Positions 1 through 64,000 of a DNA stretch of 64,000 nucleotides are shown one piece after another (position 1 is the first letter of the stretch; each line of letters begins with the position of its first letter). The notes below the pieces were generated by a model. It was not told where the DNA came from. It was given only the letters and a program-made list of their open reading frames with translations, and searched no databases. Made by a program: the position numbers and the translations under genes. This stretch comes from Streptomyces sp. MUM 178J. GTDB lineage: Bacteria > Actinomycetota > Actinomycetes > Streptomycetales > Streptomycetaceae. The stretch spans positions 1 through 64,000 of the forward strand of contig NZ_JADWYQ010000033.1 of NCBI RefSeq assembly GCF_022414575.1. The letters are read 5' to 3'.

Positions 1-1336
1 CACCCAGCACATCCACACGACCCACGGCCACCTCGGGATCCGCCACCACCGCACGCAACACCCGCTCGAAGCAACGGAGGATGCGGTCGGCCTGCTCGTG
101 GTCGAAGAGGTCGGGGCGGTAGTCGATGCGCACATGCACGCCGACGGCGGTGCGGGAGACGACGAGGGTCAGAGGGAAGTGCGTGGCGTCGCGGCCCTTG
201 GCACCGACCAGGCGAAGTCCGGAGTCCAGCGGCGCGGCGGCGGACGGATCCACCGGGTAGTTCTCCACCAGGACGGTGGTGTCGAACAGTTCACCGACGC
301 CGGCGAGCGCCTGGATCTCGGCGAGGCCCAGGTGCTGGTAGGGGCCCAGGTCGGACTGTTCGTTCTGGATCCGGACGACCGCCTTGGACCAGGCATCCTC
401 CTGGTCGAGCGTCACTCGCACCGGGACGGTGTTGATGAACAGGCCGACCATGGACTCGATGCCCGGCACCTGCGCGGGGCGGCCGGCCACGGTCGTTCCG
501 AAAACGACGTCTTCGCGGCCCGTCAGGCGGCCGAGGACGACCGCCCAGGCGAGCTGGACGACGGAGTTGAGCGTCACCGAAACGGTCGTCGCCAGTTCCG
601 CGAGGCCCTTACCGAGCTCGGCCGGGAGCAGGCGCTCGACGCGCTCCGGCATCAGGGCGTGGCGGGTCGCGTCGGCCGGCGCCAGGCGGGTGGCGTCCTC
701 GACGCCGGCGAGGGTGCGGCGCCAGACGTTCTCGCTCGCGGTCCGGTCCTGGGCGCTGAGCCACTGCAGGTAGTTCTTGTAGGGGGTGACCGCGGGCAGG
801 GCGCTCTCGCCATGCTCGTACACAGTGAACAGCTCGCGCAGCACGACCGGCATGGACCAGCCGTCGAGGAGGATGTGGTGATTGGTGACCACCAGTCGGT
901 GCTGTCCGGCTCCGCGGCGGATCAGCAGGGCGCGGACCAGCGGTGGGTGGGCCAGGTCGAAGCGCTCGGCGCGGTCCTCGTCGGCGAGCCGGACCAGTTC
1001 GGCCTCCTGGTCGGCTTCGGCCAGCCCGGTCAGATCGGCTTCGCGCCAGGGCACCTCGGCGGCGCGGAGGATGAACTGCACCGGCTTCCCGGAGCGGACG
1101 GGGCGGAAGCCGGCGCGCAGGTTGGCGTGGCGCCGCAACAGGGCCGCCAGGGCGCCCTTGAGTCGGGCCGTGTCGAGCGGCCCCTCCAGGTCGACCGCCA
1201 GCTGAACGGCGTAGACGTCCGGGCCCTCGCCGTCGTCCAGCAGGGAGTGGAAGAACATGCCTTCCTGGAGAGGCGAGAGGGGCAGGACACCCTCAAGGCC
1301 CGACGTCTTCTTCACAGATCGGCTGTTGTCGCTCAC
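1..1336 (-). CDS. Non-ribosomal peptide synthetase, N-terminal condensation domain (partial, runs off left edge)
   Basis: This is the start of a second NRPS that would accept the peptide from the 4742-aa synthetase upstream. The GTG start at 1336 overlaps the upstream stop as GTGA, so the two genes are translationally coupled. About 445 residues are visible and form one condensation domain. It opens with [13 protein letters not shown], and the catalytic motif HHILLDGWS lies near residue 150. The visible part ends in the C-to-A linker, so the adenylation domain lies outside the window. Following a synthetase that ends in an epimerase, this should be a DCL-type C domain that accepts a D-configured donor. 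That is inference from order. No thioesterase or MbtH protein is visible here. Confidence 0.93.
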
Positions 1337-4300
1337 GTCAGGTCCTCCAGTCCGGCCAGGCCGGCTTCCAGCTCGTCGATCTCGTCCCGGAGCAGGTCCA
1401 CCAGGGAGAGGTCGGATGTCGTCAGAAGGTCTGTGCCGGCGGGGCCGGCGTGGGTGGTGCTGTAGCGCGTGAGGGCGTCGAGTGCCTCGAACCACAGGGT
1501 GGTCAGGGACTGAACGTCCGCTTCGTCGAGGAGGCCTCCGGGCCAGGACCAGGACACGCTGAGTTCGGGTCCGGCCGGCCGGTCGTGCGTCACAGCGTTG
1601 ACTTCCAGGCAGTGCGCGAACGGCAGGGCCTGGTCGGCGGGGGCGATGGTGACGTCCTCCGGCGCCGCGCCCCAGTCGGCCGGGCCGGTGTTCTCGGTTC
1701 GGACGCGGCCCAGGTAGTTGAAGCCGACCTGTGGCTGCGCGCCGTCACGCAGGAGTGCGGAGGTGCGCGGGTTCAGGTAGCGCAGCAGCCCGTAGCCGAC
1801 GCCCTTGTCGGGGACCGCCCGCATCTGCTCGTGGACGCGGCGCAGCGCGGTGCCGGCGGCGGGTGCGCCGTCCCTGATCTCGTGCCACTTGACGCCCGGG
1901 TCGAGGCGCAGCGGGTGCATGACGGTGAACCAGCCCATGGTGCGGGAGAGTTCGGCTTCTCCGTCCTCGGCGCGGCCGTGGTTCTCCAGGTTCAGCAGGA
2001 CGCCCGGCCCGGCGGCTGTGCCGCGCCGGCGGGTGCGCCGCCATTCGGCGAGGGCCAGGGCGAGCCCGGTGAGCAGGACCGCGTCGACGCCGACGCCCGT
2101 AGCGGCGGGCACGGTCGTCAGCAGGGCTTCCGTACGGTCGCCCGGGAGGGTGCACGTGTGGTGCCGGGCGGTGGCCCGGGTGTCCACGGCGGGGTCGAGC
2201 GGACGGGTTCCGAGCTGTGCGTCGGCCTCCATCGTCATGCGCTCCCACAGCGGGAGTTCCGCCTCGGCCGCGCCGGTGAGGGCGCGGGCGGTGAGGTGCT
2301 CCGCCCAGGTGCGGAAGGAGGTGCCGACGGGGTCGACGGCCGGCGTACGGCCGGATTCCGCCTCGGCCCAGCAGTGCATCAGGTCGGGGACGACGATGCG
2401 CCAGGAGACGCCGTCGACGACGAGGTGGTGCAGCAGCACCAGGAGTCGTCCGGGCTGCTCGGGGCCCGCGTCGAACCAGACGACGCGGACCATGGCACCC
2501 GTGTCGGGATCAAGCGACCGGCGGGCCGTCTCGGCCTCGGTGGTGAGCAGTGCGGTGAGGGCCTCCTCGGGGACGGCGCCGATGTCGACCCGGCGCAGGC
2601 AGTCCGCGGCGTCGGTCCTGCCCGCCGGGGGAACCTCCAGGCGCCACTGGCCGGGGACGGTCCGGTCGAGGCGGGCCCGCAGCAGGTCGTGCCGGTCGAG
2701 CACCGCCTGGACGGCGGTCCGCAGGGACTCCTCGCCCAGGCCGAGCGGGGTGCGCAGGAGCACGGACTGGTTGAAGCCCTCGATGGGGCCGCCCAGTTCG
2801 CGCAGCCATTCCATGATCGGGGTCGGCAGCACGGTGCCGGTGCCGTCGTCCGCTGTCCGGCCGACGGCCGCTTCCGGTTCGGTCGCGGCGAGGGCCAGGG
2901 CCTCGACGGTCTGGTGGCGGAAGACGTCGCTGGGCGTGAGCACGAGGCCCAGCTGGAGGGCGCGGCTGACGACTTGGATGGAGACGATGCTGTCGCCGCC
3001 CATGGCGAAGAAGTTGTCGTCGACCGCCACTTCGGGTACGCCGAGCAGGTCGGCGAAGAGGCCGCAGAGCAGCTGTTCCCGCTCGTTGCGCGGGCCGCGG
3101 CCGCCGCTGCCCGTGTAATCGGGCGCGGGCAGCGCCCTGCGGTCGACCTTGCCGGTGCGGGTCATCGGCAGCTCGTCGAGCGGTACGAACACGGCGGGGA
3201 CCATGTAGTCCGGAAGCAGGGCCGCGACATGGGCCCGCAGGGCGGCGGAGTCGAGTGCGGCACCGGCCCCGGGGACGACGTAGGCGATCAGACGCCGGTC
3301 GCCGGGCCTGTCCTCGCGGACGACGACGACGGCCTGGGCGGTGCCCTCGTGGGAGGCCACCGCGGCCTCGACCTCGCCGAGTTCGATGCGGAAGCCCCGG
3401 ACCTTGACCTGGGCGTCGGCGCGGCCGGCGAACTCCAGGGTTCCGTCGGCCCGCCACCGGACCCGGTCGCCGGTGCGGTACATGCGCGACGAGGTGGGTC
3501 CGTAGGGGTCGGCCACGAACCGTTCGGCGGTCAGGCCGGGCCGGCCGATGTAGCCGCGGGCCAGTCCCTCGCCGGCCACGTAGAGCTCACCGGTGACGCC
3601 CGGCGCCACCGGCCGCATGCGCGCGTCCAGGACGTAGAGGCGGGTGTTGTCGAGGGCACGTCCGATGGGGAAGGAGTTGCGGGCGATGTCCTCCTCGGTG
3701 AGCGCGTGGTGGACGACGCACAGGGTGGTCTCAGTCGGGCCGTAGCTGTTGGTGATGCGGGCGCCGGCGGTCTGATCCAGGACGGTGCGGACCGCGGCGG
3801 CCGAGGCCGTGTCGCCGCCCACGTAGATGTCGCGCATGTCACGGAAGCTCTCGGCGTGGTTCTCGGCGAGCAGCCGGAAAACGCCCTCGGCGAAGAGGCC
3901 GACGGTGACCCGGTGCCGGGTCATGAGAGCCGCCAGGGAGGCGATGTCGGTCGCCTCGGCGTCCGAGGCGATGATGCGGGCGCCGCTCAGCAGCGGCCCC
4001 CACAGTTCGTAGGTGGAGGCGTCGAAGGACGGCGGCGAGTGCATCAGCGACCGGTCGTCGGGGCCGTGTCCCCAGTAGTGGTCGTGGACGAGGCCCGCGA
4101 CGTTGCGGTGGGTGATCGCGACGCCCTTCGGCTCTCCGGTCGAACCGGAGGTGTACATGATGTACGCCAGCTGGTCCGGGTGCGGCAGCGGCCAGGAGGC
4201 CCCGTCGCCGCCGTCGGCCGCGGGGAGTTCGCCGTCGACGAGGACGACGTCGGCGGGTCCGTCGGGCACCCGCTCGGCGGTCGCGCGGTCCGTCAGGACC

Positions 4301-7300
4301 ACGGCCGTCGCGGTGCCCTCCAGGATCTGCCGGACGCGCGCCTCGGGGCTGCGGGGGTCCAGCGGTACGTAGACGGCACCCGCCTTGCCGATGGCGAGGG
4401 TCGCCACCACGTGGTGGGCCCGGCCGCCGAGCAGCAGGGCCACCCGGTCCTCGGGCCGGACGCCCCGGGCCAGCAGGGCCCGGGCGAGGCGGTCGGAGCG
4501 CTCGTCGAGTTCAGCGTAGGTGAGTTCGCCGTCCTTGTGGACCAGGGCGACGGCCTGCGGGGTACGGGCGGCCTGGCCGCGGAACAGCTCGGGCAGGGAT
4601 GCGTCGGGCCGCTCGCGGCCGGTGTCGTTGCGGACGACCAGCAGGTCGTGCAGTTCCTCCCCCGACAGCACCGGCAGGGCGCCGATCGGCTCGTCCGGGT
4701 CGGTGGCCGCGGCGGTCAGCAGCCGCTCCAGGCGCGCCGCGACGGCCTCGACGGTGGGACGGTCGAAGAGGTCGAGGGCGTACTCCAGGGAGCCGAGGAT
4801 GCCGTCGGGGGCGCCGTCCTCGGTGTGGCGTTCCCACACGCTGACCGACAAGTCGAACTTGGCGACGGGCGCGTCGGCACCCTCGACCTCCACCCGCAGT
4901 CCGGGCAGGTCGGCCTGGGGCCGCTCGGTGTTGTGCAGGATCAGCATGATCTGGAAGAGCGGATGGCGGGCGAGGGACCGCACCGGGTTGAGCTCCTCCA
5001 CCAGCCGCTCGAACGGCAGCTCCTGATGGCTGTACGCGTCCAGGTCGGTCTCCCGGACCCGGGCGAGGAGCTCGCTGAAGGTGGGGTCGCCTCCGGTGTC
5101 GGTGCGCAGCACCAGGGTGTTGACGAAGAACCCGACGAGGTCGTCGAGGGCGTCGTCGGTGCGGCCCGCGATCGGCGTGCCGAGGGGGATGTCGGTGCCG
5201 GCTCCCAGCCGGGTCAGGAGGGCGGCCAAGCCGGCCTGGAGCACCATGAAGAGGCTGACTCCGTTGACCCTGGCGAGGGCGAGCAGGGCGGCGTGCGCCT
5301 CAGCGCCGATCTCGACCGGTACCCTGTCGCCGCGGTAGCTGGCCACCTCCGGGCGCGGCCGGTCCGTGGGCAGGTCCAGTTCCTCGGGCAGCCCGTCGAG
5401 AGCGGACTTCCAGTGGCCGAGCTGGCGGTTCAGCTCGCTCGCGGGGTCGTTCTCGTCGCCCATGACCCGGCGCTGCCACAGCGTGTAGTCGGCGTACTGG
5501 ACCGGCAGCGGCTGCCAGGCCGGTTCGCCGCCGCGGCAGCGTGCCGCGTACGCCCGGGAGAGGTCGCCCAGCAGCGGTACGAGCGACCAGCCGTCGCTGG
5601 CGATGTGGTGGGTGACCAGGACCAGCACGGCGTCACCGGCGGTGTCCGTTGTGAGCAGCCTGGCCCGCAGCGGAGGTTGGACGGTGAGGTCGAAGCCGCG
5701 CAGGACGGTCTCGGTGATGGCCTGCTCCAGTTCCCCGTGCGCGACGGCGGTCTCCTCCAGGACGGGGGCGCCTTCGACGGGGCCGAGGACGTGCTGGCAG
5801 GGTGTGCCGCCGGACTCCGGGAAGACGGTGCGCAGGCTCTCGTGGCGGCCGGCGACGTCCCTCAGCGCGGCGCGCAGCGCCGGCCGGTCGATCTCGCCCT
5901 CCAGGCGCAGCACGAGCGGGACATTGTAGGTGGCGTTGGGGCCTTCGAGGCGGTTGAGGAACCACAGCCGGGTCTGGGCGAAGGACAGCGGGACGCGGTC
6001 GCCGCGGTCGGCGGGGACCAGCGCGGGCCGGCTCTCGCCTGACATGCCGAGCCGGGCGGCGATGCCGGCGACGGTCGGGGCGTCGAACAGCGCCTTCACG
6101 CCGATGCGGGCACCGAGCGTGCCGGCGATGCGGCTGAGCAGGCGCATCGCGAGCAGCGAATGGCCGCCGAGCGCGAAGAAGTCGTCGTCGATGCCGACCC
6201 GCCGTACGCCGAGCACGTCGGTGAAGAGACCGCAGAGGATCTCCTCTTCCGGGGTGCGGGCGGCGCGGCTTGCCGGGCTGCCTCCGGCGGCCTGCGGGGC
6301 CGGGAGGGCGGCCTCGTCGACCTTGCCGTTGGCGGTCAAGGGGAGCGCGTCCAGGACGACCACCGCGGTGGGGGTCATGTACTCGGGGAGCGTCCGGGCG
6401 ACGTGGGCCCGGATCAGGTCGGGATCGGACTGCGTGCCGGCGGCGGGGACGACGTACGCGGTGAGCCGCTTGTCGTCGCGCTCGTCCTCGCGGACCACCG
6501 CGAGCGCCTGCCGCACCCCGGGAGCCGACAGCAGTACGGACTCGACCTCGCCGAGTTCGATCCGGAAGCCCCGGATCTTCACCTGGTTGTCGACACGGCC
6601 GATGTATTCGAGCACTCCCGCGGAGTTCCAGCGGACGCGGTCGCCGGTGCGGTACATGCGCGAGCCGGCGGGGCCGAACGGGTCGGCCACGAAGCGCTCG
6701 GCGGTGCCGCCGGGACGGCTGAGGTAGCCGCGGGCGAGGCCGGTGCCGGCGATGTAGAGCTCGCCGGGGACCCCGTCGGGGACGGGGAGCAGGGCCGTGT
6801 CCAGGACGTAGGCGCGTGTGTTCCACATGGGGCGGCCGAGCGGGACCGGACCGGCCGGCAGGGGCGCGCCTGCCGGCGCCCGGTGGTCGAGGACACCGAC
6901 GGTGGTCTCGGTCGGGCCGTAGTGGTTGACCACGGTGGCCTGCGGGTGCCGGGCACGCCAGTCGGCGATCTGCTCGGCGTGCAGGGCCTCGCCGCCCGTC
7001 ATCAGTTCGACGGTCGGGGCGCAGCTGTCGGGAAGGGTGTCGAGGATGGGCAGGTGGCTGGGGGTGATCTTGAGGAAGGTCAGGCCGCCCGGCACGTCGA
7101 GTTCCTCGTCGAGGTCGGCGATGTGGAGGCAGCCGCCCGCGAGGAGGGTGCCGTAGAGGGTGGTCAGTCCGAGGTCGAAGGAGAGCGGCGAGTGGAGCAG
7201 GGTGCGGCCGCTGAGGCCGGAGTACTCCGCGGCGCAGCGCACGACGTAGTCCACGAGGGCGCGCTGGTCGACCACGACACCCTTGGGGGTGCCGGTGGAG

Positions 7301-10300
7301 CCGGAGGTGTAGACGACGTACGCCGCGTCGCCGGGGCCGACGGGCGCGGACCGCTCGTGGTCGCCGATGTCGCCGTCGTCCTGCGCGGCGAGGGCCCCGG
7401 CCGTCTCGGGGGCGTCCAGGACCAGGACCGTGGCCGGTCCGTCGGCCAGGTGGGGGGCGGCGCGCAGGGTCTGCGCGGTGGTCAGCAGGAGGGCGGGGCG
7501 CGCGTCGGCGAGGAGCTGCGCGACGCGGTCGCCCGGGTGTTCCGGGTCCAGGGGGAGGTAGGGGGCGCCGGCCTTGCCGACAGCGAGCATCGTCTCGACA
7601 GCGTCGGCCGAGCGCGGCAGGGCGAGGGCGACCAGGGTGGTGTGATCCGCGCCGTGCTCCAGCAGGAGGCGGGCGAGGTGGTTGGCTCGGCGGTTGAGCC
7701 GGCCGTAGCTGAGCTCCTGCGGACCGCAGACGACGGCGGGCGCGTCGGGCGTGCGGGCCGCCTGGGCCTCGAAGAGCTGGGGGAGGGTCGCGTCGGGGGT
7801 GGCGTGCGCGGTGTCGTTGCGGGTGACGAGCGCGTCGTGGCGTTCGGTTCCGTCCATGACGGCGAGGCGGCCGATGGGCCGGCCGGGCTGCTCCAGGGCG
7901 GACTCGATGAGGCGGACGAACCGGCCGACGAGCGCCTCGACCGTGGAGCGGTCGAACAGGTCGGCCGAGTAGCCGGCGGCCGCCACCAGGCCCTGCGGTT
8001 CGCCCTGCTCGTCGTACTGCTCGGCGATGCTGAACAACAGATCGAACTTGGCCATGTCCGGGTCGATCTGGGCGACTTCGGCACGCAGCTGGGGGAAGTG
8101 CACCTCGGGGCGCTCAAGGTTCTGAAGCACCAGCTTGGTCTGGAACAGCGGGTGGCGGCTCAGGGAGCGGCGCGGGTTGACCGCCTCCACCAGGCGCTCG
8201 AACGGCAGCTCCTGGTGGGCGAAGGCGGCGATGTCCGCCGTGCGGGTGCGCTCCAGCAGTTCGCTGAAGGTCGGGTCGCCGGAGGTGTCGACGCGCAGCA
8301 CGAGGGAGTTGACGAAGAAGCCGACCAGGTCGTCGAGGGAGTCGTCGGTACGGCCCACCACGGAGCCGCCGATGGGGATGTCGGTGCCGGCGCCGAGCCG
8401 GGTCAGCAGCGCCGCGAGGGCAGCGTGCAGGGTCATGAAGGTGGTGACGCCGTGGGTGCGGGCGAGGCGCAGCAGTGAGCGGTGCGTCTCGGGGCCGAGG
8501 CCGAAGGGGACGAGTCCGCCCCGGCGGCTGGGCAGCGCGGGCCGCGGCCGGTCCGTCGGCAGCGCGAGTTCCTCGGGCAGGCCGGCCAGGGCCTGCTTCC
8601 AGTAGGCGATCTGGCCGCAGATCACGCTGTCCGGGGCGCTCTCGTCACCGAGGCGGTCGCGCTGCCACAGGGTGTGGTCGGCGTACTGGACGGGCAAGGG
8701 GGTCCATGCGGGTGCCTGCCCGTCGAGGGCGGCACCGTAGGCGACGCTCAGGTCGCGGGCCAGGGGCGCGGTGGACCAGCCGTCGCTCGCGATGTGGTGG
8801 ACGACAACGACGAGGATGTGCGTCTGCGGGCCGATCACCAGCAGCCGGGCGCGGAGCGGGACCTCGCGGGTGAGGTCGAAGCCGCGGCCGGCGGCCTCGG
8901 CGATCAGCGCGTCGGCGTCACGTCCGGCGGCGTCGGCCACCTCCAGCACGGGACGTGCCCGGTCGGGGTCGAGGACGACCTGGCAGGGCACCCCGTCGCT
9001 CTCGGGGTAGACGGTGCGCAGGCTCTCGTGCCGGCGGGCGACGTCGGCGAGGGCCTGTTCCAGGGCCGTGACGTCGAGGCTTCCGGACAGCCGCAGCACG
9101 AGAGGGATGTTGTAGGTGCCGTCGGCCGGGTCCATCCGGTTGAGGAACCACAGGCCGCGCTGGGCGTACGACAGGGGCAGCGTCTCGGGGCGGTCCCGGC
9201 GCGCCGGGCGGGTGCGGGCCGGTCCGGCGGCCTGGACGCGGGCGGCGAGTCCGGCAACGGTGGGCGCCTCGAACAGGGCGGCGACGTCGAGGTCCACGGC
9301 GAGGGCGGCGCGGATCCGGGCGACGAGCCGGGTGGCCAGCAGGGAGTGGCCGCCCAGTGCGAAGAAGTCGTCGTCGACGCCGACGCGGTCGAGTCCGAGC
9401 AGCTCGGCGAAGGTGCCGCAGAGGATCTCCTCCTGCGGGGTGCGGGGCTCACGGCGCACCACCGTGGTGAAGTCCGGTGCGGGCAGGGCCTTGCGGTCGG
9501 TCTTGCCGTTCGCGGTGAGCGGCATGGCGGACAGCGGCACGAGCACGGCGGGAACCAGGTGCTCGGGCAGTACGGCGGCGAGCGCCTCGCGTACGGCGCG
9601 CACGTCCTGCATGCCTACCACATAGCCGACGAGCTGGTGGTGGCCGCCGGGGCCGGGGACCACGGCGGCCACGGCGTTGGTGACCCCCTCCTGGCCCCTG
9701 AGGTGGGCCTCGACCTCGCCCAGTTCGATGCGCTGGCCGCGGATCTTCACCTGGGCGTCGCGGCGGCCGATGAACTCCAGCTGGCCGTCGGGGCGGTGGC
9801 GCACCCGGTCGCCGGTGCGGTACATGAGGGTGCCGTCGTCGGCGAACGGGTCGCCGACGAAGGTGGCCGCGGTCCGGTCGGGGTCACCGAGGTAGCCCCG
9901 GCCGACGCCGACGCCCGCGACGTACAGGTCGCCGGGGGTACCCGGCGGCACGGGCTGGAGTTCGTCGCTCAGTACGTACAGCCGGGTGTTGCGGACCGCC
10001 CGGCCGATGGGGGCGGTGATCCGCCGCTCGTCGAGGGTGCGCGCCGTGATGACGGCGTGCGTGACGTCGTCAGAGCACTCGGTGGGACCGTAGGCGTTCA
10101 TCATCGCGATGCCGGGGAACCGGGCGAACCAGCGCCGGCACAGTTCGGTCGGCAGTTCCTCACCGGTGACGACCAGCCAGCGCAGTCCGGGCAGTTCCGG
10201 GACCTCGGCGCCTTCGTCCCAGGTGTCGAGGGCCGCGCGCAGCAGGGACGGCACGACCTCCAGGACAGTGACCCCGTCGTGTGCGACCAGGCGGAACAGA

Positions 10301-13300
10301 CCCGTGGGATCGGCGGCGAGGAGCTGTCCGACGGCGAGCACCCGGCCGCCGGTGAGCAGCGGGGCGATCATCTGCCAGACCGATACGTCGAAGGTGAGCG
10401 GCGCGTTCTGGACGACGGTGTCGGCCTCCGTCAGCGCCAGGTCTTCGACCTTGGCCAGCAGGTGGTTGTTCATGCCGCGGTGGTGGACCATCGCGCCCTT
10501 GGGGCGGCCGGTGGAACCCGAGGTGAAGATGACGTAGGCGAGCTGGTCGGCGGTCGGGGCCCCGGCCGGGGCGTGGCCGGCGGGGGCGTCGAGCGGAGCG
10601 TCGACGGGCAGCGGTTCGGTGGCGCCGCCGCTTGCCGCGACCACCGCGGCCGCGGTGTCCCCGTGCCCGGGTCCGGCGAGCAGCCAGGCGGCCCGAGCGT
10701 CGGCGAGGAGCGATGCCGAGCGCTCGACGGGGGCCCGGGTGTCGAGGGGGAGGTAGGCGGCGCCTGCCGCCTGGATGCCGAGGAAGGCCGTGATGGCGGC
10801 GCTGCCCCGGTCGGCGAGGACGGCGACCACGGAGTCCGGGCGGGCGCCCCGGGCGCGCAGCCGCGCGGCGAGCCGGTCGACCCGGTCCACGAGAGAGGCG
10901 TAGGTGACGTCGCCCTTGTCGTCCGTGATGGCGATGGCCTCCGGGCGTTCGGCGGCGACCTCGCGCAGCCGGCCCACGATGTCGTTCATGGACTCCGGGG
11001 CGGCGGTGTCGTTCCATTCGACCAGCAGCCGGCGGATCTCCTCCGCCGAGAGGACCGGGGCGCTGCCGATGCGGGTGGCGGGGGCCGACGCGGCGGTCTC
11101 GGCGAGCCGGGCGAAGCGGTCCAGGAAGGCCTCGGCGGTGGACCGGTCGAACAGGTCGCTGCGGTACTCCAGGGCGACGAGGATTCCGTCCTCCTCACCG
11201 GCGGGGGTGCGGCGCTCGCGGACGTTGAATGACAGGTCGAACTTGGCGGTGCCGGTCGGCACGTCGAGCAGGCCGAGTTCCAGACCCTCGACGGCGGGCA
11301 GGACGCGGTCGGAACTGTCCATCGCGATCATGACCTGGAACAGCGGGTGCCAGGACGTCGAGCGCACGGGGTTGAGCACCTCCACGAGCCGCTCGAAGGG
11401 CAGCTCCTGGTGCTCGTAGGCTTCGAGGTTGGCGGGCCGGATCCGGGCGAGCAGCTCCTCGAACGTGGGATCGCCCGAGGTGTCCGTGCGCAGGACGACG
11501 GTGTTGGTGAAGAAGCCGACGAGCTCGTCGAGGGCGTCGTCGGGGCGGCCGGTGACGGGAGCTCCGACGGCGATGTCGGTGCCGCCGCCGAGCCGGGTCA
11601 GCAGGGTGGCCACGACGGCCTGGGTGACCATGAACGTGCTGGTGCCGGTGGTCCTGGCGAGCCCGGCGAGCCGGCTGTGGAGTTCCGCGCCGAGTTCCAG
11701 GGTGACCAGGTCCGCGGGGGCGGCCGTCCCGGCGGTGCGGGGGTGGTCGGCGGGCAGCTCCAGGTGGTCCGGGAGACCTTCCAGCCGCTGCTGCCAGAAG
11801 GCGATCTGGCGGGCGGCGATGCTTTCGGGGTCCTTCTCGTCGCCCAGGCAGAGCCGCTGCCAGTTCGCGTAGTCGGCGTACTGGACGGCGAGCGGGGCCC
11901 GCTGCGCCTGCGTGCCCGCGCGGCGCGCCTCGTAGCTTTCGGTGAGGTCGCGCAGCAGGGGGGCGAGGGAGCCGGCGTCGGCGGCGATGTGGTGCAGGAG
12001 GAGCAGCAGGACGTGGCGTTCGCCACCGAGGGCGAACAGGGTGGCCCGGAGCGGGGGTTCGCCGGCGAGGTCGAAGCGGTGGGCGACGGCGTCGGCCAGT
12101 TCCCGGGTGAGGGTGTCGTCGGTCGCGGGCCGAACGGGCAGCTCGAAGGCGGCGCCGGCGGGCAGGACGCGCTGGGCGGCCACTCCGTCGTTCTGGCCGT
12201 AGACCGTGCGCAGGATCTCGTGCCGGCCGGTGAGGTCGCCGATCGCGGACTCCAGCGCCGTCCGGTCGAGTTCGCCGGTGAGGGTGAGGACGAGCGGAAT
12301 GTTGTAGGCGGCGCCGGCGCCCTCGATCTGGTCGAGGAACCAGAGGCGCTGCTGGGCGTGCGAGAGGGGGAGGTCCCCGTCCCGGGGCGCCGCGGCCAGT
12401 ACGGGGCGGCCTGCCGCGGGGCCGCCCAGCCGCGCGGCCAGCCTGCCCGCGCTGGGCGCGGCGAAGACCGCCTCGACGCCGCAGGCCAGTCCGGTCCGCG
12501 CGGTGACGCGGCGGGCCAGCCGGGCGGCCATGAGGGAGTGGCCGCCGAGCGTGAAGAAGTCCTCGTCGGCGCCGACGGCGTCGAGGCCGAGGGCTTCGGC
12601 GAACAGTTCGCACAGCATGTGCTCCAGCGCGGTGGCCGGTGCGCGGCGGGTGCGGGCCGGGGCCGCCGTGCCCGGGTCGGGCAGTGCCTTTCGGTCGACC
12701 TTTCCGTTCGGGGTGATCGGGATCGCGTCCAGGACGGTGAGGGTCGCCGGCACCAGGTAGCCGGGCAGCTCCTCGGCCAGCGCGGCCCGTACGGAGTCCA
12801 GGTCCAGCCCGACGGCGGGGTCCGCGGGGACCGCGTAGCCGGCCAGGGCGTACGCGCCGGTGGCGTCGCGGCGCACGGCGACCGCCGCCTGGCCCACGGC
12901 TGGCAGCTTCGCCAGGGCGGCTTCCGCCTCGGCCGGCTCGACGCGGTAGCCGCGGATCTTGACCTGCTCGTCGGCGCGGCCGATGAACTCCAGCGAACGG
13001 TCGGGGAGGCGGCGGACCAGGTCGCCGGTGCGGTACATCCGCTCGCCGGGGCGACCGAAGGGGTTGGCGACGAAGCGTTCCGCGGTGAGTCCGGAGCGGC
13101 CCAGGTAGCCGCGGGCCAGGCTGGGGCCGGCCACGTACAGCTCGCCGGTGACGCCGGGCGGTACGGGAAGCAGTGCGCCGTCAAGGACGTAGACCCGGGT
13201 GTCGGCGATGGGGTCGCCGATGGCGGGCGTGCCGCCGGTGCCGTCGAGCGCCTCGCTCATGGTGGCGCACACGGTGGTCTCGGTCGGTCCGTAGCCGTTG

Positions 13301-15561
13301 ACGAACACCCGGCCCGGGGCCCAGCGGGACACCAGTTCCGCGGAGCTGGCCTCGCCGGCCACCAGGATGGTCATGCCGGGGGGCAGGTCGCCCTCCGGGT
13401 TCATCACGGCCAGGGACGAGGGCGGCAGGATCGCGTGGGTGATGCCTGCTTCGCGGGTGAAGACGGCCAGCTGGTCGCCGGGGAGCAGGCGCTGCGCCGG
13501 GGCCAGCACGAAGGTGGCGCCGGAGAGCAGACCCATGCACAGCTCGGGGACCATCGCGTCGAAGCCCGTCGAGGCGAACTGCAGGACCCTGCTGCCGGGG
13601 GTGACACCGAGGCGGCCGATGAAGGTCTCGGCCAGGCCGGGGATGCCCGTGTGGGTGACCATCACGCCCTTGGGGCGGCCGGTGGAACCGGAGGTGTAGA
13701 TGACGTAGGCGGTGTGGGCGGCGGTCAGGGCGCGGGTACGGTCCGCGTCCGTCGGTGCGGTGTCGGCCAGGCCGGACAGCTCGTCGAGGACGTCCTGCCC
13801 GTCGAGGAGGAGCACGTCGCGGCCGGCCGCGCGGGCGGCGCTGTCCGTGGCGGAGGCCGCCAGGACGCAGGCGGGCGCCGCGTCCCCGAGGATGTGGTCG
13901 ATGCGGGTCGCCGGGTAGGCGGGGTCGACGGGGACGTACGCGGCGCCCGCCTTGACGACGGCGAGGACCGCGACGACGAACTCGGCCGAGCGGGGCAGCA
14001 GCAGGGCCACCCGGTCGTCCGGTCCGATGCCCCACGCGATGAGCAGCCGGGCGAGCCGGTTGGCGCGCCGGTCCAGCTCCGTATAGTCGAGGACCTCGCC
14101 CTCGAACTCGACGGCGGGGGCGTGGGGCGTCGCCTGGACCTGGCGCTCGAACAGCTCGGGCAGGGTGGGGCCGTCGGCCGGGAGGGCGGCCGGCCCGGGG
14201 TGCGCGAGGGCCGCGAGCTCGTCGTCGCCGAGCAGGCCGAGCCGGCCGACGGGCGTGGCGGGCTCCGCCAGGGCCTTGGCCAGTCGGCCGATGAAGTGCA
14301 GGTACCGGTCCTGGTGGGCGGCGAGTTCGGCGTCGCCGTACAGCTCGTGGTGGGCGTCGAAGTCCACCCGGATCGGGGTGCCGTTGCCCCGGTCGTAAAC
14401 CGAGATGGCGAGGTCCTCGATGAGCCGCAGCGACATGTTGTGCGCGTCGGCGCGGCTGCCGGCGAAGCGGAGGTCGTAGTCGAAGGGGACGACGTTGATC
14501 AGCGGCCCGAAGAACCGCCGGTGGTCGTTGGCCAGGCCCAGGTCCCGGCGCAGGTCCTCACCGCGGTAGCGCTGGTGGGCGACCAGGCCACGCAGGGCGA
14601 CGCGGGTGCGTTCCAGGAGTTCGGCGACCGTGGTGGCGTCGTCAACCGCGATGCGCAGCGGGACCACGTTCGCGGCCATGCCGGGGGCGGTGCGCGAGGC
14701 CGGGCCCGGGCGGGCGGTCACGGGGAGGCCGAGCACGACGTCCGTGAGGCCGGTCATGCGGTGCAGGTAGGCGGCGGTGGCGGCGATGACGATGCGCGAG
14801 CGCGCGGTGCCGGCCTGCTCCGCCGCCCGCACCAGGTCCTCCTGGACGTCCTGCGGCAGGTACGCGGTGCGCCGGACGAAGTCCGCCGAAGGCACGAGCG
14901 GGCGGGGGGACAGGGCTATGGCGTCGGGGCGGCCTTCGAACTGGCCCCGCCAGAACTCCCGGTCGTCGGCGAACTCGCCGGAGGCCCGGTAGGCGGCGTC
15001 CTCAGTGAGGAGGGTGCGCACGGAGGTGAACGGCGTGGGCGGGAGCTCCGCGCCGGCGGCGAGGGCCGTGTAGAGGTCCGCGACCCGGCGCACCAGCAGC
15101 GCGGCGCCCACGCCGTCCATCAGGATGTGGTGGTAGGCGTGGTACCAGAACCAGCGGTCCTCGGCAGTCCGGAAGAGCGCGTAGGTGAAGAGCGGGGACG
15201 AGGTCAGGTCGATGCGCCTGCGCAGGTCCCGGCCCATCCACTCCTCGGCCGCGCTCCGGGGGTCGTCCTCGCCGCGGACGTCGATGACCTCCAGGCGCCA
15301 GTCGGGCTCGGCGCCGACCGTCTGGCGGGGGCCGTCCTCGGTGTCGAGGAAGCGGATGTGCAGCGCGTCCGCCTCGGCGGTCGTGCGCCGCAGCGCCTCC
15401 TCGAACAGGGCCGTGTCCACCGGGCCGTGGATCTCCAGGTACTCGGCGGCCCGGAAGATCGGGCTGTCGGGGGCGACCGCCTGCGCGAACCACACCCCTG
15501 CCTGAGCACCGGTCAGCGGGAGCAGTTCGTCGCCGCCGGCAAAGGACTGAGACAGATCCAT
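1333..15561 (-). CDS. Four-module non-ribosomal peptide synthetase, C-A-T-C-A-T-C-A-T-C-A-T-E
   Basis: This 4742-aa assembly line incorporates four amino acids and epimerises the fourth. Domain order with rough residues: C1 12-440, A1 470-965, T1 975-1045, C2 1055-1490, A2 1515-2005, T2 2040-2110, C3 2120-2560, A3 2580-3075, T3 3100-3170, C4 3180-3620, A4 3645-4135, T4 4155-4225, E 4240-4690. T1-T3 carry GGHS; T4 carries GGDS, as is usual before an epimerase. The E domain shows HHLVVDGVS and FNYLGR. C1 ([20 protein letters not shown]) opens the line and looks like a starter C that takes an acyl or aryl group. C2 has HHIAADA instead of HHxxxDG. Pockets aligned by eye to GrsA: A1 DAPILGVCK-like (unassigned), A2 DVWEVTADDK-like (diamino acid), A3 DLTKMGHVGK-like (Asp), A4 DAYLYGSLCK-like (unassigned). 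The ATG at 15561 is preceded by a 234-bp divergent promoter region. Confidence 0.96.
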
Positions 15562-15795
15562 GATTCCTCGCCATCAACCTTCGGTCGCGCGGTGGTCGGA
15601 CTCTCGCCGCACGGAGCAAAAGACAGTCATGTGGTTTTCGGATGTGGACAGCGTCCGCCGCACTGTGCTGGAGACTAGTTCGGGCCCGCTCCACCGCTCT
15701 GGACAGCGGCTATACGCGAACCTGCCCCTTTCCAGGCGCCCTTGGTTGTGCGAGAAATGGCGGGTTGAGGTCCCCCCGGAAGCAGGAGATCTGCC
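15562..15795. promoter_or_regulatory. Divergent promoter region between the NRPS and the prenyl synthase genes
   Basis: A 234-bp gap separates two divergent start codons and should hold the promoters of both transcripts. The 9-mer TGGACAGCG occurs twice in the same orientation, at 15645-15653 and 15700-15708, exactly 55 bp apart. The second copy sits in the small inverted repeat CCGCT-N6-AGCGG. An AGGAG ribosome-binding site precedes the ATG at 15796. No exact -35/-10 pair can be assigned by eye. Confidence 0.5.
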
Positions 15796-16863
15796 ATGAC
15801 CACATTCCTCCCGGAGAGCCACCAATTCTCCGGCGTCACCGCCCACGAAGCCCGCAATCGCATTCTGGCCCGAGTTGAAAGACGTATTCAGGAATTCATT
15901 GCCGAGGAGCGTCGCGAATGGGCGGCGCTCAACCCGGATTCAACGGAGCTGATCGACTGCGTGGCCCGGATGGTGGGCAGCGGCGGCAAGCGCCTGCGCC
16001 CCGCCTTCTGCATCGCCGGCTACCTTGCCGGCGGCGGCGATCCGGACTCCCAGGTCGTCGTGGACGCCGCCGCGGCCCTGGAACTGCTCCACACCTTCGC
16101 GCTGCTCCACGACGACGTCATGGACGACTCGGAACTGCGCAGGAACGAACCCACCGCCCACGTGCTGCACTCCTCGCTGCACGAGCGCCGCGACTGGCGC
16201 GGTGAGCCCCGCCGGTACGGCGAGAGCGTGGCCGTACTCGCGGGCGACCTCGCACTGGTGTACGCGGAGCGGCTGCTGGCCGACTGCCCGCCGCACGCCC
16301 GCCGCACCTGGGGCGATCTGTGCACCGAGCTGATGATCGGCCAGTTCCTGGACGTGCGTGCCGCCGCGCGTTTCGACCCGGACCCCGAACTCTCCAGCTG
16401 GATCGCCCTGTTCAAGTCGGGCCGCTACACCGTCTACCGCCCGCTGGCCATGGGCGCCGAGCTCGCCGGAGCCGGTCACCTGCTGGACGCGTTCCGCACC
16501 TACGGGCTGGCCCTCGGTGAGGCGTTCCAGCTGCGGGACGACCTGCTCGACGCCTTCGGCAGCTCCGAGTCGACCGGTAAGCCGGCCCAGCTGGACTTCA
16601 AGCAGCACAAGATGACGCTGCTGATGTCGTTCGCCCTGCGCGGCAATGCGGAGGTCAGTGCCCTGGTCGGCGACGACCTGACCGCCGCGGACCCCCAGGA
16701 GCTGCACGACCTGCTGGTGCGCACCGGCTGCCGCGACGACGTCGAGGCGACCATCGACGAGCGCCTGCGTACCGCTCAGACGGCCGTTCAGGGCGTGCTC
16801 GACCCGGTCTGGTCGGCGGAGCTGTGCACCATGGCCCATCAGGCTGCCCACCGCGACAGCTGA
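15796..16863 (+). CDS. Polyprenyl (geranyl/farnesyl/geranylgeranyl-type) diphosphate synthase
   Basis: A trans-isoprenyl diphosphate synthase of 355 aa that would condense isopentenyl diphosphate with an allylic diphosphate. The sequence shows GGKRLRP near residue 58, the first aspartate-rich motif DDVMD near residue 105 and the second motif DDLLD near residue 250. These are the Mg-diphosphate binding sites of the family. Product chain length cannot be fixed by eye. The start is supported by AGGAG eight bases upstream. It is followed 66 bp later by a glycosyltransferase on the same strand. It probably supplies the substrate of the terpene synthase at 27968 or a prenyl group for a conjugate; both are inference. 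Confidence 0.93.
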   Translation: MTTFLPESHQFSGVTAHEARNRILARVERRIQEFIAEERREWAALNPDSTELIDCVARMVGSGGKRLRPAFCIAGYLAGGGDPDSQVVVDAAAALELLHTFALLHDDVMDDSELRRNEPTAHVLHSSLHERRDWRGEPRRYGESVAVLAGDLALVYAERLLADCPPHARRTWGDLCTELMIGQFLDVRAAARFDPDPELSSWIALFKSGRYTVYRPLAMGAELAGAGHLLDAFRTYGLALGEAFQLRDDLLDAFGSSESTGKPAQLDFKQHKMTLLMSFALRGNAEVSALVGDDLTAADPQELHDLLVRTGCRDDVEATIDERLRTAQTAVQGVLDPVWSAELCTMAHQAAHRDS

Positions 16864-16929
16864 GCACCGCCCGCCCCCTGCGGGAGATCAGCCTCGCTCA
16901 CCCTCATCCCCACGGAGGAAGGATCCTTC

Positions 16930-18081
16930 ATGCGCGTCCTGTGTACGGTCACCGGAAAGCCCTCGCACGCACGAGCCATGCTGCCGCTGGCCCGCGCTCT
17001 CGCGGATGCCCGTCATGAGGTGCTCGTCGTCGTACCGCCAGAGCTGACCCACGTCTTCACCGACGAGCCCGTCACGGTCCTCGGAGCGCTGCCTGCGCCC
17101 GGGGCCTCGTCCCGGGTGGGGCCGCAGCTGGCCGACACCTACCGGGCGCTGATCCCGGTCGCCCGTGATTTCGGGCCCGACCTGATCCTGCGCGACGGAA
17201 CGGAGTTCGCGGCCTCTCTCGTCGGCGACGAACTGGGTGTGCCGCACGTCCCGGTGCCCTCCGGCAGCGGCAACGTCTTTGACCCCGCCCTCGTCCTGAA
17301 GCCCCTGAACGAGCGGCGCGCCGAACTGGGTCTGGCCACCACGGAGGACCCCGCGGCGATCTTCCGCTACGGCCGGCTCGACTGCATGCCGCCCGAGCTG
17401 ACGTTCATCGCCAACCCGACGCCTCACACCTTCGCCTACCGGCAGCCCGCCACGGTGACCCGTGACGAGCGCCTGCCGGAGTGGCTCGCGGACCTCCCCG
17501 CGGACAAGCCGCTGGCGGTGGCGGCGATCGGCACCGCCCTCCCGCAGTTCAAGGACCTGAACCCGGCCCAGTTCAACATTCCCGCCGCCCGGTGGCAGAA
17601 GCACAACCCGGTCTCGGTCCTCGACGCCATGGTCGCGGGCCTAGCCCGGGTCGACTGCGTCGCCGTGGTCGCCACCGGAGGCGTGCCGGTCCGCGAGGAG
17701 TCGCGCAGCCCCCACGTCCACCTGGTCGACTCCTTCGCGCAGCCGCTGCTGCTCCAGTGCGCGCAGCTGCTGCTGACCCACGGCGGCTACAACAGCATCC
17801 GCGAAGCCGTCGGGGCCGGTGTGCCCATGGCTGTCCTGCCCGTGTTCGGCGACCAGCCGAAGAACGCGGAGCGGGCGGAGGAACTCGGTCTGGGCGCCCG
17901 GGTCGAGGACGTCGACGCCGCGCAAGTGGCGAAGGCGTGCGACCGGGTCCTGCAGGACCCGGGCTTCACCGCGCGGGCCCGGCAGGCGCAGCGCCGGATG
18001 CTGGCCCTCCCGGGGGTCGCCGGCGCGGTGAAGGAACTGGAGCGGGTGGCGGCCTCCGGTACCCCGCTGCGGGAGTCCTGA
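16930..18081 (+). CDS. UGT/MGT-type glycosyltransferase (GT1 family)
   Basis: A 383-aa GT-B fold glycosyltransferase of the family that decorates macrolides, carotenoids and other secondary metabolites with nucleotide-activated sugars. The C-terminal donor-binding signature is clear around residues 280-320: HGGYNSIREAVGAGVP, followed by FGDQPKNAER. The N-terminus (MRVLCTVTGKPSHARAMLPLARAL) matches the acceptor-domain first strand and helix. A strong GGAGGAAGGA ribosome-binding site precedes the ATG. It lies in tandem with the prenyl diphosphate synthase, so the acceptor may be a terpenoid or the final peptide. No deoxysugar biosynthesis genes are in the window, so the sugar donor is probably made elsewhere. 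Confidence 0.9.
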   Translation: MRVLCTVTGKPSHARAMLPLARALADARHEVLVVVPPELTHVFTDEPVTVLGALPAPGASSRVGPQLADTYRALIPVARDFGPDLILRDGTEFAASLVGDELGVPHVPVPSGSGNVFDPALVLKPLNERRAELGLATTEDPAAIFRYGRLDCMPPELTFIANPTPHTFAYRQPATVTRDERLPEWLADLPADKPLAVAAIGTALPQFKDLNPAQFNIPAARWQKHNPVSVLDAMVAGLARVDCVAVVATGGVPVREESRSPHVHLVDSFAQPLLLQCAQLLLTHGGYNSIREAVGAGVPMAVLPVFGDQPKNAERAEELGLGARVEDVDAAQVAKACDRVLQDPGFTARARQAQRRMLALPGVAGAVKELERVAASGTPLRES

Positions 18082-18092
18082 CGACCTTCCCG

Positions 18093-18130
18093 CATGGGGA
18101 AGCCCCGCCGGCCGGCGGGGCTTCCCCATG
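18093..18130. terminator. Perfect palindromic bidirectional terminator
   Basis: A 38-bp perfect palindrome (19 + 19 bases, CATGGGGAAGCCCC... mirrored) lies between the convergent ends of the glycosyltransferase gene (18081) and the dioxygenase gene (18160). It would fold identically in both transcripts. There is no clear U-tract, as is common in Streptomyces. Confidence 0.85.
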
Positions 18131-18159
18131 TGCTGCCGCCGCGACGAGCGGCGGTACGG

Positions 18160-19101
18160 CTACGACATCGCGACGAGGATCCGGCGCTGCCCGGTGAACG
18201 CCCGGCGGCCGTGCGCCACAGCGACGTTGTCGACGAACAGCAGGTCGCCCACCTCCCAGTCCACGTTGACGGCCATCTTCATGCCCACTTCCTGGACATG
18301 GGTGATGTACTCGGCCGGGATCGGGCTGCCGTCCGCGAAGTAGGCGTTCTGCGGCAGTTCGTCCTCGGGCACGATCTCGGCCATCGCGGCCGCGTCCTCG
18401 CCGAGGCCTGCAGTGTGCCACTGGTCGGCCTGGTTGAACCACACCTCCGTGCCGGTGACGGGGTGCTTGAGCGTGGCCTGGCGCACCTGGGTCACCCGGA
18501 GGGTGCCGTCCGGCAGCCAGCTCCACTCGGCCTCGGCCCGGTCCAGGAACGCCTCGGTCTCGGCGCGGTCGTCGGTCTCGAAGGTCGCCTGCCAGCTCTT
18601 GCCGAAGCCCATGCCGTCGTGCAGGTTCTGCGTGTACCGGACGCCGGCCTGGAAGGCCTCGCGGACCTCGGGGTCGATGGAGTCCAGCCAGAGCTTGCCG
18701 TCGACCACCGGGGTGGCACCGCCCGTGGCGGCCGCGATGTCGCAGAAGAAGAGGATCCGCGAGGGCCAGGCGTGCGCGTACGACATCTCGTTGTGCATGG
18801 AGATCTCGAACTCCGCCGGGTACTCCGTGGAGGTGTACAGGTTGCGGCCGACCTTGGTGCGCGGCGAGTTGCCGTGGACGTAGGCCAGCCGGTCGGGCAG
18901 CAGCAGGTCGGCCACGCCGTCGTAGCTGTCGCCGGACACGCCGAAGCCGCGGAAGACCACCGCGCGCGACTCCACGAGGAGGTCACCCGGGTCGGTGGCT
19001 CGGAGGTACTCCGCCAGGCCCTCGGGGCTCGCGGACACACCGGCGTCGGCGGGCCGGATGATCCGGGGCGCCCAGGCGGATTCGGTCTTCGGGTTGCTCA
19101 C
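18160..19101 (-). CDS. TauD/TfdA-family Fe(II)/2-oxoglutarate dioxygenase, SyrP-like aspartyl beta-hydroxylase candidate
   Basis: A 313-aa non-haem iron oxygenase. The metal-binding facial triad is visible as HNE in EISMHNEMSYAHAWP near residue 105 and a distal His in NVAVAHGRRAF near the C-terminus. It is followed by the arginine that binds 2-oxoglutarate (GQRRILVA). The block GGATPVVDG and the overall length resemble SyrP, which hydroxylates carrier-bound aspartate in syringomycin synthesis (family knowledge). Module 3 of the NRPS has an Asp-type pocket, so the simplest role is beta-hydroxylation of that Asp on the assembly line (inference). The GTG start at 19101 is supported by AAAGGA. 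It is the last gene of a seven-gene leftward operon, 30 bp after the enoyl-CoA hydratase homologue. Confidence 0.87.
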   Translation of the reverse strand: MSNPKTESAWAPRIIRPADAGVSASPEGLAEYLRATDPGDLLVESRAVVFRGFGVSGDSYDGVADLLLPDRLAYVHGNSPRTKVGRNLYTSTEYPAEFEISMHNEMSYAHAWPSRILFFCDIAAATGGATPVVDGKLWLDSIDPEVREAFQAGVRYTQNLHDGMGFGKSWQATFETDDRAETEAFLDRAEAEWSWLPDGTLRVTQVRQATLKHPVTGTEVWFNQADQWHTAGLGEDAAAMAEIVPEDELPQNAYFADGSPIPAEYITHVQEVGMKMAVNVDWEVGDLLFVDNVAVAHGRRAFTGQRRILVAMS

Positions 19102-19131
19102 GTTGGATCCTTTCGGTGAAGCGGTGATGAG

Positions 19132-19947
19132 TCAGTCGCGGGTGCCGAAGCGGGGCGGGCGGCGCTCCCGGAAAGCCGCCACCGCCTCGTGCACGTCGGG
19201 CGAGTTGGCGGCGACGACCTGGGTGGGTCCCTCCCGTTCGAGGGCGACGGCCAGCGAGGGGGCGTCGACGTTGCTCTGGAGCACCTGCTTGGTGAGGGCC
19301 ACCGACAGGGGGCTGTTGGCCGCGATCTCCTCGGCCAGGGCCAGGGCATCCGCCCGCACGGCACCGGGGGCGGACAGCCGACTCGCCAGCCCGCGCTCGA
19401 CGGCCTCGGCGGCCCCGACGACCCGGCCGCTGAGCATCACGTCCGAGGCGAAGCCCAGGCCGGTCAGCCGCGGCAGCAGCCACGACGCGCCCATGTCGCC
19501 GCCGGACAGGCCCATCCTGACGAACGAGGCGCAGAAGCGGGCTCCCGGATCCGCCAGGCGGATGTCGGCGGCCAGCGCGAGGGAGAGCCCGGCGCCGGTC
19601 GCGGTCCCGTCGACGGCGGCGATCACGGCCTGGGGGATGTCCCGCAGGCCGGTGACGGCCGCCGCCTGGCGCTGGAGCAGGGCCAGCAGTTCGAGCGGTG
19701 GCAGGCCCGCGATGCGGCCCACCTCGGCTATGTCGTAGCCCGCACAGAACGATCCCCCGGCGCCGTCCAGGACAAGGACCCGCGCCGAGGGGTCCGACCG
19801 CAGCCGGGCGCACAGCGCCGTCAGCCGTGCGAACAGGTCCTCGTCCAGGGCGTTCCTGCGGGCGGGCCGGTTCAGGGTGGCGGACACCACGCCCGGTGCG
19901 GGCCGGCTCACCAGGAGGGACGGCTCGCCGGGTTCAGACCGGTTCAT
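19132..19947 (-). CDS. Enoyl-CoA hydratase/isomerase (crotonase) family protein
   Basis: A crotonase-fold enzyme of about 271 aa. Family features are the early RPARRNALDEDL block, the oxyanion-hole stretch GGSFCAGYDIAEV and a second block DGTATGAGLSLALAADIRLA. The catalytic-region stretch has FVRMGLSGGDMG rather than the classic Glu pair, so hydratase activity is not certain and isomerase or hydrolase chemistry is possible. The ATG at 19947 is chosen because GAGGAAG lies seven bases upstream; this start overlaps the end of the esterase gene by 14 bp. Its place in the operon with a carrier protein and a prolyl dehydrogenase suggests it acts on a carrier- or CoA-bound intermediate (inference). 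Confidence 0.87.
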   Translation of the reverse strand: MNRSEPGEPSLLVSRPAPGVVSATLNRPARRNALDEDLFARLTALCARLRSDPSARVLVLDGAGGSFCAGYDIAEVGRIAGLPPLELLALLQRQAAAVTGLRDIPQAVIAAVDGTATGAGLSLALAADIRLADPGARFCASFVRMGLSGGDMGASWLLPRLTGLGFASDVMLSGRVVGAAEAVERGLASRLSAPGAVRADALALAEEIAANSPLSVALTKQVLQSNVDAPSLAVALEREGPTQVVAANSPDVHEAVAAFRERRPPRFGTRD

Positions 19948-20770
19948 GGGCGGCTTCCTCCTGTGACGGCAGTCCCGCCAGGCGGCGTTCCACGAATTCC
20001 AGCGAGGCGGGCAGCGCACGGTCCACGAACTGCCAGTCGTGTCCGCCTGGCCGCTCGTGGTACTCCAGGTCGTGGCCCCGCTGGTACAGGGCGTCGCGCA
20101 CCCTGCGGTTCATGGCCAGCATCCGGCCGTGGTCCTCCGTCCCGACGTCCAGGTAGAGGGCGGGGGGCGGGCTCGCGCCGTCCAGCCCGATCAGCCGGTA
20201 CGGGTCGTAGCGGCGCCGGGTCCGGCTACCCGGCGGCCCCCAGACCCGCTCGTGCGCCTCCACCGTGGGCATGGCGAATCCGGGGTCCCCGCGGAACGTC
20301 GCGTAGGGGTCGCCGATCCTGTGCGGGGCCTCGAACGCCCCTGCGTGCGAGGCCACCGCGCCAAACAGGGCGGGGTGGCGCAGTCCGAGGAACAGTGCGG
20401 TGGCGCCGCCCATCGAGAAGCCGCCGACAGCACGGCCCGCCCTGGTGGGGAGCGTGTTGAACCGTTCGTCGATGGCCGGTACGAGCTCGTGGATGAGGTG
20501 GTCCTCGTACCGCAGGCCAGCGTGGTCGTTGACGAACCAGCGGCGGCCGCTCTGCGGCAGGACGACGATGGTCCCGCTCTCGGCGAGGTGGTCGACGAGG
20601 CGGGTGTTGACCAGCCAGGTATCCTTGTTTCCTCCGTAGCCGTGAAGCAGGTACAGCACTCGGTGGCCGGCTCCGTGCGCGCTGTAGGCGCCGGGCAGGA
20701 CGACGTTGACGCCCTTGTCCCGGCCGAGCAGCGGGCTCGGCAGGCGCAGCGTGAGCACGTGGGCGGTCAT
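19934..20770 (-). CDS. Putative esterase of the antigen 85/esterase D-like alpha/beta-hydrolase group
   Basis: A 278-aa alpha/beta hydrolase with YLLHGYGGNKDTW near residue 45, nucleophile motif GFSMGG near residue 119, an acid region around YLDVGTEDHG and a catalytic His in RPGGHDWQFVDRALPASLEF. This layout matches the putative esterase/mycolyltransferase-like family. No convincing signal peptide is seen, so it is probably cytoplasmic. Its ATG overlaps the stop of the upstream adenylation gene as ATGA. It could release or transfer an acyl group from the carrier protein, or trim the mature product. Neither can be decided from sequence alone. Confidence 0.86.
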   Translation of the reverse strand: MTAHVLTLRLPSPLLGRDKGVNVVLPGAYSAHGAGHRVLYLLHGYGGNKDTWLVNTRLVDHLAESGTIVVLPQSGRRWFVNDHAGLRYEDHLIHELVPAIDERFNTLPTRAGRAVGGFSMGGATALFLGLRHPALFGAVASHAGAFEAPHRIGDPYATFRGDPGFAMPTVEAHERVWGPPGSRTRRRYDPYRLIGLDGASPPPALYLDVGTEDHGRMLAMNRRVRDALYQRGHDLEYHERPGGHDWQFVDRALPASLEFVERRLAGLPSQEEAAHEPV

Positions 20771-22365
20771 ACTGCCTCCAGGGCGCCGCGGTCCGCACGG
20801 GTGGCCAGCGCACAGCGGTCGGTCTTGCCGGTGGAGGTCCGGGGGAATCCGTCCACGAGGTGGAACGCTCCGGGAACCATGTAGCGCGGCAGTTCCTCCA
20901 GGCAGCGCCCGCGCAGCTCGGCGGCCTCGGGCGCGGCCCCTTCGGCCGGGACCACGTACGCGTGCAGTTCCGTTCCGCCGTCGCCGTCGAGGACCGGGAC
21001 GCACAGGGCCTCGTGCACCGAGGGCAGCGCCATCAGGATGGCCTCGATCTCCTCCGGCTCGACGCGGTAGCCGCGGATCTTGACCATGTGGTCGCGGCGG
21101 CCGACGTAGGCGTAGCCCGACGGCCCCCGCGAGACGACCACGTCGCCCGTGCGGTGGGTACGGGAGAGCCCGGGACCGCCGTCGGCCAGGGCGTGCCCCC
21201 AGTAGCCGAGCATCACCGAGTCTCCGGTGATGCAGAGTTCGCCCTCGGCGCCCGGGACGTCCGCGACCGGGTGGCCGTCGGCGTCGAGGAGGAGGGCCTC
21301 GGCGTACGGGCACGGTCGGCCGATCGGCGGCGGGCCGGTGCGGCCGGGGGCCAGGTCCGCCTCCGTGACCAGGTGGTGGGTGCACACGTTGGTCTCGGTC
21401 GGCCCGTAGAGGTTGTGCAGAGCCGCTTCCGGCAGGGCCGCGCGCAGCCGCCTCAGGTGCTTGAGCGCGAAGGGCTCGCCCGCGAACAGCACCGTCCGCA
21501 GGGGTGAGCCTTCGAGGAGTGCCCGGTTCTTCGCGTCGAGCATCCGGATCAGTGCGCCGGGTACCGAGTACCAGACGGTGATCCCCTCTCCGGCGACGAG
21601 CCGGTTCAGTGCCGGTCCCAGGGCCTTCTGGTGCTCGGGAACCAGGACGACGCAGGCCCCGGCGCTCACGGCGGCGAAGACGTCGAAGACCGACAGGTCG
21701 AAGTGGAGGGGGGCATGGGACGACAGCCGGTCTTGCGGACCCAGCCCGAACTCGGCCACGGCCCACTCGACGAACGCCAGGGCGTTGCGGTGGGAGAGCA
21801 TGACGCCCTTGGGTGTCCCGGTGGAGCCCGAGGTGTAGAGGATGTAGGCCAGGTCGTCGGGTTCGACGGCCACCGGCGCGAACCCGCGCGGGACCTCGCG
21901 TTCGACCGCCTCGTCCCAGCCGATGCGGCGGACGCCGTCGCCGGTGTACGGCGCGGCCGGTCCCCGGTCGGGGTCCTCGCCGAGGACCACCGTGGTCCGC
22001 GGCCCGGCGGCCGTGTCGGCCTTGCCGAGCAGTGCGAGCCGTGCCGCGTCGGTGATCAGGCAGGCCACGGCGCAGTCCGCGAGGATGAACGTGGCGCGCG
22101 CGGCGGGCACCGCCGGGTCCACGGGCACGTAGGCGGCGCCGCACTTGAGGACGGCGTGGACGGCGACGACCGTCTCGGCCGACTTGGGCATCCACAGGCC
22201 CACCCGGTCGCCGGGGCCCACGCCCGCCTCGCGCAGCGTGACGGCGAGGGCGCTCGCGGCCCGGTCCAGTTCGGCGTAGTCGGTCACCCTCCCGCGGTGG
22301 CGAACCGCCTCGGCCCGGGGCCGGGTCGCCGCGGCCCGGGTCAGCAGCTCATCGAGCGTGCGCAT
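20767..22365 (-). CDS. Stand-alone adenylation enzyme, probable L-proline:carrier protein ligase (RedM/PltF-like)
   Basis: A 532-aa free-standing amino-acid adenylation enzyme with [18 protein letters not shown], the hinge region TGD and a C-terminal Lys in STGKTDR. By-eye alignment to GrsA gives a pocket close to DLFYLALVCK. The proline ligases of pyrrole-2-carboxylate pathways (PltF, RedM) have DLLYLALVCK (family knowledge), so one position differs. Those enzymes load proline onto a free carrier protein that a flavoprotein then oxidises. Both partners lie in this operon: the carrier at 24963-25247 and the dehydrogenase immediately upstream, which this gene overlaps by 17 bp. The start codon at 22365 is ATG. 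Confidence 0.9.
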   Translation of the reverse strand: MRTLDELLTRAAATRPRAEAVRHRGRVTDYAELDRAASALAVTLREAGVGPGDRVGLWMPKSAETVVAVHAVLKCGAAYVPVDPAVPAARATFILADCAVACLITDAARLALLGKADTAAGPRTTVVLGEDPDRGPAAPYTGDGVRRIGWDEAVEREVPRGFAPVAVEPDDLAYILYTSGSTGTPKGVMLSHRNALAFVEWAVAEFGLGPQDRLSSHAPLHFDLSVFDVFAAVSAGACVVLVPEHQKALGPALNRLVAGEGITVWYSVPGALIRMLDAKNRALLEGSPLRTVLFAGEPFALKHLRRLRAALPEAALHNLYGPTETNVCTHHLVTEADLAPGRTGPPPIGRPCPYAEALLLDADGHPVADVPGAEGELCITGDSVMLGYWGHALADGGPGLSRTHRTGDVVVSRGPSGYAYVGRRDHMVKIRGYRVEPEEIEAILMALPSVHEALCVPVLDGDGGTELHAYVVPAEGAAPEAAELRGRCLEELPRYMVPGAFHLVDGFPRTSTGKTDRCALATRADRGALEAV

Positions 22366-23569
22366 GGGAGCCTCCCGCCGGGGCCGGGGCGCCGTGCGGG
22401 CGCGTGCCGGCGGTTTCGCGCGCGCGGGAGGTGAGGCCGAGCTTGTCGGCCATCACGAGCCGCTGCATGTCGGAGGTCCCGGAGGAGGTCCGGGTGCCGA
22501 GGGCGTCGCGCAGATTCCGTTCGATGTCCGTTTCGGTGGTGTAGCCGAGGCCTCCGTACACCTGCATGGCGTCGAGGAAGGTCTCGACGGCGGACTCGCT
22601 GGTCCGGAGCTGGGCCGCTTCGGCGAAGTACGAGGGCATGCCCGCCATGAGGTCCCAGGCCGCGCGGTGGGTCAGCAGCCTGGCCTCGTCCAGGCGGATC
22701 TGCATCTCGACGATCCGGTTCGCCACCGACTGGAAGCGGCCGATGTTGCGCCCGAACTGGCTCCGGGTGCGGGCGTGGTGAACGCAGTCGTCGATCTGGC
22801 GGCGCATCGTGCCCAGCAGCGGCGCCAGGATGAGCGTCCGCTCCCAGGCCATGGTGGTGTTGAGGATCCGCGAGCCCTGCTTCTCACCGCCGAGCCGCGC
22901 GGAGACCGGGACGCGGCAGCCGTTCAGGGTGATCTCGCCCCAGGGGGCGGTGCGCAGTCCGGCCTTCTCGTACCGGGTCTCGACCGTCAGGCCGTCCTGC
23001 CCCCGTTCGACCAGGAAGGCGGTGACGCCGGTGAAACCGAGAGCGGGGTTGACGGTGGCGTAGACGAGGAAGACGTCGGCGATGGGGGCGTTGGTGACGA
23101 AGCGCTTGACTCCGTCCAGGACGTAGTGGTCGCCGTCCCGGCGGGCGGTGGCCGTCAGCGACAGGGCGTCGGAGCCGGCACCGGCCTCGGTGATCGCGTG
23201 GGCGCCAGCCATCCGGCCGTCGCAGAGCGCGCGCAGGTAGCGCTCCTTCTGCTCCCGGGAGCCGAACTGGGCGATCGGCACCTCCATGGCCCAGATGTGT
23301 GCGCCGAGCGCGATCATCAGGCCGTTGTCCCGGCAGCCGCCGCCCAGACCTTCCAGGGCGATCGCACAGGTCAGGGGGTCCAGCCCGAGCCCTCCGTACT
23401 CGACCGGTACGGGCAGGCCGAGGACGCCGGCCTCGGCGCAGCGCTGCCAGTCGCCGGGCTGGAGACCCCCGGTCCGGTCGCGTTCCTCGATGTCGGCGCC
23501 CAGGGTGGCGCCGAGGGAGTACAGCCGGTCGGCGAGCGCCGACTGCTCCTTCGTCGGAGCGAGGTTCAT
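22349..23569 (-). CDS. Acyl-CoA dehydrogenase-fold prolyl-carrier protein dehydrogenase (RedW/PltE-like)
   Basis: A 406-aa flavoprotein of the acyl-CoA dehydrogenase fold. It has AITEAGAGSDALSL in the FAD/substrate region, NAPIADVFLVYATVNP near residue 165, WERTLI, ARTRSQFGRNI and the C-terminal SGTSDMQ signature. The NAPIAD...YAT block and TSDMQ closely match PltE, which oxidises L-prolyl-S-carrier to pyrrole-2-carboxyl-S-carrier (family knowledge). The proline-type ligase and carrier protein sit in the same operon. The ATG overlaps the TrpB-like stop as ATGA. Partial oxidation to a dehydroproline remains possible. A general fatty acyl-CoA dehydrogenase is less likely given the neighbours. 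Confidence 0.9.
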   Translation of the reverse strand: MNLAPTKEQSALADRLYSLGATLGADIEERDRTGGLQPGDWQRCAEAGVLGLPVPVEYGGLGLDPLTCAIALEGLGGGCRDNGLMIALGAHIWAMEVPIAQFGSREQKERYLRALCDGRMAGAHAITEAGAGSDALSLTATARRDGDHYVLDGVKRFVTNAPIADVFLVYATVNPALGFTGVTAFLVERGQDGLTVETRYEKAGLRTAPWGEITLNGCRVPVSARLGGEKQGSRILNTTMAWERTLILAPLLGTMRRQIDDCVHHARTRSQFGRNIGRFQSVANRIVEMQIRLDEARLLTHRAAWDLMAGMPSYFAEAAQLRTSESAVETFLDAMQVYGGLGYTTETDIERNLRDALGTRTSSGTSDMQRLVMADKLGLTSRARETAGTRPHGAPAPAGGSHAHAR

Positions 23570-24966
23570 GAGCGGCTTCCGACGGGGTTGGTGTCAGGTA
23601 CGTCCGGCAGGGCGGCCAGAGACGCGGCGATGTGGCTGTCGGAGACGCGGTGGTCTTCCAGGCCGCCGGACAGGTACTGGTCGTAGGCGGACAGGTCGAG
23701 GAGACCATGGCCGCTGACGTTGAACAGAATGACGCGCGGCTCGTTCTCCTCCCGGGCCCGGACGGCCTCGTCGATCGCGCACTTGACGGCGTGCGCCGAT
23801 TCGGGGGCGGGGACGAGGTTCTCGGCCCGTGCGAAGAAGGCCCCGGCCTCGAACACCTCCGTCTGGCCGTAGGCGACGGCCTCCATCAGGCCCTGCTCGT
23901 ACAGGGCGCTGACCAGGGGTGCGGCGCCGTGGTAGCGCAGGCCTCCGGCGTGCACGCCGGGGGCGACGAAAGTGTGGCCCAGCGTGTACATCTTCGTCAT
24001 GGGCGTCGTGCCGGAGAAGTCGTTGTAGTCCCACGCGTAGCGGCCCCGGGTCATCTTGGGGCACGCGTCGGGTTCCACGGCCACGAGCCGGGTCCGGGCG
24101 TTGGTGCGGAGCTTCTCCCGGTGGAAGGGAAAGGCCAGGCCGGCGAAGTTGCTGCCGGCGCCCATGGCGCCGATGACCACGTCGGGGAACTCGCCGGCGA
24201 GTTCCATCTGGAGCAGGGCCTCTTCGCCGATCACCGTCTGGTGCAGCAGGACGTGGTTCTCCCCGCTGCCGACCGCGAACGCGCCCCGGTCCACCGTGCG
24301 GGCGTGTTCGAGGGCCTCGGCGTTGGCGATCGCCACGCTGCCGTCGGTGCCGGGCGAGGCGGCGATCAGGGCACGGCCGGCCTCGGTCGTACCGCTGGGG
24401 CTGGGTATGACGCGGGCGCCGTTGAGTTCCATCAGTACCTTGCGGTACGGCTTCTGCGCGTGGCTGCATCGCACCATGAAGACCGTGCAGGCCAGGTCCA
24501 GGGCGTGGCAGGCCATCGACAGGGCGGTGCCCCACTGGCCGGCGCCGGTTCCAGTGGTCACTTCCTGGACGCCGGCCTGCTTGTAGTAGTAGGCCTGGGC
24601 GAGCGCGGAGTTGAGCTTGTGGCTGCCCGAGGCGTTGGCGCCCTCGTACTTGTAGTAGATGTGCGCGGGGGTGTCGAGCGCCTGCTCAAGGCGGTGGGCC
24701 CGGACGAGCGGGGTGGGGCGCCAGCGCTGGTACTGCTCGCGCACCGGATCGGGGATCTTCACATGGCGCTCGGTGCCGACGCTGGAGCGGTACATGGACA
24801 GCGGCAGGTTCGGCGTCGAGTGCTTGCGGTCCGCCGGCGCCCCCTGCGGGGTGGACCGGGCGCGCCGCACGTCGGAGGACGGTACGTCCAGGTCGGCGAG
24901 AATGTTGTACCAGTGGGTCGGGACGTCCTCCTCGTCCAGCAGGAACTGGTTGCGCGACGTCCTCAT
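23566..24966 (-). CDS. TrpB2-like PLP-dependent beta-subunit of tryptophan synthase
   Basis: A 466-aa PLP enzyme of the TrpB2 branch, recognisable from the N-terminal IPTHWYNI-like segment (VPTHWYNILADL), RPTPLVRA and the PLP lysine in GSHKLNSA near residue 116. GAMGAGSNFAG contributes to phosphate binding. TrpB2 proteins join indole, or another nucleophile, to a serine- or phosphoserine-derived aminoacrylate. The gene is wedged between a carrier protein and a prolyl dehydrogenase with ATGA overlaps on both sides, so it is dedicated to the pathway. No TrpA is present. It may make a tryptophan-like or pyrrole-derived amino acid for the NRPS; the nucleophile cannot be read from sequence. Confidence 0.9.
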   Translation of the reverse strand: MRTSRNQFLLDEEDVPTHWYNILADLDVPSSDVRRARSTPQGAPADRKHSTPNLPLSMYRSSVGTERHVKIPDPVREQYQRWRPTPLVRAHRLEQALDTPAHIYYKYEGANASGSHKLNSALAQAYYYKQAGVQEVTTGTGAGQWGTALSMACHALDLACTVFMVRCSHAQKPYRKVLMELNGARVIPSPSGTTEAGRALIAASPGTDGSVAIANAEALEHARTVDRGAFAVGSGENHVLLHQTVIGEEALLQMELAGEFPDVVIGAMGAGSNFAGLAFPFHREKLRTNARTRLVAVEPDACPKMTRGRYAWDYNDFSGTTPMTKMYTLGHTFVAPGVHAGGLRYHGAAPLVSALYEQGLMEAVAYGQTEVFEAGAFFARAENLVPAPESAHAVKCAIDEAVRAREENEPRVILFNVSGHGLLDLSAYDQYLSGGLEDHRVSDSHIAASLAALPDVPDTNPVGSRS

Positions 24967-25247
24967 GCGGCGGCCTCCGTCCGGAGCGTTTCGACGTGCC
25001 GGCGCACGAGGCCGATGAAGTCGCCGACGTTCTCCAGGTCGGCCTCCATCACGTCCTCGTCCTCGATCTGGCCGCCGAACTCGCTCTCCACGGCGAGGAG
25101 GAGCTGGAGTAGGTTCAGCGAGTCGAGCTGGATCACCGGCGAGTAGAGCGAGACCTCGTTCCCGATGGCCTCGGGGCTCAGCCGGAGGTCCAGGGATTCC
25201 ACCATGAGTTCGCGGACGCGGGACGTCACTTCATCGTCATTCAGCAT
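24963..25247 (-). CDS. Free-standing acyl/peptidyl carrier protein
   Basis: A 94-aa carrier protein. The phosphopantetheine attachment serine lies in IQLDSLNLLQLL, near residue 42, followed by the acidic helix EFGGQIEDEDV. It is the first gene of the short-overlap operon, preceded by AAGGAG eight bases upstream of the ATG. Its stop overlaps the TrpB2-like start as ATGA. By analogy with RedO/PltL it should carry proline during oxidation to a pyrrole thioester. That role depends on the neighbouring ligase and dehydrogenase. Confidence 0.92.
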   Translation of the reverse strand: MLNDDEVTSRVRELMVESLDLRLSPEAIGNEVSLYSPVIQLDSLNLLQLLLAVESEFGGQIEDEDVMEADLENVGDFIGLVRRHVETLRTEAAA

Positions 25248-25435
25248 TCAGGGACTCCTTCTCACACATTTCGAATCGGCCGGGTCCCGGCGCGCCGTCG
25301 ACCGACGGGAGCACACCGAAATCGGGACAAGAGGAATCAGGCGCGGCAGCCACAGGCGCGACAAAACGGGCCGGGGCTCCGGAGTGGAAACAATTCGACA
25401 CTCAGCCGGGTGCCGCCCAGCCAGAAGATATCAGT
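25248..25435 (-). promoter_or_regulatory. 188-bp leader upstream of the carrier-protein operon
   Basis: This non-coding gap lies between the type II thioesterase stop and the carrier protein start, both on the minus strand. It carries the AAGGAG ribosome-binding site of the carrier gene and is long enough for an internal promoter. No hairpin terminator is obvious, so read-through from the thioesterase gene is also possible. Confidence 0.4.
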
Positions 25436-26209
25436 TCAGCCGACGAGATCAAGGCGGGCAGTGATGTCCTTGACGACTTCCGCTTCCTGCTGCGCAAGAT
25501 AGAAGTGTCCTCCCGGAAATACGCGCAGGTCGAAATCACCGGACGTCCGGTCGCTCCACGCCGCCGCGTCCGAAACCGGGACACCGGGGTCCGAGTCCCC
25601 CACGTACGCCGTCAGGGGAATCCCCACCGGCCGGGCGTCGGCGGGCTGGTAGGTTTCGATCAGCTTCAGGTCCGCCCGCATCGAGGGCAGCAGCAGGGGC
25701 AGTAGACCAGGGTCCGCGGTCAGGGCCTCGTCCATGCCGCCGAGCGCGAGCAGGTCCTCGACCATCGCCGCGTCGTCCTGTGTGTGCAGGTCCCGGGAGC
25801 TGCGCGGGGATCCGGGCGCGGCGTGCCCGGAGACGAACAACTGCCTCGGCCGCGCCCGGTAGAGCGTCTCCAGACGCAGCGTGACCTCGTACGCGAGCGC
25901 CGCGCCCATGCTGTGCCCGAAGAGAGCGAGAGGCCGTCCCAGCAGTGGCAGCAGGGCCTGTGCGACGCCGTCGGCGAGCTCTGCCATGGCGGTCACGCAC
26001 GGTTCGCCGAGCCGGTCCTGGCGCCCGGGGTACTGCACGGCGACCAGTTCCACGTCCGCGGGGAGCAGGTCCGCCCAGCCGTGGAAGGTGCCTGCGGTGC
26101 CGCCCGCGTGCGGGAGGCAAACCAGGCGGAGCCGGGGGTTGGCCACCGGGCGGGGCCTGCGGAGCCAGCGCCCCACCGATTTCGGGGCGGGCGGGGCTGT
26201 GGGGATCAC
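25436..26209 (-). CDS. Type II (editing) thioesterase of the NRPS/PKS class
   Basis: A 257-aa alpha/beta hydrolase that removes misprimed or stalled acyl groups from carrier proteins. Visible features are LVCLPHAGGTAGTFHGW at residues 29-45, nucleophile elbow GHSMGAALAYE near residue 100, the acid region VGDSDPGV and the catalytic His in FPGGHFYL. The length is typical. A GTG start at 26209 is supported by GGGAG about ten bases upstream. Its presence near a large NRPS and a free carrier protein fits a proofreading role. Confidence 0.93.
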   Translation of the reverse strand: MIPTAPPAPKSVGRWLRRPRPVANPRLRLVCLPHAGGTAGTFHGWADLLPADVELVAVQYPGRQDRLGEPCVTAMAELADGVAQALLPLLGRPLALFGHSMGAALAYEVTLRLETLYRARPRQLFVSGHAAPGSPRSSRDLHTQDDAAMVEDLLALGGMDEALTADPGLLPLLLPSMRADLKLIETYQPADARPVGIPLTAYVGDSDPGVPVSDAAAWSDRTSGDFDLRVFPGGHFYLAQQEAEVVKDITARLDLVG

Positions 26210-26464
26210 TGTCGGTCTTCTCCCTCATGGCACTTCCTGCGGCCGGACCTCTTACGCCCGACATTTCAAGTCCCGCACTGTAACTCCTTTTCGGTGCGGC
26301 GTCACCCCGCCGTAAGGGGCAGTTCCGCATACAGAATTTATCCAGCCGGCTCACCCGCCGGTGCTTAGAGTCGTACGCAATCACTTCGGTTATCACCGCC
26401 CCGCACGCCTGTCCGCAGGCATTCCAAAACACTCTGCAGACCGCCGAAAGGGATGCGTCACATC
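26210..26464. promoter_or_regulatory. Divergent promoter region between thioesterase and aldehyde dehydrogenase genes
   Basis: This intergenic stretch of about 255 bp is AT-richer than its flanks, especially 26275-26400. It should contain promoters for the leftward thioesterase and the rightward aldehyde dehydrogenase operon. GAAAGG at 26446-26451 is the only good ribosome-binding site for the rightward gene. No copy of the shared motif found at 34.5 kb and 39.3 kb is present here. Confidence 0.5.
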
Positions 26465-27895
26465 ATGTATTCGCTGCCACTTCGGTCGGTCTTTATCGGC
26501 GGCCGGTGGGTCGCGCCGCGCGCCACGGGAACCATCGCCGTCGAGAACCCGGCGACCCAGCATCAGATCGCCGAGGTCCCCGACTGCGACAGTGCGGACG
26601 TCTGGCACGCGGTCGACGCCGCCCGCTCGGCCCTGCCCGGCTGGTCCGCGACCGGCCCGGCCGAGCGCGGGGCGGCCCTCACCGCCCTGCGCGAAGCCCT
26701 GCTGGAGCACCAGGAGGGGCTGGCCCGGACGGTGACCCGCGAGATGGGTTCCCCGATCACCTTCGCCCGACGCGTGCAGACGGGCCTGCCCGTCAAGGTG
26801 CTCGACGGGTTCATCGACGAGCTGGCCGCCGCCACGGCGCAGGAGCGGATCGGGCATTCCCTGGTGGTGCGCGAGCCCATCGGCGTGGCCGCCGCCATCA
26901 CCCCCTGGAACTACCCGCTCCACCAGGCGGTCGCCAAGATCGGCGCGGCTCTCGCGGCGGGTTGCACCCTGGTGCTCAAGCCGAGCGAGCTCGCCCCACT
27001 CTCCGCCTACGCGCTGACGCGGATCATCGAGGGCATCGGCCTGCCGCCCGGCGTGTTCAACCTTGTTCCCGGCCGCGGGAGCACCACCGGCGCCGCGCTC
27101 GCCGCCGACGACGGGGTCGACGTCGTGTCGTTCACCGGTTCGCTGGAGGCCGGCCGGAAGATCGGCGCGGCCGCGGCCCAGTCGGTCAAGCGGACCTGCC
27201 TGGAACTGGGCGGGAAGTCGGCGACCGTGGTTCTGTCCGACGCCGACCTGGCCACCGCCGTCGAGGACGGCGTCCACAGCGCGCTGCACAACGCCGGGCA
27301 GACCTGTTCGGCCCGCACACGGCTGCTCGTACCCCGCCATCGGCTGGACGAGGCCCTCGACGTGGCCCGCGCCGTCGTCGCCGCGTATGTGCCGGGCGAC
27401 CCGGAGGACCCGGCGTGCCTGCTCGGCCCCCTCGCCTCCGCGCAGCAGCGGGAGCGGGTCCTCGCCCACCTGGAGCTGGCCGCCCGCAGCGGTGCGCGCC
27501 AGGTCGCCGGCCCCGGCCGTCCCGAGCGCCTGCCGCACCTCGGCCACTACGTGGCGCCCAGCATCTGGACCGGGGTCAGCCCCTCCTCACCGCTGGCCCT
27601 AGAGGAGATCTTCGGGCCCGTCCTGGCCGTCATGGCGTTCGGCGACGACGAGGAGGCCGTGTCCCTGGCCAACCACTCCGACTACGGCCTGGCGGCGACC
27701 GTCTGGTCCGCCGACACGGACCGGGCGCTGTCGGTGGCCCGGCGCCTCCAGGTCGGTCAAGTCGACATCAACGACGCCAAGTTCAATGCCGCGGCCCCTT
27801 TCGGCGGCTTCCGGCAGTCGGGTGTGGGGCGCGAGCTGGGCCGGCACGGCATCCAGGAGTTCCAGGAGGTCAAGTCCCTCCAGCTGCCCGCGTGA
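26465..27895 (+). CDS. Aldehyde dehydrogenase (NAD(P)+-dependent)
   Basis: A 476-aa aldehyde dehydrogenase-superfamily enzyme. It contains TPWNYPLHQAVAKIG, FTGSLEAG, the general-base Glu in CLELGGKS near residue 248 and the nucleophilic Cys in NAGQTCSART near residue 281. EEIFGPVLAV and PFGGFRQSGVGRELG close the fold. An ATG at 26453 sits directly on the GAAAGGG ribosome-binding site, so the ATG at 26465 (spacing about 12) is preferred. It heads an operon with a terpene synthase and an MpaB-like oxygenase, so it may oxidise a terpenoid or other pathway aldehyde to an acid. The substrate is not predictable from sequence. Confidence 0.93.
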   Translation: MYSLPLRSVFIGGRWVAPRATGTIAVENPATQHQIAEVPDCDSADVWHAVDAARSALPGWSATGPAERGAALTALREALLEHQEGLARTVTREMGSPITFARRVQTGLPVKVLDGFIDELAAATAQERIGHSLVVREPIGVAAAITPWNYPLHQAVAKIGAALAAGCTLVLKPSELAPLSAYALTRIIEGIGLPPGVFNLVPGRGSTTGAALAADDGVDVVSFTGSLEAGRKIGAAAAQSVKRTCLELGGKSATVVLSDADLATAVEDGVHSALHNAGQTCSARTRLLVPRHRLDEALDVARAVVAAYVPGDPEDPACLLGPLASAQQRERVLAHLELAARSGARQVAGPGRPERLPHLGHYVAPSIWTGVSPSSPLALEEIFGPVLAVMAFGDDEEAVSLANHSDYGLAATVWSADTDRALSVARRLQVGQVDINDAKFNAAAPFGGFRQSGVGRELGRHGIQEFQEVKSLQLPA

Positions 27896-27967
27896 GACCC
27901 CGCGCGGCCCTCCCCCGCCCCGCCGCCTGCTTCCCCTTCCCCTTCCCATCGAACGACGGGTGACACC

Positions 27968-28990
27968 GTGCCCTTGCGCATGCCCCATATCCACGTGGAG
28001 TTCCCTCCCGAGCTCAGCCCGCACGCCGCACAGGCGGAAGCGGGTACGCGCGCCTTCGTGGCCCGCTTCGGCCTGGCCCCCGACGAGGCGGCCCGGCACC
28101 ATCACGAGCGCTCCCTGCTCGGCACCCTGATGGGCCGCGCGTATCCCACCGCCGGAGCCTTCGAACTCCAGCTGGTCACCGACTGGATCAGCTGCATGCT
28201 GGTGCTGGACGACCAGTTCGACGAGACCGCGCTCGGCACCGACCCGGCCCTGCTGCGCCGCCTGTGCGACGAGGTCCTCGGCTGGTTCACCGCCGACGGC
28301 TCCGTCGACGACACGCCCTCTGCCGCCTCGGTCCACTCGACCGTCGCCGCGTTCCGGCCGGCCTATGCGGACCTGTGGCGCCGTACCGTGCCCCTGACCA
28401 CACCGACCTGGCGGGCCCGCTTCGCCGCCCACGTCGGGGCCTTCTTCGAGACCTGCGTGTGGGAGTCCGAGAACCGCCTCGCCGGGCGGGTGCCGGGCCT
28501 GGACGAGTACATCGCCATGCGAGGCCGGGCCCTGATGCCCTACCTCGACCTCATCGAAGTGACCCTGCACGCCGAGGTGCCCGAGGAGATCTACGGGCTC
28601 CCGGGGTTCGCGGAGCTGAACGCGTCGCTGTCCGACGCCGATCTGTGGACCAATGACCTGTTCAGCTGCGAGAAGGAAGCCCTGCTGAACGACCCCCACA
28701 ACCTCGTCCTGATCCACCGGCACGCGCACGGTACGGACCTGCAGACGTCGGCCGACGCGGTCGGCGCGATGATCCAGGCGCGCTTCGACCGGTTCACCGA
28801 GCTCAGCGCCACCTTCGCGGACGGCCTCACGCCCGAGCTGGGCGCGCTGTTCCCGGCGGACCGGGTGGAAGCCCACATCGCCGGTCTGCGCAGCTGGCTC
28901 ACCGGCCAGTTGAAGTGGCGCTTCGAGACGCTGCGCTTCGACCCCACCCGGCCGGAGGTCATCAGTGCCGCCGGCTCCACACCGCTGTAG
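27968..28990 (+). CDS. Class I terpene synthase (cyclase)
   Basis: A 340-aa bacterial class I terpene cyclase. The first metal motif DDQFDE lies near residue 81. The NSE triad is present as NDLFSCEKE near residue 229, spaced as in sesquiterpene cyclases. A pyrophosphate-sensing Arg and an RY-like C-terminal segment are less clear (LKWRFETLRF). Length is close to that of sesquiterpene cyclases such as pentalenene synthase. The GTG start is at 27968. It sits 72 bp after an aldehyde dehydrogenase and just before an MpaB-like oxygenase, so a cyclised and then oxidised terpenoid is likely. The identity of the terpene is unknown. Confidence 0.92.
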   Translation: MPLRMPHIHVEFPPELSPHAAQAEAGTRAFVARFGLAPDEAARHHHERSLLGTLMGRAYPTAGAFELQLVTDWISCMLVLDDQFDETALGTDPALLRRLCDEVLGWFTADGSVDDTPSAASVHSTVAAFRPAYADLWRRTVPLTTPTWRARFAAHVGAFFETCVWESENRLAGRVPGLDEYIAMRGRALMPYLDLIEVTLHAEVPEEIYGLPGFAELNASLSDADLWTNDLFSCEKEALLNDPHNLVLIHRHAHGTDLQTSADAVGAMIQARFDRFTELSATFADGLTPELGALFPADRVEAHIAGLRSWLTGQLKWRFETLRFDPTRPEVISAAGSTPL

Positions 28991-29018
28991 CCGCCTTCTC
29001 ACCGTGAACGGGGCATGG

Positions 29019-29921
29019 ATGCGAGACCGTTACGCGACACTCAGATACCTGGAGACCCTCGATCCCAAGGCGGACCACGAGGAGATCCACCGCATATCCT
29101 CCGACCGCGAGTTCCCATGGGACTACGGCCGGGGCCTGGAGGTCGCCATCTGGCGCACCTGCTGTGTGCCCGCCATCTCCGGCGTCCTCGACGGCACGGG
29201 CGAGTTCGCCCTGCGGGCGCAGAAGCGCTACGACGACACCCGCATCATCCTCGGAGAGCTGGTCCGCGGCGGATACGACTCCGACCGCGGACGCCAGGCG
29301 ATCCGTCAGATCAACAACGCTCACCGCCGGTTCGACATCGACAACGAGGACATGCTCTACGTCCTGTCGACGTTCATATTCGAGCCCGTGCGCTGGATCG
29401 ACCAGTGGGCCTGGCGCCCGACCGGCGAGACCGAACGGCTGGCCGCCTTCTACTTCTTCGCGGGCGTCGGCAAGCGGATGAACATCCGCGAGATACCCAC
29501 CGACTACGCGACGTTCGAGGCGTTCAACCGGGAGTACGAGCAGGCCCGCTTCCGCAGGGCGGCGAGCAACCACCGCGTCGGCACCTCGATCATCAGGCTC
29601 TACGGGTCCTGGTACCGGCGCCCGGTCCGCGATCTGGTGACCGCCACCCTGCCCTGCCGTCTGGACCGGCCCGCGCTCGACGCCCTGGACATGCGCACGC
29701 CCCCGGTGTGGGCCCGGGCGCTGCACCACGCCGCGCTGCGGGGCCACGCCCGAGCCGAGCGCGTGGCCCCCCGCCTGATGGCGCGGGTCATGACGCGCCC
29801 GACCGCCCGGACGTACCCCGGCTACCCGGCTGGTTACGACCTCGCCGACATCGGCCCCCACCGGACCGTCCCGCCCGTGCCACGGCTCCCGGCGGCACGC
29901 GCCGACAGCCTCAAGGACTGA
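29019..29921 (+). CDS. MpaB/Lcp-like (DUF2236) haem-type oxygenase
   Basis: A protein of about 300 aa of the family that includes rubber oxygenase Lcp and fungal MpaB, which cleaves the farnesyl side chain in mycophenolic acid synthesis (family knowledge). Family-like segments are IVR-type YDDTRIIL, INNAHRRFDIDNEDMLYVLSTFIFEP and ERLAAFYFFAGVGKRMNIREIP. The candidate haem ligand His is in the NNAH segment. The ATG at 29019 starts MRDRYATLRYLETLDP. A GTG at 29004 or an upstream ATG at 28965, overlapping the terpene synthase, are alternatives. Placement directly after the cyclase suggests oxidation or cleavage of a terpenoid chain. Confidence 0.82.
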   Translation: MRDRYATLRYLETLDPKADHEEIHRISSDREFPWDYGRGLEVAIWRTCCVPAISGVLDGTGEFALRAQKRYDDTRIILGELVRGGYDSDRGRQAIRQINNAHRRFDIDNEDMLYVLSTFIFEPVRWIDQWAWRPTGETERLAAFYFFAGVGKRMNIREIPTDYATFEAFNREYEQARFRRAASNHRVGTSIIRLYGSWYRRPVRDLVTATLPCRLDRPALDALDMRTPPVWARALHHAALRGHARAERVAPRLMARVMTRPTARTYPGYPAGYDLADIGPHRTVPPVPRLPAARADSLKD

Positions 29922-29926
29922 GAACC

Positions 29927-30961
29927 ATGACGGAATCCATCACTGTCGCGGCTGCCGCACCGCCCCCGGCCCCCATCGGCGACACGCCCATGCGGCCCGT
30001 ACGCGTTCCCGTCGGCGACCGGTCGGTCCGGATCTGGCTCAAGCTGGAAGCCGAGAATCCGTTCGGTTCGATCAAGGCCCGTACCGCCGAGGCGCTGTTG
30101 GCCGCCCTGGAGATGACCGGGGCGCTGCGGCCGGGAATGCGGGTGGTCGAGTCGACCTCGGGCAACCTCGGGGTGGCGCTCGCCGGCCTGTGCGCGCAGC
30201 GCGGCTACGACTGCACCCTGGTTGTCGAGCCCAGCACGCCCCGCGCCAGCGTCGAGCGGATGGCGGCGTTCGGAGCTGACGTGGTCACGGTGCGCGAGGT
30301 GCCCGGCGGCCGGACCCTCGGGGCGCGGCTACAGGCCGTCCAGGAGATCCTGGCGACCGACGCGGACGCCGTGTGGACGAACCAGTACGCGAGCCCGGCC
30401 AACCCCGGGGTCCACGAGTGGCAGACGGCCTCGGAACTGGTGAAAGCCGGCCCCGACGGCCGGTTCGACGCCGTCGCCGTCGCCGTCTCCACGGGCGGCA
30501 CGCTGGCCGGCATCGCCCGGTACTTCCGGAGCAACCTGCCGGACACGCGGATCGTCGCGGTCGACGCGGTGGGCTCGTCCGCCCTGGGCGGGGAGCCCGC
30601 CGACCGGCCGTTCAAACTGATGGGCTTCGGTTCGGGCCAGCTGTCGGGGTTCCTGGAGCCCGGCTACTGGGACCACGCCGTGCTGCTGCGCGACGCGGCG
30701 GCCGCCGCGGCCTGCGTCCGGGTCTTCCGGCGCACCGGCGTCTCGCTCGGGGGCAGCGGCGGCGCCGCCGTGCTGGCGTCAGTGATCCAGGCCCGGCGGG
30801 ACCCCTCCCTGCGGGAGATCGCCAGCGTGTGCCCGGACAGCGGGGAGAAGTACGCGCACCTGTACGGGACGCCCGCCGCCGCCGAGCCGGATCCGGACCC
30901 GGAGGTCCGGGAGGCCCTGTCCCTCCTGAACCACATGTACGACGAAGAGAAGGCACCCTGA
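29927..30961 (+). CDS. SbnA-like PLP enzyme, N-(1-amino-1-carboxy-2-ethyl)-glutamate synthase
   Basis: A 344-aa cysteine-synthase-fold PLP enzyme. The PLP lysine is in NPFGSIKART near residue 50. STSGNLGVALAGL binds the substrate carboxylate and STGGTLAGIARYF binds PLP phosphate. SbnA homologues join O-phosphoserine with glutamate to give ACEGA, the first step to L-2,3-diaminopropionate (family knowledge). The assignment is strengthened by the SbnB-like gene whose ATG overlaps this stop by one base (TGATG). The gene starts six bases after the MpaB-like stop, so it is in the same operon. An ordinary cysteine synthase is the alternative but would not explain the partner. Confidence 0.9.
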   Translation: MTESITVAAAAPPPAPIGDTPMRPVRVPVGDRSVRIWLKLEAENPFGSIKARTAEALLAALEMTGALRPGMRVVESTSGNLGVALAGLCAQRGYDCTLVVEPSTPRASVERMAAFGADVVTVREVPGGRTLGARLQAVQEILATDADAVWTNQYASPANPGVHEWQTASELVKAGPDGRFDAVAVAVSTGGTLAGIARYFRSNLPDTRIVAVDAVGSSALGGEPADRPFKLMGFGSGQLSGFLEPGYWDHAVLLRDAAAAAACVRVFRRTGVSLGGSGGAAVLASVIQARRDPSLREIASVCPDSGEKYAHLYGTPAAAEPDPDPEVREALSLLNHMYDEEKAP

Positions 30962-31989
30962 TGGCAGATCCCTCACCGACGATCACCTACCTCGACGGCG
31001 CCGACGTGGAGCGGCTGTCCGCGGACCTGCCGGTCGTCGAACGCGCCCACGAGACCCTGCTGGCCTACGGCCGCAAGGAGGCGGGGCTGACCCTCGAGGC
31101 GGCACTGCGCTGGACCACGCGCTCGGGTGCCGCAGCCCGCAGCCTCATCCTTCCCGGCTGGTCCGGAGACAGCTACGGCTGCAAGATCATCAACGCCTCG
31201 CTGGGCAACCACCTGCTCGGGCAGCCCCGCGCCGCGGGGCTGATCGTGCTCAACGACCCGGAGACGGCGCGCCCCGTCTGCATCATGGAGGGCGGACGGA
31301 TCAGCGCCCTGCGGACCGCCGGGGTCTCGCTCGCCGCCGTGCGTGCCGTCCGGGACCTGGCCGCGATCACACGCGTGGCCTTTCTCGGCTGCGGCCGGCA
31401 GGCCGAGGTCCACCGCGAGCTGCTGGCCGCCGTCTGCCCGGGCGTGGAGGAGCTGTTCCTCTTCGACCAGGACGCCGCGCGGGCGCGTGGGCTGGCCGCC
31501 CGCTGGGCGGCGTCGGGCCCCGGTACCCGGGTGACCGTGAGCGCCGGAGCCCGGGAGGCGGTGGAGCAGGCCCAGCTGACCATCGCGGTGACCACCACCA
31601 CCGAACCGTACGTGGAACTGGACTGGGTCCCGGCGGGCGGGACCTTCGTGAACGTGTCGCTGGACGACGCCGCGGAGAGCCTGCTGCTGGGCTGCGACCA
31701 CCTCTTCGTCGACGACTGGGACCTCGTCGTGGACGACGACCACCGGCTGCTGGGCTCGCTGGCACGGTCCGGCCGGATCAGCGGCCCCGGGACCCGGGCT
31801 CCGGAGGGCGGCCGCTCGGTGGACGCCGCTCTGCCCGCGCTGTTCGCGGGCGAGTACCAGCGCGCCGTCCGCCCGGACGAGCGCGTGGTGGTCAATCCGT
31901 TCGGCATGGGCGTCCAGGACATCGCGCTAGCCGCCGCCGTGCACGAGCGGGCCCTGGCGCAGGGCGTCGGCCTGCAGCTGAAGCGCTGA
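30961..31989 (+). CDS. SbnB-like ornithine cyclodeaminase-family enzyme for L-2,3-diaminopropionate
   Basis: A 342-aa member of the ornithine cyclodeaminase/mu-crystallin family with an NAD-binding core. ALRTAGVSLAAVRAV precedes the Rossmann motif VAFLGCGRQAEVH near residue 140. SbnB oxidatively hydrolyses ACEGA to L-2,3-diaminopropionate and 2-oxoglutarate (family knowledge). One-base overlap with the SbnA-like gene indicates a paired function. The Dap formed here is a plausible substrate for NRPS module 2, whose pocket carries acidic residues. The gene ends just before a very long convergent terminator. Confidence 0.9.
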   Translation: MADPSPTITYLDGADVERLSADLPVVERAHETLLAYGRKEAGLTLEAALRWTTRSGAAARSLILPGWSGDSYGCKIINASLGNHLLGQPRAAGLIVLNDPETARPVCIMEGGRISALRTAGVSLAAVRAVRDLAAITRVAFLGCGRQAEVHRELLAAVCPGVEELFLFDQDAARARGLAARWAASGPGTRVTVSAGAREAVEQAQLTIAVTTTTEPYVELDWVPAGGTFVNVSLDDAAESLLLGCDHLFVDDWDLVVDDDHRLLGSLARSGRISGPGTRAPEGGRSVDAALPALFAGEYQRAVRPDERVVVNPFGMGVQDIALAAAVHERALAQGVGLQLKR

Positions 31990-31991
31990 TC

Positions 31992-32056
31992 CTGAGATTC
32001 CCCCCATGACTGAGGCCCCGCCGATGGCGGGGCCTCAGTCATGGGGGGAATCTCAG
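31992..32056. terminator. Convergent bidirectional terminator with a perfect 31-bp stem
   Basis: The arms 31992-32022 and 32026-32056 are exact reverse complements with a three-base loop (GAT). The structure begins three bases after the SbnB-like stop. Its right arm contains the stop codon of the convergent acyl-CoA dehydrogenase gene (32053-32055). It would terminate both transcripts and block read-through in either direction. Confidence 0.95.
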
Positions 32057-33219
32057 TAGGACTTGGGCAGTCCCAGCGTGTAGTGGCAGACGAAGTTGAG
32101 GATCATCTCCCGGCTCACCGGGGCGATCCTGGGCACCCGGGAGAGCGTCAGCAGCGAAGCGAGCCCGTACTCGGCGGTGAGCCCGTTCCCGCCCAGGGTG
32201 TGGATCGCCTGGTCGACCGCTCGGGCGCACGCCTCGGCCGCGGCGTACTTCGCCATGTTCGCGGCCTCCCCCGCGGCCATGTCGTCGCCGGCGTCGTACA
32301 GTTCGGCCGCCCTGCGCGTCATCAGCCGCGCCAGTTCCAGTTCGATGTGGATCCGCGCGAGCGGATGGGCGACGGCCTGGTGCGCGCCGATCGGGGCCGA
32401 CCACACCTGCCGGGAGCGGGCGTAGCCGACCGCCTTGTCCAGGGCGTGCCGCCCCAGGCCCACCGCGAACGCGGCGATCATGATCCGCTCGGGGTTGAGC
32501 CCGGCGAACAGCTGTTGCAGACCGGCGCCCTCGTGGCCGACCAGCGCCTCGGCCGGCAGCCGCACCTCATCGAGGAAGAGCTGGAACTGGCGTTCCGGCG
32601 CCGACAGTTCCATCTCGATCTCACGGAACTCGAAGCCGGGGGTGTCCCGCGGTACGACGAACAGGCACGGCTTCAGCTTGCCGCTGCGGGCGTCCGCCGT
32701 GCGGCCAACCACCATCGTGGCGTCGGCCTCGTCCACGCCGGAGACGAACACCTTACGGCCGCTGAGCAGCCATTCGGCGCCGTCCCGGCTGGCGACGGTG
32801 GTCAGTTGGTGGGAGTTCGATCCGGCGTCCGGTTCCGTGATGCCGAAGGCCATCCGGGAGGTTCCGTCGGCGAGCCCCGGCAAGAGCCGGCGTTTCTGCT
32901 CCGGGGTACCGAAGCGGCTGATGACCGTCCCGCAGATCGCGGGCGACACCACGAGCATGAGCAGCGGGCTGCCGGCCGCGCCCAGTTCCTCCAAGACGAT
33001 GGAGAGCTCGGTGATGCCGCAGCCACCGCCGCCGTACTCCTCGGGAAGGTTGACGCCCAGGTAGCCCAGGCGCCCCGCCTCGGACCAGAGTTCCTCCGGC
33101 GTCCGCGGATCCGGCCCGCCCTGCCCGGTTCCGCGGGCGAAGCCGGCGACGGCCTCCCGCAGCGCCCGTCGCTCCGCGTTCTCCGCCAGGGTGCCGGCCT
33201 CCCGGCGCCGGGCGCTCAC
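32053..33219 (-). CDS. Acyl-CoA dehydrogenase family protein
   Basis: A 388-aa flavoprotein of the acyl-CoA dehydrogenase fold. Visible are LPEEYGGGG, FGITEPDAGSNSHQL, NPERIMIAAFAVGLGRHAL and HTLGGNGLTAEYGLASL. The last block is the region that holds the catalytic base in several subfamilies. The reading frame extends further upstream, but a GTG at 33219 overlaps the CaiB-type stop as GTGA, and that start removes an Arg/Pro-rich non-family extension. It should desaturate an acyl thioester, probably the fatty or branched acyl group destined for the peptide N-terminus (inference). It differs clearly from the prolyl dehydrogenase at 22.3-23.6 kb. Confidence 0.9.
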   Translation of the reverse strand: MSARRREAGTLAENAERRALREAVAGFARGTGQGGPDPRTPEELWSEAGRLGYLGVNLPEEYGGGGCGITELSIVLEELGAAGSPLLMLVVSPAICGTVISRFGTPEQKRRLLPGLADGTSRMAFGITEPDAGSNSHQLTTVASRDGAEWLLSGRKVFVSGVDEADATMVVGRTADARSGKLKPCLFVVPRDTPGFEFREIEMELSAPERQFQLFLDEVRLPAEALVGHEGAGLQQLFAGLNPERIMIAAFAVGLGRHALDKAVGYARSRQVWSAPIGAHQAVAHPLARIHIELELARLMTRRAAELYDAGDDMAAGEAANMAKYAAAEACARAVDQAIHTLGGNGLTAEYGLASLLTLSRVPRIAPVSREMILNFVCHYTLGLPKSY

Positions 33220-34364
33220 CCGGCCACCTCCGCGAGGATCTCCGCCGTGTGCTCCCCGTGCCCGGGAGCGGGGCGGCGCAGCGAGTCGAGGCCGGATCCG
33301 AACCGTACGGGGAAGCGGACCTGTCGGCGGGCCTGCGTGGTCGCGGAGCCCGGCAGGGTGCCCACCAGGTTCCGGTCGAGGACGTGTTCGTCCGCGAGGA
33401 ACGCGCCGGGTGAGTCGTACACGGGGGCCCAGGGCAGGTCCAGCCCGGAGAGCGCGTCCGTCCACCAGGCCAGGTCCCTGCGCCGGAAGACGTCCGTGAG
33501 CAGGGCCCTGACGTCCTCGCGGGCCCGGGTGCGGTCGGCCCGCCGGTCGTAGGAGTCGTCGTCGAGCTCGGGGAAGTCCGCGGCGAAGGCCTTCCGGAAG
33601 GTCAGCCAGAACTTGTCCTCGAAGGTGGCGAAGGCGATCCGCTGCCCGTCGCCCACGAAGAACACGTCATTGTCCCCCGTGACGAGCGGACTGTCGGCGG
33701 GATCCGCGAGGCCGAGCAGGGGCAGGGCGAGCGGTCCGGCCCAGCCCGCGGCCGCCTCGTGCAGCGACACGTCGAGGTGCTGACCCTCGCCGTTCGCGGC
33801 GGCGGCGCCGACGGCCACTACCGTGGACAGCGCCGCGTACATCGCGCCCGCCAGGTCGGCCACCCGCACCCCGACCCGGTCGACGCTCTCACCCGGGCGG
33901 TGAGGGACGGCGAAGAACCCGGACAGGGCGAGGAAGTTGAGGTCGTGGCCCGGCCGGGAGGCGTAGGGGCCGCTCTGCCCGAAACCGGTGATCGAGCACA
34001 GCACCACCCGCGGGTTCACAGACCGCAGCCGTTCGTAGCCCAGCCCCATGGAGTCCAGGACGCCGGGCCGGTAGCTCTCCACGACGGCGTCGCTGCGCTC
34101 CACCAGCCGCAGCAGCGTCTCGCGGCCGGCCGGTTCCCGCAGGTCCAGCACGACCGACCGCTTGTTGCGGTTCAGCGCGGCGAACGTCTCCGGGTCCACC
34201 AGGCGTCCGTAGTCGCCGCCGTCGGGACTCTCCACCTTGATGACGTCGGCTCCAAGGTCGGCCATGAGGACCGTCGCGAAACCCCCGGGCAGCAGACGCG
34301 AAAGATCGAGGATCCGAATTCCGCCAAGTCCGGGCCAGCCGGCCGTCACATCCACCTGTGTCAC
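33216..34364 (-). CDS. CaiB/BaiF family (class III) CoA-transferase
   Basis: A class III CoA-transferase of about 382 aa. The family start GIRILDLSRLLPGGFATVLMADLGADVIKVE is followed by NRNKRSVVLDLR. The VESYRPGVLDSMGLGYE segment and a candidate catalytic Asp in DLAGAMYAALS lie downstream. A longer frame exists, but the second of two adjacent GTG codons, at 34364, has GGAGG six bases upstream and restores the normal family length. It is the first gene of a two-gene leftward operon with an acyl-CoA dehydrogenase. Together they probably activate or exchange CoA on an unusual acid (inference). Confidence 0.9.
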   Translation of the reverse strand: MTQVDVTAGWPGLGGIRILDLSRLLPGGFATVLMADLGADVIKVESPDGGDYGRLVDPETFAALNRNKRSVVLDLREPAGRETLLRLVERSDAVVESYRPGVLDSMGLGYERLRSVNPRVVLCSITGFGQSGPYASRPGHDLNFLALSGFFAVPHRPGESVDRVGVRVADLAGAMYAALSTVVAVGAAAANGEGQHLDVSLHEAAAGWAGPLALPLLGLADPADSPLVTGDNDVFFVGDGQRIAFATFEDKFWLTFRKAFAADFPELDDDSYDRRADRTRAREDVRALLTDVFRRRDLAWWTDALSGLDLPWAPVYDSPGAFLADEHVLDRNLVGTLPGSATTQARRQVRFPVRFGSGLDSLRRPAPGHGEHTAEILAEVAG

Positions 34365-34594
34365 CACTCCCCTCCGGCCCGCCTTCCGGGTGAGGGCGGG
34401 CACAAGCGCCCGTACGCTAACTGGATTTCGGCACTCCCCCCCTGCACGGAAGCTGTACGGGTCCTGCCTCCCTCGGCCACATCCCTCTCGAGAGGGAGCG
34501 CGTTCCTGCCACCGGGGGATCCGGCACCGGCCGGCTCGCGGTTGGCTTGAGCAACACAAGGCAGTCCGGCAGTGCATCATCGAGGAGAGCTTCC
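34365..34594. promoter_or_regulatory. Divergent promoter region between CoA-transferase and acyl-CoA ligase genes
   Basis: This 230-bp gap contains a 16-bp perfect palindrome, TCCCTCTCGAGAGGGA, at about 34482-34497. Downstream of it is an array that recurs at 39.3 kb: GAGGGAG, four bases, TTCCTGCCACCGGGGGATCC, then G, 15 bases and CGGTTGGCTTGAG, ending near 34552. GAGGAG seven bases before the ATG at 34595 is the ribosome-binding site. Confidence 0.65.
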
Positions 34595-36268
<1,674 letters not shown>

Positions 36269-36314
36269 CCGCCGCCCCGCCCACGCCCCTCGCACACACC
36301 GGAGCACCCCAACC

Positions 36315-37358
36315 ATGAAGATCTCCATGCAGCTCAAGTACGACACCAACATCGTCACGGCGGCCGATCAGGTCGCCGAACTCGAACGGGCCGGGCTCGA
36401 CCTGATCTGGGTCCCAGAGGCGTACGGCTACGACGCCCCCAGCTTCATGGGCTACCTCGCCGCCCGCACCGAGCGGATCGGCATCGGCTCCGGCATCCTG
36501 TCCGTCTTCAGCCGCACCCCGGCGCTGCTCGCGATGACCGCAGCAGGTGTCGACGCCCTGTCGGGCAGCCGCTGCCACCTGGGACTCGGCTCCTCCGGGC
36601 CGCAGGTCGTCGAGGGCTTCCACGGGGTCCCGTACGCCGCGCCGGTCGCCCGTACCCGCGAGACCATCGAGGTCATGCGTGCCTTCTGGCAGCGGGACAA
36701 GGCCGTCGAGTACAGCGGCCGTTCCGTGCGGCTGCCCCTGCCCGCGGGCGAGGGGAGCGGGCTCGGCGTCCCCATGAAGCTGCTCACGCCGCCCGTGCGC
36801 CCCTCCGTTCCCGTGTGGGTGGCGGCACTGGGGCCGAAGAACGTCCGCATGGCCGCGGAAACCGCCGACGGATGGCTGCCGATGTTCTTCGTCCCCGAGT
36901 GGTGCGACCGCGCCTGGGGCGAGGCGCTCCGGGGCGGTGCGGCCGCCCGCGACCCGCGGCTGGGCCCGCTGCAGATCTCCGCCGGCGGTCTGCTGGCCAT
37001 CGGTCCGGACGCCGCCCGTGCCCGGGAACTGGCGCGGGGCCAGCTCGCCCTGTTCATCGGCGGCATGGGCGCGCCCGGCCACAACTACTACTACAACCTG
37101 GCCGCCAGGTACGGCTACGCCCGGGAGTCCGAGACCATCCAGCGGCTCTTCCTGGCGGGCGACAAGGCCGGGGCGGCCGCCGCCGTTCCCGCCGCGCTGC
37201 TGGAGGCGACGACCATCTGTGGCACGGAGAGCTACGTGAAGGACCGCGTCGATGCCTACCGTCAAGCCGGCGTGACCCATCTCCAGGTCGTCCCGGTGCC
37301 CCAGGACGGGCAGAGCGAGGCCTCGGTCGTCGCGCGCCTGCGCGACCTCGTGGGCTGA
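36315..37358 (+). CDS. LLM-class flavin-dependent (F420-type) oxidoreductase
   Basis: A 347-aa luciferase-like TIM-barrel oxidoreductase. The N-terminus DQVAELERAGLDLIWVPEAYGYDAPSFMGYLAARTERIGIGSGIL and the VWVAALGPKNVRMAAETADGWLPMFF block are typical of F420-dependent members, such as those acting on tetrahydromethanopterin. The true substrate cannot be predicted. It follows the acyl-CoA ligase by 46 bp on the same strand, so it is probably co-transcribed. It may reduce or oxidise an acyl, terpenoid or amino-acid intermediate. Confidence 0.88.
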   Translation: MKISMQLKYDTNIVTAADQVAELERAGLDLIWVPEAYGYDAPSFMGYLAARTERIGIGSGILSVFSRTPALLAMTAAGVDALSGSRCHLGLGSSGPQVVEGFHGVPYAAPVARTRETIEVMRAFWQRDKAVEYSGRSVRLPLPAGEGSGLGVPMKLLTPPVRPSVPVWVAALGPKNVRMAAETADGWLPMFFVPEWCDRAWGEALRGGAAARDPRLGPLQISAGGLLAIGPDAARARELARGQLALFIGGMGAPGHNYYYNLAARYGYARESETIQRLFLAGDKAGAAAAVPAALLEATTICGTESYVKDRVDAYRQAGVTHLQVVPVPQDGQSEASVVARLRDLVG

Positions 37359-37377
37359 CCCGGGCGCGCCGGCGCTC

Positions 37378-38028
37378 TCAGCGCAGCTCGATGAAGCCCG
37401 CCTCGTAGGCGAACACCACCGCCTGCGTCCGGTCCCGGGCCCCCAGCTTGGCCAGGGTGCTGCTGACATGGGTCTTGACCGTCTGCACCCCGAGGAACAG
37501 CTCCGCGGCGATCTCCGCGTTCGACATCCCCTTGCCCATCAGGCGCAGCACCTCCGCCTCCCGCTCCGTGAACTGCACGTGGGACAGACCGCCTCCGGCG
37601 TCCCGCTGGAGCCGTCCCGAGAGCAGCCCGCGGATGGCGGTGGGGAAGAGCACCGAGTCCCCCGTGGCCACCGTGCGCACCGCCTGGACGATCTCGGCCG
37701 GCCGGGAGCGCTTGAGCAGGAACCCCGCGGCCCCTTCGCGCAGCGCCTCGTAGACGTAGTCATCGCGCTCGAAGGTGGTGATCACCAGCACGCGGGGCGG
37801 TTGCGGTACCCGCGCCATCAGCTCGCGGGTGGCCGTGATGCCGTCGACCTGGGGCATCCGGACGTCCATGATCACCACGTCGGGCCGCAGCTCCAGCACC
37901 TTCGTGACCACCTCGGCGCCGTCGGACGCCTCGCCGACCACAGTGATTCCCGGGCTGTTGCCGAGGATTGCGGAGATTCCGGTCCGGACGAGTTCCTCGT
38001 CGTCCACGAGCAGCACAGAAATGGTCAT
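37378..38028 (-). CDS. NarL/LuxR-family two-component response regulator
   Basis: A 216-aa response regulator. The receiver domain covers residues 1-120: acidic pair DDEE near residue 9, phospho-acceptor Asp in VVIMDVRMP near residue 53, and Lys in FLLKRSRP. A LuxR-type HTH covers residues 148-210 (FTEREAEVLRLMGKGMSNAEIAAELFLGVQTVKTHVSSTLAKLGA). It is one base downstream of the sensor kinase stop. The start is the ATG at 38028; the frame extends upstream only through kinase sequence. The likely targets are the promoters at 34.5 and 39.3 kb, because of a shared motif (inference). Confidence 0.95.
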   Translation of the reverse strand: MTISVLLVDDEELVRTGISAILGNSPGITVVGEASDGAEVVTKVLELRPDVVIMDVRMPQVDGITATRELMARVPQPPRVLVITTFERDDYVYEALREGAAGFLLKRSRPAEIVQAVRTVATGDSVLFPTAIRGLLSGRLQRDAGGGLSHVQFTEREAEVLRLMGKGMSNAEIAAELFLGVQTVKTHVSSTLAKLGARDRTQAVVFAYEAGFIELR

Positions 38029-38029
38029 G

Positions 38030-39259
38030 TCAAGGTCCCAACCGTAGGGGCAGAGAGGCACTGACGGTCCAGCGTCCAGACTCGGCTCCGGCGGTGGCCC
38101 GGCCACCCAGGAGTGCGGCCCTCTCGCGCAGGCTGCGCAGGCCCTTGCCCGTACCCGACGCCCGGCCGGCCGCCTCCACCAGGGTATTCGCCACCGAGAG
38201 TTCCAACTGGTCCCCCCTGATATCCAGGACGACGTCCACGGCCGCACCGGGGGCGTGCTTCATGGCGTTGGTCAACGACTCCTGGAGGATGCGGTACGCC
38301 TCGCGGGTGACCACACCGGGTACCCCCTCGAAGCTCGCGGCCGCCCGGCACGTCACGGTCACTCCGGCCGCCCGGCTCGCCTCCAGCAACGGCCCGATGT
38401 CCTCCAGCGTGGGGCGCGCCGCCCGGGCCGGACCGCCCTCCTCCTGCTCCTTCAGATAGCCGAGGGTGCGCTCCAGGTCCTCCAGCGCGCGGCGGCCCGC
38501 CTCCTCGATGGCGGTCAGCGCACGGACCACGAAGTCCCGGTCCACGTCGATCAGTTCCCGGGCGGCCCCGGCCTGGAGGACGCTCGCTGTGAGGGCGTGT
38601 CCGATGGAGTCGTGCAGTTCGCCCGCGAGCCGGTTGCGCGCCAGGAGGTCATCGGCCCGCCGTTCCGCGTCCGCGAGCCGCTCCGCCGCCGAGGGGCCCA
38701 AAAGCCTTGTGGACAGGGTGAGTTGAACCTTGCCCGCACCGACGACGACGGCGGCGATCAGGAGCAACAGGGGCGGCACGAAGGCCAGGTACCAGATGTA
38801 CTCATGGCCCCCCGGTATCTCCAGGCCCATGACCCGGTGGACCCCCTCGACCGCCGGCGCAGTCGCCACTGTCCCGGTCAGGGACAGCAGTTGGGCCATC
38901 AGGCTGGCGAACAGCAGCCCCCACCAGACCCGCACGACGAGCCAGACACCCGTGCGCCAGCGCTCCGTGAGGCTGTTCGCCTTGGCCAGGCTGATCTCGT
39001 TCTCGTCCCGCGGTGCCAGCAGCAGCCGGGCCTGGATCCCCTCGGCGTGCCGTACGCCCGGCAGCATCCCGAGCAGCAGCAGGAGGGGCACCGGGACCAG
39101 CGCCGACGAGACCAGGGTCCGCACGAGGGACTCCGAGAAGCCCGGATAGACCAGCACGCACACCGGTCCCACCGCCGCGCTGACCAGCAGGTGCAGGCCG
39201 CGGGTGTACGTACGCCCCCGGGCCAGGACGGAAAGCATGGACGCGGGCGTGGCGCGCAA
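38030..39259 (-). CDS. NarL-family sensor histidine kinase (HisKA_3)
   Basis: A 409-aa membrane sensor kinase. Four hydrophobic segments occupy roughly residues 20-180. The phospho-accepting His lies in ELHDSIGHALTASV near residue 213, and a HATPase domain follows (ILQESLTNAMKHAPGA, GKGLRSLRERAALLGG). A TTG at 39259 is chosen as start because GGGAGGAG lies 8-9 bases upstream. The ATG at 39238 has no comparable site, and a much longer frame upstream runs antisense to the ABC gene. It is coupled to the response regulator (one-base gap) and divergent from a two-gene ABC transporter, the classic layout of an antibiotic-sensing module. Confidence 0.92.
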   Translation of the reverse strand: MRATPASMLSVLARGRTYTRGLHLLVSAAVGPVCVLVYPGFSESLVRTLVSSALVPVPLLLLLGMLPGVRHAEGIQARLLLAPRDENEISLAKANSLTERWRTGVWLVVRVWWGLLFASLMAQLLSLTGTVATAPAVEGVHRVMGLEIPGGHEYIWYLAFVPPLLLLIAAVVVGAGKVQLTLSTRLLGPSAAERLADAERRADDLLARNRLAGELHDSIGHALTASVLQAGAARELIDVDRDFVVRALTAIEEAGRRALEDLERTLGYLKEQEEGGPARAARPTLEDIGPLLEASRAAGVTVTCRAAASFEGVPGVVTREAYRILQESLTNAMKHAPGAAVDVVLDIRGDQLELSVANTLVEAAGRASGTGKGLRSLRERAALLGGRATAGAESGRWTVSASLPLRLGP

Positions 39260-39343
39260 CGTGTGTCTCCTCCCTCCCCAGAGGGAGGAGATTCCCGCCT
39301 CCGGGGGATCCGCTGTTCGCGGTGAAACGGTTGGCTTAAGGAC
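39260..39343. promoter_or_regulatory. Compact divergent promoter/operator between sensor kinase and ABC transporter
   Basis: This 84-bp gap contains an 11-bp inverted repeat with a four-base loop, TCTCCTCCCTC-CCCA-GAGGGAGGAGA, at about 39266-39291. One arm doubles as the kinase ribosome-binding site. To its right is the motif also seen at 34.5 kb: GAGGGAG, four bases, TTCCCGCCTCCGGGGGATCC, then G, 15 bases and CGGTTGGCTTAAG. CGGTTGGCTTAAG ends four bases before the ABC gene ATG, so that mRNA is likely leaderless or nearly so. Confidence 0.65.
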
Positions 39344-40309
39344 ATGAAGAGCGACAGGGAATTCACGAACGGCGCAGGAGCCACACCGGCCATCGACGTA
39401 TCGGGCCTGGTCAAGGCCTACGGTAACAAGACCGTGGTGAACGGCTTGACCTTCCAGGTGCAGGCCGGAGTGGTCACCGGCTTCCTCGGCCCCAACGGCG
39501 CCGGGAAGTCCACGACCATGCGGATGATGCTCGGTCTCGACCGCCCCACCGACGGCCGCGTGCTCATCTCCGGCCGGGCCTACGGGGAGCTGGGCGAGCC
39601 CCTGCGGCACGTGGGTGCCCTGCTGGACGCCGGCGCCGCCCACCCGGGCCGGACCGCCCGCGACCACTTGCTCTGCATGGCCCGCGCCAACCGCATCCCC
39701 GCCTCGCGGGTCGACGAGGTACTGGAGCAGGTCGGCATGGCCACTGTGGCCAAGCGCCGCGTCGGCGGATTCTCCCTGGGCATGCGCCAGCGCCTGGGCA
39801 TCGCCGCCGCCCTGCTCGGCGACCCGCGGGTGCTGATCCTGGACGAGCCGGTCAACGGCCTGGACCCCGAAGGGATCCGCTGGCTGCGGCACTTCCTGAA
39901 GGACCTGGCGGCCGAGGGCCGCGCGGTGCTGATCTCCAGCCACCTGATGACCGAGATGGCCCTCCTCGCCGACCGGCTGATCGTCATCGGCAAGGGCAGC
40001 CTGCTGGCCGACGTCTCCATGGCCGAGTTCGCCGCGGAGCACGGGCGCAGCCGGGTGCGGGTGCGCTCCACCGAGCCGGTGCGGCTGCGCGCCGCCCTGG
40101 AACGCAAGAAGCTGCGCGTGGAGGCCGCCGCCGACGGCAGCCTGGAGGTGTACGGGACCGATGTCGTCGAGGTCGGCCGGATCGCGTCCCACGAAGGCAC
40201 CTCGGTCCTGGAGTTGTCGCATGTCGAGGACTCTCTGGAAGACGCATTCATGCGCATGACCGCCGACTCGGTGGAATATGTGGCACGACCCCTTGGAAAG
40301 GTGGCCTGA
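39344..40309 (+). CDS. ABC transporter ATP-binding protein (DrrA-type export)
   Basis: A 321-aa ATPase with Walker A GPNGAGKST near residue 52, signature FSLGMRQRLG near residue 140, Walker B VLILDEP near residue 165 and the switch His in LISSHLMTEM. A C-terminal extension of about 90 residues follows, as in DrrA/BcrA-type exporters. The permease begins two bases after its stop. Together they would export, and give resistance to, a membrane-active peptide. Regulation by the divergent two-component system is likely from position and from the shared promoter motif. The start ATG has almost no leader, so a leaderless transcript is plausible. Confidence 0.95.
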   Translation: MKSDREFTNGAGATPAIDVSGLVKAYGNKTVVNGLTFQVQAGVVTGFLGPNGAGKSTTMRMMLGLDRPTDGRVLISGRAYGELGEPLRHVGALLDAGAAHPGRTARDHLLCMARANRIPASRVDEVLEQVGMATVAKRRVGGFSLGMRQRLGIAAALLGDPRVLILDEPVNGLDPEGIRWLRHFLKDLAAEGRAVLISSHLMTEMALLADRLIVIGKGSLLADVSMAEFAAEHGRSRVRVRSTEPVRLRAALERKKLRVEAAADGSLEVYGTDVVEVGRIASHEGTSVLELSHVEDSLEDAFMRMTADSVEYVARPLGKVA

Positions 40310-40311
40310 AC

Positions 40312-41061
40312 ATGTCCGTCAACGCAGTCCTCTACTCGGAGTGGACGAAGATCCGCTCGGTCCGTTCGGTCGCCTGGGCCCTGCCCCTGGCCGCTGCCCT
40401 CCTCATCGGCATCGGCGCCGGCGTGACCGGCTCGGTCGGCGCGGCCGAGTCCGACGCGAAGAACTTCGACCCGGTCCAGCTCGGCTACTACGGCCTCTTC
40501 TTCGCTCATGTCGTCGTGATCGCCTTCGCGGTCCTGGTGGTCGGGAACGAGTACAACACCGGCTCCATCCGCACGTCCCTGGCCACCGTTCCCCGGCGCG
40601 GCCTCTTCTACGGCGCCAAGCTGACCACCGGTGCGGCGCTGGCCCTGGCGGCCGGAGTGGTCGCCTCGGCCGGCACCTTCTTCGCCTCGCAGAACCTGCT
40701 CGGCGAGCACGGCGTCGCCTTCGGCGACGAGGGAACCGTCCGCGCGGTCACCGCCGGCGCTCTCTACTTCCCGCTCATGGCCGTCATGTGCATGGGCATC
40801 ACGGCGATGCTCCGCAGCCAGATGCTCTCCATGGGCTTCCTCGTACCGGTTCTCTTCCTCGTCTCCCCCGTTCTCGCCGAGATCCCCGGCCTGCGTGCGG
40901 TGGCCTGGTACCTCCCGGACCGCGCCGGCCAGTACGCCCTGCGGGTCAACCTCGACCCGGCGGCCCCGTACAGCCCGGTGGTCGGACTGCTGATCCTCGC
41001 GATCTGGGCGGCCGCGGCGGCGGCGGGCGGCTGGCTCGTGCTCCGCAAGCGTGACGCGTGA
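40312..41061 (+). CDS. ABC transporter permease (ABC-2 type)
   Basis: A 249-aa integral membrane protein with about six hydrophobic segments: near residues 22-40, 60-80, 108-128, 145-165, 172-195 and 222-243. The conserved ABC-2 feature VGNEYNTGSIRTSLATVPRR lies near residue 80. It is the membrane partner of the ATPase two bases upstream. The pair lacks a separate substrate-binding protein, consistent with export. Confidence 0.94.
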   Translation: MSVNAVLYSEWTKIRSVRSVAWALPLAAALLIGIGAGVTGSVGAAESDAKNFDPVQLGYYGLFFAHVVVIAFAVLVVGNEYNTGSIRTSLATVPRRGLFYGAKLTTGAALALAAGVVASAGTFFASQNLLGEHGVAFGDEGTVRAVTAGALYFPLMAVMCMGITAMLRSQMLSMGFLVPVLFLVSPVLAEIPGLRAVAWYLPDRAGQYALRVNLDPAAPYSPVVGLLILAIWAAAAAAGGWLVLRKRDA

Positions 41062-41109
41062 CCGCGGCGAGGCAGACCGGCAGCCCAGGGAGGCCGCCTG
41101 ATACGGCGT

Positions 41110-41141
41110 AAGGGGACGGCAGCACCATCGGTCGTCCCCTT
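41110..41141. terminator. Hairpin terminator between convergent permease and regulator genes
   Basis: A nine-base stem, AAGGGGACG paired with CGTCCCCTT (41110-41118 and 41133-41141), with a 14-base loop and a short T run after it. It lies in the 87-bp gap between the permease stop and the stop of the convergent regulator gene. Confidence 0.6.
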
Positions 41142-41148
41142 TGGCCGT

Positions 41149-43212
41149 TCACGGCTCCCGCGCGTGGAGCCGTACCAGCGGCAGGAAGGCGTAGCCGTCA
41201 CCGGCCTCCGCCGGAGGCTCCAGCAGCTGCCGGTCGACCAGTCTCTCCAACTCCTCCTCGGTGTCCCACGGACCACGACGCAGCACCGCGGCCGCCTCGT
41301 ACGCCGTGAACACCGAGCCGACGCCCCGGGCCAGAGCGCCCAGCGTCTCCCGCAGGTCAGGCCCCAGGTCCGCCAGGCCCGACCGCAGCCGGTCGCGGAT
41401 CGCGAGGTCCCCGGCCACCAACTCGTCCAGCCTGCGGCTCTCGTCGGAAAGCCGCTCCACCAGTTGCGCCAGCGTCCAGTGCGGCCGCGCCGCCAGCCGC
41501 ATCCCGAGGATCCGTACGGCAAGCGGAATCCCGCCGCACAGCAGGGCGAGTTCCTCGGCGGCCTTTCGTTCGCGGAGCACCCGGGACTCGCCCGCGATCC
41601 GCTTCAGGAGCGCGACCGACTGGTCCACGGTGAACGGCTCTACCCTGAAGTGCCTCGCCCCCTCCAGCCCCGAGAGCGGCGCCCGGCTGTTGAGCAGTGC
41701 GGCGCCACCCGGCCCCGACGGCAGCAGCGGACGCACCGCCCGCTCACCGGCCGCGTCGTCGATGACCACCAGAACCCTGCGGCCCGACACCAGTACCTGG
41801 TACAGGCTCGCCGCCGCGTCGACCCCGGCAGGGAGTTCCGCGGCCGGCACGCCCAGCGCCCGCAGGAAGCCGTGCAGCAGGTCGAGGACCTCCGCCTCCT
41901 TGCCGGTGCGCATCCTGGCGTACAGGATCCCGTCGGGGAACCGCCAGGCGACGGACGCGGCGACGTGCGTGGTAAGGACGCTCTTGCCGACGCCGGCTGG
42001 CCCGTACAGCGCGGCGATCAGTGTCGCCCCGAAAGCGATCTGCGGCCCCTGCCCGGTCAGGTACTGGCGGACCTGGTAGTGCTCGACCCGGCCGACGAAG
42101 TCCCCGGCGCTCTTCGGGAGCCCCGCGAGCCGGACACCGGCGGCGGGTGCCTGCCGTGCGGCGGTGGCCCCGTCCTCGGAGGCGTCGTCCTCCCGGAGCA
42201 CGGCCATCTGGGCGCCCCGCAGTTCGTCCCCGGGGCCGATACCGCTCTCCTCGCGCAGCCGCCGGGCGAGCGCGGCGAACAGTTCGAGCGCCTCCGCCCG
42301 CCGGCCGGAGCCGGCCAGCGCGGTGCCGAGGCGGGCGTGCAGCCCCTCGTGCAGGGGCTCGTGACGTGCGATGGGGCCCAGCTGGACCAGCACCTCCTCG
42401 CACTGCTCCCGAGCCGGCGTCAGATCGGCGAACCGCAGCGCCGCCGCGACGCGACGCCGCGACCATTCGACGGCGGCCGGGTGTTCCTGGAGCGCCGTCG
42501 GCATTCCCTCCAGCAGCAGCCCCCTCCACAACCGCAACGCCTCTTTCAGGAAGCCCCGTTCAGCCACCGGGTCGTTGCCGGCGTGGGCACGCTCCGCCTC
42601 GCCCGTGAGCCGGCTGAACTCCAGGAGGTCGAGCCGGCCGTCGTCCTCGACCTGGAGTTCATACGCGGCGCCCCGCCGTACAACGGCCATCTCGGCCGCG
42701 CCCGGCACCTGGTGCGTTTCCAGCATCAGCCGGATCCGCGAGACGTACGTGTGGATCAGCTGGCCGAAGGAGTCCGGAGGGGCGTCGCCCCACAGCACCT
42801 CGATGATCTCCTCGCGCTCGACCACCGCATTGGCCTGGAGCGCCAGCAGAGCCAGCAGCCACTGCTGCTTGGGCGTTCCGGCGGCCACGGCCGCCTCTCC
42901 CCGCGACGCCGAGAACCGGCCCAGGATCCGCAGGACCAGAGGGTCGCTCTCCTGGTACACACCGCCCTCGCCGTCCGCCATCCCGGCCACCTGCGCGAGC
43001 AGCACCGGGTCGTGCAGGGCCTTGGCGAGCCGGTGCAGGGATCCGGATCTCGGGGCACGGACCCGGCCGCGCTCGATCTCCCGGAGCGTGCGCAGACCGA
43101 TGCCGGATCTCTCCGCGAGGTCACGCTGGCTCACTCCGTTGCGGGTCCGCGCACTGCGCACGATCTCCGCGACGTCCGGCTGTCTGAGTACCGCCGCACT
43201 ACTACCCTTCAT
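41149..43212 (-). CDS. AfsR/SARP-like regulator with N-terminal XRE helix-turn-helix, BTAD and NB-ARC ATPase
   Basis: A 687-aa STAND-type transcription regulator. An XRE HTH lies at residues 10-70 (ARTRNGVSQRDLAERSGIGLRTLREIERGRV), a winged-helix-like segment at 95-190, a bacterial transcriptional activator domain at 195-340 and an NB-ARC ATPase at about 385-650. Walker A is GPAGVGKSVLTT near residue 407, and VLVVIDDA follows. There is no TPR tail, unlike AfsR. The ATG at 43212 has GGGGGAG just upstream; a longer frame is non-family sequence. XRE plus SARP-like architecture is typical of pathway regulators. It probably controls this cluster (inference). Confidence 0.91.
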   Translation of the reverse strand: MKGSSAAVLRQPDVAEIVRSARTRNGVSQRDLAERSGIGLRTLREIERGRVRAPRSGSLHRLAKALHDPVLLAQVAGMADGEGGVYQESDPLVLRILGRFSASRGEAAVAAGTPKQQWLLALLALQANAVVEREEIIEVLWGDAPPDSFGQLIHTYVSRIRLMLETHQVPGAAEMAVVRRGAAYELQVEDDGRLDLLEFSRLTGEAERAHAGNDPVAERGFLKEALRLWRGLLLEGMPTALQEHPAAVEWSRRRVAAALRFADLTPAREQCEEVLVQLGPIARHEPLHEGLHARLGTALAGSGRRAEALELFAALARRLREESGIGPGDELRGAQMAVLREDDASEDGATAARQAPAAGVRLAGLPKSAGDFVGRVEHYQVRQYLTGQGPQIAFGATLIAALYGPAGVGKSVLTTHVAASVAWRFPDGILYARMRTGKEAEVLDLLHGFLRALGVPAAELPAGVDAAASLYQVLVSGRRVLVVIDDAAGERAVRPLLPSGPGGAALLNSRAPLSGLEGARHFRVEPFTVDQSVALLKRIAGESRVLRERKAAEELALLCGGIPLAVRILGMRLAARPHWTLAQLVERLSDESRRLDELVAGDLAIRDRLRSGLADLGPDLRETLGALARGVGSVFTAYEAAAVLRRGPWDTEEELERLVDRQLLEPPAEAGDGYAFLPLVRLHAREP

Positions 43213-43288
43213 GATCTCCCCCGGTTTGATGTCCGTCGTGTCGTACCGGGCCGTCAAAATCCCCCTTTGACGGACCGCTCCGGCTCCT

Positions 43289-43468
43289 TCACCTGCTGTT
43301 CCATTCCTGCAGCACGTCGGCGACCGGCTGGTCCACACCGACACCGGCGGCCACGCTCACCGGGGCATCAGTCCGCTCCGACGGGAGGGCCGCGGCCGTG
43401 AACGGGAGGGCGACCAGGGCGGCGGCGACGAGGGTGGAGCGCAGGGCGGGGGTGGTGATGATTCGCAT
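43289..43468 (-). CDS. Small secreted peptide (unrecognised)
   Basis: A 59-codon frame whose product starts MRIITTPALRSTLVAAALVALPFTAAALP. That is a textbook signal peptide: positive N-terminus, Ala/Leu/Val core and an A-x-A region around residues 24-27. A short acidic tail ending VADVLQEWNSR follows. Third-position GC is high throughout, which supports coding. The ribosome-binding site is weak. It lies between two large regulator genes on the same strand, 77 bp upstream of the XRE-BTAD gene. It may be a processed signalling peptide or a tiny exported protein. No family is recognised. Confidence 0.55.
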   Translation of the reverse strand: MRIITTPALRSTLVAAALVALPFTAAALPSERTDAPVSVAAGVGVDQPVADVLQEWNSR

Positions 43469-43604
43469 CGTAAGTTCTGCCGATCACTCGTTGTTCTTGC
43501 TGTCGAGGACGACACTTTCAAGCCCCAATCTATGCTCGATAGTCACTGGATATACGCCCTTACCTGCATAAACAGCGAGATCTACGGCATGTGGCACTGA
43601 CGGT

Positions 43605-46600
43605 TCACGCCATGGCCCCGACCGAGGCGATCAGCCGCGACGCGTCGTCGGCATCGGGCAGCCCCAGCCGCGTGAACACCGCGTACGCCTGCCGCGCCCG
43701 GGCCACCGCCGCCTCGTCCTCGCCGAGATCGGCCAGGGCCCACCCGAGCACGAGCAGGGACAGCCCCTGGTCGCGTTCGGCACCACGGCGCTCGCTGAGC
43801 TCCAGGGCGCGACCCGCCTCCCGTACCGCCTCGTCGCACCGGCCCATGACCCGCAGCGTCTCCGCGAGCCGGAACCGGGCCTGGGCCTCCTGGCCGCGGA
43901 TCTGCCAGGTTTCGCAGAGGTCCACACACTGCGTGTGAGCCGACAGGGCCTCGGCGTGACGGCCCAGCTCGTGCAGGGCCATGGCCCGTACGTACAGCGC
44001 GTACGCGACGCAGTGCTGGTCCGCGACTCCGCGCAGCGCGTCGAGCGCCGTGTCACAGGCGAGCAGCGCCTCCTCGGCCCGGCCCGTACGCAGCCCGGCC
44101 TGCGCCGCGTTCAGCGAGCTGACCAGTTCCCCGGACAACTGGCCGAGCCGGCGCGCGAGGTCGACGGACTGGTCGTAGCAGCTCACCGCCTCCTCGTACC
44201 GGTGCAGGAACTGTGCGATCAGACCCCGGTCGTTGAGGGTCTGCCGGAAGATGACCAGGTCACCGGCCCGCTCACAGGCCTCGGCGGCACGGCGGGTGAG
44301 CACCGCGGCCGCCTCCAGCCGTGCGCTCTGCAGGGCGGCGTTGCCGCACACGAACAGGCCGCGGCCCGCGGCCCGGTCGTCACCCGCGCGCGCGGCGGCG
44401 TCGGCCAGCCCGGCCGCGGCCGCGGCGAGTTCCGCGTAGGGAATGTCCTTGCCGAACGGGGTGACGGCGATGACCAGGTCGGCCGCCACCCGCAGGAGGT
44501 GGGCGGATCCCCTGGCCGGGCTCTGGGCGGCCAGCGCCACCGCGCTGATGAGGCAGTCGAACTCGGCCGTCACCCAGGCCCGCGCCTGGACGAGATCGGC
44601 GAAGGCGGGCGCGCACGCGGACCCGCCGGGGAGGAAGACCTCGTCGGCGTCGCCGGGCGCCACGCACTGGAAGGCCGCACGGGCGCGGGCCAGCAGGTGG
44701 TCCAGGAGCGGGGCGAGTGCGGCGACCGCCGTCTCGGGGTTCCGCTCGCCTGGGGGCGGGGGGAGCTGAAGGGCAAAGGCCCGGACCAGGTCGTGATAGC
44801 GGTAGCGGCCGGGCTGCGGTGCCTCCAGCATGGCGGCGTCCACTAGCGACTCCAGCAGGTCCTCGGCCGTGTACTCGTCGAGGCCGAGGGCCGCCGCGGC
44901 CGCCTCCAGCCCGATGCCCAGCCGGCCGACGGGGGCGAGCAGCCGGAAGGCCCGCGCTTGGTCCTCGGGCAGCTGCTGGTAGCCGACTTCGAAGACGGTG
45001 GCCATCGCCATGTCTCCGGCGCGCAGTTCGCCGATGCGGCACCGCTCGCCGACGAGACGGCGGGTCATGGTCGCGATCTGCCAGTGCGGCCGCGCGGCGA
45101 GCCGGGAGGCCACGATGCGCACGGCGAGCGGCAGATGACCACAGGCGCTCACCAGTTCGACAGCGGCGTCCTCTTCGGCCTCGACGCGCGCGGCTCCGAC
45201 GATCGCCGCGAGCAGGCCCTTCGCCTCCTCGGTCCCGAAGGCGTCCAGGGCCACCGCGGCGGGGGTGGAGATGCCGACCGCCCGGGTCCGGCTGGTGACG
45301 ATGACACCGCAGTCGGCGGAGCCGGGCAGCAGGGGCCTGACCTGGGCGGCGTCCCGGGCGTCGTCCAGGAAGAGCAGCATGCGCCGGCCGTCGAGCATCG
45401 TACGGAACAGACGCGCGCGGTCCTCTGCCACGGGGGGAAGGGCGTGGGCCGCCACGCCCAGCGCGCAGAGCAGGCTGCCGAGGACGGTCGTGGGGGCGGC
45501 CGGGTCCATTCCGCTGCCCCGCAGGTCGACGTGGAGCTGTCCGCCCGGGAAGCTCTCCTTGACCTGGTGCGCGACCCGCAGCGCCAGCGTGGTCTTGCCG
45601 ATGCCGCCCATTCCGCTGACCAGCGCCACGGGCAGCGACGTGCGCGCCGGATCGGTGAGCACCTTGCACAGATCCTCCACCTGGCTGGTACGGCCGATGA
45701 AGTCGGAGGTGTCGGCGGGGAGCTGGGCCGGCCGGGCGACGGCGGGAGCCGGGTCGTCCGCGGGGAGGGGGTCAGGGTCCTCCCGCAGGGGTGCGGGCGC
45801 CGGTGAGGGCGCGGTGGAGGTGCGACCGCTCGCCGTCTCCTCCCGCACCGGGAGGCTGAGCAGGGGATCGCCGCCCAGGACCCGCTGGTGCAGCGCGGCG
45901 AGCTCGGGCCCGGGATCGATGCCCAACTCGGCGGCCAGGACACTGCGGGCCCGGCCGTAGACGGCGAGGGCGTCGGCCTGGCGCCCCCTGGCCACCAGGG
46001 CCCGCATGAGGAACCCGTAGGGCCGCTCCCGTAGCGGCTGTTCGTGCGTGTACACGGTGAGGCTCGGGATGAGGGCCGCGTACCGGCCGGCGCGCAGATC
46101 GCACTCGAAGAGGTCCTCCAGCAGGCTGAGCCGCAGTTCCTCGCACCTGACGCGGTACTGCTCCGCGAACGGCCCCGGAACACCGGCCAGCGGGGCGCCC
46201 TGCCAGAGCGCGACGGCCTCGTTCAGCAGCCGGCCGCACGCGTCGTCGTCGCCCTCCCCGCTCGCCCGCGCCGCGTCCGCCGCCAGCCGTTCGGCGCGGT
46301 GCACGTCGACCGCGAGCGGCGAGATCGCCAGTCGGTAGCCGTCGCGCTGCGAGAGGAGCAGCGCGGGAGAGGCGGCCTGCTCCTCCAAGGCGTTGCGCAG
46401 CCGCCAGACGTACGTGCGCAGACTCGCCAGGGCCGAGCCGGGCGGTTCCTCCCCCCAGACGGAGGCGATCAGTTCGTGCGTGGCGATGACCCGGTCCGGC
46501 CGGAGGGCCAGCGCCACCAACAGGGCCTGCTGCTGTGGAGAGCCCACCGCCACCGGAGCCCCGTCACGGCGTACGCGCACGGCTCCGAGCACGCTGAACT

Positions 46601-46616
46601 CAATGCTTCCCCCCAC
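43605..46616 (-). CDS. AfsR-family SARP regulator: winged helix, BTAD, NB-ARC and TPR domains
   Basis: A 1003-aa multidomain activator. The OmpR-like winged helix spans residues 5-100 (IEFSVLGAVRVRRDG, SPQQQALLVALALRP, SLRTYVWRLRNAL) and BTAD about 105-255. The NB-ARC ATPase has Walker A GMGGIGKTTLAL near residue 337 and MLLFLDDA. TPR-like helical repeats follow from about 640 to 1000. SARPs bind direct repeats near -35 boxes and switch on antibiotic clusters. The NB-ARC/TPR part senses an unknown signal. The GTG start has only a weak ribosome-binding site. With the XRE-BTAD gene it forms a regulator pair at the cluster border. Confidence 0.93.
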   Translation of the reverse strand: MGGSIEFSVLGAVRVRRDGAPVAVGSPQQQALLVALALRPDRVIATHELIASVWGEEPPGSALASLRTYVWRLRNALEEQAASPALLLSQRDGYRLAISPLAVDVHRAERLAADAARASGEGDDDACGRLLNEAVALWQGAPLAGVPGPFAEQYRVRCEELRLSLLEDLFECDLRAGRYAALIPSLTVYTHEQPLRERPYGFLMRALVARGRQADALAVYGRARSVLAAELGIDPGPELAALHQRVLGGDPLLSLPVREETASGRTSTAPSPAPAPLREDPDPLPADDPAPAVARPAQLPADTSDFIGRTSQVEDLCKVLTDPARTSLPVALVSGMGGIGKTTLALRVAHQVKESFPGGQLHVDLRGSGMDPAAPTTVLGSLLCALGVAAHALPPVAEDRARLFRTMLDGRRMLLFLDDARDAAQVRPLLPGSADCGVIVTSRTRAVGISTPAAVALDAFGTEEAKGLLAAIVGAARVEAEEDAAVELVSACGHLPLAVRIVASRLAARPHWQIATMTRRLVGERCRIGELRAGDMAMATVFEVGYQQLPEDQARAFRLLAPVGRLGIGLEAAAAALGLDEYTAEDLLESLVDAAMLEAPQPGRYRYHDLVRAFALQLPPPPGERNPETAVAALAPLLDHLLARARAAFQCVAPGDADEVFLPGGSACAPAFADLVQARAWVTAEFDCLISAVALAAQSPARGSAHLLRVAADLVIAVTPFGKDIPYAELAAAAAGLADAAARAGDDRAAGRGLFVCGNAALQSARLEAAAVLTRRAAEACERAGDLVIFRQTLNDRGLIAQFLHRYEEAVSCYDQSVDLARRLGQLSGELVSSLNAAQAGLRTGRAEEALLACDTALDALRGVADQHCVAYALYVRAMALHELGRHAEALSAHTQCVDLCETWQIRGQEAQARFRLAETLRVMGRCDEAVREAGRALELSERRGAERDQGLSLLVLGWALADLGEDEAAVARARQAYAVFTRLGLPDADDASRLIASVGAMA

Positions 46617-46744
46617 GGCTACCGTACCCCCGTACGTCGATCGCCCCCAAGATCAATAGGCACGATACAGGGGCCCCTCATGAGCGAGATCGCCTCAGCC
46701 GGCCACAAGAGTGACCGAAAACCGCCTGCCCCGACATGCCCCCC

Positions 46745-48268
46745 TCATTCCTGCACCAGCACCACCTGAACCACGAACGGCAGCGTCTCGACGACCTGCG
46801 GATCGTGATCCAGCAGTACCACGAAGGGAGTCGACCCCGTGGCCCTCAGCGCCTCGACATAGCGGGCCCCACCGCTCATAAGGCACGCTTCCGGGAACCA
46901 GGGCGCGGGCTCTTCCTGCTCCGGCCTTACCGCGGGTACGTCACCGACGGGACACCGCCCGGCGGACAGCACCCGCTCGGCCGCCCTCCGCACGGCCTCG
47001 TCCTGGGTGGCGCCGGACGCCAGTGCGGTTCTGTGGCCGATTCTGATGGCACAAGCCGGCACCCCCAGCAGCGCCGAGAGGTCGTGGGCGACGGGAACTC
47101 CCGACAGATGCAGAGCCGCCAGGACCTCGGTGAGCCCGGCCTCCTGCGCGGCCTCGTGGACGGGCAGGACCAACCGGGGCACACGCGTTCCGGATTCGGC
47201 CAAGCGGCGCGCCAGCAGGGAGTCACAATGCTGAGCCAGCCCGGCTGCCACGGCGTGCGCCCACGTCAGTCCGGCGGCCGCCCCCACCGGCACTCGTGTC
47301 CGCGCACCCGGCTCCGGCGCCGGGCAGGCGTCCCGCGCGGACAGCCTGCGCAGGCCTCCGGTGACCAGGTCCAAGCCCCAGACGCCGGGCGCTCCTCCGG
47401 CGAGGGCACGGGCCACCAGAGCCGAGTAGGACGCCAGAGCCGCGAGCAGCGCCGTGAGGCGCGCCGTCCCGGGGTCACCGCCGTGCCCGGTCACCGTGGT
47501 ATCCGGAGCCCCGGCGTGGCCGACGACCGCCACCTCGCACTCCCAGAGGCGGTAGGGCTCCTCGCCGCTTACCCTCGTGTCCACCACGTCCACCACCCCG
47601 GTCCACGGGTCCATGACCGCGCCGCCCCCCTCCAGCAGCGGCCCGGCTTCCACGCCGGCTCCCCCCAGTCGTCCCAGGAAGGCCGCCCGCGCCGCGGCCT
47701 CACCGACCTCCCGCGGGGCGGGCAGCGGCAGACAAAGGTGCCGACTGGTCTCCCCCGTCCGCAGGTCGGTCCGCACCAGATACGGATCCCCCGGCGAGCC
47801 GTCACCCCATCGCAGCAGGGCACCAGCCAACCACTCGCCGACGGCCCCCCGCGAAGCGCTCAGTCCCGGCCCGGCCATCGCGACACCGCGCAGCCGCCGC
47901 CAGCCGACGGCCGCGCCCGTATGGCCGGCAGCCCCGAACGGCCCCGCCCACATCTCGTCGCCGCGGGCCAGCACCTGTCCGAGCGATACCCCGGCCCCGG
48001 CACACCGCTCGGCCGTCGCGGCGAGCTCCCTGACCGACCCGGAAACCTGGAGCACGACGTCGTCCCCGCCGAACGCCGCGCCATCGGCCTCGACACGCAC
48101 CCCCGGGAGCCCGCCAACGGCCCCGGCCCCGGCCGGATCCGTGGGCCGCACCCGAAAGTCACGACAGCCGGCCCGAAGAACACCGTCCACCAGCCCCGCC
48201 AGCGCGGCCCCGCCCCCGAGGAGCACCAACTGCCCCGGCTGCAACCCACCACTCAGCCACGAACGCAC
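46745..48268 (-). CDS. Orphan ocin-ThiF/YcaO-like protein with degenerate YcaO motifs
   Basis: A 507-aa protein. Residues 1-175 resemble the E1/ocin-ThiF-like leader-binding part of azole-RiPP cyclodehydratases (VLLGGGAALAGLVDGVL, later GQVLARGDEMWAGPFGAAGHTG). Residues 190-507 follow the order of a YcaO domain: a DPWTGVV segment, GHGGDPGTARLTALLAAL, GVWGLDLVTGGLRRL and GAAAGLTWAHAVAAGLAQ. The Glu residues that bind Mg-ATP in canonical motifs (SALMEAxER, GLxExxERD) are replaced by Ala, Gln and others, so ATP-dependent cyclisation is unlikely. No precursor peptide, dehydrogenase or partner is adjacent. It may be a vestigial or repurposed scaffold. The assignment rests on by-eye motif order. 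Confidence 0.6.
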   Translation of the reverse strand: MRSWLSGGLQPGQLVLLGGGAALAGLVDGVLRAGCRDFRVRPTDPAGAGAVGGLPGVRVEADGAAFGGDDVVLQVSGSVRELAATAERCAGAGVSLGQVLARGDEMWAGPFGAAGHTGAAVGWRRLRGVAMAGPGLSASRGAVGEWLAGALLRWGDGSPGDPYLVRTDLRTGETSRHLCLPLPAPREVGEAAARAAFLGRLGGAGVEAGPLLEGGGAVMDPWTGVVDVVDTRVSGEEPYRLWECEVAVVGHAGAPDTTVTGHGGDPGTARLTALLAALASYSALVARALAGGAPGVWGLDLVTGGLRRLSARDACPAPEPGARTRVPVGAAAGLTWAHAVAAGLAQHCDSLLARRLAESGTRVPRLVLPVHEAAQEAGLTEVLAALHLSGVPVAHDLSALLGVPACAIRIGHRTALASGATQDEAVRRAAERVLSAGRCPVGDVPAVRPEQEEPAPWFPEACLMSGGARYVEALRATGSTPFVVLLDHDPQVVETLPFVVQVVLVQE

Positions 48269-48423
48269 CTACCGGCCCCTGTCCCTCTGGTCGCTCCCAC
48301 AAAGGCTCTGCGAGCCTCCAGCGTCCAGAGAAAGGGGTCCCGATAGTCATCCCATCGACGCCCGCGATGCCGCCATCTCTACGGGACGGCTCCCCCGAGC
48401 CTCTCCCCCAGCGAATCAGCCAC

Positions 48424-49538
48424 TGGCCGGGGTCACGTCCAGGGGCGTGGTGTACGACTGAGGATGTGAGGGCCGCCGGAGGCGGTCCCTCACATGGCTC
48501 AATGGCCGATCGCCTCCGCGTCGGGCTGCTCGAACACCGCCCGCAACAAGGTCATCACTCCGCTGACCGCGGACTTCGGAACCAGCGGCGCCAGATTTCG
48601 GGCGTAATGCGTTCGGCACCGCTGCCACGAAGATCCGGGCAGCGTGGCGCCGATCGCGTCGACCAGGCCCTGATGGGCGTCGGAGATCACCAGCTTCACG
48701 CCGGACAGGCCGCGGGCGACCAGCGAGCGGAAGAAGGCGAGCCAGCCGGCACTGTCCTCGCAGGTCACCGCGTCCAGACCGATGACCTCGCACCGGCCCT
48801 CGCCATTCACGCCGACCGCGACCAGGCAAGCGATGTTCACCACCCGGCCCTCCTCGCGGACCTTCATGGTCAGCGCGCCCGCCCACACGAACACATACGG
48901 GCCCGCATCCAGCGGCCGGTTGCGCCCCGCATCCAGCTGGTCGTCCAAGTGCTTGACGAGAGCAGAGACTTGGGACTTTGACAGCTGTGCGACCCCGAGG
49001 TCCTTCGCGATCCCTTCGACCCGGCGGGTGCTCACGCCACGCACATAGCAGGTGGCGATCACACTCATCAGTGCCTGCTCGGAGCGGCGGCGGCGTTCCC
49101 AGCAGCCACTCGGGAAAGTAGGAGCCCTGACGCAGCCGGGGCACGGCCAGCTCGACGGTGCCGGCCCTGGTGTCCCACTCGCGGGGGCGGTAGCCGTTGC
49201 GGCGGTTGACGCGCTCGGGGCTCACTTCCCGGTACTCGGCATTGCACTGGTCCTGGGCATCCGCGCTCATCAGCGCGTTCGCGAAGGTCGCGAGCATCTG
49301 CCGGACCAGGTCGGGACTCGCCGAGGCGAGGTAGTCCTCCAGCAACTCGGGAAACGAGACACTGTGCGGAGCGGTCATCGGACGGCCTTTCTCGGAGATC
49401 TTGAAGCGTTCTCCCGGAGGCTCAGCCGATGACCGCTGCCTTATGCCCCACGCCACCCGCGTGCCCGCTCAAACCACCCCGACCAGCAACGACCTCAACA
49501 ACCCGCCGTACACCACATCCGTGGACGTGACCCTGGCC
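48424..49538 (-). mobile_element. IS256-family element, internally deleted
   Basis: The terminal inverted repeats 48424-48456 and 49507-49538 match at 28 of 32 positions when one is reverse-complemented (CGTACACCAC...GGACGTGACC core). They enclose a broken IS256-type transposase gene. At 1115 bp it is several hundred bases shorter than a complete member. The missing part is the 3' end of the transposase, next to the left repeat. A hairpin of about 14 bp with one bulge, ATGTGAGGG...CCCTCACAT, fills the space at about 48464-48495. No flanking target duplication was identified. Confidence 0.75.
48499..49378 (-). pseudogene. IS256-family (mutator-type) transposase, frameshifted and 3'-truncated
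   Basis: The first part, from ATG 49378 (MTAPHSVSFPELLEDYLASA, then RNGYRPREWDTRAGTVELAVPRLR), runs to about residue 93. An extra G near 49096-49103 then breaks the frame where family members read LLERRRRSEQAL. The second frame continues MSVIATCYVRGVSTRRVEGIAKDLGV...VSALVKHLDDQLD and KLVISDAHQGLVDAIGATLPG, which contains a catalytic Asp region. It ends prematurely at EAIGH. About 290 of the roughly 410 residues expected remain. It is non-functional without a programmed shift and lacks the C-terminal catalytic Glu. Confidence 0.88.
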
Positions 49539-51344
49539 GCGCACCGGCTGCGCGTCAAATGAGCGTCAGCCTGGCCGGACCGCGCGAGCCCCGCCGCCCC
49601 CTCAGGTGCTCCGAGCCCAGCGAGGGAAACTGCAGCGCCACCATTCAAGCGCGGCGATACCTGACCCCGACGGCGCCGTGCAGAGCCGAATCAGTGCCCG
49701 GCCCCGCCACGACGGCTCCCTCGCCGAGTAGTAGAGAACGTACAGGTCAGGGACGGTTTTTCGGTCTCGCCAGCGGGCTGCCGGGTACCCGGAGCGTCAA
49801 ATGAGCGTCACGGCCGCTGAGCGGTGAAACCGTACGGCGGATTGCCGGAAGCTGCCCCGCGGAGCAGCGCATGTGGTGCAGCGGCGCAACCAGTTGGCGG
49901 CGCTGTCCCACGCTGCCGCCGCCAACGGCAAGGCAGGTCATAGCTCCTATCGTGCGTGGGTAACTGACGCTCGTCGCCATGTTCGGCAGCGCGACGGTAC
50001 GTCGCGCTGTGGGCAACAGACAGGGGTCGTCTCCCCACGCTGTCTCTGGGGCCGGACAGAGGCCACTTCTGCCAACGAGAAAGGGACAGTGAGCTTCCCT
50101 CTCGACCGGCCCTCCAGCCGGCTTGAGGTACGGAAGGGGCATCACCTGATGATCAATCCTCTTTGGGCCGGGCGCGGCCACCGGTCGGGGCAGTCCCGCC
50201 GCGTCGGGCCGTGGCTCCTGCGCGGTTCCGCCGTCCGCCCTCGGGTGGGCGGCGCGCCGCGGCGGACGCCCGTGAGCATCGCGGTGGCGGTCCTGCGCAG
50301 CACTTGGACCTGTTGGCAGTTCCTGGAGACGCTGGACGATCTGTCATCACAGTCAGTGTTTCAGCTGACGGCCATGGTGCTGTGGGCCGCACACGACCTG
50401 GCTGCGCGCCTCCGGGCCAGCCGCCGGGCCTCGAGCGTCCCGCCGACCAGTCCGGAGCCCTCGCCCTCCCCGCAAACGGTGACCGCTAGCCCGCCCCCGT
50501 CGCTCCCCCACTCGTAATCGGTAGCGGCACCGAGCGGTTCCCTCGGCCAAGTCGCGCACGCGTCGGTCGACCGTCTTGCGCAGGTCATGGGCGAGGACGT
50601 TAATGTTGACCATGGCGGCCGAAGAGACCGGCGGCGGGCCCTGTCCGATCTCGACGGATGGACAGCCTCCGCGCCGGTCTGTGCCTCTCCGAGAGTCCCT
50701 GGAGACGGTCGCTGGACAGATTGCCTGCGTGATCTCGGGTACGTCTCAGCGCGTGCCGTACTTGACCGTCCAGTCCGGCGAACCGTCTACCGAGTCGCTC
50801 GACTGCTGCCGCAGTCGCAGCCAAGCCCTCCGGCTCTGGTACGACGGCTCCTTCTTGGATGCCCTCCGGAGAGCAGAGCGCATGGGCGGACGCAATCCCC
50901 CGCTCCACCGCGGCCGTTCGATGCACCGCATCCCCGGCACCCCATCCCTGCCCCCGCGCACCTTGGCACTCCCTACGACACAGGGTAACGAGGCCAGCGG
51001 AATCAGCACACCTCAACCCGAAACCTGTCGCCGTATGGCCCGAGCCCAAAGAACAGCCCTAACGCGCTGCTCGACGGGTTGAGCCCGACAAGTCGATTGA
51101 CCCGCACTATCTGATCCAGGACGACCACCTCACGCTCCGTCAGAAACAGCGTCGACCGAGCGTCAAGACAGCTCCCGAACCCGTCTCTTACGGAGTTGAG
51201 GCAGAACGTCCTAGACCCACGCCTCCGCTGCGAAACCGCAGGTGAGCCACGTGGCTGAAACCTACAACATGCTCCACGCAGTGGACTCCGGAGAACAGGT
51301 CGAGCACACCTGGCCAGACCTGAGCATCACAGGAAAACCGCAGG
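49539..51344. other. 1.8-kb spacer with no recognisable gene
   Basis: Several short overlapping frames exist on both strands, the longest being 214 codons at 49873-50517. None has a recognisable motif, consistent codon bias or a clear ribosome-binding site. Codon-position GC bias is weaker than in flanking genes. A 17-bp direct repeat brackets 49552-49810. Decayed coding relics around 50150-50600, with alternating frames, are possible. It looks like an old insertion or deletion scar between the accessory region and the core chromosome. Confidence 0.5.
49552..49810. repeat. 17-bp direct repeat pair
   Basis: GCGTCAAATGAGCGTCA occurs exactly at 49552-49568 and again at 49794-49810, with 225 bp between. 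The first copy begins just outside the right inverted repeat of the IS256-type relic. It is too short and too far apart to be a target-site duplication of that element. It could mark an excision or recombination scar. Confidence 0.7.
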
Positions 51345-52673
51345 TCAAAGCCCCTTTGCGGCAGGCTCAAGGATTACGACGCACTCCACGTGGTGGGTCA
51401 TCGGGAAGAGGTCGAACGCCCGCAGTGTGCGGGGCTTGTAGCCGTCGGCGCGGAAGTAGGCGAGGTCGCGGGCGAGGGCCGCGGGGTCGCAGGCGACGTA
51501 GGCGATGCGGCGGGCGCCGAGGGCGGTGAGGCGGGCGACCGTCTGGCGGCCGGCGCCGGCGCGGGGCGGGTCGAGGACGATGAGGTCCGCCTCGGTGATG
51601 CCGGTGCGGGGCAGGACCTGTTCGACCTTGCCCTGCTCGATGCGGACGCGGTCGAAGTCCTTGAGGTTGTGCCGGGCGTCCTCGACGGCGCGCTTGGCGG
51701 ACTCGATGCCGAGGACCGCCCCCTGGTCGCCGACGCGGTCGGCGATGGCGCCGGCGAACAGGCCCACGCCGCAGTAGAGGTCGAGCGCGGTCTCGCCCTT
51801 GCGCGGCATCAGGCCCTGCATCACCGCGGTGACCAGGACGTCCGCCGCCTGCGGGTGGACCTGCCAGAAGCCGCCCATGCCGACGCGGTAGGTGCGGCCG
51901 TCGGCGCGTTCGCGGACGAAGGCGCGGCCGTGGACCCGGTGGACCGAGCCGTCGCGTTCCTCGACGCGGAGGACGGAGACGGGCTTGTCCAGTTCGACGA
52001 GGGGCAGCCGGCCGCCGGGGCGCGGGGTGAGGACGACCTGGCGGTCGTTCGAGCCGGTGGCCGCGATGGCCTCGACGGCGGCCATCTGGGGCCATCTGCG
52101 CTTCTCGATGCCGAGTTCGCTGACCCCCTCGGCGGCGATCATGCAGTGGTCTACGGGCTCCACCTCGTGCGAGCGGTGCCTGCGCAGCCCGGCCCGGCCC
52201 TCGGCGTCGACGGCGTACTGGACGCGGGTGCGCCAGGCGGGGACCTGGCCGGCCGGGAGCTTGTCGCCGGGGGCGGGCATGACGGTGCCGTCCCAGCCCG
52301 CTTCCTCGGGGGTGAGCCCGGCCAGCCGCTTCAGCTGCTCGGTGATCACCTCGCCCTTGAGCCGCCGCTGCGCTCCGGGCTTGGCGTGCTGCCAGTCGCA
52401 GCCGCCGCACTTGCCCGGGCCGGCGAAGGGGCACGGCGCCTCGATGCGGTCCTTGGACGCCTCGATCACGCGCACCGCGTCGGCGCGCAGGAAGCGGGAG
52501 TCCTCAGCGCCCTCGGTGACCCGGACGACGGCCTTCTCTCCGGGCAGCGCGTGCCGGACGAAGAGCACCCGGCCCTCGTCCGTGCGGGCGATGCAGTGGC
52601 CGCCGTGTGCGACCGGGCCGACCTCGACCTCGTACTCCTCCCCGACCAGCGACGACTCGGTTCCGTTCGACAT
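51345..52673 (-). CDS. Class I SAM-dependent RNA (uracil-5) methyltransferase, TrmA/RumA family
   Basis: A 442-aa protein of the family that methylates uridine C5 in tRNA or rRNA. A TRAM-like N-terminus (EYEVEVGPVAHGGHCIAR...VLFVRHALPGE) is followed by iron-sulfur-type cysteines CPFAGPGKCGGC near residue 78. The SAM site LDLYCGVGLFAG lies near residue 300, then DPPRAGAG and the catalytic Cys in VACDPAALARDL. The ATG at 52673 starts MSNGTESS and fits family length. It lies 67 bp downstream of the APC permease on the same strand. It marks the beginning of the conserved chromosome. Confidence 0.93.
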   Translation of the reverse strand: MSNGTESSLVGEEYEVEVGPVAHGGHCIARTDEGRVLFVRHALPGEKAVVRVTEGAEDSRFLRADAVRVIEASKDRIEAPCPFAGPGKCGGCDWQHAKPGAQRRLKGEVITEQLKRLAGLTPEEAGWDGTVMPAPGDKLPAGQVPAWRTRVQYAVDAEGRAGLRRHRSHEVEPVDHCMIAAEGVSELGIEKRRWPQMAAVEAIAATGSNDRQVVLTPRPGGRLPLVELDKPVSVLRVEERDGSVHRVHGRAFVRERADGRTYRVGMGGFWQVHPQAADVLVTAVMQGLMPRKGETALDLYCGVGLFAGAIADRVGDQGAVLGIESAKRAVEDARHNLKDFDRVRIEQGKVEQVLPRTGITEADLIVLDPPRAGAGRQTVARLTALGARRIAYVACDPAALARDLAYFRADGYKPRTLRAFDLFPMTHHVECVVILEPAAKGL

Positions 52674-52740
52674 GGCGGGGTGACTCCTGGGATGAGGGCG
52701 GGGCTGGGACAACAGCCTGCCAGTGTACGTCTGCTGCGGC

Positions 52741-54789
52741 TCAGCTCCGCACACCCGGGTCCCTGTGCCGGCCGTCCACCGGACCGCGGCGCACCGAACC
52801 CGGAGCGTTCCACTCCTGGCGCTTCTTCGCCCGCTGCTTCGCCGCCTCCGACGACACCAGCTGGTACGGCACCGACGTCACCATCACGCCGGGGGTGAAC
52901 AGCAGCCGGCCCTTGAGCCGCAGTGCGCTCTGGTTGTGCAGCAGATGCTCGTACCAGTGCCCGACGACGTACTCGGGGATGACGACGCTGACGACGTCCC
53001 GCGGGCTTTCCCGTCGCAGCCCCTTGACGTAGTCGATCACCGGCCGGGTGATCTCGCGGTAGGGCGAGTCGAGGATCTTCAGCGGGACGTTGATGCCGCG
53101 GCGCTCCCACTCGGCGCGCAGCGCCTTGCTGTCGTCCGGGTCCACGCTGATGCTGACGGCCTCCAGCTTGTCGACGCGCATCAGCTGCGCGTAGGCGAGG
53201 GCCCGGAGGGTGGGGCGGTGAACCTTGGAGACCAGCACGATCGCGTGGACGCGGGAGGGCCGCACACTGTCGTCGGTGGGCTCGTCGGGCGCCGCGATCT
53301 CCTGGGCGACCGCGTCGTAGTGCCGGCGGATCGTGCTCATGACCGCGTAGAAGATCACCATGCCGAGCAGCGCAACCCAGGCGCCGTGGGTGAACTTGGT
53401 GGCCAGGACGACGACCAGGACGAGGCCGGTGAAGAACGCGCCGAAGGCGTTGATGGCCCGCGAGCGGATCATGGTGCGCCGCTTGGCCTGGTTCTTCTCG
53501 GTCCGCAGCTTGCGGTTCCAGTGCCGCACCATGCCGGTCTGGCTGAGCGTGAAGGAGACGAAGACACCGACGATGTAGAGCTGGATGAGCCGGGTGGAGT
53601 CGGCGTCGTAGACGTAGACGAGCAGCGCGGCCGCACCGGCCAGCAGCACGATGCCGTTGGAGAAGGCGAGCCGGTCGCCGCGGGTGAGCAACTGGCGCGG
53701 CAGATAGCGGTCCTGGGCCAGGATGGAGCCGAGCACCGGGAAGCCGTTGTACGCGGTGTTGGCGGCGAGGAACAGCACCAGCGCGGTGGCCGCGGCGAGC
53801 AGGGCGAAGAAGAACGTGCCCTCGCCGAAGACGGCGGCGGCCACCTGGGCGATGACCGGGTCCTGGACATAGGCGTCGCCGACGGGCACACCGTCGCGGA
53901 CCAGGTCCTTGGCCGGGAACTCCGCCATCTTCACATCGGTGGCCATGGCGAGCCCGATGATTCCGCAGAACATGGTGACGGCGAGGACGCCCATCAGGGC
54001 CAGCGTGTTCGCCGCGTTCCTGCTCTTCGGCTTGCGGAAGGCGGGAACGCCGTTGCTGATCGCCTCGACGCCGGTGAGAGCGGCGCAGCCGGAGGAGAAG
54101 GCCCGCAGCAGCAGGAACAGCAGGGCGAAGCCGGCCAGTCCCGGGTGCTCGGGCTTGATCTCGAAGTCGGCCGTCGGCGCCCGCATGGAGTCGCCGAGCA
54201 CCAGCCCCCTGAACGAGCCCCAGACGATCAGCAGGAAGACCCCGCCGACGAAGACATAGGTGGGGATGGCGAAGAGCCTGCCGGACTCCCTGACGCCGCG
54301 CAGGTTCATCAGGGTCAGCAGCAGGATGACGGCGAGCGCGCTGAGCACCTTGTGCTCGATGACGAACGGGACGGCGGAGCCGAGGTTCTCCACTCCGGAG
54401 GAGATGGAGACGGCGACGGTGAGCACGTAGTCCACCAGCAGGGCGCTGGCGACGGTCAGCCCTGCCTTGGGGCCCAGATTGGTGTGGGCGACCTCGTAGT
54501 CGCCGCCGCCGCTCGGGTAGGCGCGCACGTTCTGGCGGTAGGAGGCGACGACCGTGAACATCAGCACGACGACGGCGGCGGCGATCCAGGGGCTGAAGTG
54601 GTACGCCGACACGCCTGCGATCGACAGGACCAGCAGCACCTCGCCCGGCGCGTACGCCACGGAGGACAGCGGGTCCGACGCGAAGACGGGGAGTGCGATG
54701 CGCTTGGGAAGGAGTGTCTCCCCCAGCCGGTCGCTGCGAAGAGCGCGCCCGATAAGAATACGTTTGGGCACGTCGGTCAGTTTGGACAC
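52741..54789 (-). CDS. APC-superfamily amino acid permease with C-terminal cytoplasmic domain
   Basis: A membrane transporter of about 682 aa. At least 12 hydrophobic segments lie between residues 35 and 480, beginning LPVFASDPLSSVAYAPGEVLLVLSIAG, a conserved opening of this APC branch. SGGGDYEVAHTNLGP and FSSGCAALTGVEAISNGVPAFRKP are family signatures. A soluble domain of about 170 residues follows, with RVHAIVLVSKVHRPTLRALAYAQLM and VISVVIPEYVV-like strands of a USP-type fold. The GTG at 54789 (VSKLTDVPKRILIGRAL) is preferred over an upstream ATG. It is divergent from two TrkA-type genes, which suggests a linked potassium or ion role. Confidence 0.9.
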   Translation of the reverse strand: MSKLTDVPKRILIGRALRSDRLGETLLPKRIALPVFASDPLSSVAYAPGEVLLVLSIAGVSAYHFSPWIAAAVVVLMFTVVASYRQNVRAYPSGGGDYEVAHTNLGPKAGLTVASALLVDYVLTVAVSISSGVENLGSAVPFVIEHKVLSALAVILLLTLMNLRGVRESGRLFAIPTYVFVGGVFLLIVWGSFRGLVLGDSMRAPTADFEIKPEHPGLAGFALLFLLLRAFSSGCAALTGVEAISNGVPAFRKPKSRNAANTLALMGVLAVTMFCGIIGLAMATDVKMAEFPAKDLVRDGVPVGDAYVQDPVIAQVAAAVFGEGTFFFALLAAATALVLFLAANTAYNGFPVLGSILAQDRYLPRQLLTRGDRLAFSNGIVLLAGAAALLVYVYDADSTRLIQLYIVGVFVSFTLSQTGMVRHWNRKLRTEKNQAKRRTMIRSRAINAFGAFFTGLVLVVVLATKFTHGAWVALLGMVIFYAVMSTIRRHYDAVAQEIAAPDEPTDDSVRPSRVHAIVLVSKVHRPTLRALAYAQLMRVDKLEAVSISVDPDDSKALRAEWERRGINVPLKILDSPYREITRPVIDYVKGLRRESPRDVVSVVIPEYVVGHWYEHLLHNQSALRLKGRLLFTPGVMVTSVPYQLVSSEAAKQRAKKRQEWNAPGSVRRGPVDGRHRDPGVRS

Positions 54790-54976
54790 GCAGAGGATCG
54801 TAAGCGGTCCTAACAAGCCATGCCCACCCGCCACCCTCCTTGTCGACTCGGACGGTCACAGGGGGTCCCCACGGCTACGGTGCGTGTGTAGCTTGGGCCG
54901 CGGTCTGAGACCCTGTTAACCCTGAGCAATGACTCACCCTGTCCGGGACCAGGACAGGACAGCCGGAAGGACGGTC
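54790..54976. promoter_or_regulatory. Divergent promoter region between APC permease and TrkA genes
   Basis: A 187-bp gap, comparatively AT-rich around 54895-54930. GGAAGGACG lies before the GTG at 54977. No strong palindrome was seen. Confidence 0.4.
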
Positions 54977-55645
54977 GTGCACATCGTCATCATGGGATGC
55001 GGGCGAGTGGGAGCCGCTCTCGCGCAGACCCTGGAGCAGCAGGGGCACACGGTGGCCGTCGTGGATCGGGACCCCACGGCTTTCCGCCGTCTGGGCTCCG
55101 GATTCGGGGGGCGCCGCGTCACCGGAATCGGGTTCGACCAGGACACCCTGCGCGAGGCGGGGATCGAGGACGCCGGCGCGTTCGCCGCAGTCAGCAGCGG
55201 TGACAATTCCAACATCATCGCGGCGCGGGTGGCCCGTGAGATGTTCGGCATCGAGAACGTGGCCGCCCGGATCTACGACCCCCGGCGAGCCGAGGTCTAC
55301 CAGCGGCTGGGCATCCCCACGGTCGCCACGGTGCGCTGGACGGCGGACCAGATGCTGCGTCGGCTGTTGCCGTCCGGCGCGGAGCCGCTGTGGCGCGACC
55401 CCAGCGGGAGCGTGCAGCTCGCCGAGGTGCACACCGCCCCCTCCTGGATCGGGCACAAGATCAGCAGGTTGCAGGAGGAGACGGGCGTGCGGGTCGCCTT
55501 CATCACCCGGCTGGGCGAGGCGATGGTGCCGACGTCCCGGACGGTGCTGCAGGAGGGCGACCTCGTGCACGTGATGATGCGCACGGACGAGATCGAGAAG
55601 GTCGAGGCGGCTTTCGCCGAGGGGCCTGAGGAGGGCGATCGCTGA
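54977..55645 (+). CDS. TrkA-family potassium uptake regulatory protein (first of a pair)
   Basis: A 222-aa cytoplasmic KTN/RCK protein. The Rossmann motif IVIMGCGRVGAALAQTL is at residues 3-19 with VVDRDP following for NAD binding. A C-terminal TrkA-C domain covers residues 140-215 (VRVAFITRLGEAMVP, LQEGDLVHVMM). The GTG at 54977 after GGAAGGACG gives the motif the usual N-terminal position; the longer frame from 54929 is unlikely. Its stop overlaps the start of a second TrkA gene as TGATG. The two probably form one gating ring for a K+ transporter encoded elsewhere. Confidence 0.93.
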   Translation: MHIVIMGCGRVGAALAQTLEQQGHTVAVVDRDPTAFRRLGSGFGGRRVTGIGFDQDTLREAGIEDAGAFAAVSSGDNSNIIAARVAREMFGIENVAARIYDPRRAEVYQRLGIPTVATVRWTADQMLRRLLPSGAEPLWRDPSGSVQLAEVHTAPSWIGHKISRLQEETGVRVAFITRLGEAMVPTSRTVLQEGDLVHVMMRTDEIEKVEAAFAEGPEEGDR

Positions 55646-56325
55646 TGCGTGTGGCGATTGCGGGCGCCGGTGCGGTGGGCCGGTCCATCGCGGGTGAGCT
55701 GCTGGAGAACGGGCACGAGGTGCTGCTGATCGACAAGGCCCCGACCGCGATCTCGGTGGAACGGGTGCCGCAGGCGGAGTGGCTGCTGGCGGACGCCTGC
55801 GAGATCACCTCGCTGGACGAGGCGGCGCTGCAGCGCTGCAACGTGGTGATCGCGGCGACCGGCGACGACAAGGTCAATCTGGTCGTCTCGCTGCTGGCGA
55901 AGACGGAGTACGCGGTTCCGAGGGTGGTCGCGCGGGTCAACAACCCCAAGAACGAGTGGCTCTTCAATGAGTCGTGGGGCGTGGACGTCGCGGTGTCCAC
56001 GCCACGGCTGATGTCGGCGCTGGTGGAGGAGGCGGTGAGCGTCGGCGATCTCGTGCGGCTGCTGCGCTTCAGCCACGGTGACGCGAACCTGGTGGAGCTG
56101 ACGCTGCCGCCGGAGTCGGCGATCGCCGGTACGCAGGTGGGTGCGGTCGCCTGGCCGCAGGACACCTCCCTGGTGACGATCATCCGCGGCTCGCGGGTGC
56201 TGACGCCCACCGCGCAGGAGACCTTGGAGGAGGGGGACGAGCTGCTGTTCGTCGCGGCGCAGGCCCGGGAGGAGCAGTTGGAGGACCTGCTGTCGGTGCG
56301 ACGCGAGGAGCATCCGGCGGACTGA
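55645..56325 (+). CDS. TrkA-family potassium uptake regulatory protein (second of a pair)
   Basis: A 226-aa KTN/RCK protein. It starts MRVAIAGAGAVGRSIAGELL with the dinucleotide-binding loop, then LLIDKAP, and ends in a TrkA-C domain (NLVELTLPPESAIAGTQVGAV, LEEGDELLFVAA). One-base overlap with the first copy shows translational coupling. The two are only moderately similar, so this is an old duplication rather than a recent repeat. Confidence 0.94.
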   Translation: MRVAIAGAGAVGRSIAGELLENGHEVLLIDKAPTAISVERVPQAEWLLADACEITSLDEAALQRCNVVIAATGDDKVNLVVSLLAKTEYAVPRVVARVNNPKNEWLFNESWGVDVAVSTPRLMSALVEEAVSVGDLVRLLRFSHGDANLVELTLPPESAIAGTQVGAVAWPQDTSLVTIIRGSRVLTPTAQETLEEGDELLFVAAQAREEQLEDLLSVRREEHPAD

Positions 56326-56357
56326 GGCGGGGGCGACGGCTCCCCGAGCCCCGCGCC

Positions 56358-56413
56358 CAGACCCCGGAGGCTGGGCCTCCGGGGTGGTCCGGAGGCTAGG
56401 CCTCCGGGGTCTG
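56358..56413. terminator. Nested hairpin terminator between convergent TrkA and DUF3159 genes
   Basis: The outer arms CAGACCCCGGAGGC (56358-56371) and GCCTCCGGGGTCTG (56400-56413) are perfectly complementary over 14 bases. Between them an inner copy of CCTCCGGGG and CCGGAGG can form alternative shorter hairpins. The right arm overlaps the DUF3159 stop codon at 56396-56398. Confidence 0.8.
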
Positions 56414-57145
56414 GGGAGCCGCCGCCCGCTCCCGTTCCGCGCGCTCCTGCGCCTCCATCTCCGCGAAGACGTCGATCGGCGGCGGCGCCTTCGCCAGGAA
56501 GACCCAGGTCAGATAGACGGCCAGCAGGAACGGCGGGATCTTCAGGGCGACCAGGACCCAGCCGAGCTGGGTGGTGTCCGCCCACCAGTAGAGCGGGAAG
56601 AGGATCGCGCACTTGGCGAGCAGGATCAGGCCCCAGGCCCAGCTGGCCTTGGCATAGGCCTTCTTGCGGCCGGGGTTGCGGGTGCGCCAGGAGAGGTTCT
56701 CCTTGAAGACCGGGCCCAGGATCAGGCCGATCAGCGGGACACCCGCGAGCGTCGTCGCGATGTAGGTGACGCCGAGGCCCAGCGTGTACAGCATGCCCGG
56801 CAGATAGAAGTCCTTGGCGTTGCCGGTCATCATCGCGAAGACAACGCCGAAGGCGACGCCGAACACCCCGCTGAAGGCGTGCTTGACCGTGTCCCTGCGC
56901 AGCAGGCGGACCGCGACGAGCACCAGCGACACCGCGAGCGCTGCGAGCGCCGAGATGTGCAGGTCCTTGTTGACCGTGTAGATGGTCACGAAGAGCAGGC
57001 CCGGCAGAACCGTCTCCACCATGCCGCGCACGCCGCCGAAGGCCTCGAACAGCGCCGCCTCCGTGACGGTCCTCGTCTCGTCCGTGGCGCTGCCTGGCTG
57101 CTGTTCGTCAGTGGTCGTGTGGGTCGGCTTGTCGACAGACGTCAC
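56396..57145 (-). CDS. DUF3159 family membrane protein
   Basis: A 249-aa actinobacterial membrane protein of unknown function. About six hydrophobic stretches lie between residues 40 and 220. The family opening EAALFEAFGGVRGMVETVLPGLLFVTIY and the middle block GPVFKENLSWRTRNPGRKKAYAKASWAWG are typical. The C-terminus is charged (DVFAEMEAQERAERERA). The GTG at 57145 lies three bases after the stop of an OB-fold gene, so the two are co-transcribed. Confidence 0.9.
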   Translation of the reverse strand: MTSVDKPTHTTTDEQQPGSATDETRTVTEAALFEAFGGVRGMVETVLPGLLFVTIYTVNKDLHISALAALAVSLVLVAVRLLRRDTVKHAFSGVFGVAFGVVFAMMTGNAKDFYLPGMLYTLGLGVTYIATTLAGVPLIGLILGPVFKENLSWRTRNPGRKKAYAKASWAWGLILLAKCAILFPLYWWADTTQLGWVLVALKIPPFLLAVYLTWVFLAKAPPPIDVFAEMEAQERAERERAAAPQTPEA

Positions 57146-57148
57146 CGG

Positions 57149-57547
57149 CTACTCCTGTCCGAGCGGTCGGAGTTCGTATTTGGGATTGAAGAGCACCCGG
57201 CGGCCGTGGTTCATGGATATCCGCCCCGAGGCGATGAGCCTGCGGCCCGGCTCGATGCCCGCGATGGAGCGGCGGCCGAGCCATACGACGTCCAGCGGGG
57301 CCGTCCCGTCGAAGAGCTCCGCCTCCAGCGCGGGCACGCCGGCCCGCGGGCGCAGGGTGACCGTGCGCAAGGTACCAGCAACCCTGACGATCTGCCGGTC
57401 GCCGCACTCGGCGATGCGCGTACAGCCCGATGCCTCCGCGTCGTCCCGCAGCTCCTCCGACTCCAGCTCCTCCTGCGAGCTGGAGAGCCGGTCGAGCATT
57501 CGGCGGAAGCGGCCGGCCGGCTTGTCGGGACGGGGTGTGCCACTCAT
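57149..57547 (-). CDS. OB-fold nucleic-acid-binding domain protein
   Basis: A 132-aa protein. Its middle (IVRVAGTLRTVTLRPRAGVPALEAELFDGTAPLDVVWLGRR, GRRLIASGRI) has the beta-rich pattern of an OB-fold like that of tRNA synthetases and RecG. The N-terminus is charged and helical. This pairing with DUF3159 is common in Streptomyces. The exact ligand is unknown. Confidence 0.85.
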   Translation of the reverse strand: MSGTPRPDKPAGRFRRMLDRLSSSQEELESEELRDDAEASGCTRIAECGDRQIVRVAGTLRTVTLRPRAGVPALEAELFDGTAPLDVVWLGRRSIAGIEPGRRLIASGRISMNHGRRVLFNPKYELRPLGQE

Positions 57548-57580
57548 ACGGAAAGCGTACCGGCCGCCCCCTACATCGGA

Positions 57581-57815
57581 TCAACGTTCGAAGCGGTATC
57601 CCATGCCGGGCTCGGTGACGAAATGCCGGGGGTGCGCGGGATCCGCCTCCAGCTTGCGTCGGAGCTGGGCCATACAGACCCACGGGCAGTCGGTCTCGGT
57701 GCCGTACGAGGGCCCCCAGACCTCCTGGAGCAGCTCCTTCTGGCTGACCGGGCAACCCGTGCTCCGTATCAGCACCTCCAGCAGGCGCCATTCTGTCGGA
57801 GTCACGACGGCCCTG
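57581..57815 (-). pseudogene. KdpE-like response regulator, C-terminal DNA-binding fragment only
   Basis: About 78 codons encode an OmpR-type winged helix: TPTEWRLLEVLIRSTGCPVSQKELLQEVWG, then AQLRRKLEADPAHPRHFVTEPGMGYRFER. This matches the end of KdpE. The receiver domain and start are missing. The fragment begins at a repeat junction that joins it to the broken ABC ATPase gene. A GTG exists within it but without a good ribosome-binding site, so expression is doubtful. Confidence 0.8.
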
Positions 57816-57818
57816 GCC

Positions 57819-57885
57819 CTGCCGTCGACGCGGGGGCCGGGCTCTGCCGCCCGTCGGCCCGACGCCCTGCCGTCGACGCGGGGCC
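57819..57885. repeat. 19-bp direct repeat at the KdpE/ABC junction
   Basis: CCCTGCCGTCGACGCGGGG appears twice, at about 57819-57837 and 57866-57884, exactly where the ABC ATPase gene loses homology and the KdpE fragment begins. This is the signature expected of a deletion or rearrangement between short repeats. Confidence 0.7.
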
Positions 57886-58470
57886 CGTGTCCGCGTCGAG
57901 CTGCCCCGTGGGCTCGTCGGCGATCAACACGGCGGGGCGGTTGGCGAGTGCACGGGCGATGGCGACGCGCTGCTGCTGGCCGCCGGAGAGCTCACCGGGG
58001 CGCTGCGCCGCGTGGTCGGCCAGACCGACCAGCTCCAGCAGCAGCGCCGCACGCTCCTCGAGTTCGCGCGGGTCGGCCCTGCGCAGCAGCAGCGGTACGC
58101 CCACGTTCTCCGCGGCCGTGAGGATCGGGATCAGCCCGAAGGACTGGAAGACGAAGCCGATGCGGTCGCGGCGCAGCGCCAGCAGCCCGTTGTCGTCGAG
58201 GCGGGTGAGGTCCGTCCCGTCGATGACGATCGTGCCCTCGTCGGGGGCGTCAAGACCGCCGACGAGGTTGAGCAGGGTCGTCTTGCCGGAGCCCGAGCGC
58301 CCCTTTGAGGGCGACGAGCTCGCCGCGCGGGATGTCGAAGGAGACCCCGCGCAGCGCGTGCACGGCCCGACTGCCGGAGCCGTACGAGCGGTGCAGGTTT
58401 GCACCCGCACCATGGACGCCGTGTCCCCGGAGCGGTCCGCCGGACTCGTGCGCGCCTCGCTGACGTCGGT
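57866..58470 (-). pseudogene. ABC transporter ATP-binding protein (LolD/MacB type), frameshifted and 3'-truncated
   Basis: The start MTDVSEARTSPADR lies near 58470 and is in one frame. After MVRVQ the homologous sequence moves to another frame (LHRSYGSGSRAVHALRGVSFDIPRGELVALKG). It then returns for SGSGKTTLLNLVGGLDAP, VFQSFGLIPILTAAENV, the signature LSGGQQQRVAIARAL and Walker B VLIADEPTGQLD. Two compensating shifts, near 58400 and 58305, scramble about 30 residues including the approach to Walker A. The 3' end stops after GQLDADTG at the repeat junction, so the switch region is missing. No permease gene remains beside it. It is inactive unless the shifts are sequencing errors. Confidence 0.8.
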
Positions 58471-58818
58471 CATCCGGCATCCCCCGCCCATCGGTCCGAC
58501 CAAGAACCACTTCCGTCGACGCGACAAGTACGGGCGGGCGTCGCGCGGCCCGGCAATGATCCCGTCCGGCAGGATCCCCGGCGGCCCGCCCGGGGCCCCT
58601 CCCGGCCGCGGCGGACCCGGGGGGCGAGCGGGCACACCGGTGAGCTGCTTCAGGGGGCTCAGAACCTCTCCGGGTGCAGCAGGGCGAGGACGAGGTAAGC
58701 CGGCAGGGCGGCGGCCCTGGCCGTTGACGGCTCCCTGACGGCTCGGGGAGGCGCTTTGACACCTCTCATACGCCCCGGGGCGGGGCCTGGTCATACGCCC
58801 CGGGGCGACCTGGCGAGA
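58471..58818. other. Intergenic stretch with a short GC-rich direct repeat
   Basis: No gene is supported in this 348-bp stretch. It contains two copies of TCATACGCCCCGGGGCG (about 58766-58782 and 58791-58807). The stretch just upstream of the broken ATPase gene would have held its promoter. Confidence 0.4.
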
Positions 58819-58864
58819 AGCGGCTGGGCCGCGCTCCCCCGGAGGAGAGCGCGGCCCAGCCGCT
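58819..58864. terminator. Strong hairpin terminator downstream of the DUF3710 gene
   Basis: Arms 58819-58836 (AGCGGCTGGGCCGCGCTC) and 58847-58864 are perfectly complementary over 18 bases with a 10-base loop. The hairpin sits 33 bp past the DUF3710 stop and would end the PaaI-dut-DUF3710 transcript. Confidence 0.85.
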
Positions 58865-58897
58865 CTGAGTCGCTTGTGCCGCCGTGTGCTCCGGCCG

Positions 58898-59701
58898 TCA
58901 GCGGACCTCGGTGATCTCCGGTCCGCGCTGGAGCTGCCCCATGCCTCCGGAGAAGCGCGAGTTGCTCTGCTGCTCCTGCTGTACGCCCTCCGGCACCATC
59001 TGGGCGTCCTCCGGCAGCTTCAGCACGATCGGGTCGCGCGGAGCCATCGGCCCTTCGCCGCGGACCACCACGGTGTCGCGGAAGATCTGCTCCAGCAGCC
59101 CCGCGGCCTCCGGGTGCACGGCGCCCTGTCCGGAGATCACTCCGCGCAGGAACCAGCGCGGCCCGTCGACGCCCACGAAGCGGACGATCTGCACGCCGCC
59201 GGTGCCGTCCGGCAGCTGCACCGGCACCTGGGCCCGAAGCTCCCAGCCGAGGGGGCCCTCGACCTCGTCGATGACACCGCCCTGCTGGGTGATGCCGGAG
59301 GCGATCTCCTCGCGGACCTCGCCCCAGATGCCCTCCTTCTTGGGGGCGGCGAAGGCCTGAAGCTGTACGGCGCTGTCGCGCAGCACGACGGTGGCCGCGA
59401 CGATCGCGTCCCCCGCGACCTCGACCCGCAGCTCCATGCCCTCCACTCCGGGCACGAACAGACCGCCCAGGTCGACCCGGCCCTCGGCGGGCTTGGAGAC
59501 CTCCGAGACGTCCCAGGGGCCGTCGGGCCGGGGCGCGGGCGGAAGGTTCGTCCGGCGCGCTGCGCCCTCCTCGTCGGCGCCCGCGGCGTCCACTGCGTCC
59601 GCGGCGTTCTCTGCGGCCCGCTCGTCGCCGACCTGCTCGGCCTCGCCCGCTGCGTCCGCCGCGTCCCTGGCGGAACCACTCTTCTTGCGACGTCCGAACA
59701 C
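58898..59701 (-). CDS. DUF3710 domain protein
   Basis: A 267-aa actinobacterial protein of unknown function. A low-complexity Ala/Asp/Glu-rich segment (residues 10-45) precedes the conserved domain, seen as GPWDVSEV, RVDLGGLFVPGVEGMELRVEV, GPLGWELRAQVPVQ and RFVGVDGPRWFLRGVISG. The GTG at 59701 (VFGRRKKSG) lies one base after the dut stop and gives normal length. The longer frame is antisense to dut and is rejected. Conserved linkage with dut is seen in many actinomycetes. Confidence 0.91.
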   Translation of the reverse strand: MFGRRKKSGSARDAADAAGEAEQVGDERAAENAADAVDAAGADEEGAARRTNLPPAPRPDGPWDVSEVSKPAEGRVDLGGLFVPGVEGMELRVEVAGDAIVAATVVLRDSAVQLQAFAAPKKEGIWGEVREEIASGITQQGGVIDEVEGPLGWELRAQVPVQLPDGTGGVQIVRFVGVDGPRWFLRGVISGQGAVHPEAAGLLEQIFRDTVVVRGEGPMAPRDPIVLKLPEDAQMVPEGVQQEQQSNSRFSGGMGQLQRGPEITEVR

Positions 59702-59702
59702 G

Positions 59703-60242
59703 TCACTGTCCTTCCCGGTCGGATACGACCGAAGCGTATCGATTCCCACCCGTTGAGCCGTCCACGGCGGCATGACCGCCGGTGGACCCGAAGCCCCCCT
59801 CGGCCCGCGCCGAGCCGGGAAGCTCCGCCACCTCGTGGAAGCGCACCTTCTCGACCTGCTGGACGACCAGTTGGGCAATCCGGTCGAACCGTTCGAACCG
59901 CACGCTCTCGCGCGGATCCAGATTGACCACGATCACCTTGATCTCTCCACGGTACCCGGCATCGACCGTCCCCGGGGCATTCACGAAGGCGACTCCGCAG
60001 CGGGCGGCGAGGCCTGAGCGGGGGTGTACGAAGGCCGCGTACCCGTCCGGGAGCGCGATAGACACCCCGGTGGGCAGGACGGCGCGCTCGCCCGGTGCGA
60101 GCTCGGCGGCCTCGCGGGTCACCAGATCGGCTCCGGCGTCGCCCGGATGCGCGTAGCTCGGCAGCGGGACCTCGGGGTCCACACGCCGGATCAGCACGTC
60201 GACGGGGCTGACGGGGCTGCCGGGGCTGGCGGGATCGGTCAT
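59703..60242 (-). CDS. dut: Deoxyuridine 5'-triphosphate nucleotidohydrolase (dUTPase)
   Basis: A 179-aa trimeric dUTPase that hydrolyses dUTP to dUMP and diphosphate. All five motifs are visible: AGADLVTREA (1), PRSGLAA (2), GTVDAGYRGEIKVIVVN (3, with the catalytic Asp), RIAQLVV (4) and the C-terminal GFGSTGGH (5). The C-terminal tail is about 20 residues longer than minimal. The ATG at 60242 overlaps the upstream PaaI-type stop as ATGA. Confidence 0.97.
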   Translation of the reverse strand: MTDPASPGSPVSPVDVLIRRVDPEVPLPSYAHPGDAGADLVTREAAELAPGERAVLPTGVSIALPDGYAAFVHPRSGLAARCGVAFVNAPGTVDAGYRGEIKVIVVNLDPRESVRFERFDRIAQLVVQQVEKVRFHEVAELPGSARAEGGFGSTGGHAAVDGSTGGNRYASVVSDREGQ

Positions 60243-60862
60243 CAGGGGTTCACCTCGAAGGCGCGGGCGCGCCTGATCTGATCGGGGTCGGCCATGGCTG
60301 CCTGGATCTCCTCCGGGCGGCCGTTGTCGATGAAGTGGTCGACCTTGACCTCGATGAAGAGGGCGTCGGCGCGGACGGCGACGGGGCCGTCGGGGCCGCC
60401 GATCCGGCCGACCGCGGAGGAGTAGATCTTGCGTCCGGCGACGGCGGTGACCTCGGCCCGCAGATGGAGCACGGTGTCCACCGGCACCGGGCGTACGAAG
60501 TCCGTCTCGAGTCGGCCGGTGACCGCGATCACCCGCAGCAGCCAGTTGAGCGAGCCGAGCGTCTCGTCGAGCGCCGTGGCCAGCACACCGCCGTGCGCCA
60601 GTCCGGGGGCGCCCTGGTGGGCGGGCTTGACCGTGAACTCCGCGGTGACGCTGACGCCCTCGCCGGCCCGTGCTTCGAGGTGCAGGCCGTGGGGCTGGGC
60701 GCCGCCGCAGCCGAAGCAGTGGTCGTAGTGCGCGCCGAGCGGCTCGCCGGGGGCCGGGGCCTCCGGGTGCCGCACGGGGGCGACGGCGTCGGCGGGAGGT
60801 GTCAGCGCCCGGGAGTCGGATCGTGGACCGGGGGCCGGCCCCGGAGAGTTCGCGGTACTCAC
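60242..60862 (-). CDS. PaaI-type hotdog-fold thioesterase
   Basis: A 206-aa hotdog-fold protein. The hotdog core starts after an N-terminal extension with an unusual CFGCGG near residue 52. The active-site region reads GLAHGGVLATALDETLGSLNW, followed by RLETDFVRPVPVDTVLHLRAEV. It should hydrolyse acyl-CoA thioesters; the substrate is unknown. The GTG at 60862 has AAGG about nine bases upstream and is preferred to the ATG at 60922, which would overlap the divergent gene. It is the first gene of the operon with dut and DUF3710. Confidence 0.88.
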   Translation of the reverse strand: MSTANSPGPAPGPRSDSRALTPPADAVAPVRHPEAPAPGEPLGAHYDHCFGCGGAQPHGLHLEARAGEGVSVTAEFTVKPAHQGAPGLAHGGVLATALDETLGSLNWLLRVIAVTGRLETDFVRPVPVDTVLHLRAEVTAVAGRKIYSSAVGRIGGPDGPVAVRADALFIEVKVDHFIDNGRPEEIQAAMADPDQIRRARAFEVNP

Positions 60863-60920
60863 AGGCGCAGACCTTACCCGCGCGGACAGGGCCCGGGCGC
60901 ACCGTGCCAAGCTTGACCCC

Positions 60921-61391
60921 ATGCAGTCCTCCGCGCCCCAGCAGGCCCCGCAGTATGCAGAACGGCTGACCGCGCCCCGCTCCTGGTGGCTCGTGGCGGC
61001 CCTCGCGGGCGTCAGCGGCGGTCTGGTGCTGCTGCCGCTGGGGGTGCTGCCGATGCTCGGCGGGCTGCTTGCGGCGGCGGCACTGGCCTGTGCTGCTGTC
61101 AGCTCCTACGGCTCGGCGCGCATCCGGGTGGTGGCGGGCTCACTGGTCGCCGGCGACGCCCGGATTCCCGTCTCGGCGCTCGGCCAGGCCGAGGCGCTGG
61201 ACGCGGCGGACGCGCGCGCCTGGCGGCTGCACAAGGCCGACCCGCGGGCGTTCATGCTGCTGCGCAGCTATGTGCCGACGGCGGTGCGGATCGAGGTGAC
61301 GGACCCCGAGGACCCGACGCCGTATCTCTACCTCTCGACCCGCGATCCAAAGGGCCTGGCAGCCGCGCTGGAGGCGGCTCGCACCGCCTGA
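60921..61391 (+). CDS. DUF3093 family membrane protein
   Basis: A 156-aa protein with two closely spaced hydrophobic helices at about residues 25-65 and a soluble C-terminal domain (RIRVVAGSLVAGDARIPVSALG, then PTAVRIEVTDPEDPTPYLYLSTRDP). This pattern is typical of DUF3093 next to dut in Streptomyces. It is divergent from the PaaI-type gene with a gap of 58 bp. Function is unknown. Confidence 0.93.
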   Translation: MQSSAPQQAPQYAERLTAPRSWWLVAALAGVSGGLVLLPLGVLPMLGGLLAAAALACAAVSSYGSARIRVVAGSLVAGDARIPVSALGQAEALDAADARAWRLHKADPRAFMLLRSYVPTAVRIEVTDPEDPTPYLYLSTRDPKGLAAALEAARTA

Positions 61392-61472
61392 GGCGCATGG
61401 GCCCCGCGTGCTCGGCACGGGGTGCGGGGGCGGAGCCCCGGGGGTGAGCGGGCTCAGCGGAGGTGAACAGGC

Positions 61473-62420
61473 TCAGCGGCCCGGCTCGCGAGGCAGGGGA
61501 GCAGCCGCGGGCAGGGGCAGGGGCAGGGCCGGCTGCTCCAGCGGGGGCAGCTCGGGCAGGGCGTCCCAGGGGATCTGCCGGCTGCGCAGGTCCTTGCGGA
61601 TGCGCTCCGCGAGCTTCCTGGTCTCCCGACGGTTCATGGCGGCCCCGACGGCCGCGCCGACCAGGAACGGGATCAGGTTCGGCAGGTTCCGCACGGTGCG
61701 CTTCATGATCTGCTGACGCAGCTCGCGCTTGAGTCCGCCGCCGAGCGCGACGTTCTTGTACGTCGACGGCTTGGTGACGTCGACGCCGCGCTCCTCGGTC
61801 CACGACGTCAGATAGGCGGCGCTGCGCTCCTTCAGCGTGCCGGGCGGACGCAGGCCGTAGACCTCGTACAGCTCGGCGATGAGCTTCAGCTCGATGGCTG
61901 CCACGCCGACGATCTCCGCGGCCAGCTCGGCGGGCATCGCCGGGGGCACCGGGAGCATCGCGGCGGCTCCGACGCCGGCGCCCACGGTGGAGGTGCCGGC
62001 GGCCGCGCCCGCGATCAGTTTGTCGGCGAGCTGCTCGGGGGTGAGGCCGGGGAACTGCGCGCGCAGGGTCGTGAGGTCGCGCACGGGGATGCGGGGCGCG
62101 TTCTCGACGATGCGGTCCGCCACGAAGGCCAGTGAGATCTTCACGCCCTGGCCGCTTGCGCGGACGCCGCGCTTGACCAGGCTCGGCCGTTCCTCGTCTG
62201 CCGCGGGTCCGGTTGCCGCGGGTCCGGCCGTGCGCGCTGCTTCGAGCGAGGCCGACCGGCCTCGCCCGTCGTCGTTCTGCGTGCCGTCGGACGGCAGCAC
62301 GGCGGGCGAGTGCCCGGCAGACGCGGTGGCGTCTACCGACGGGCCCGTACCGCCCTGGTGGGCCGCTGCCGGCTTCGGGCGCCGAAAGCGCCGCTTCCTG
62401 GACGGTGTCTCAGCTGCCAC
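61473..62420 (-). CDS. EcsC-like conserved protein
   Basis: A 315-aa protein. The N-terminal 80 residues are low-complexity and basic (RKRRFRRPKPAA), then acidic. The conserved part resembles EcsC-type proteins: a glycine/alanine-rich hydrophobic segment (LIAGAAAGTSTVGAGVGAAAMLPVPPAMPAE) near residue 150, then EIVGVAAIELKLIAELYEVYG. A second hydrophobic segment NLIPFLVGAAVGAAMNRR lies near residue 255. It is probably membrane-associated. The GTG at 62420 lies 13 bp after the DUF4193 stop, so they are co-transcribed. Confidence 0.75.
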   Translation of the reverse strand: MAAETPSRKRRFRRPKPAAAHQGGTGPSVDATASAGHSPAVLPSDGTQNDDGRGRSASLEAARTAGPAATGPAADEERPSLVKRGVRASGQGVKISLAFVADRIVENAPRIPVRDLTTLRAQFPGLTPEQLADKLIAGAAAGTSTVGAGVGAAAMLPVPPAMPAELAAEIVGVAAIELKLIAELYEVYGLRPPGTLKERSAAYLTSWTEERGVDVTKPSTYKNVALGGGLKRELRQQIMKRTVRNLPNLIPFLVGAAVGAAMNRRETRKLAERIRKDLRSRQIPWDALPELPPLEQPALPLPLPAAAPLPREPGR

Positions 62421-62433
62421 GGCCGACCGGACC

Positions 62434-62730
62434 TCAGTCGCAGTCGCGGCAGATCGGCTGGCCGTTCTTCTCCCGGGCGAGCTGGCTGCGGTGGTGCACC
62501 AGGAAGCAGCTCATGCACGTGAACTCGTCCTGCTGCTTGGGCAGCACCCGGACGGCCAGCTCCTCGTTGGAGAGGTCCGCGCCGGGCAGCTCCAGGCTCT
62601 CGGCCGCCTCGAACTCGTCGACGTCTACGGTCGAGGCCGACTTGTCGTTCCGCCGGGACTTCAGCTCTTCGATGCTGTCCTCGTTGAGGTCGTCATCGGT
62701 CTTGCGTGGGGTGTCGTAATCCGTTGCCAT
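62434..62730 (-). CDS. DUF4193 zinc-ribbon-like protein
   Basis: A 98-aa actinobacterial protein. An acidic N-terminal half (DTPRKTDDDLNEDSIEELKSRR) is followed by a C-terminal CxxC pair (FTCMSCFLVHHRSQL and ICRDCD) that would bind zinc. The ATG at 62730 gives family length and has GGGGGAGAG just upstream. This family is near-universal in actinomycetes and is linked to RNA polymerase-binding or stress roles in some reports; function here is not established. Confidence 0.93.
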   Translation of the reverse strand: MATDYDTPRKTDDDLNEDSIEELKSRRNDKSASTVDVDEFEAAESLELPGADLSNEELAVRVLPKQQDEFTCMSCFLVHHRSQLAREKNGQPICRDCD

Positions 62731-63169
62731 GTCGCTCTCCCCCTCTGGGTGTCTGCGGTGTCTCCAGCGCACGTAACGCGTGAGAGGCCGGACTTGTGCC
62801 CGACCCGAGGCGGAGATTTTGCCTCACATCAAGGTCTGTTACTCAATCGACACCCAACCGGACCACTCAAGAGTGATCAGGTTGGACGGCGAAGGGGACC
62901 GTACACGGTCCTGAAGCCGCATTTCATCAGGGCCACCCCGTTTACTTCCCGTAATCCCGACCCTAGGAAACCCGGACTTTTCCTGGCTTTCCGGCAAGAT
63001 TCTTGATCACGGAGAGTAGATGGCGTGAAATGCGCCTCTGTGATCGATCCCACAAGCCCACCTCGGGGGCGAGCCCCGAAAATTCCGCTCAAAGCGAACA
63101 TAACCCCGTGCGTGTCATCAGCCTCTCAGAGCCGCCCGTTCCCACCCGATCCTGGCGGGGGCCGGCCTC
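62731..63169. promoter_or_regulatory. 440-bp intergenic region upstream of DUF4193
   Basis: No gene is supported. The stretch 62815-63000 is AT-richer than its flanks and should contain the DUF4193 promoter. A short stem TCGGGG/CCCCGA lies near 63062-63078. The last part is the 3' flank of the sensor kinase gene, both genes being on the minus strand. Confidence 0.5.
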
Positions 63170-64000
63170 TCAGACAGGCAGGGTGACACGCATCACCAGG
63201 CCGCCGCCCTCGCGGGGCTCCGCGATGATACGGCCTCCGTGGGCCCGGGCGATCGACCGGGCGATGGAGAGCCCCAGGCCCACCCCCCTGTCGCTGCCCG
63301 TCCGCTCCTGCCTCAGCCGACGGAACGGCTCAAACATATTGTCGATTTCGTAGGCGGGTACCACCGGTCCGGTGTTCGAGACCTCCAGAACCGCATGGCC
63401 CTGCCGCATCCCGGTGGTGACCTCCACCCAGCCGTCCTCCGGGATGTTGTAGCGGACGGCGTTCTGGACGAGGTTCAGGGCGATCCGCTCCAGCAGGACG
63501 CCATTGCCCTGGACCGTCGCGGCGGCCTGCTCCCCGCGGATCTCCACCCCCTTCTCCACTGCCTCGGTGCGCACCTGGTCCACGGCGCGGCCCGCCACCT
63601 CGGCGAGGTCGACCGGCTTCCGCTCCACGATCTGGTTGTCGCTGCGGGCCAGCAGCAGCAGCCCCTCCACCAGTTGCTCGCTGCGCTCATTGGTGGCCAG
63701 CAGCGTCTTGCCGAGCTGCTGGAGCTCCACTGGAGCCCCGGGGTCGGAGAGATGGACCTCCAGCAGCGTCCGGTTGATCGCGAGCGGAGTTCGCAGCTCG
63801 TGGGAGGCGTTGGCGACGAACCGCTGCTGGGCGGTGAAGGCGCGCTCCAGCCGGTCCAGCATCTCGTCGAAGGTGTCGGCGAGCTCCTTCAGCTCGTCGT
63901 CGGGCCCGTCCAGCTCGATCCGCCGGGTCAGGTCGGAACCGGCGACCCGGCGGGCGGTGCGGGTGATCCGACCCAGCGGGGACAGCACCCGGCCCGCCAT
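63170..64000 (-). CDS. Two-component sensor histidine kinase (HAMP-HisKA-HATPase), partial; CutS-like
   Basis: The C-terminal 276 residues of a membrane sensor kinase that continues beyond the right edge. HAMP (LSPLGRITRTARRVAGSDLTRRI) is followed by HisKA with the phospho-accepting His in FVANASHELRTPLAINR. The ATPase shows N-box LVQNAVRYNI, G1/G2 boxes GVGLGLSIARSIARAHGG and a final beta strand. The N-terminal sensor part is missing. In Streptomyces, a kinase beside DUF4193/EcsC-like genes and close to dut matches the cutS neighbourhood (from memory, moderate certainty). No start can be assigned; the first Met visible is probably internal. Confidence 0.92.
   Translation of the reverse strand: MAGRVLSPLGRITRTARRVAGSDLTRRIELDGPDDELKELADTFDEMLDRLERAFTAQQRFVANASHELRTPLAINRTLLEVHLSDPGAPVELQQLGKTLLATNERSEQLVEGLLLLARSDNQIVERKPVDLAEVAGRAVDQVRTEAVEKGVEIRGEQAAATVQGNGVLLERIALNLVQNAVRYNIPEDGWVEVTTGMRQGHAVLEVSNTGPVVPAYEIDNMFEPFRRLRQERTGSDRGVGLGLSIARSIARAHGGRIIAEPREGGGLVMRVTLPV

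Follow-up and report, generated by a model that had tools for sequence, protein, structure and literature searches.

Do the synthetase, precursor and terpene genes gathered on one contig of Streptomyces sp. MUM 178J make one product or two, and what could that product be? The window, a 64,000-nt stretch of contig NZ_JADWYQ010000033.1 (C33), begins at the end of the contig, so the locus is cut at window position 1. Half of a biosynthetic cluster lies here, and the remainder is on C100 and C23 from this genome, the three contigs being joined by synteny only. Profile searches recovered every gene type that a sequence-only reading had named: a nonribosomal peptide synthetase (NRPS), SbnA/SbnB, an Asp hydroxylase, a pyrrole trio, a TrpB2-like enzyme, a terpene cyclase, a prenyl synthase, a glycosyltransferase, acyl-activation genes and an MpaB-like oxygenase, the last via its family profile only (Table 1). 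Past the ABC exporter, the SARP regulators reach about 46.6 kb. The whole cluster probably directs a small ring-shaped lipopeptide with a terpene-made tail, in which one building block probably carries a pyrrole ring in most of the strains compared.

Table 1. Predicted features of the window, with coordinates, strand and supporting evidence
Feature	Position	Strand	Evidence
NRPS2 (second NRPS), first part with the module 5 C domain, truncated at the contig end	1..1336	-	Condensation 1.7e-88
NRPS1, modules 1-4: starter C, A-T, C-A-T, C-A-T, C-A-T, E	1333..15561	-	profile matches
Isoprenyl diphosphate synthase	15796..16863	+	PF00348 4.8e-48, two DDxxD motifs
Glycosyltransferase, optional	16930..18081	+	profile match
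TauD-family Fe/2-oxoglutarate hydroxylase, candidate Asp beta-hydroxylase	18160..19101	-	PF02668 1.3e-32, HxE motif
Enoyl-CoA hydratase/isomerase family enzyme (ECH)	19132..19947	-	profile match
Esterase, cassette gene	19934..20770	-	PF00756
Standalone A domain, cassette gene	20767..22365	-	profile match and code DLFYLALVC
Prolyl-carrier dehydrogenase-like flavoprotein, cassette gene	22349..23569	-	PigA 386 bits, RedW 370 bits
TrpB2-like PLP enzyme, cassette gene	23566..24966	-	629 bits (cut-off 366), 547 bits (cut-off 519)
Carrier protein, cassette gene	24963..25247	-	PF00550 1.5e-5
Type II thioesterase	25436..26209	-	profile match
Aldehyde dehydrogenase	26453..27895	+	profile match
Class I terpene synthase	27968..28990	+	PF19086 4.2e-38, DDQFD and NDLFSCEKE motifs
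MpaB/Lcp-family oxygenase, distantly related to trans-anethole oxygenase	28965..29921	+	family profile
SbnA-like, 2,3-diaminopropionate synthesis	29927..30961	+	243.5 bits (cut-off 349.95)
SbnB-like, 2,3-diaminopropionate synthesis	30961..31989	+	182 bits (cut-off 326.9)
Acyl-CoA dehydrogenase	32053..33237	-	profile match; start uncertain
CoA-transferase family III	33216..34580	-	PF02515 5.5e-90; start uncertain
Acyl-CoA ligase, FadD-like (AMP-ligase)	34547..36268	+	profile match; start uncertain
F420-dependent LLM-class oxidoreductase	36315..37358	+	TIGR03559 424 bits (cut-off 335)
Response regulator	37378..38247	-	profile match
Gene adjoining response regulator, perhaps sensor kinase	38255..39325	+	no Pfam match
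ABC exporter ATPase and membrane protein	39344..41061	+	profile match
Two SARP-type regulators	41149..43344, 43605..46616	-	profile match

Related clusters and the assembly line

The same kind of cluster was found in 12 relatives, one of them a Frankia, and counts are given over 13 clusters including our own, some regions being only partly visible. The best 80 of 118 confirmed relatives' loci were kept, and eight of these were taken as cluster members. G257 and G307 share match coordinates and sizes with G001 and G002, so each pair was counted once; G255 (49%) was left out. Homologues of the possible sensor kinase gene (48-52%) occur in G001, G002, G004, G278 and G373.

NRPS1 comprises four A domains and five Condensation matches, the last of which is partial and was read as an E domain. 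Its homologue is present in 12 of the 13 clusters and was not seen on the Frankia contig. The whole assembly line runs from a starter C domain through nine modules with two epimerases to a thioesterase; the last part of G002 NRPS2 matches PF00975 (5.7e-25), and our own contig C23 shows a GWSFG motif. By sequence comparison with PDB entries, the first C domain of the window protein is of the lipid-starter type, its best matches being 7c1k (1.3e-93) and CDA synthetase I 5du9 (5.2e-71), both of which we take to be starter C domains. The A-domain codes, taken from an aligned reading, are DAPILAGVC, DVWEVTADD, DLTKMGHVG and DAYLYGSLC for modules 1-4; in the G002 type, the codes read Asp3-X4-Gly5-Asp6-Gly7, the module 4 code giving no residue. 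Together the codes suggest a putative X-Dap-Asp-X-Gly-Asp-Gly-aromatic-Val peptide. Six of the code strings had no match in the open-access literature of PMC. The SbnA- and SbnB-like proteins fall below the NCBIfam equivalog cut-offs, SbnA and SbnB still being their best-matching models, and the pair may function as SbnA/SbnB.

Terpene arm and acyl tail

The sequence-only reading had allowed for either a single hybrid peptide-terpenoid pathway or two adjacent ones. Terpene and NRPS genes share a contig in 10 of the 13 clusters and lie on separate contigs in three, so the two blocks are not of a kind that never occurs together. Furthermore, the genes for the terpene synthase, MpaB-like oxygenase, CoA-transferase and TauD-family hydroxylase were found in all 13 clusters, which makes two unrelated neighbouring pathways unlikely. 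On the one hand, a lipopeptide pathway and a separate terpenoid pathway could lie side by side under common regulators, as the terpene genes form a plus-strand block of their own and antibiotic clusters can adjoin one another. On the other hand, the shared contig in 10 of 13 clusters extends over two genera with gene order altered in Frankia and G142, and a search at E 1e-20 of the remaining 72 MpaB-family loci (among the best 80 of 118, some of them short) did not reveal this terpene synthase. Two separate pathways are therefore rejected as highly improbable, because the arms remain together across relatives. Of the earlier interpretation, a single hybrid pathway is thus supported, whereas glycosylation as a core feature has to be dropped: a homologous glycosyltransferase occurs in just two of the 13 clusters, our own and G373 (81%), the Frankia region being only partly visible.

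Within a single pathway, extra ispH, dxs and ispG genes in the distal flank, together with the isoprenyl diphosphate synthase, would supply a prenyl diphosphate, from which the terpene synthase would form a hydrocarbon. The ispH-dxs-ispG genes adjoin the synthetase in seven of the 11 clusters read that far and were not found in the other four; their names were confirmed by Pfam in our own genome, which has further dxs and ispH copies. These extra flanking genes support a putative dedicated terpene supply. As far as read, three of 13 clusters have no close isoprenyl diphosphate synthase. A plasmid collection yielded five records, with terpene cyclases at just 30-34%.

Known MpaB/Lcp-type enzymes oxidise or cleave alkenes. 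The MpaB-like protein of the window had by itself no Pfam match up to E 5; in an alignment of 36 hand-picked relatives (L019 and L061 excluded for stops, and L011 also excluded), 29 matched PF09995 (MPAB_Lcp), and the family profile matched trans-anethole oxygenase 8s1j at 2.5e-14. It could cleave or oxidise a C=C bond of the hydrocarbon to an aldehyde, which the aldehyde dehydrogenase, absent as far as read from three of 13 clusters (G007, G008 and G142), would convert to an acid. FadD, with the CoA-transferase, could then activate the acid, and ECH, acyl-CoA dehydrogenase, the F420 enzyme and a CCR-like reductase would perhaps trim it. FadD, ECH and the CCR-like gene were each present in 12 of the 12 clusters where visible, our own included, and acyl-CoA dehydrogenase 2, as far as the clusters were read, is absent from five of 13. 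The starter C domain of NRPS1 would couple the acid to residue 1, the nine modules would build a peptide with D-residues at positions 4 and 8, and the thioesterase would perhaps cyclise the peptide through the side chain of Dap, with Dap coming from SbnA/SbnB and Asp being hydroxylated by the TauD enzyme. For these steps taken jointly, we consider it somewhat probable that a single pathway makes a cyclic lipopeptide of nine residues whose acyl tail derives from a terpene.

The tail could also be an ordinary fatty acid within one pathway, the terpenoid being added in a later step, for instance through an ester bond to hydroxy-Asp. The modifying enzymes (FadD, acyl-CoA dehydrogenase, ECH and the CCR-like enzyme) would suit this, as the substrate cannot be read from the activation genes and genes of the FadD, acyl-CoA dehydrogenase and ECH types are familiar tail genes of known lipopeptide clusters. 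However, we found no conserved late-step transferase, the sole glycosyltransferase being the one in two of 13 clusters, and neither a ketosynthase nor a second standalone carrier among the scanned window genes, a scan above the size of small ORFs. With the oxygenase in all 13 clusters and FadD in all 12 visible, we regard a fatty-acid tail as unlikely and retain the terpene-derived one.

Pyrrole/TrpB2 cassette and module 8

A standalone A domain with a code that we take to be prolyl-type, a prolyl-carrier dehydrogenase-like protein (both its PigA and RedW scores being under the NCBIfam cut-offs) and a carrier protein stand in one gene group, and the pyrrole genes form with TrpB2 a five-gene cassette. 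This gene set recurs in unchanged order in another kind of NRPS locus, seen in two genomes, L173 and L174.

The module 8 code is DASTVA[AC]VS, presumably aromatic-type, in all 10 clusters with the cassette; module 8 and TrpB2 are on different contigs in our own genome, G001, G003, G004, G007 and G008 and were placed by synteny, the placement in G003 being less sure because contig C310 looks misjoined (a module 1-type A domain beside module 8). Two Streptomyces clusters without the cassette were found: in G142 the module 8 code is DVWHFSLVD (serine-type), and G373 is without a module 8 A domain, a serine-type code sitting in its module 7. G142 departs from the others also in modules 1, 4, 5, 7 and 9, which means that the change in its module 8 does not stand alone. 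The Frankia cluster encodes an A-T-E protein with code DASTVAAVC, its best TrpB match being 35%; the code therefore does not require the cassette.

The covariation between cassette and module 8 suggests that the cassette may make a pyrrolyl-alanine-like residue. Proline would be converted to a carrier-bound pyrrole, and TrpB2 would join the pyrrole to a serine-derived unit, giving the residue for module 8. This assignment, taken alone, is tentative and falls somewhat short of an even prospect, and it was kept low because G142 differs in several modules. Only modestly probable is that a pyrrole-2-carboxyl group caps or esterifies the peptide, while module 8 takes tryptophan made separately by TrpB2, or else another aromatic residue. 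The A domain, dehydrogenase and carrier are indeed the usual pyrrole-2-carboxyl set, the module 8 code looks aromatic, and Frankia has the code without TrpB2. Against this, the TrpB2 gene is embedded in the pyrrole operon, overlapping the adjoining gene on either side, and the two are absent together from G373 and G142 and occur together in L173 and L174. The full combination, in which a terpene, once cleaved and oxidised, forms the tail and a portable cassette lets pyrrolyl-alanine, made by TrpB2 from carrier-made pyrrole and serine, replace serine in module 8 whenever the cassette is present, is rather doubtful.

Relation to known systems

If true, isoprenoid metabolism would feed a nonribosomal lipopeptide directly, as its lipid anchor; TrpB2, from a family of which little is known outside tryptophan, would gain a testable job; and the cassette might be movable among peptide assembly lines. 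The open-access literature in PMC gave no match for the combination of terpene tail and pyrrole residue, which subscription journals could hold.

The adjacent SbnA- and SbnB-like genes recall SbnA/SbnB Dap synthesis, from which they differ by sub-cut-off scores and NRPS context. Trans-anethole oxygenase and the MpaB and Lcp oxygenases share the family profile (PF09995), whose known members oxidise or cleave alkenes (PMC3774712); unlike in those systems, the gene here belongs to a lipopeptide cluster and has a terpene synthase gene as its neighbour. With pyrrolyl-carrier pathways of the prodigiosin/pyoluteorin type, the operon has in common a standalone prolyl-type A domain, a PigA/RedW-like dehydrogenase and a carrier, to which it adds TrpB2 and an esterase. 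The acidic calcium-dependent lipopeptides (CDA, friulimicin, laspartomycin) share the starter C domain, acyl ligase, acyl-CoA dehydrogenase, probable Dap at position 2, Asp and Gly modules, D-residues, thioesterase, ABC exporter and regulators. The codes as read, with module 4 giving no residue, do not display the canonical Asp-X-Asp-Gly motif. Unlike those lipopeptide systems, the present cluster has nine modules, a terpene arm served by MEP genes of its own and the pyrrole/TrpB2 cassette.

Gene content and reach of the cluster

The sequence-only reading had placed NRPS, Dap, hydroxy-Asp, pyrrole-type, terpene, glycosyltransferase and acyl-activation genes in one locus, and searches with Pfam and NCBIfam models bore out this list one gene at a time. 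They recovered a group of biosynthetic genes (the first synthetase NRPS1, isoprenyl diphosphate synthase, glycosyltransferase, TauD hydroxylase, ECH and type II thioesterase), a pyrrole block (carrier, TrpB2-like enzyme, prolyl-carrier dehydrogenase-like enzyme, standalone A domain and esterase) and an acyl-activation block (acyl-CoA dehydrogenase, CoA-transferase and FadD, plus an F420 oxidoreductase). A terpene/Dap block (aldehyde dehydrogenase, terpene synthase, MpaB-like oxygenase, SbnA- and SbnB-like enzymes) and a regulation/export block (response regulator with a possible kinase, ABC exporter, two SARP regulators) were also found. The terpene synthase carries the motifs DDQFD and NDLFSCEKE. 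SbnA and SbnB were the top NCBIfam models for the Dap-type pair, both under their own cut-offs, and the PigA and RedW models for the dehydrogenase also scored under theirs. The Mutator-family transposase remnant (PF00872, 7e-62) immediately right of the cluster may mark its border.

Features of the cluster and of compared loci
Feature	Sequence	Position	Strand
NRPS1 (modules 1-4)	window	1333-15561	minus
Glycosyltransferase	window	16930-18081	plus
Pyrrole cassette (five genes)	window	19934-25247	minus
Terpene synthase	window	27968-28990	plus
MpaB-like oxygenase	window	28965-29921	plus
Transposase remnant	window	48499-49068	
Full cluster	G002, C15	419.5-493.3 kb	
P-loop protein (L092)	G002, C15	463.3-464.5 kb	
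Module 8 lacking its A domain (L122)	G373, C4	~7252.5 kb	
Cassette relatives (L177)	G011	4878-14243	

The contig, C33, has 79231 bases within a 6.6-Mb genome of 127 contigs, and the second synthetase gene (NRPS2) is incomplete at window position 1 because this is the contig end. When the MUM 178J genome was searched with a relative's NRPS, the locus proved to continue on C23 (80% identity) and partly on C100, in a C33-C100-C23 join that rests on synteny, not assembly; modules 5 and 7 of this strain were found on neither C23 nor C100. C23 carries, in order, modules 8 and 9, a thioesterase motif, a CCR-like reductase, MbtH, phosphopantetheinyl transferase, an ABC exporter, IspH, Dxs and IspG. 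Pfam verified GcpE (IspG), DXP synthase and LytB (IspH) in this genome, and MbtH, phosphopantetheinyl transferase, ABC exporter and thioesterase in the relative G002; the reductase, presumably CCR-like, was assigned to the zinc-binding dehydrogenase family and nothing narrower. Extra copies of dxs lie on C19 and C15 of the MUM 178J genome, and of ispH on C47.

Conservation and the terpene arm

Among the best 80 of 118 MpaB-like relatives, eight loci (L010-L017, 68-85% identity) also have the cluster's terpene synthase, which was not detected at E 1e-20 in the other 72. A draw of 392 genomes from the genus gave eight with a match at E 1e-80, seven of them at at least 70%, own strain included; two of these seven duplicate G001 and G002. 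The 13 distinct clusters compared (own, G001-G008, G142, G278, G371, G373) show that the cluster is real and conserved, absences being counted as far as the contigs could be read. All 13 hold terpene synthase, MpaB-like oxygenase, CoA-transferase and TauD (cut short by a contig edge in Frankia G006), and FadD, ECH and the CCR-like gene occur in 12 of the 12 visible clusters (F420 enzyme, 11/12 visible). Type II thioesterase and SbnA are each present in 12/13, SbnB at at least 68% in 11/13 (38% in Frankia, none seen in G008), aldehyde dehydrogenase and isoprenyl diphosphate synthase (at least 65%) each in 10/13, and acyl-CoA dehydrogenase (at least 77%) in 8/13. Terpene and NRPS genes share one contig in ten clusters and lie on separate contigs in G001, G003 and G004. 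The flank holds ispH-dxs-ispG in 7/11 (own, G001, G002, G278, G005, G371, G373), with some 15-17 kb between its start and the CCR-like gene in G005 and G371; none was seen in the flank regions as read of G006, G007, G008 and G142. The glycosyltransferase occurs in two clusters (own and G373); the full G002 cluster, ~74 kb, has in its place a 409-residue P-loop protein, which we take to resemble an HPr-kinase relative.

The window's MpaB-like protein matched no Pfam model by itself; 29 of 36 family members matched PF09995 (MPAB_Lcp_cat), and the family profile had a single match up to E 10 among PDB sequences, the trans-anethole oxygenase 8s1j (E 2.5e-14). PMC3774712 describes the conversion of trans-anethole to p-anisaldehyde by such an enzyme. 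The MpaB-like step would convert a terpene C=C bond to an aldehyde, which aldehyde dehydrogenase would oxidise to an acid, FadD and the CoA-transferase would turn into an activated acyl group, and the starter C domain would join to residue 1. We infer such a terpene-derived acyl tail because the terpene, oxidation and activation genes stay with the synthetase across clusters; the lack of a ketosynthase among the window genes scanned and the added MEP genes in 7/11 clusters also support it. Against it count the aldehyde dehydrogenase not being seen in three clusters, and a terpene-acid substrate for FadD that is presumed. The Amycolatopsis thailandensis locus L018 has MpaB-like (56%) and aldehyde dehydrogenase (46%) relatives without the cluster's terpene synthase, and relatives of the cassette A domain and dehydrogenase (41-44%) ~7 kb from the MpaB-like gene.

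Assembly line, pyrrole cassette and module 8

NRPS1 has the order C-A-T-C-A-T-C-A-T-C-A-T-E, and its first C domain best matched, in the PDB, 7c1k/7c1h/7c1p, presumably the rhizomide starter C domain, plus the CDA synthetase I chains 5du9/4jn3. In G002, a single open frame encodes NRPS2, which adds five modules and a thioesterase; module 8 holds an E-type motif. The aligned G002-type codes, with our presumed assignments, are M1 DAPILAGVC (unassigned), M2 DVWEVTADD (basic), M3 DLTKMGHVG (Asp), M4 DAYLYGSLC (unassigned), M5 DILQLGMIW (Gly), M6 DTTKLAVVS (Asp-like), M7 DILQLGMIW (Gly), M8 DASTVAAVS (aromatic) and M9 DALWRGGVF (Val-like); residue 2 is probably Dap, since its code is basic. The readable modules of MUM 178J (M1-M4, M6, M8, M9) match these codes. 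M6 is DLTKMGHVG in G005 and G371, M1 is DALLFGAVA in G007 and G008, and G142 deviates in M1 (DAALFGAVC), M4, M5, M7 (DVWEVTADD), M8 and M9. Six A-domain code strings were not found in the open-access literature search.

The cassette forms a single operon with overlapping reading frames, ordered carrier, TrpB2, dehydrogenase, A domain, esterase, and all five genes occur in 10/13 clusters (own, G001-G005, G007, G008, G278, G371). The M8 code is DASTVAAVS or DASTVACVS in all ten, M8 and TrpB2 lying on different contigs in own, G001, G003, G004, G007 and G008. G373 and G142 lack the block (best TrpB2-type match in the genome 32%). In G142, M8 reads DVWHFSLVD, presumably a serine code, and several other modules differ too; in G373 ~520 residues with the M8 A domain are gone, leaving C-T-E, either a natural or an assembly-made module edit, and the serine-type DVWHFSLVD sits in module 7. 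This covariation of cassette and code suggests that the aromatic residue used by module 8 is probably a product of the cassette. Frankia speaks against it, having an A-T-E protein with DASTVAAVC and no TrpB2. The simplest candidate product would be a pyrrolyl-alanine that TrpB2 forms from serine; this step is tentative and falls somewhat short of even chances, slightly further than before because other modules change in G142.

A TrpB2 relative at E 1e-120 occurs in 22 of the 392 genus genomes; of 23 TrpB2 loci (~4.4 kb each), seven have A domain, dehydrogenase and carrier alongside, four carrier or dehydrogenase only, and 12 none. All five genes recur in identical order (45-60% identity) in another kind of NRPS locus in two genomes (L173, L174), whose A domain DAGSLASVW is the nearest to the M8 type in the compared set, yet at 33-37%. 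In a third context, L177, relatives of the A domain, the dehydrogenase and TrpB2 (39-51%) adjoin a methylaspartate mutase E chain gene. At L175 and L176 (G022, G356) TrpB2 relatives (65-66%) adjoin AMP-binding enzymes, one locus also having carrier, AurF-like and asparagine-synthase-like genes, which points to putative other biosynthetic settings.

The whole combination, a cleaved and oxidised terpene tail plus a portable cassette giving pyrrolyl-alanine in place of serine in module 8, appears less likely than not in its entirety, its odds lowered a little by the same module changes in G142. The open-access literature search met no description of this cluster; in kind, it belongs with the lipopeptide-type NRPS clusters, to which it adds a terpene arm and a pyrrole cassette, the cassette being found elsewhere as well.
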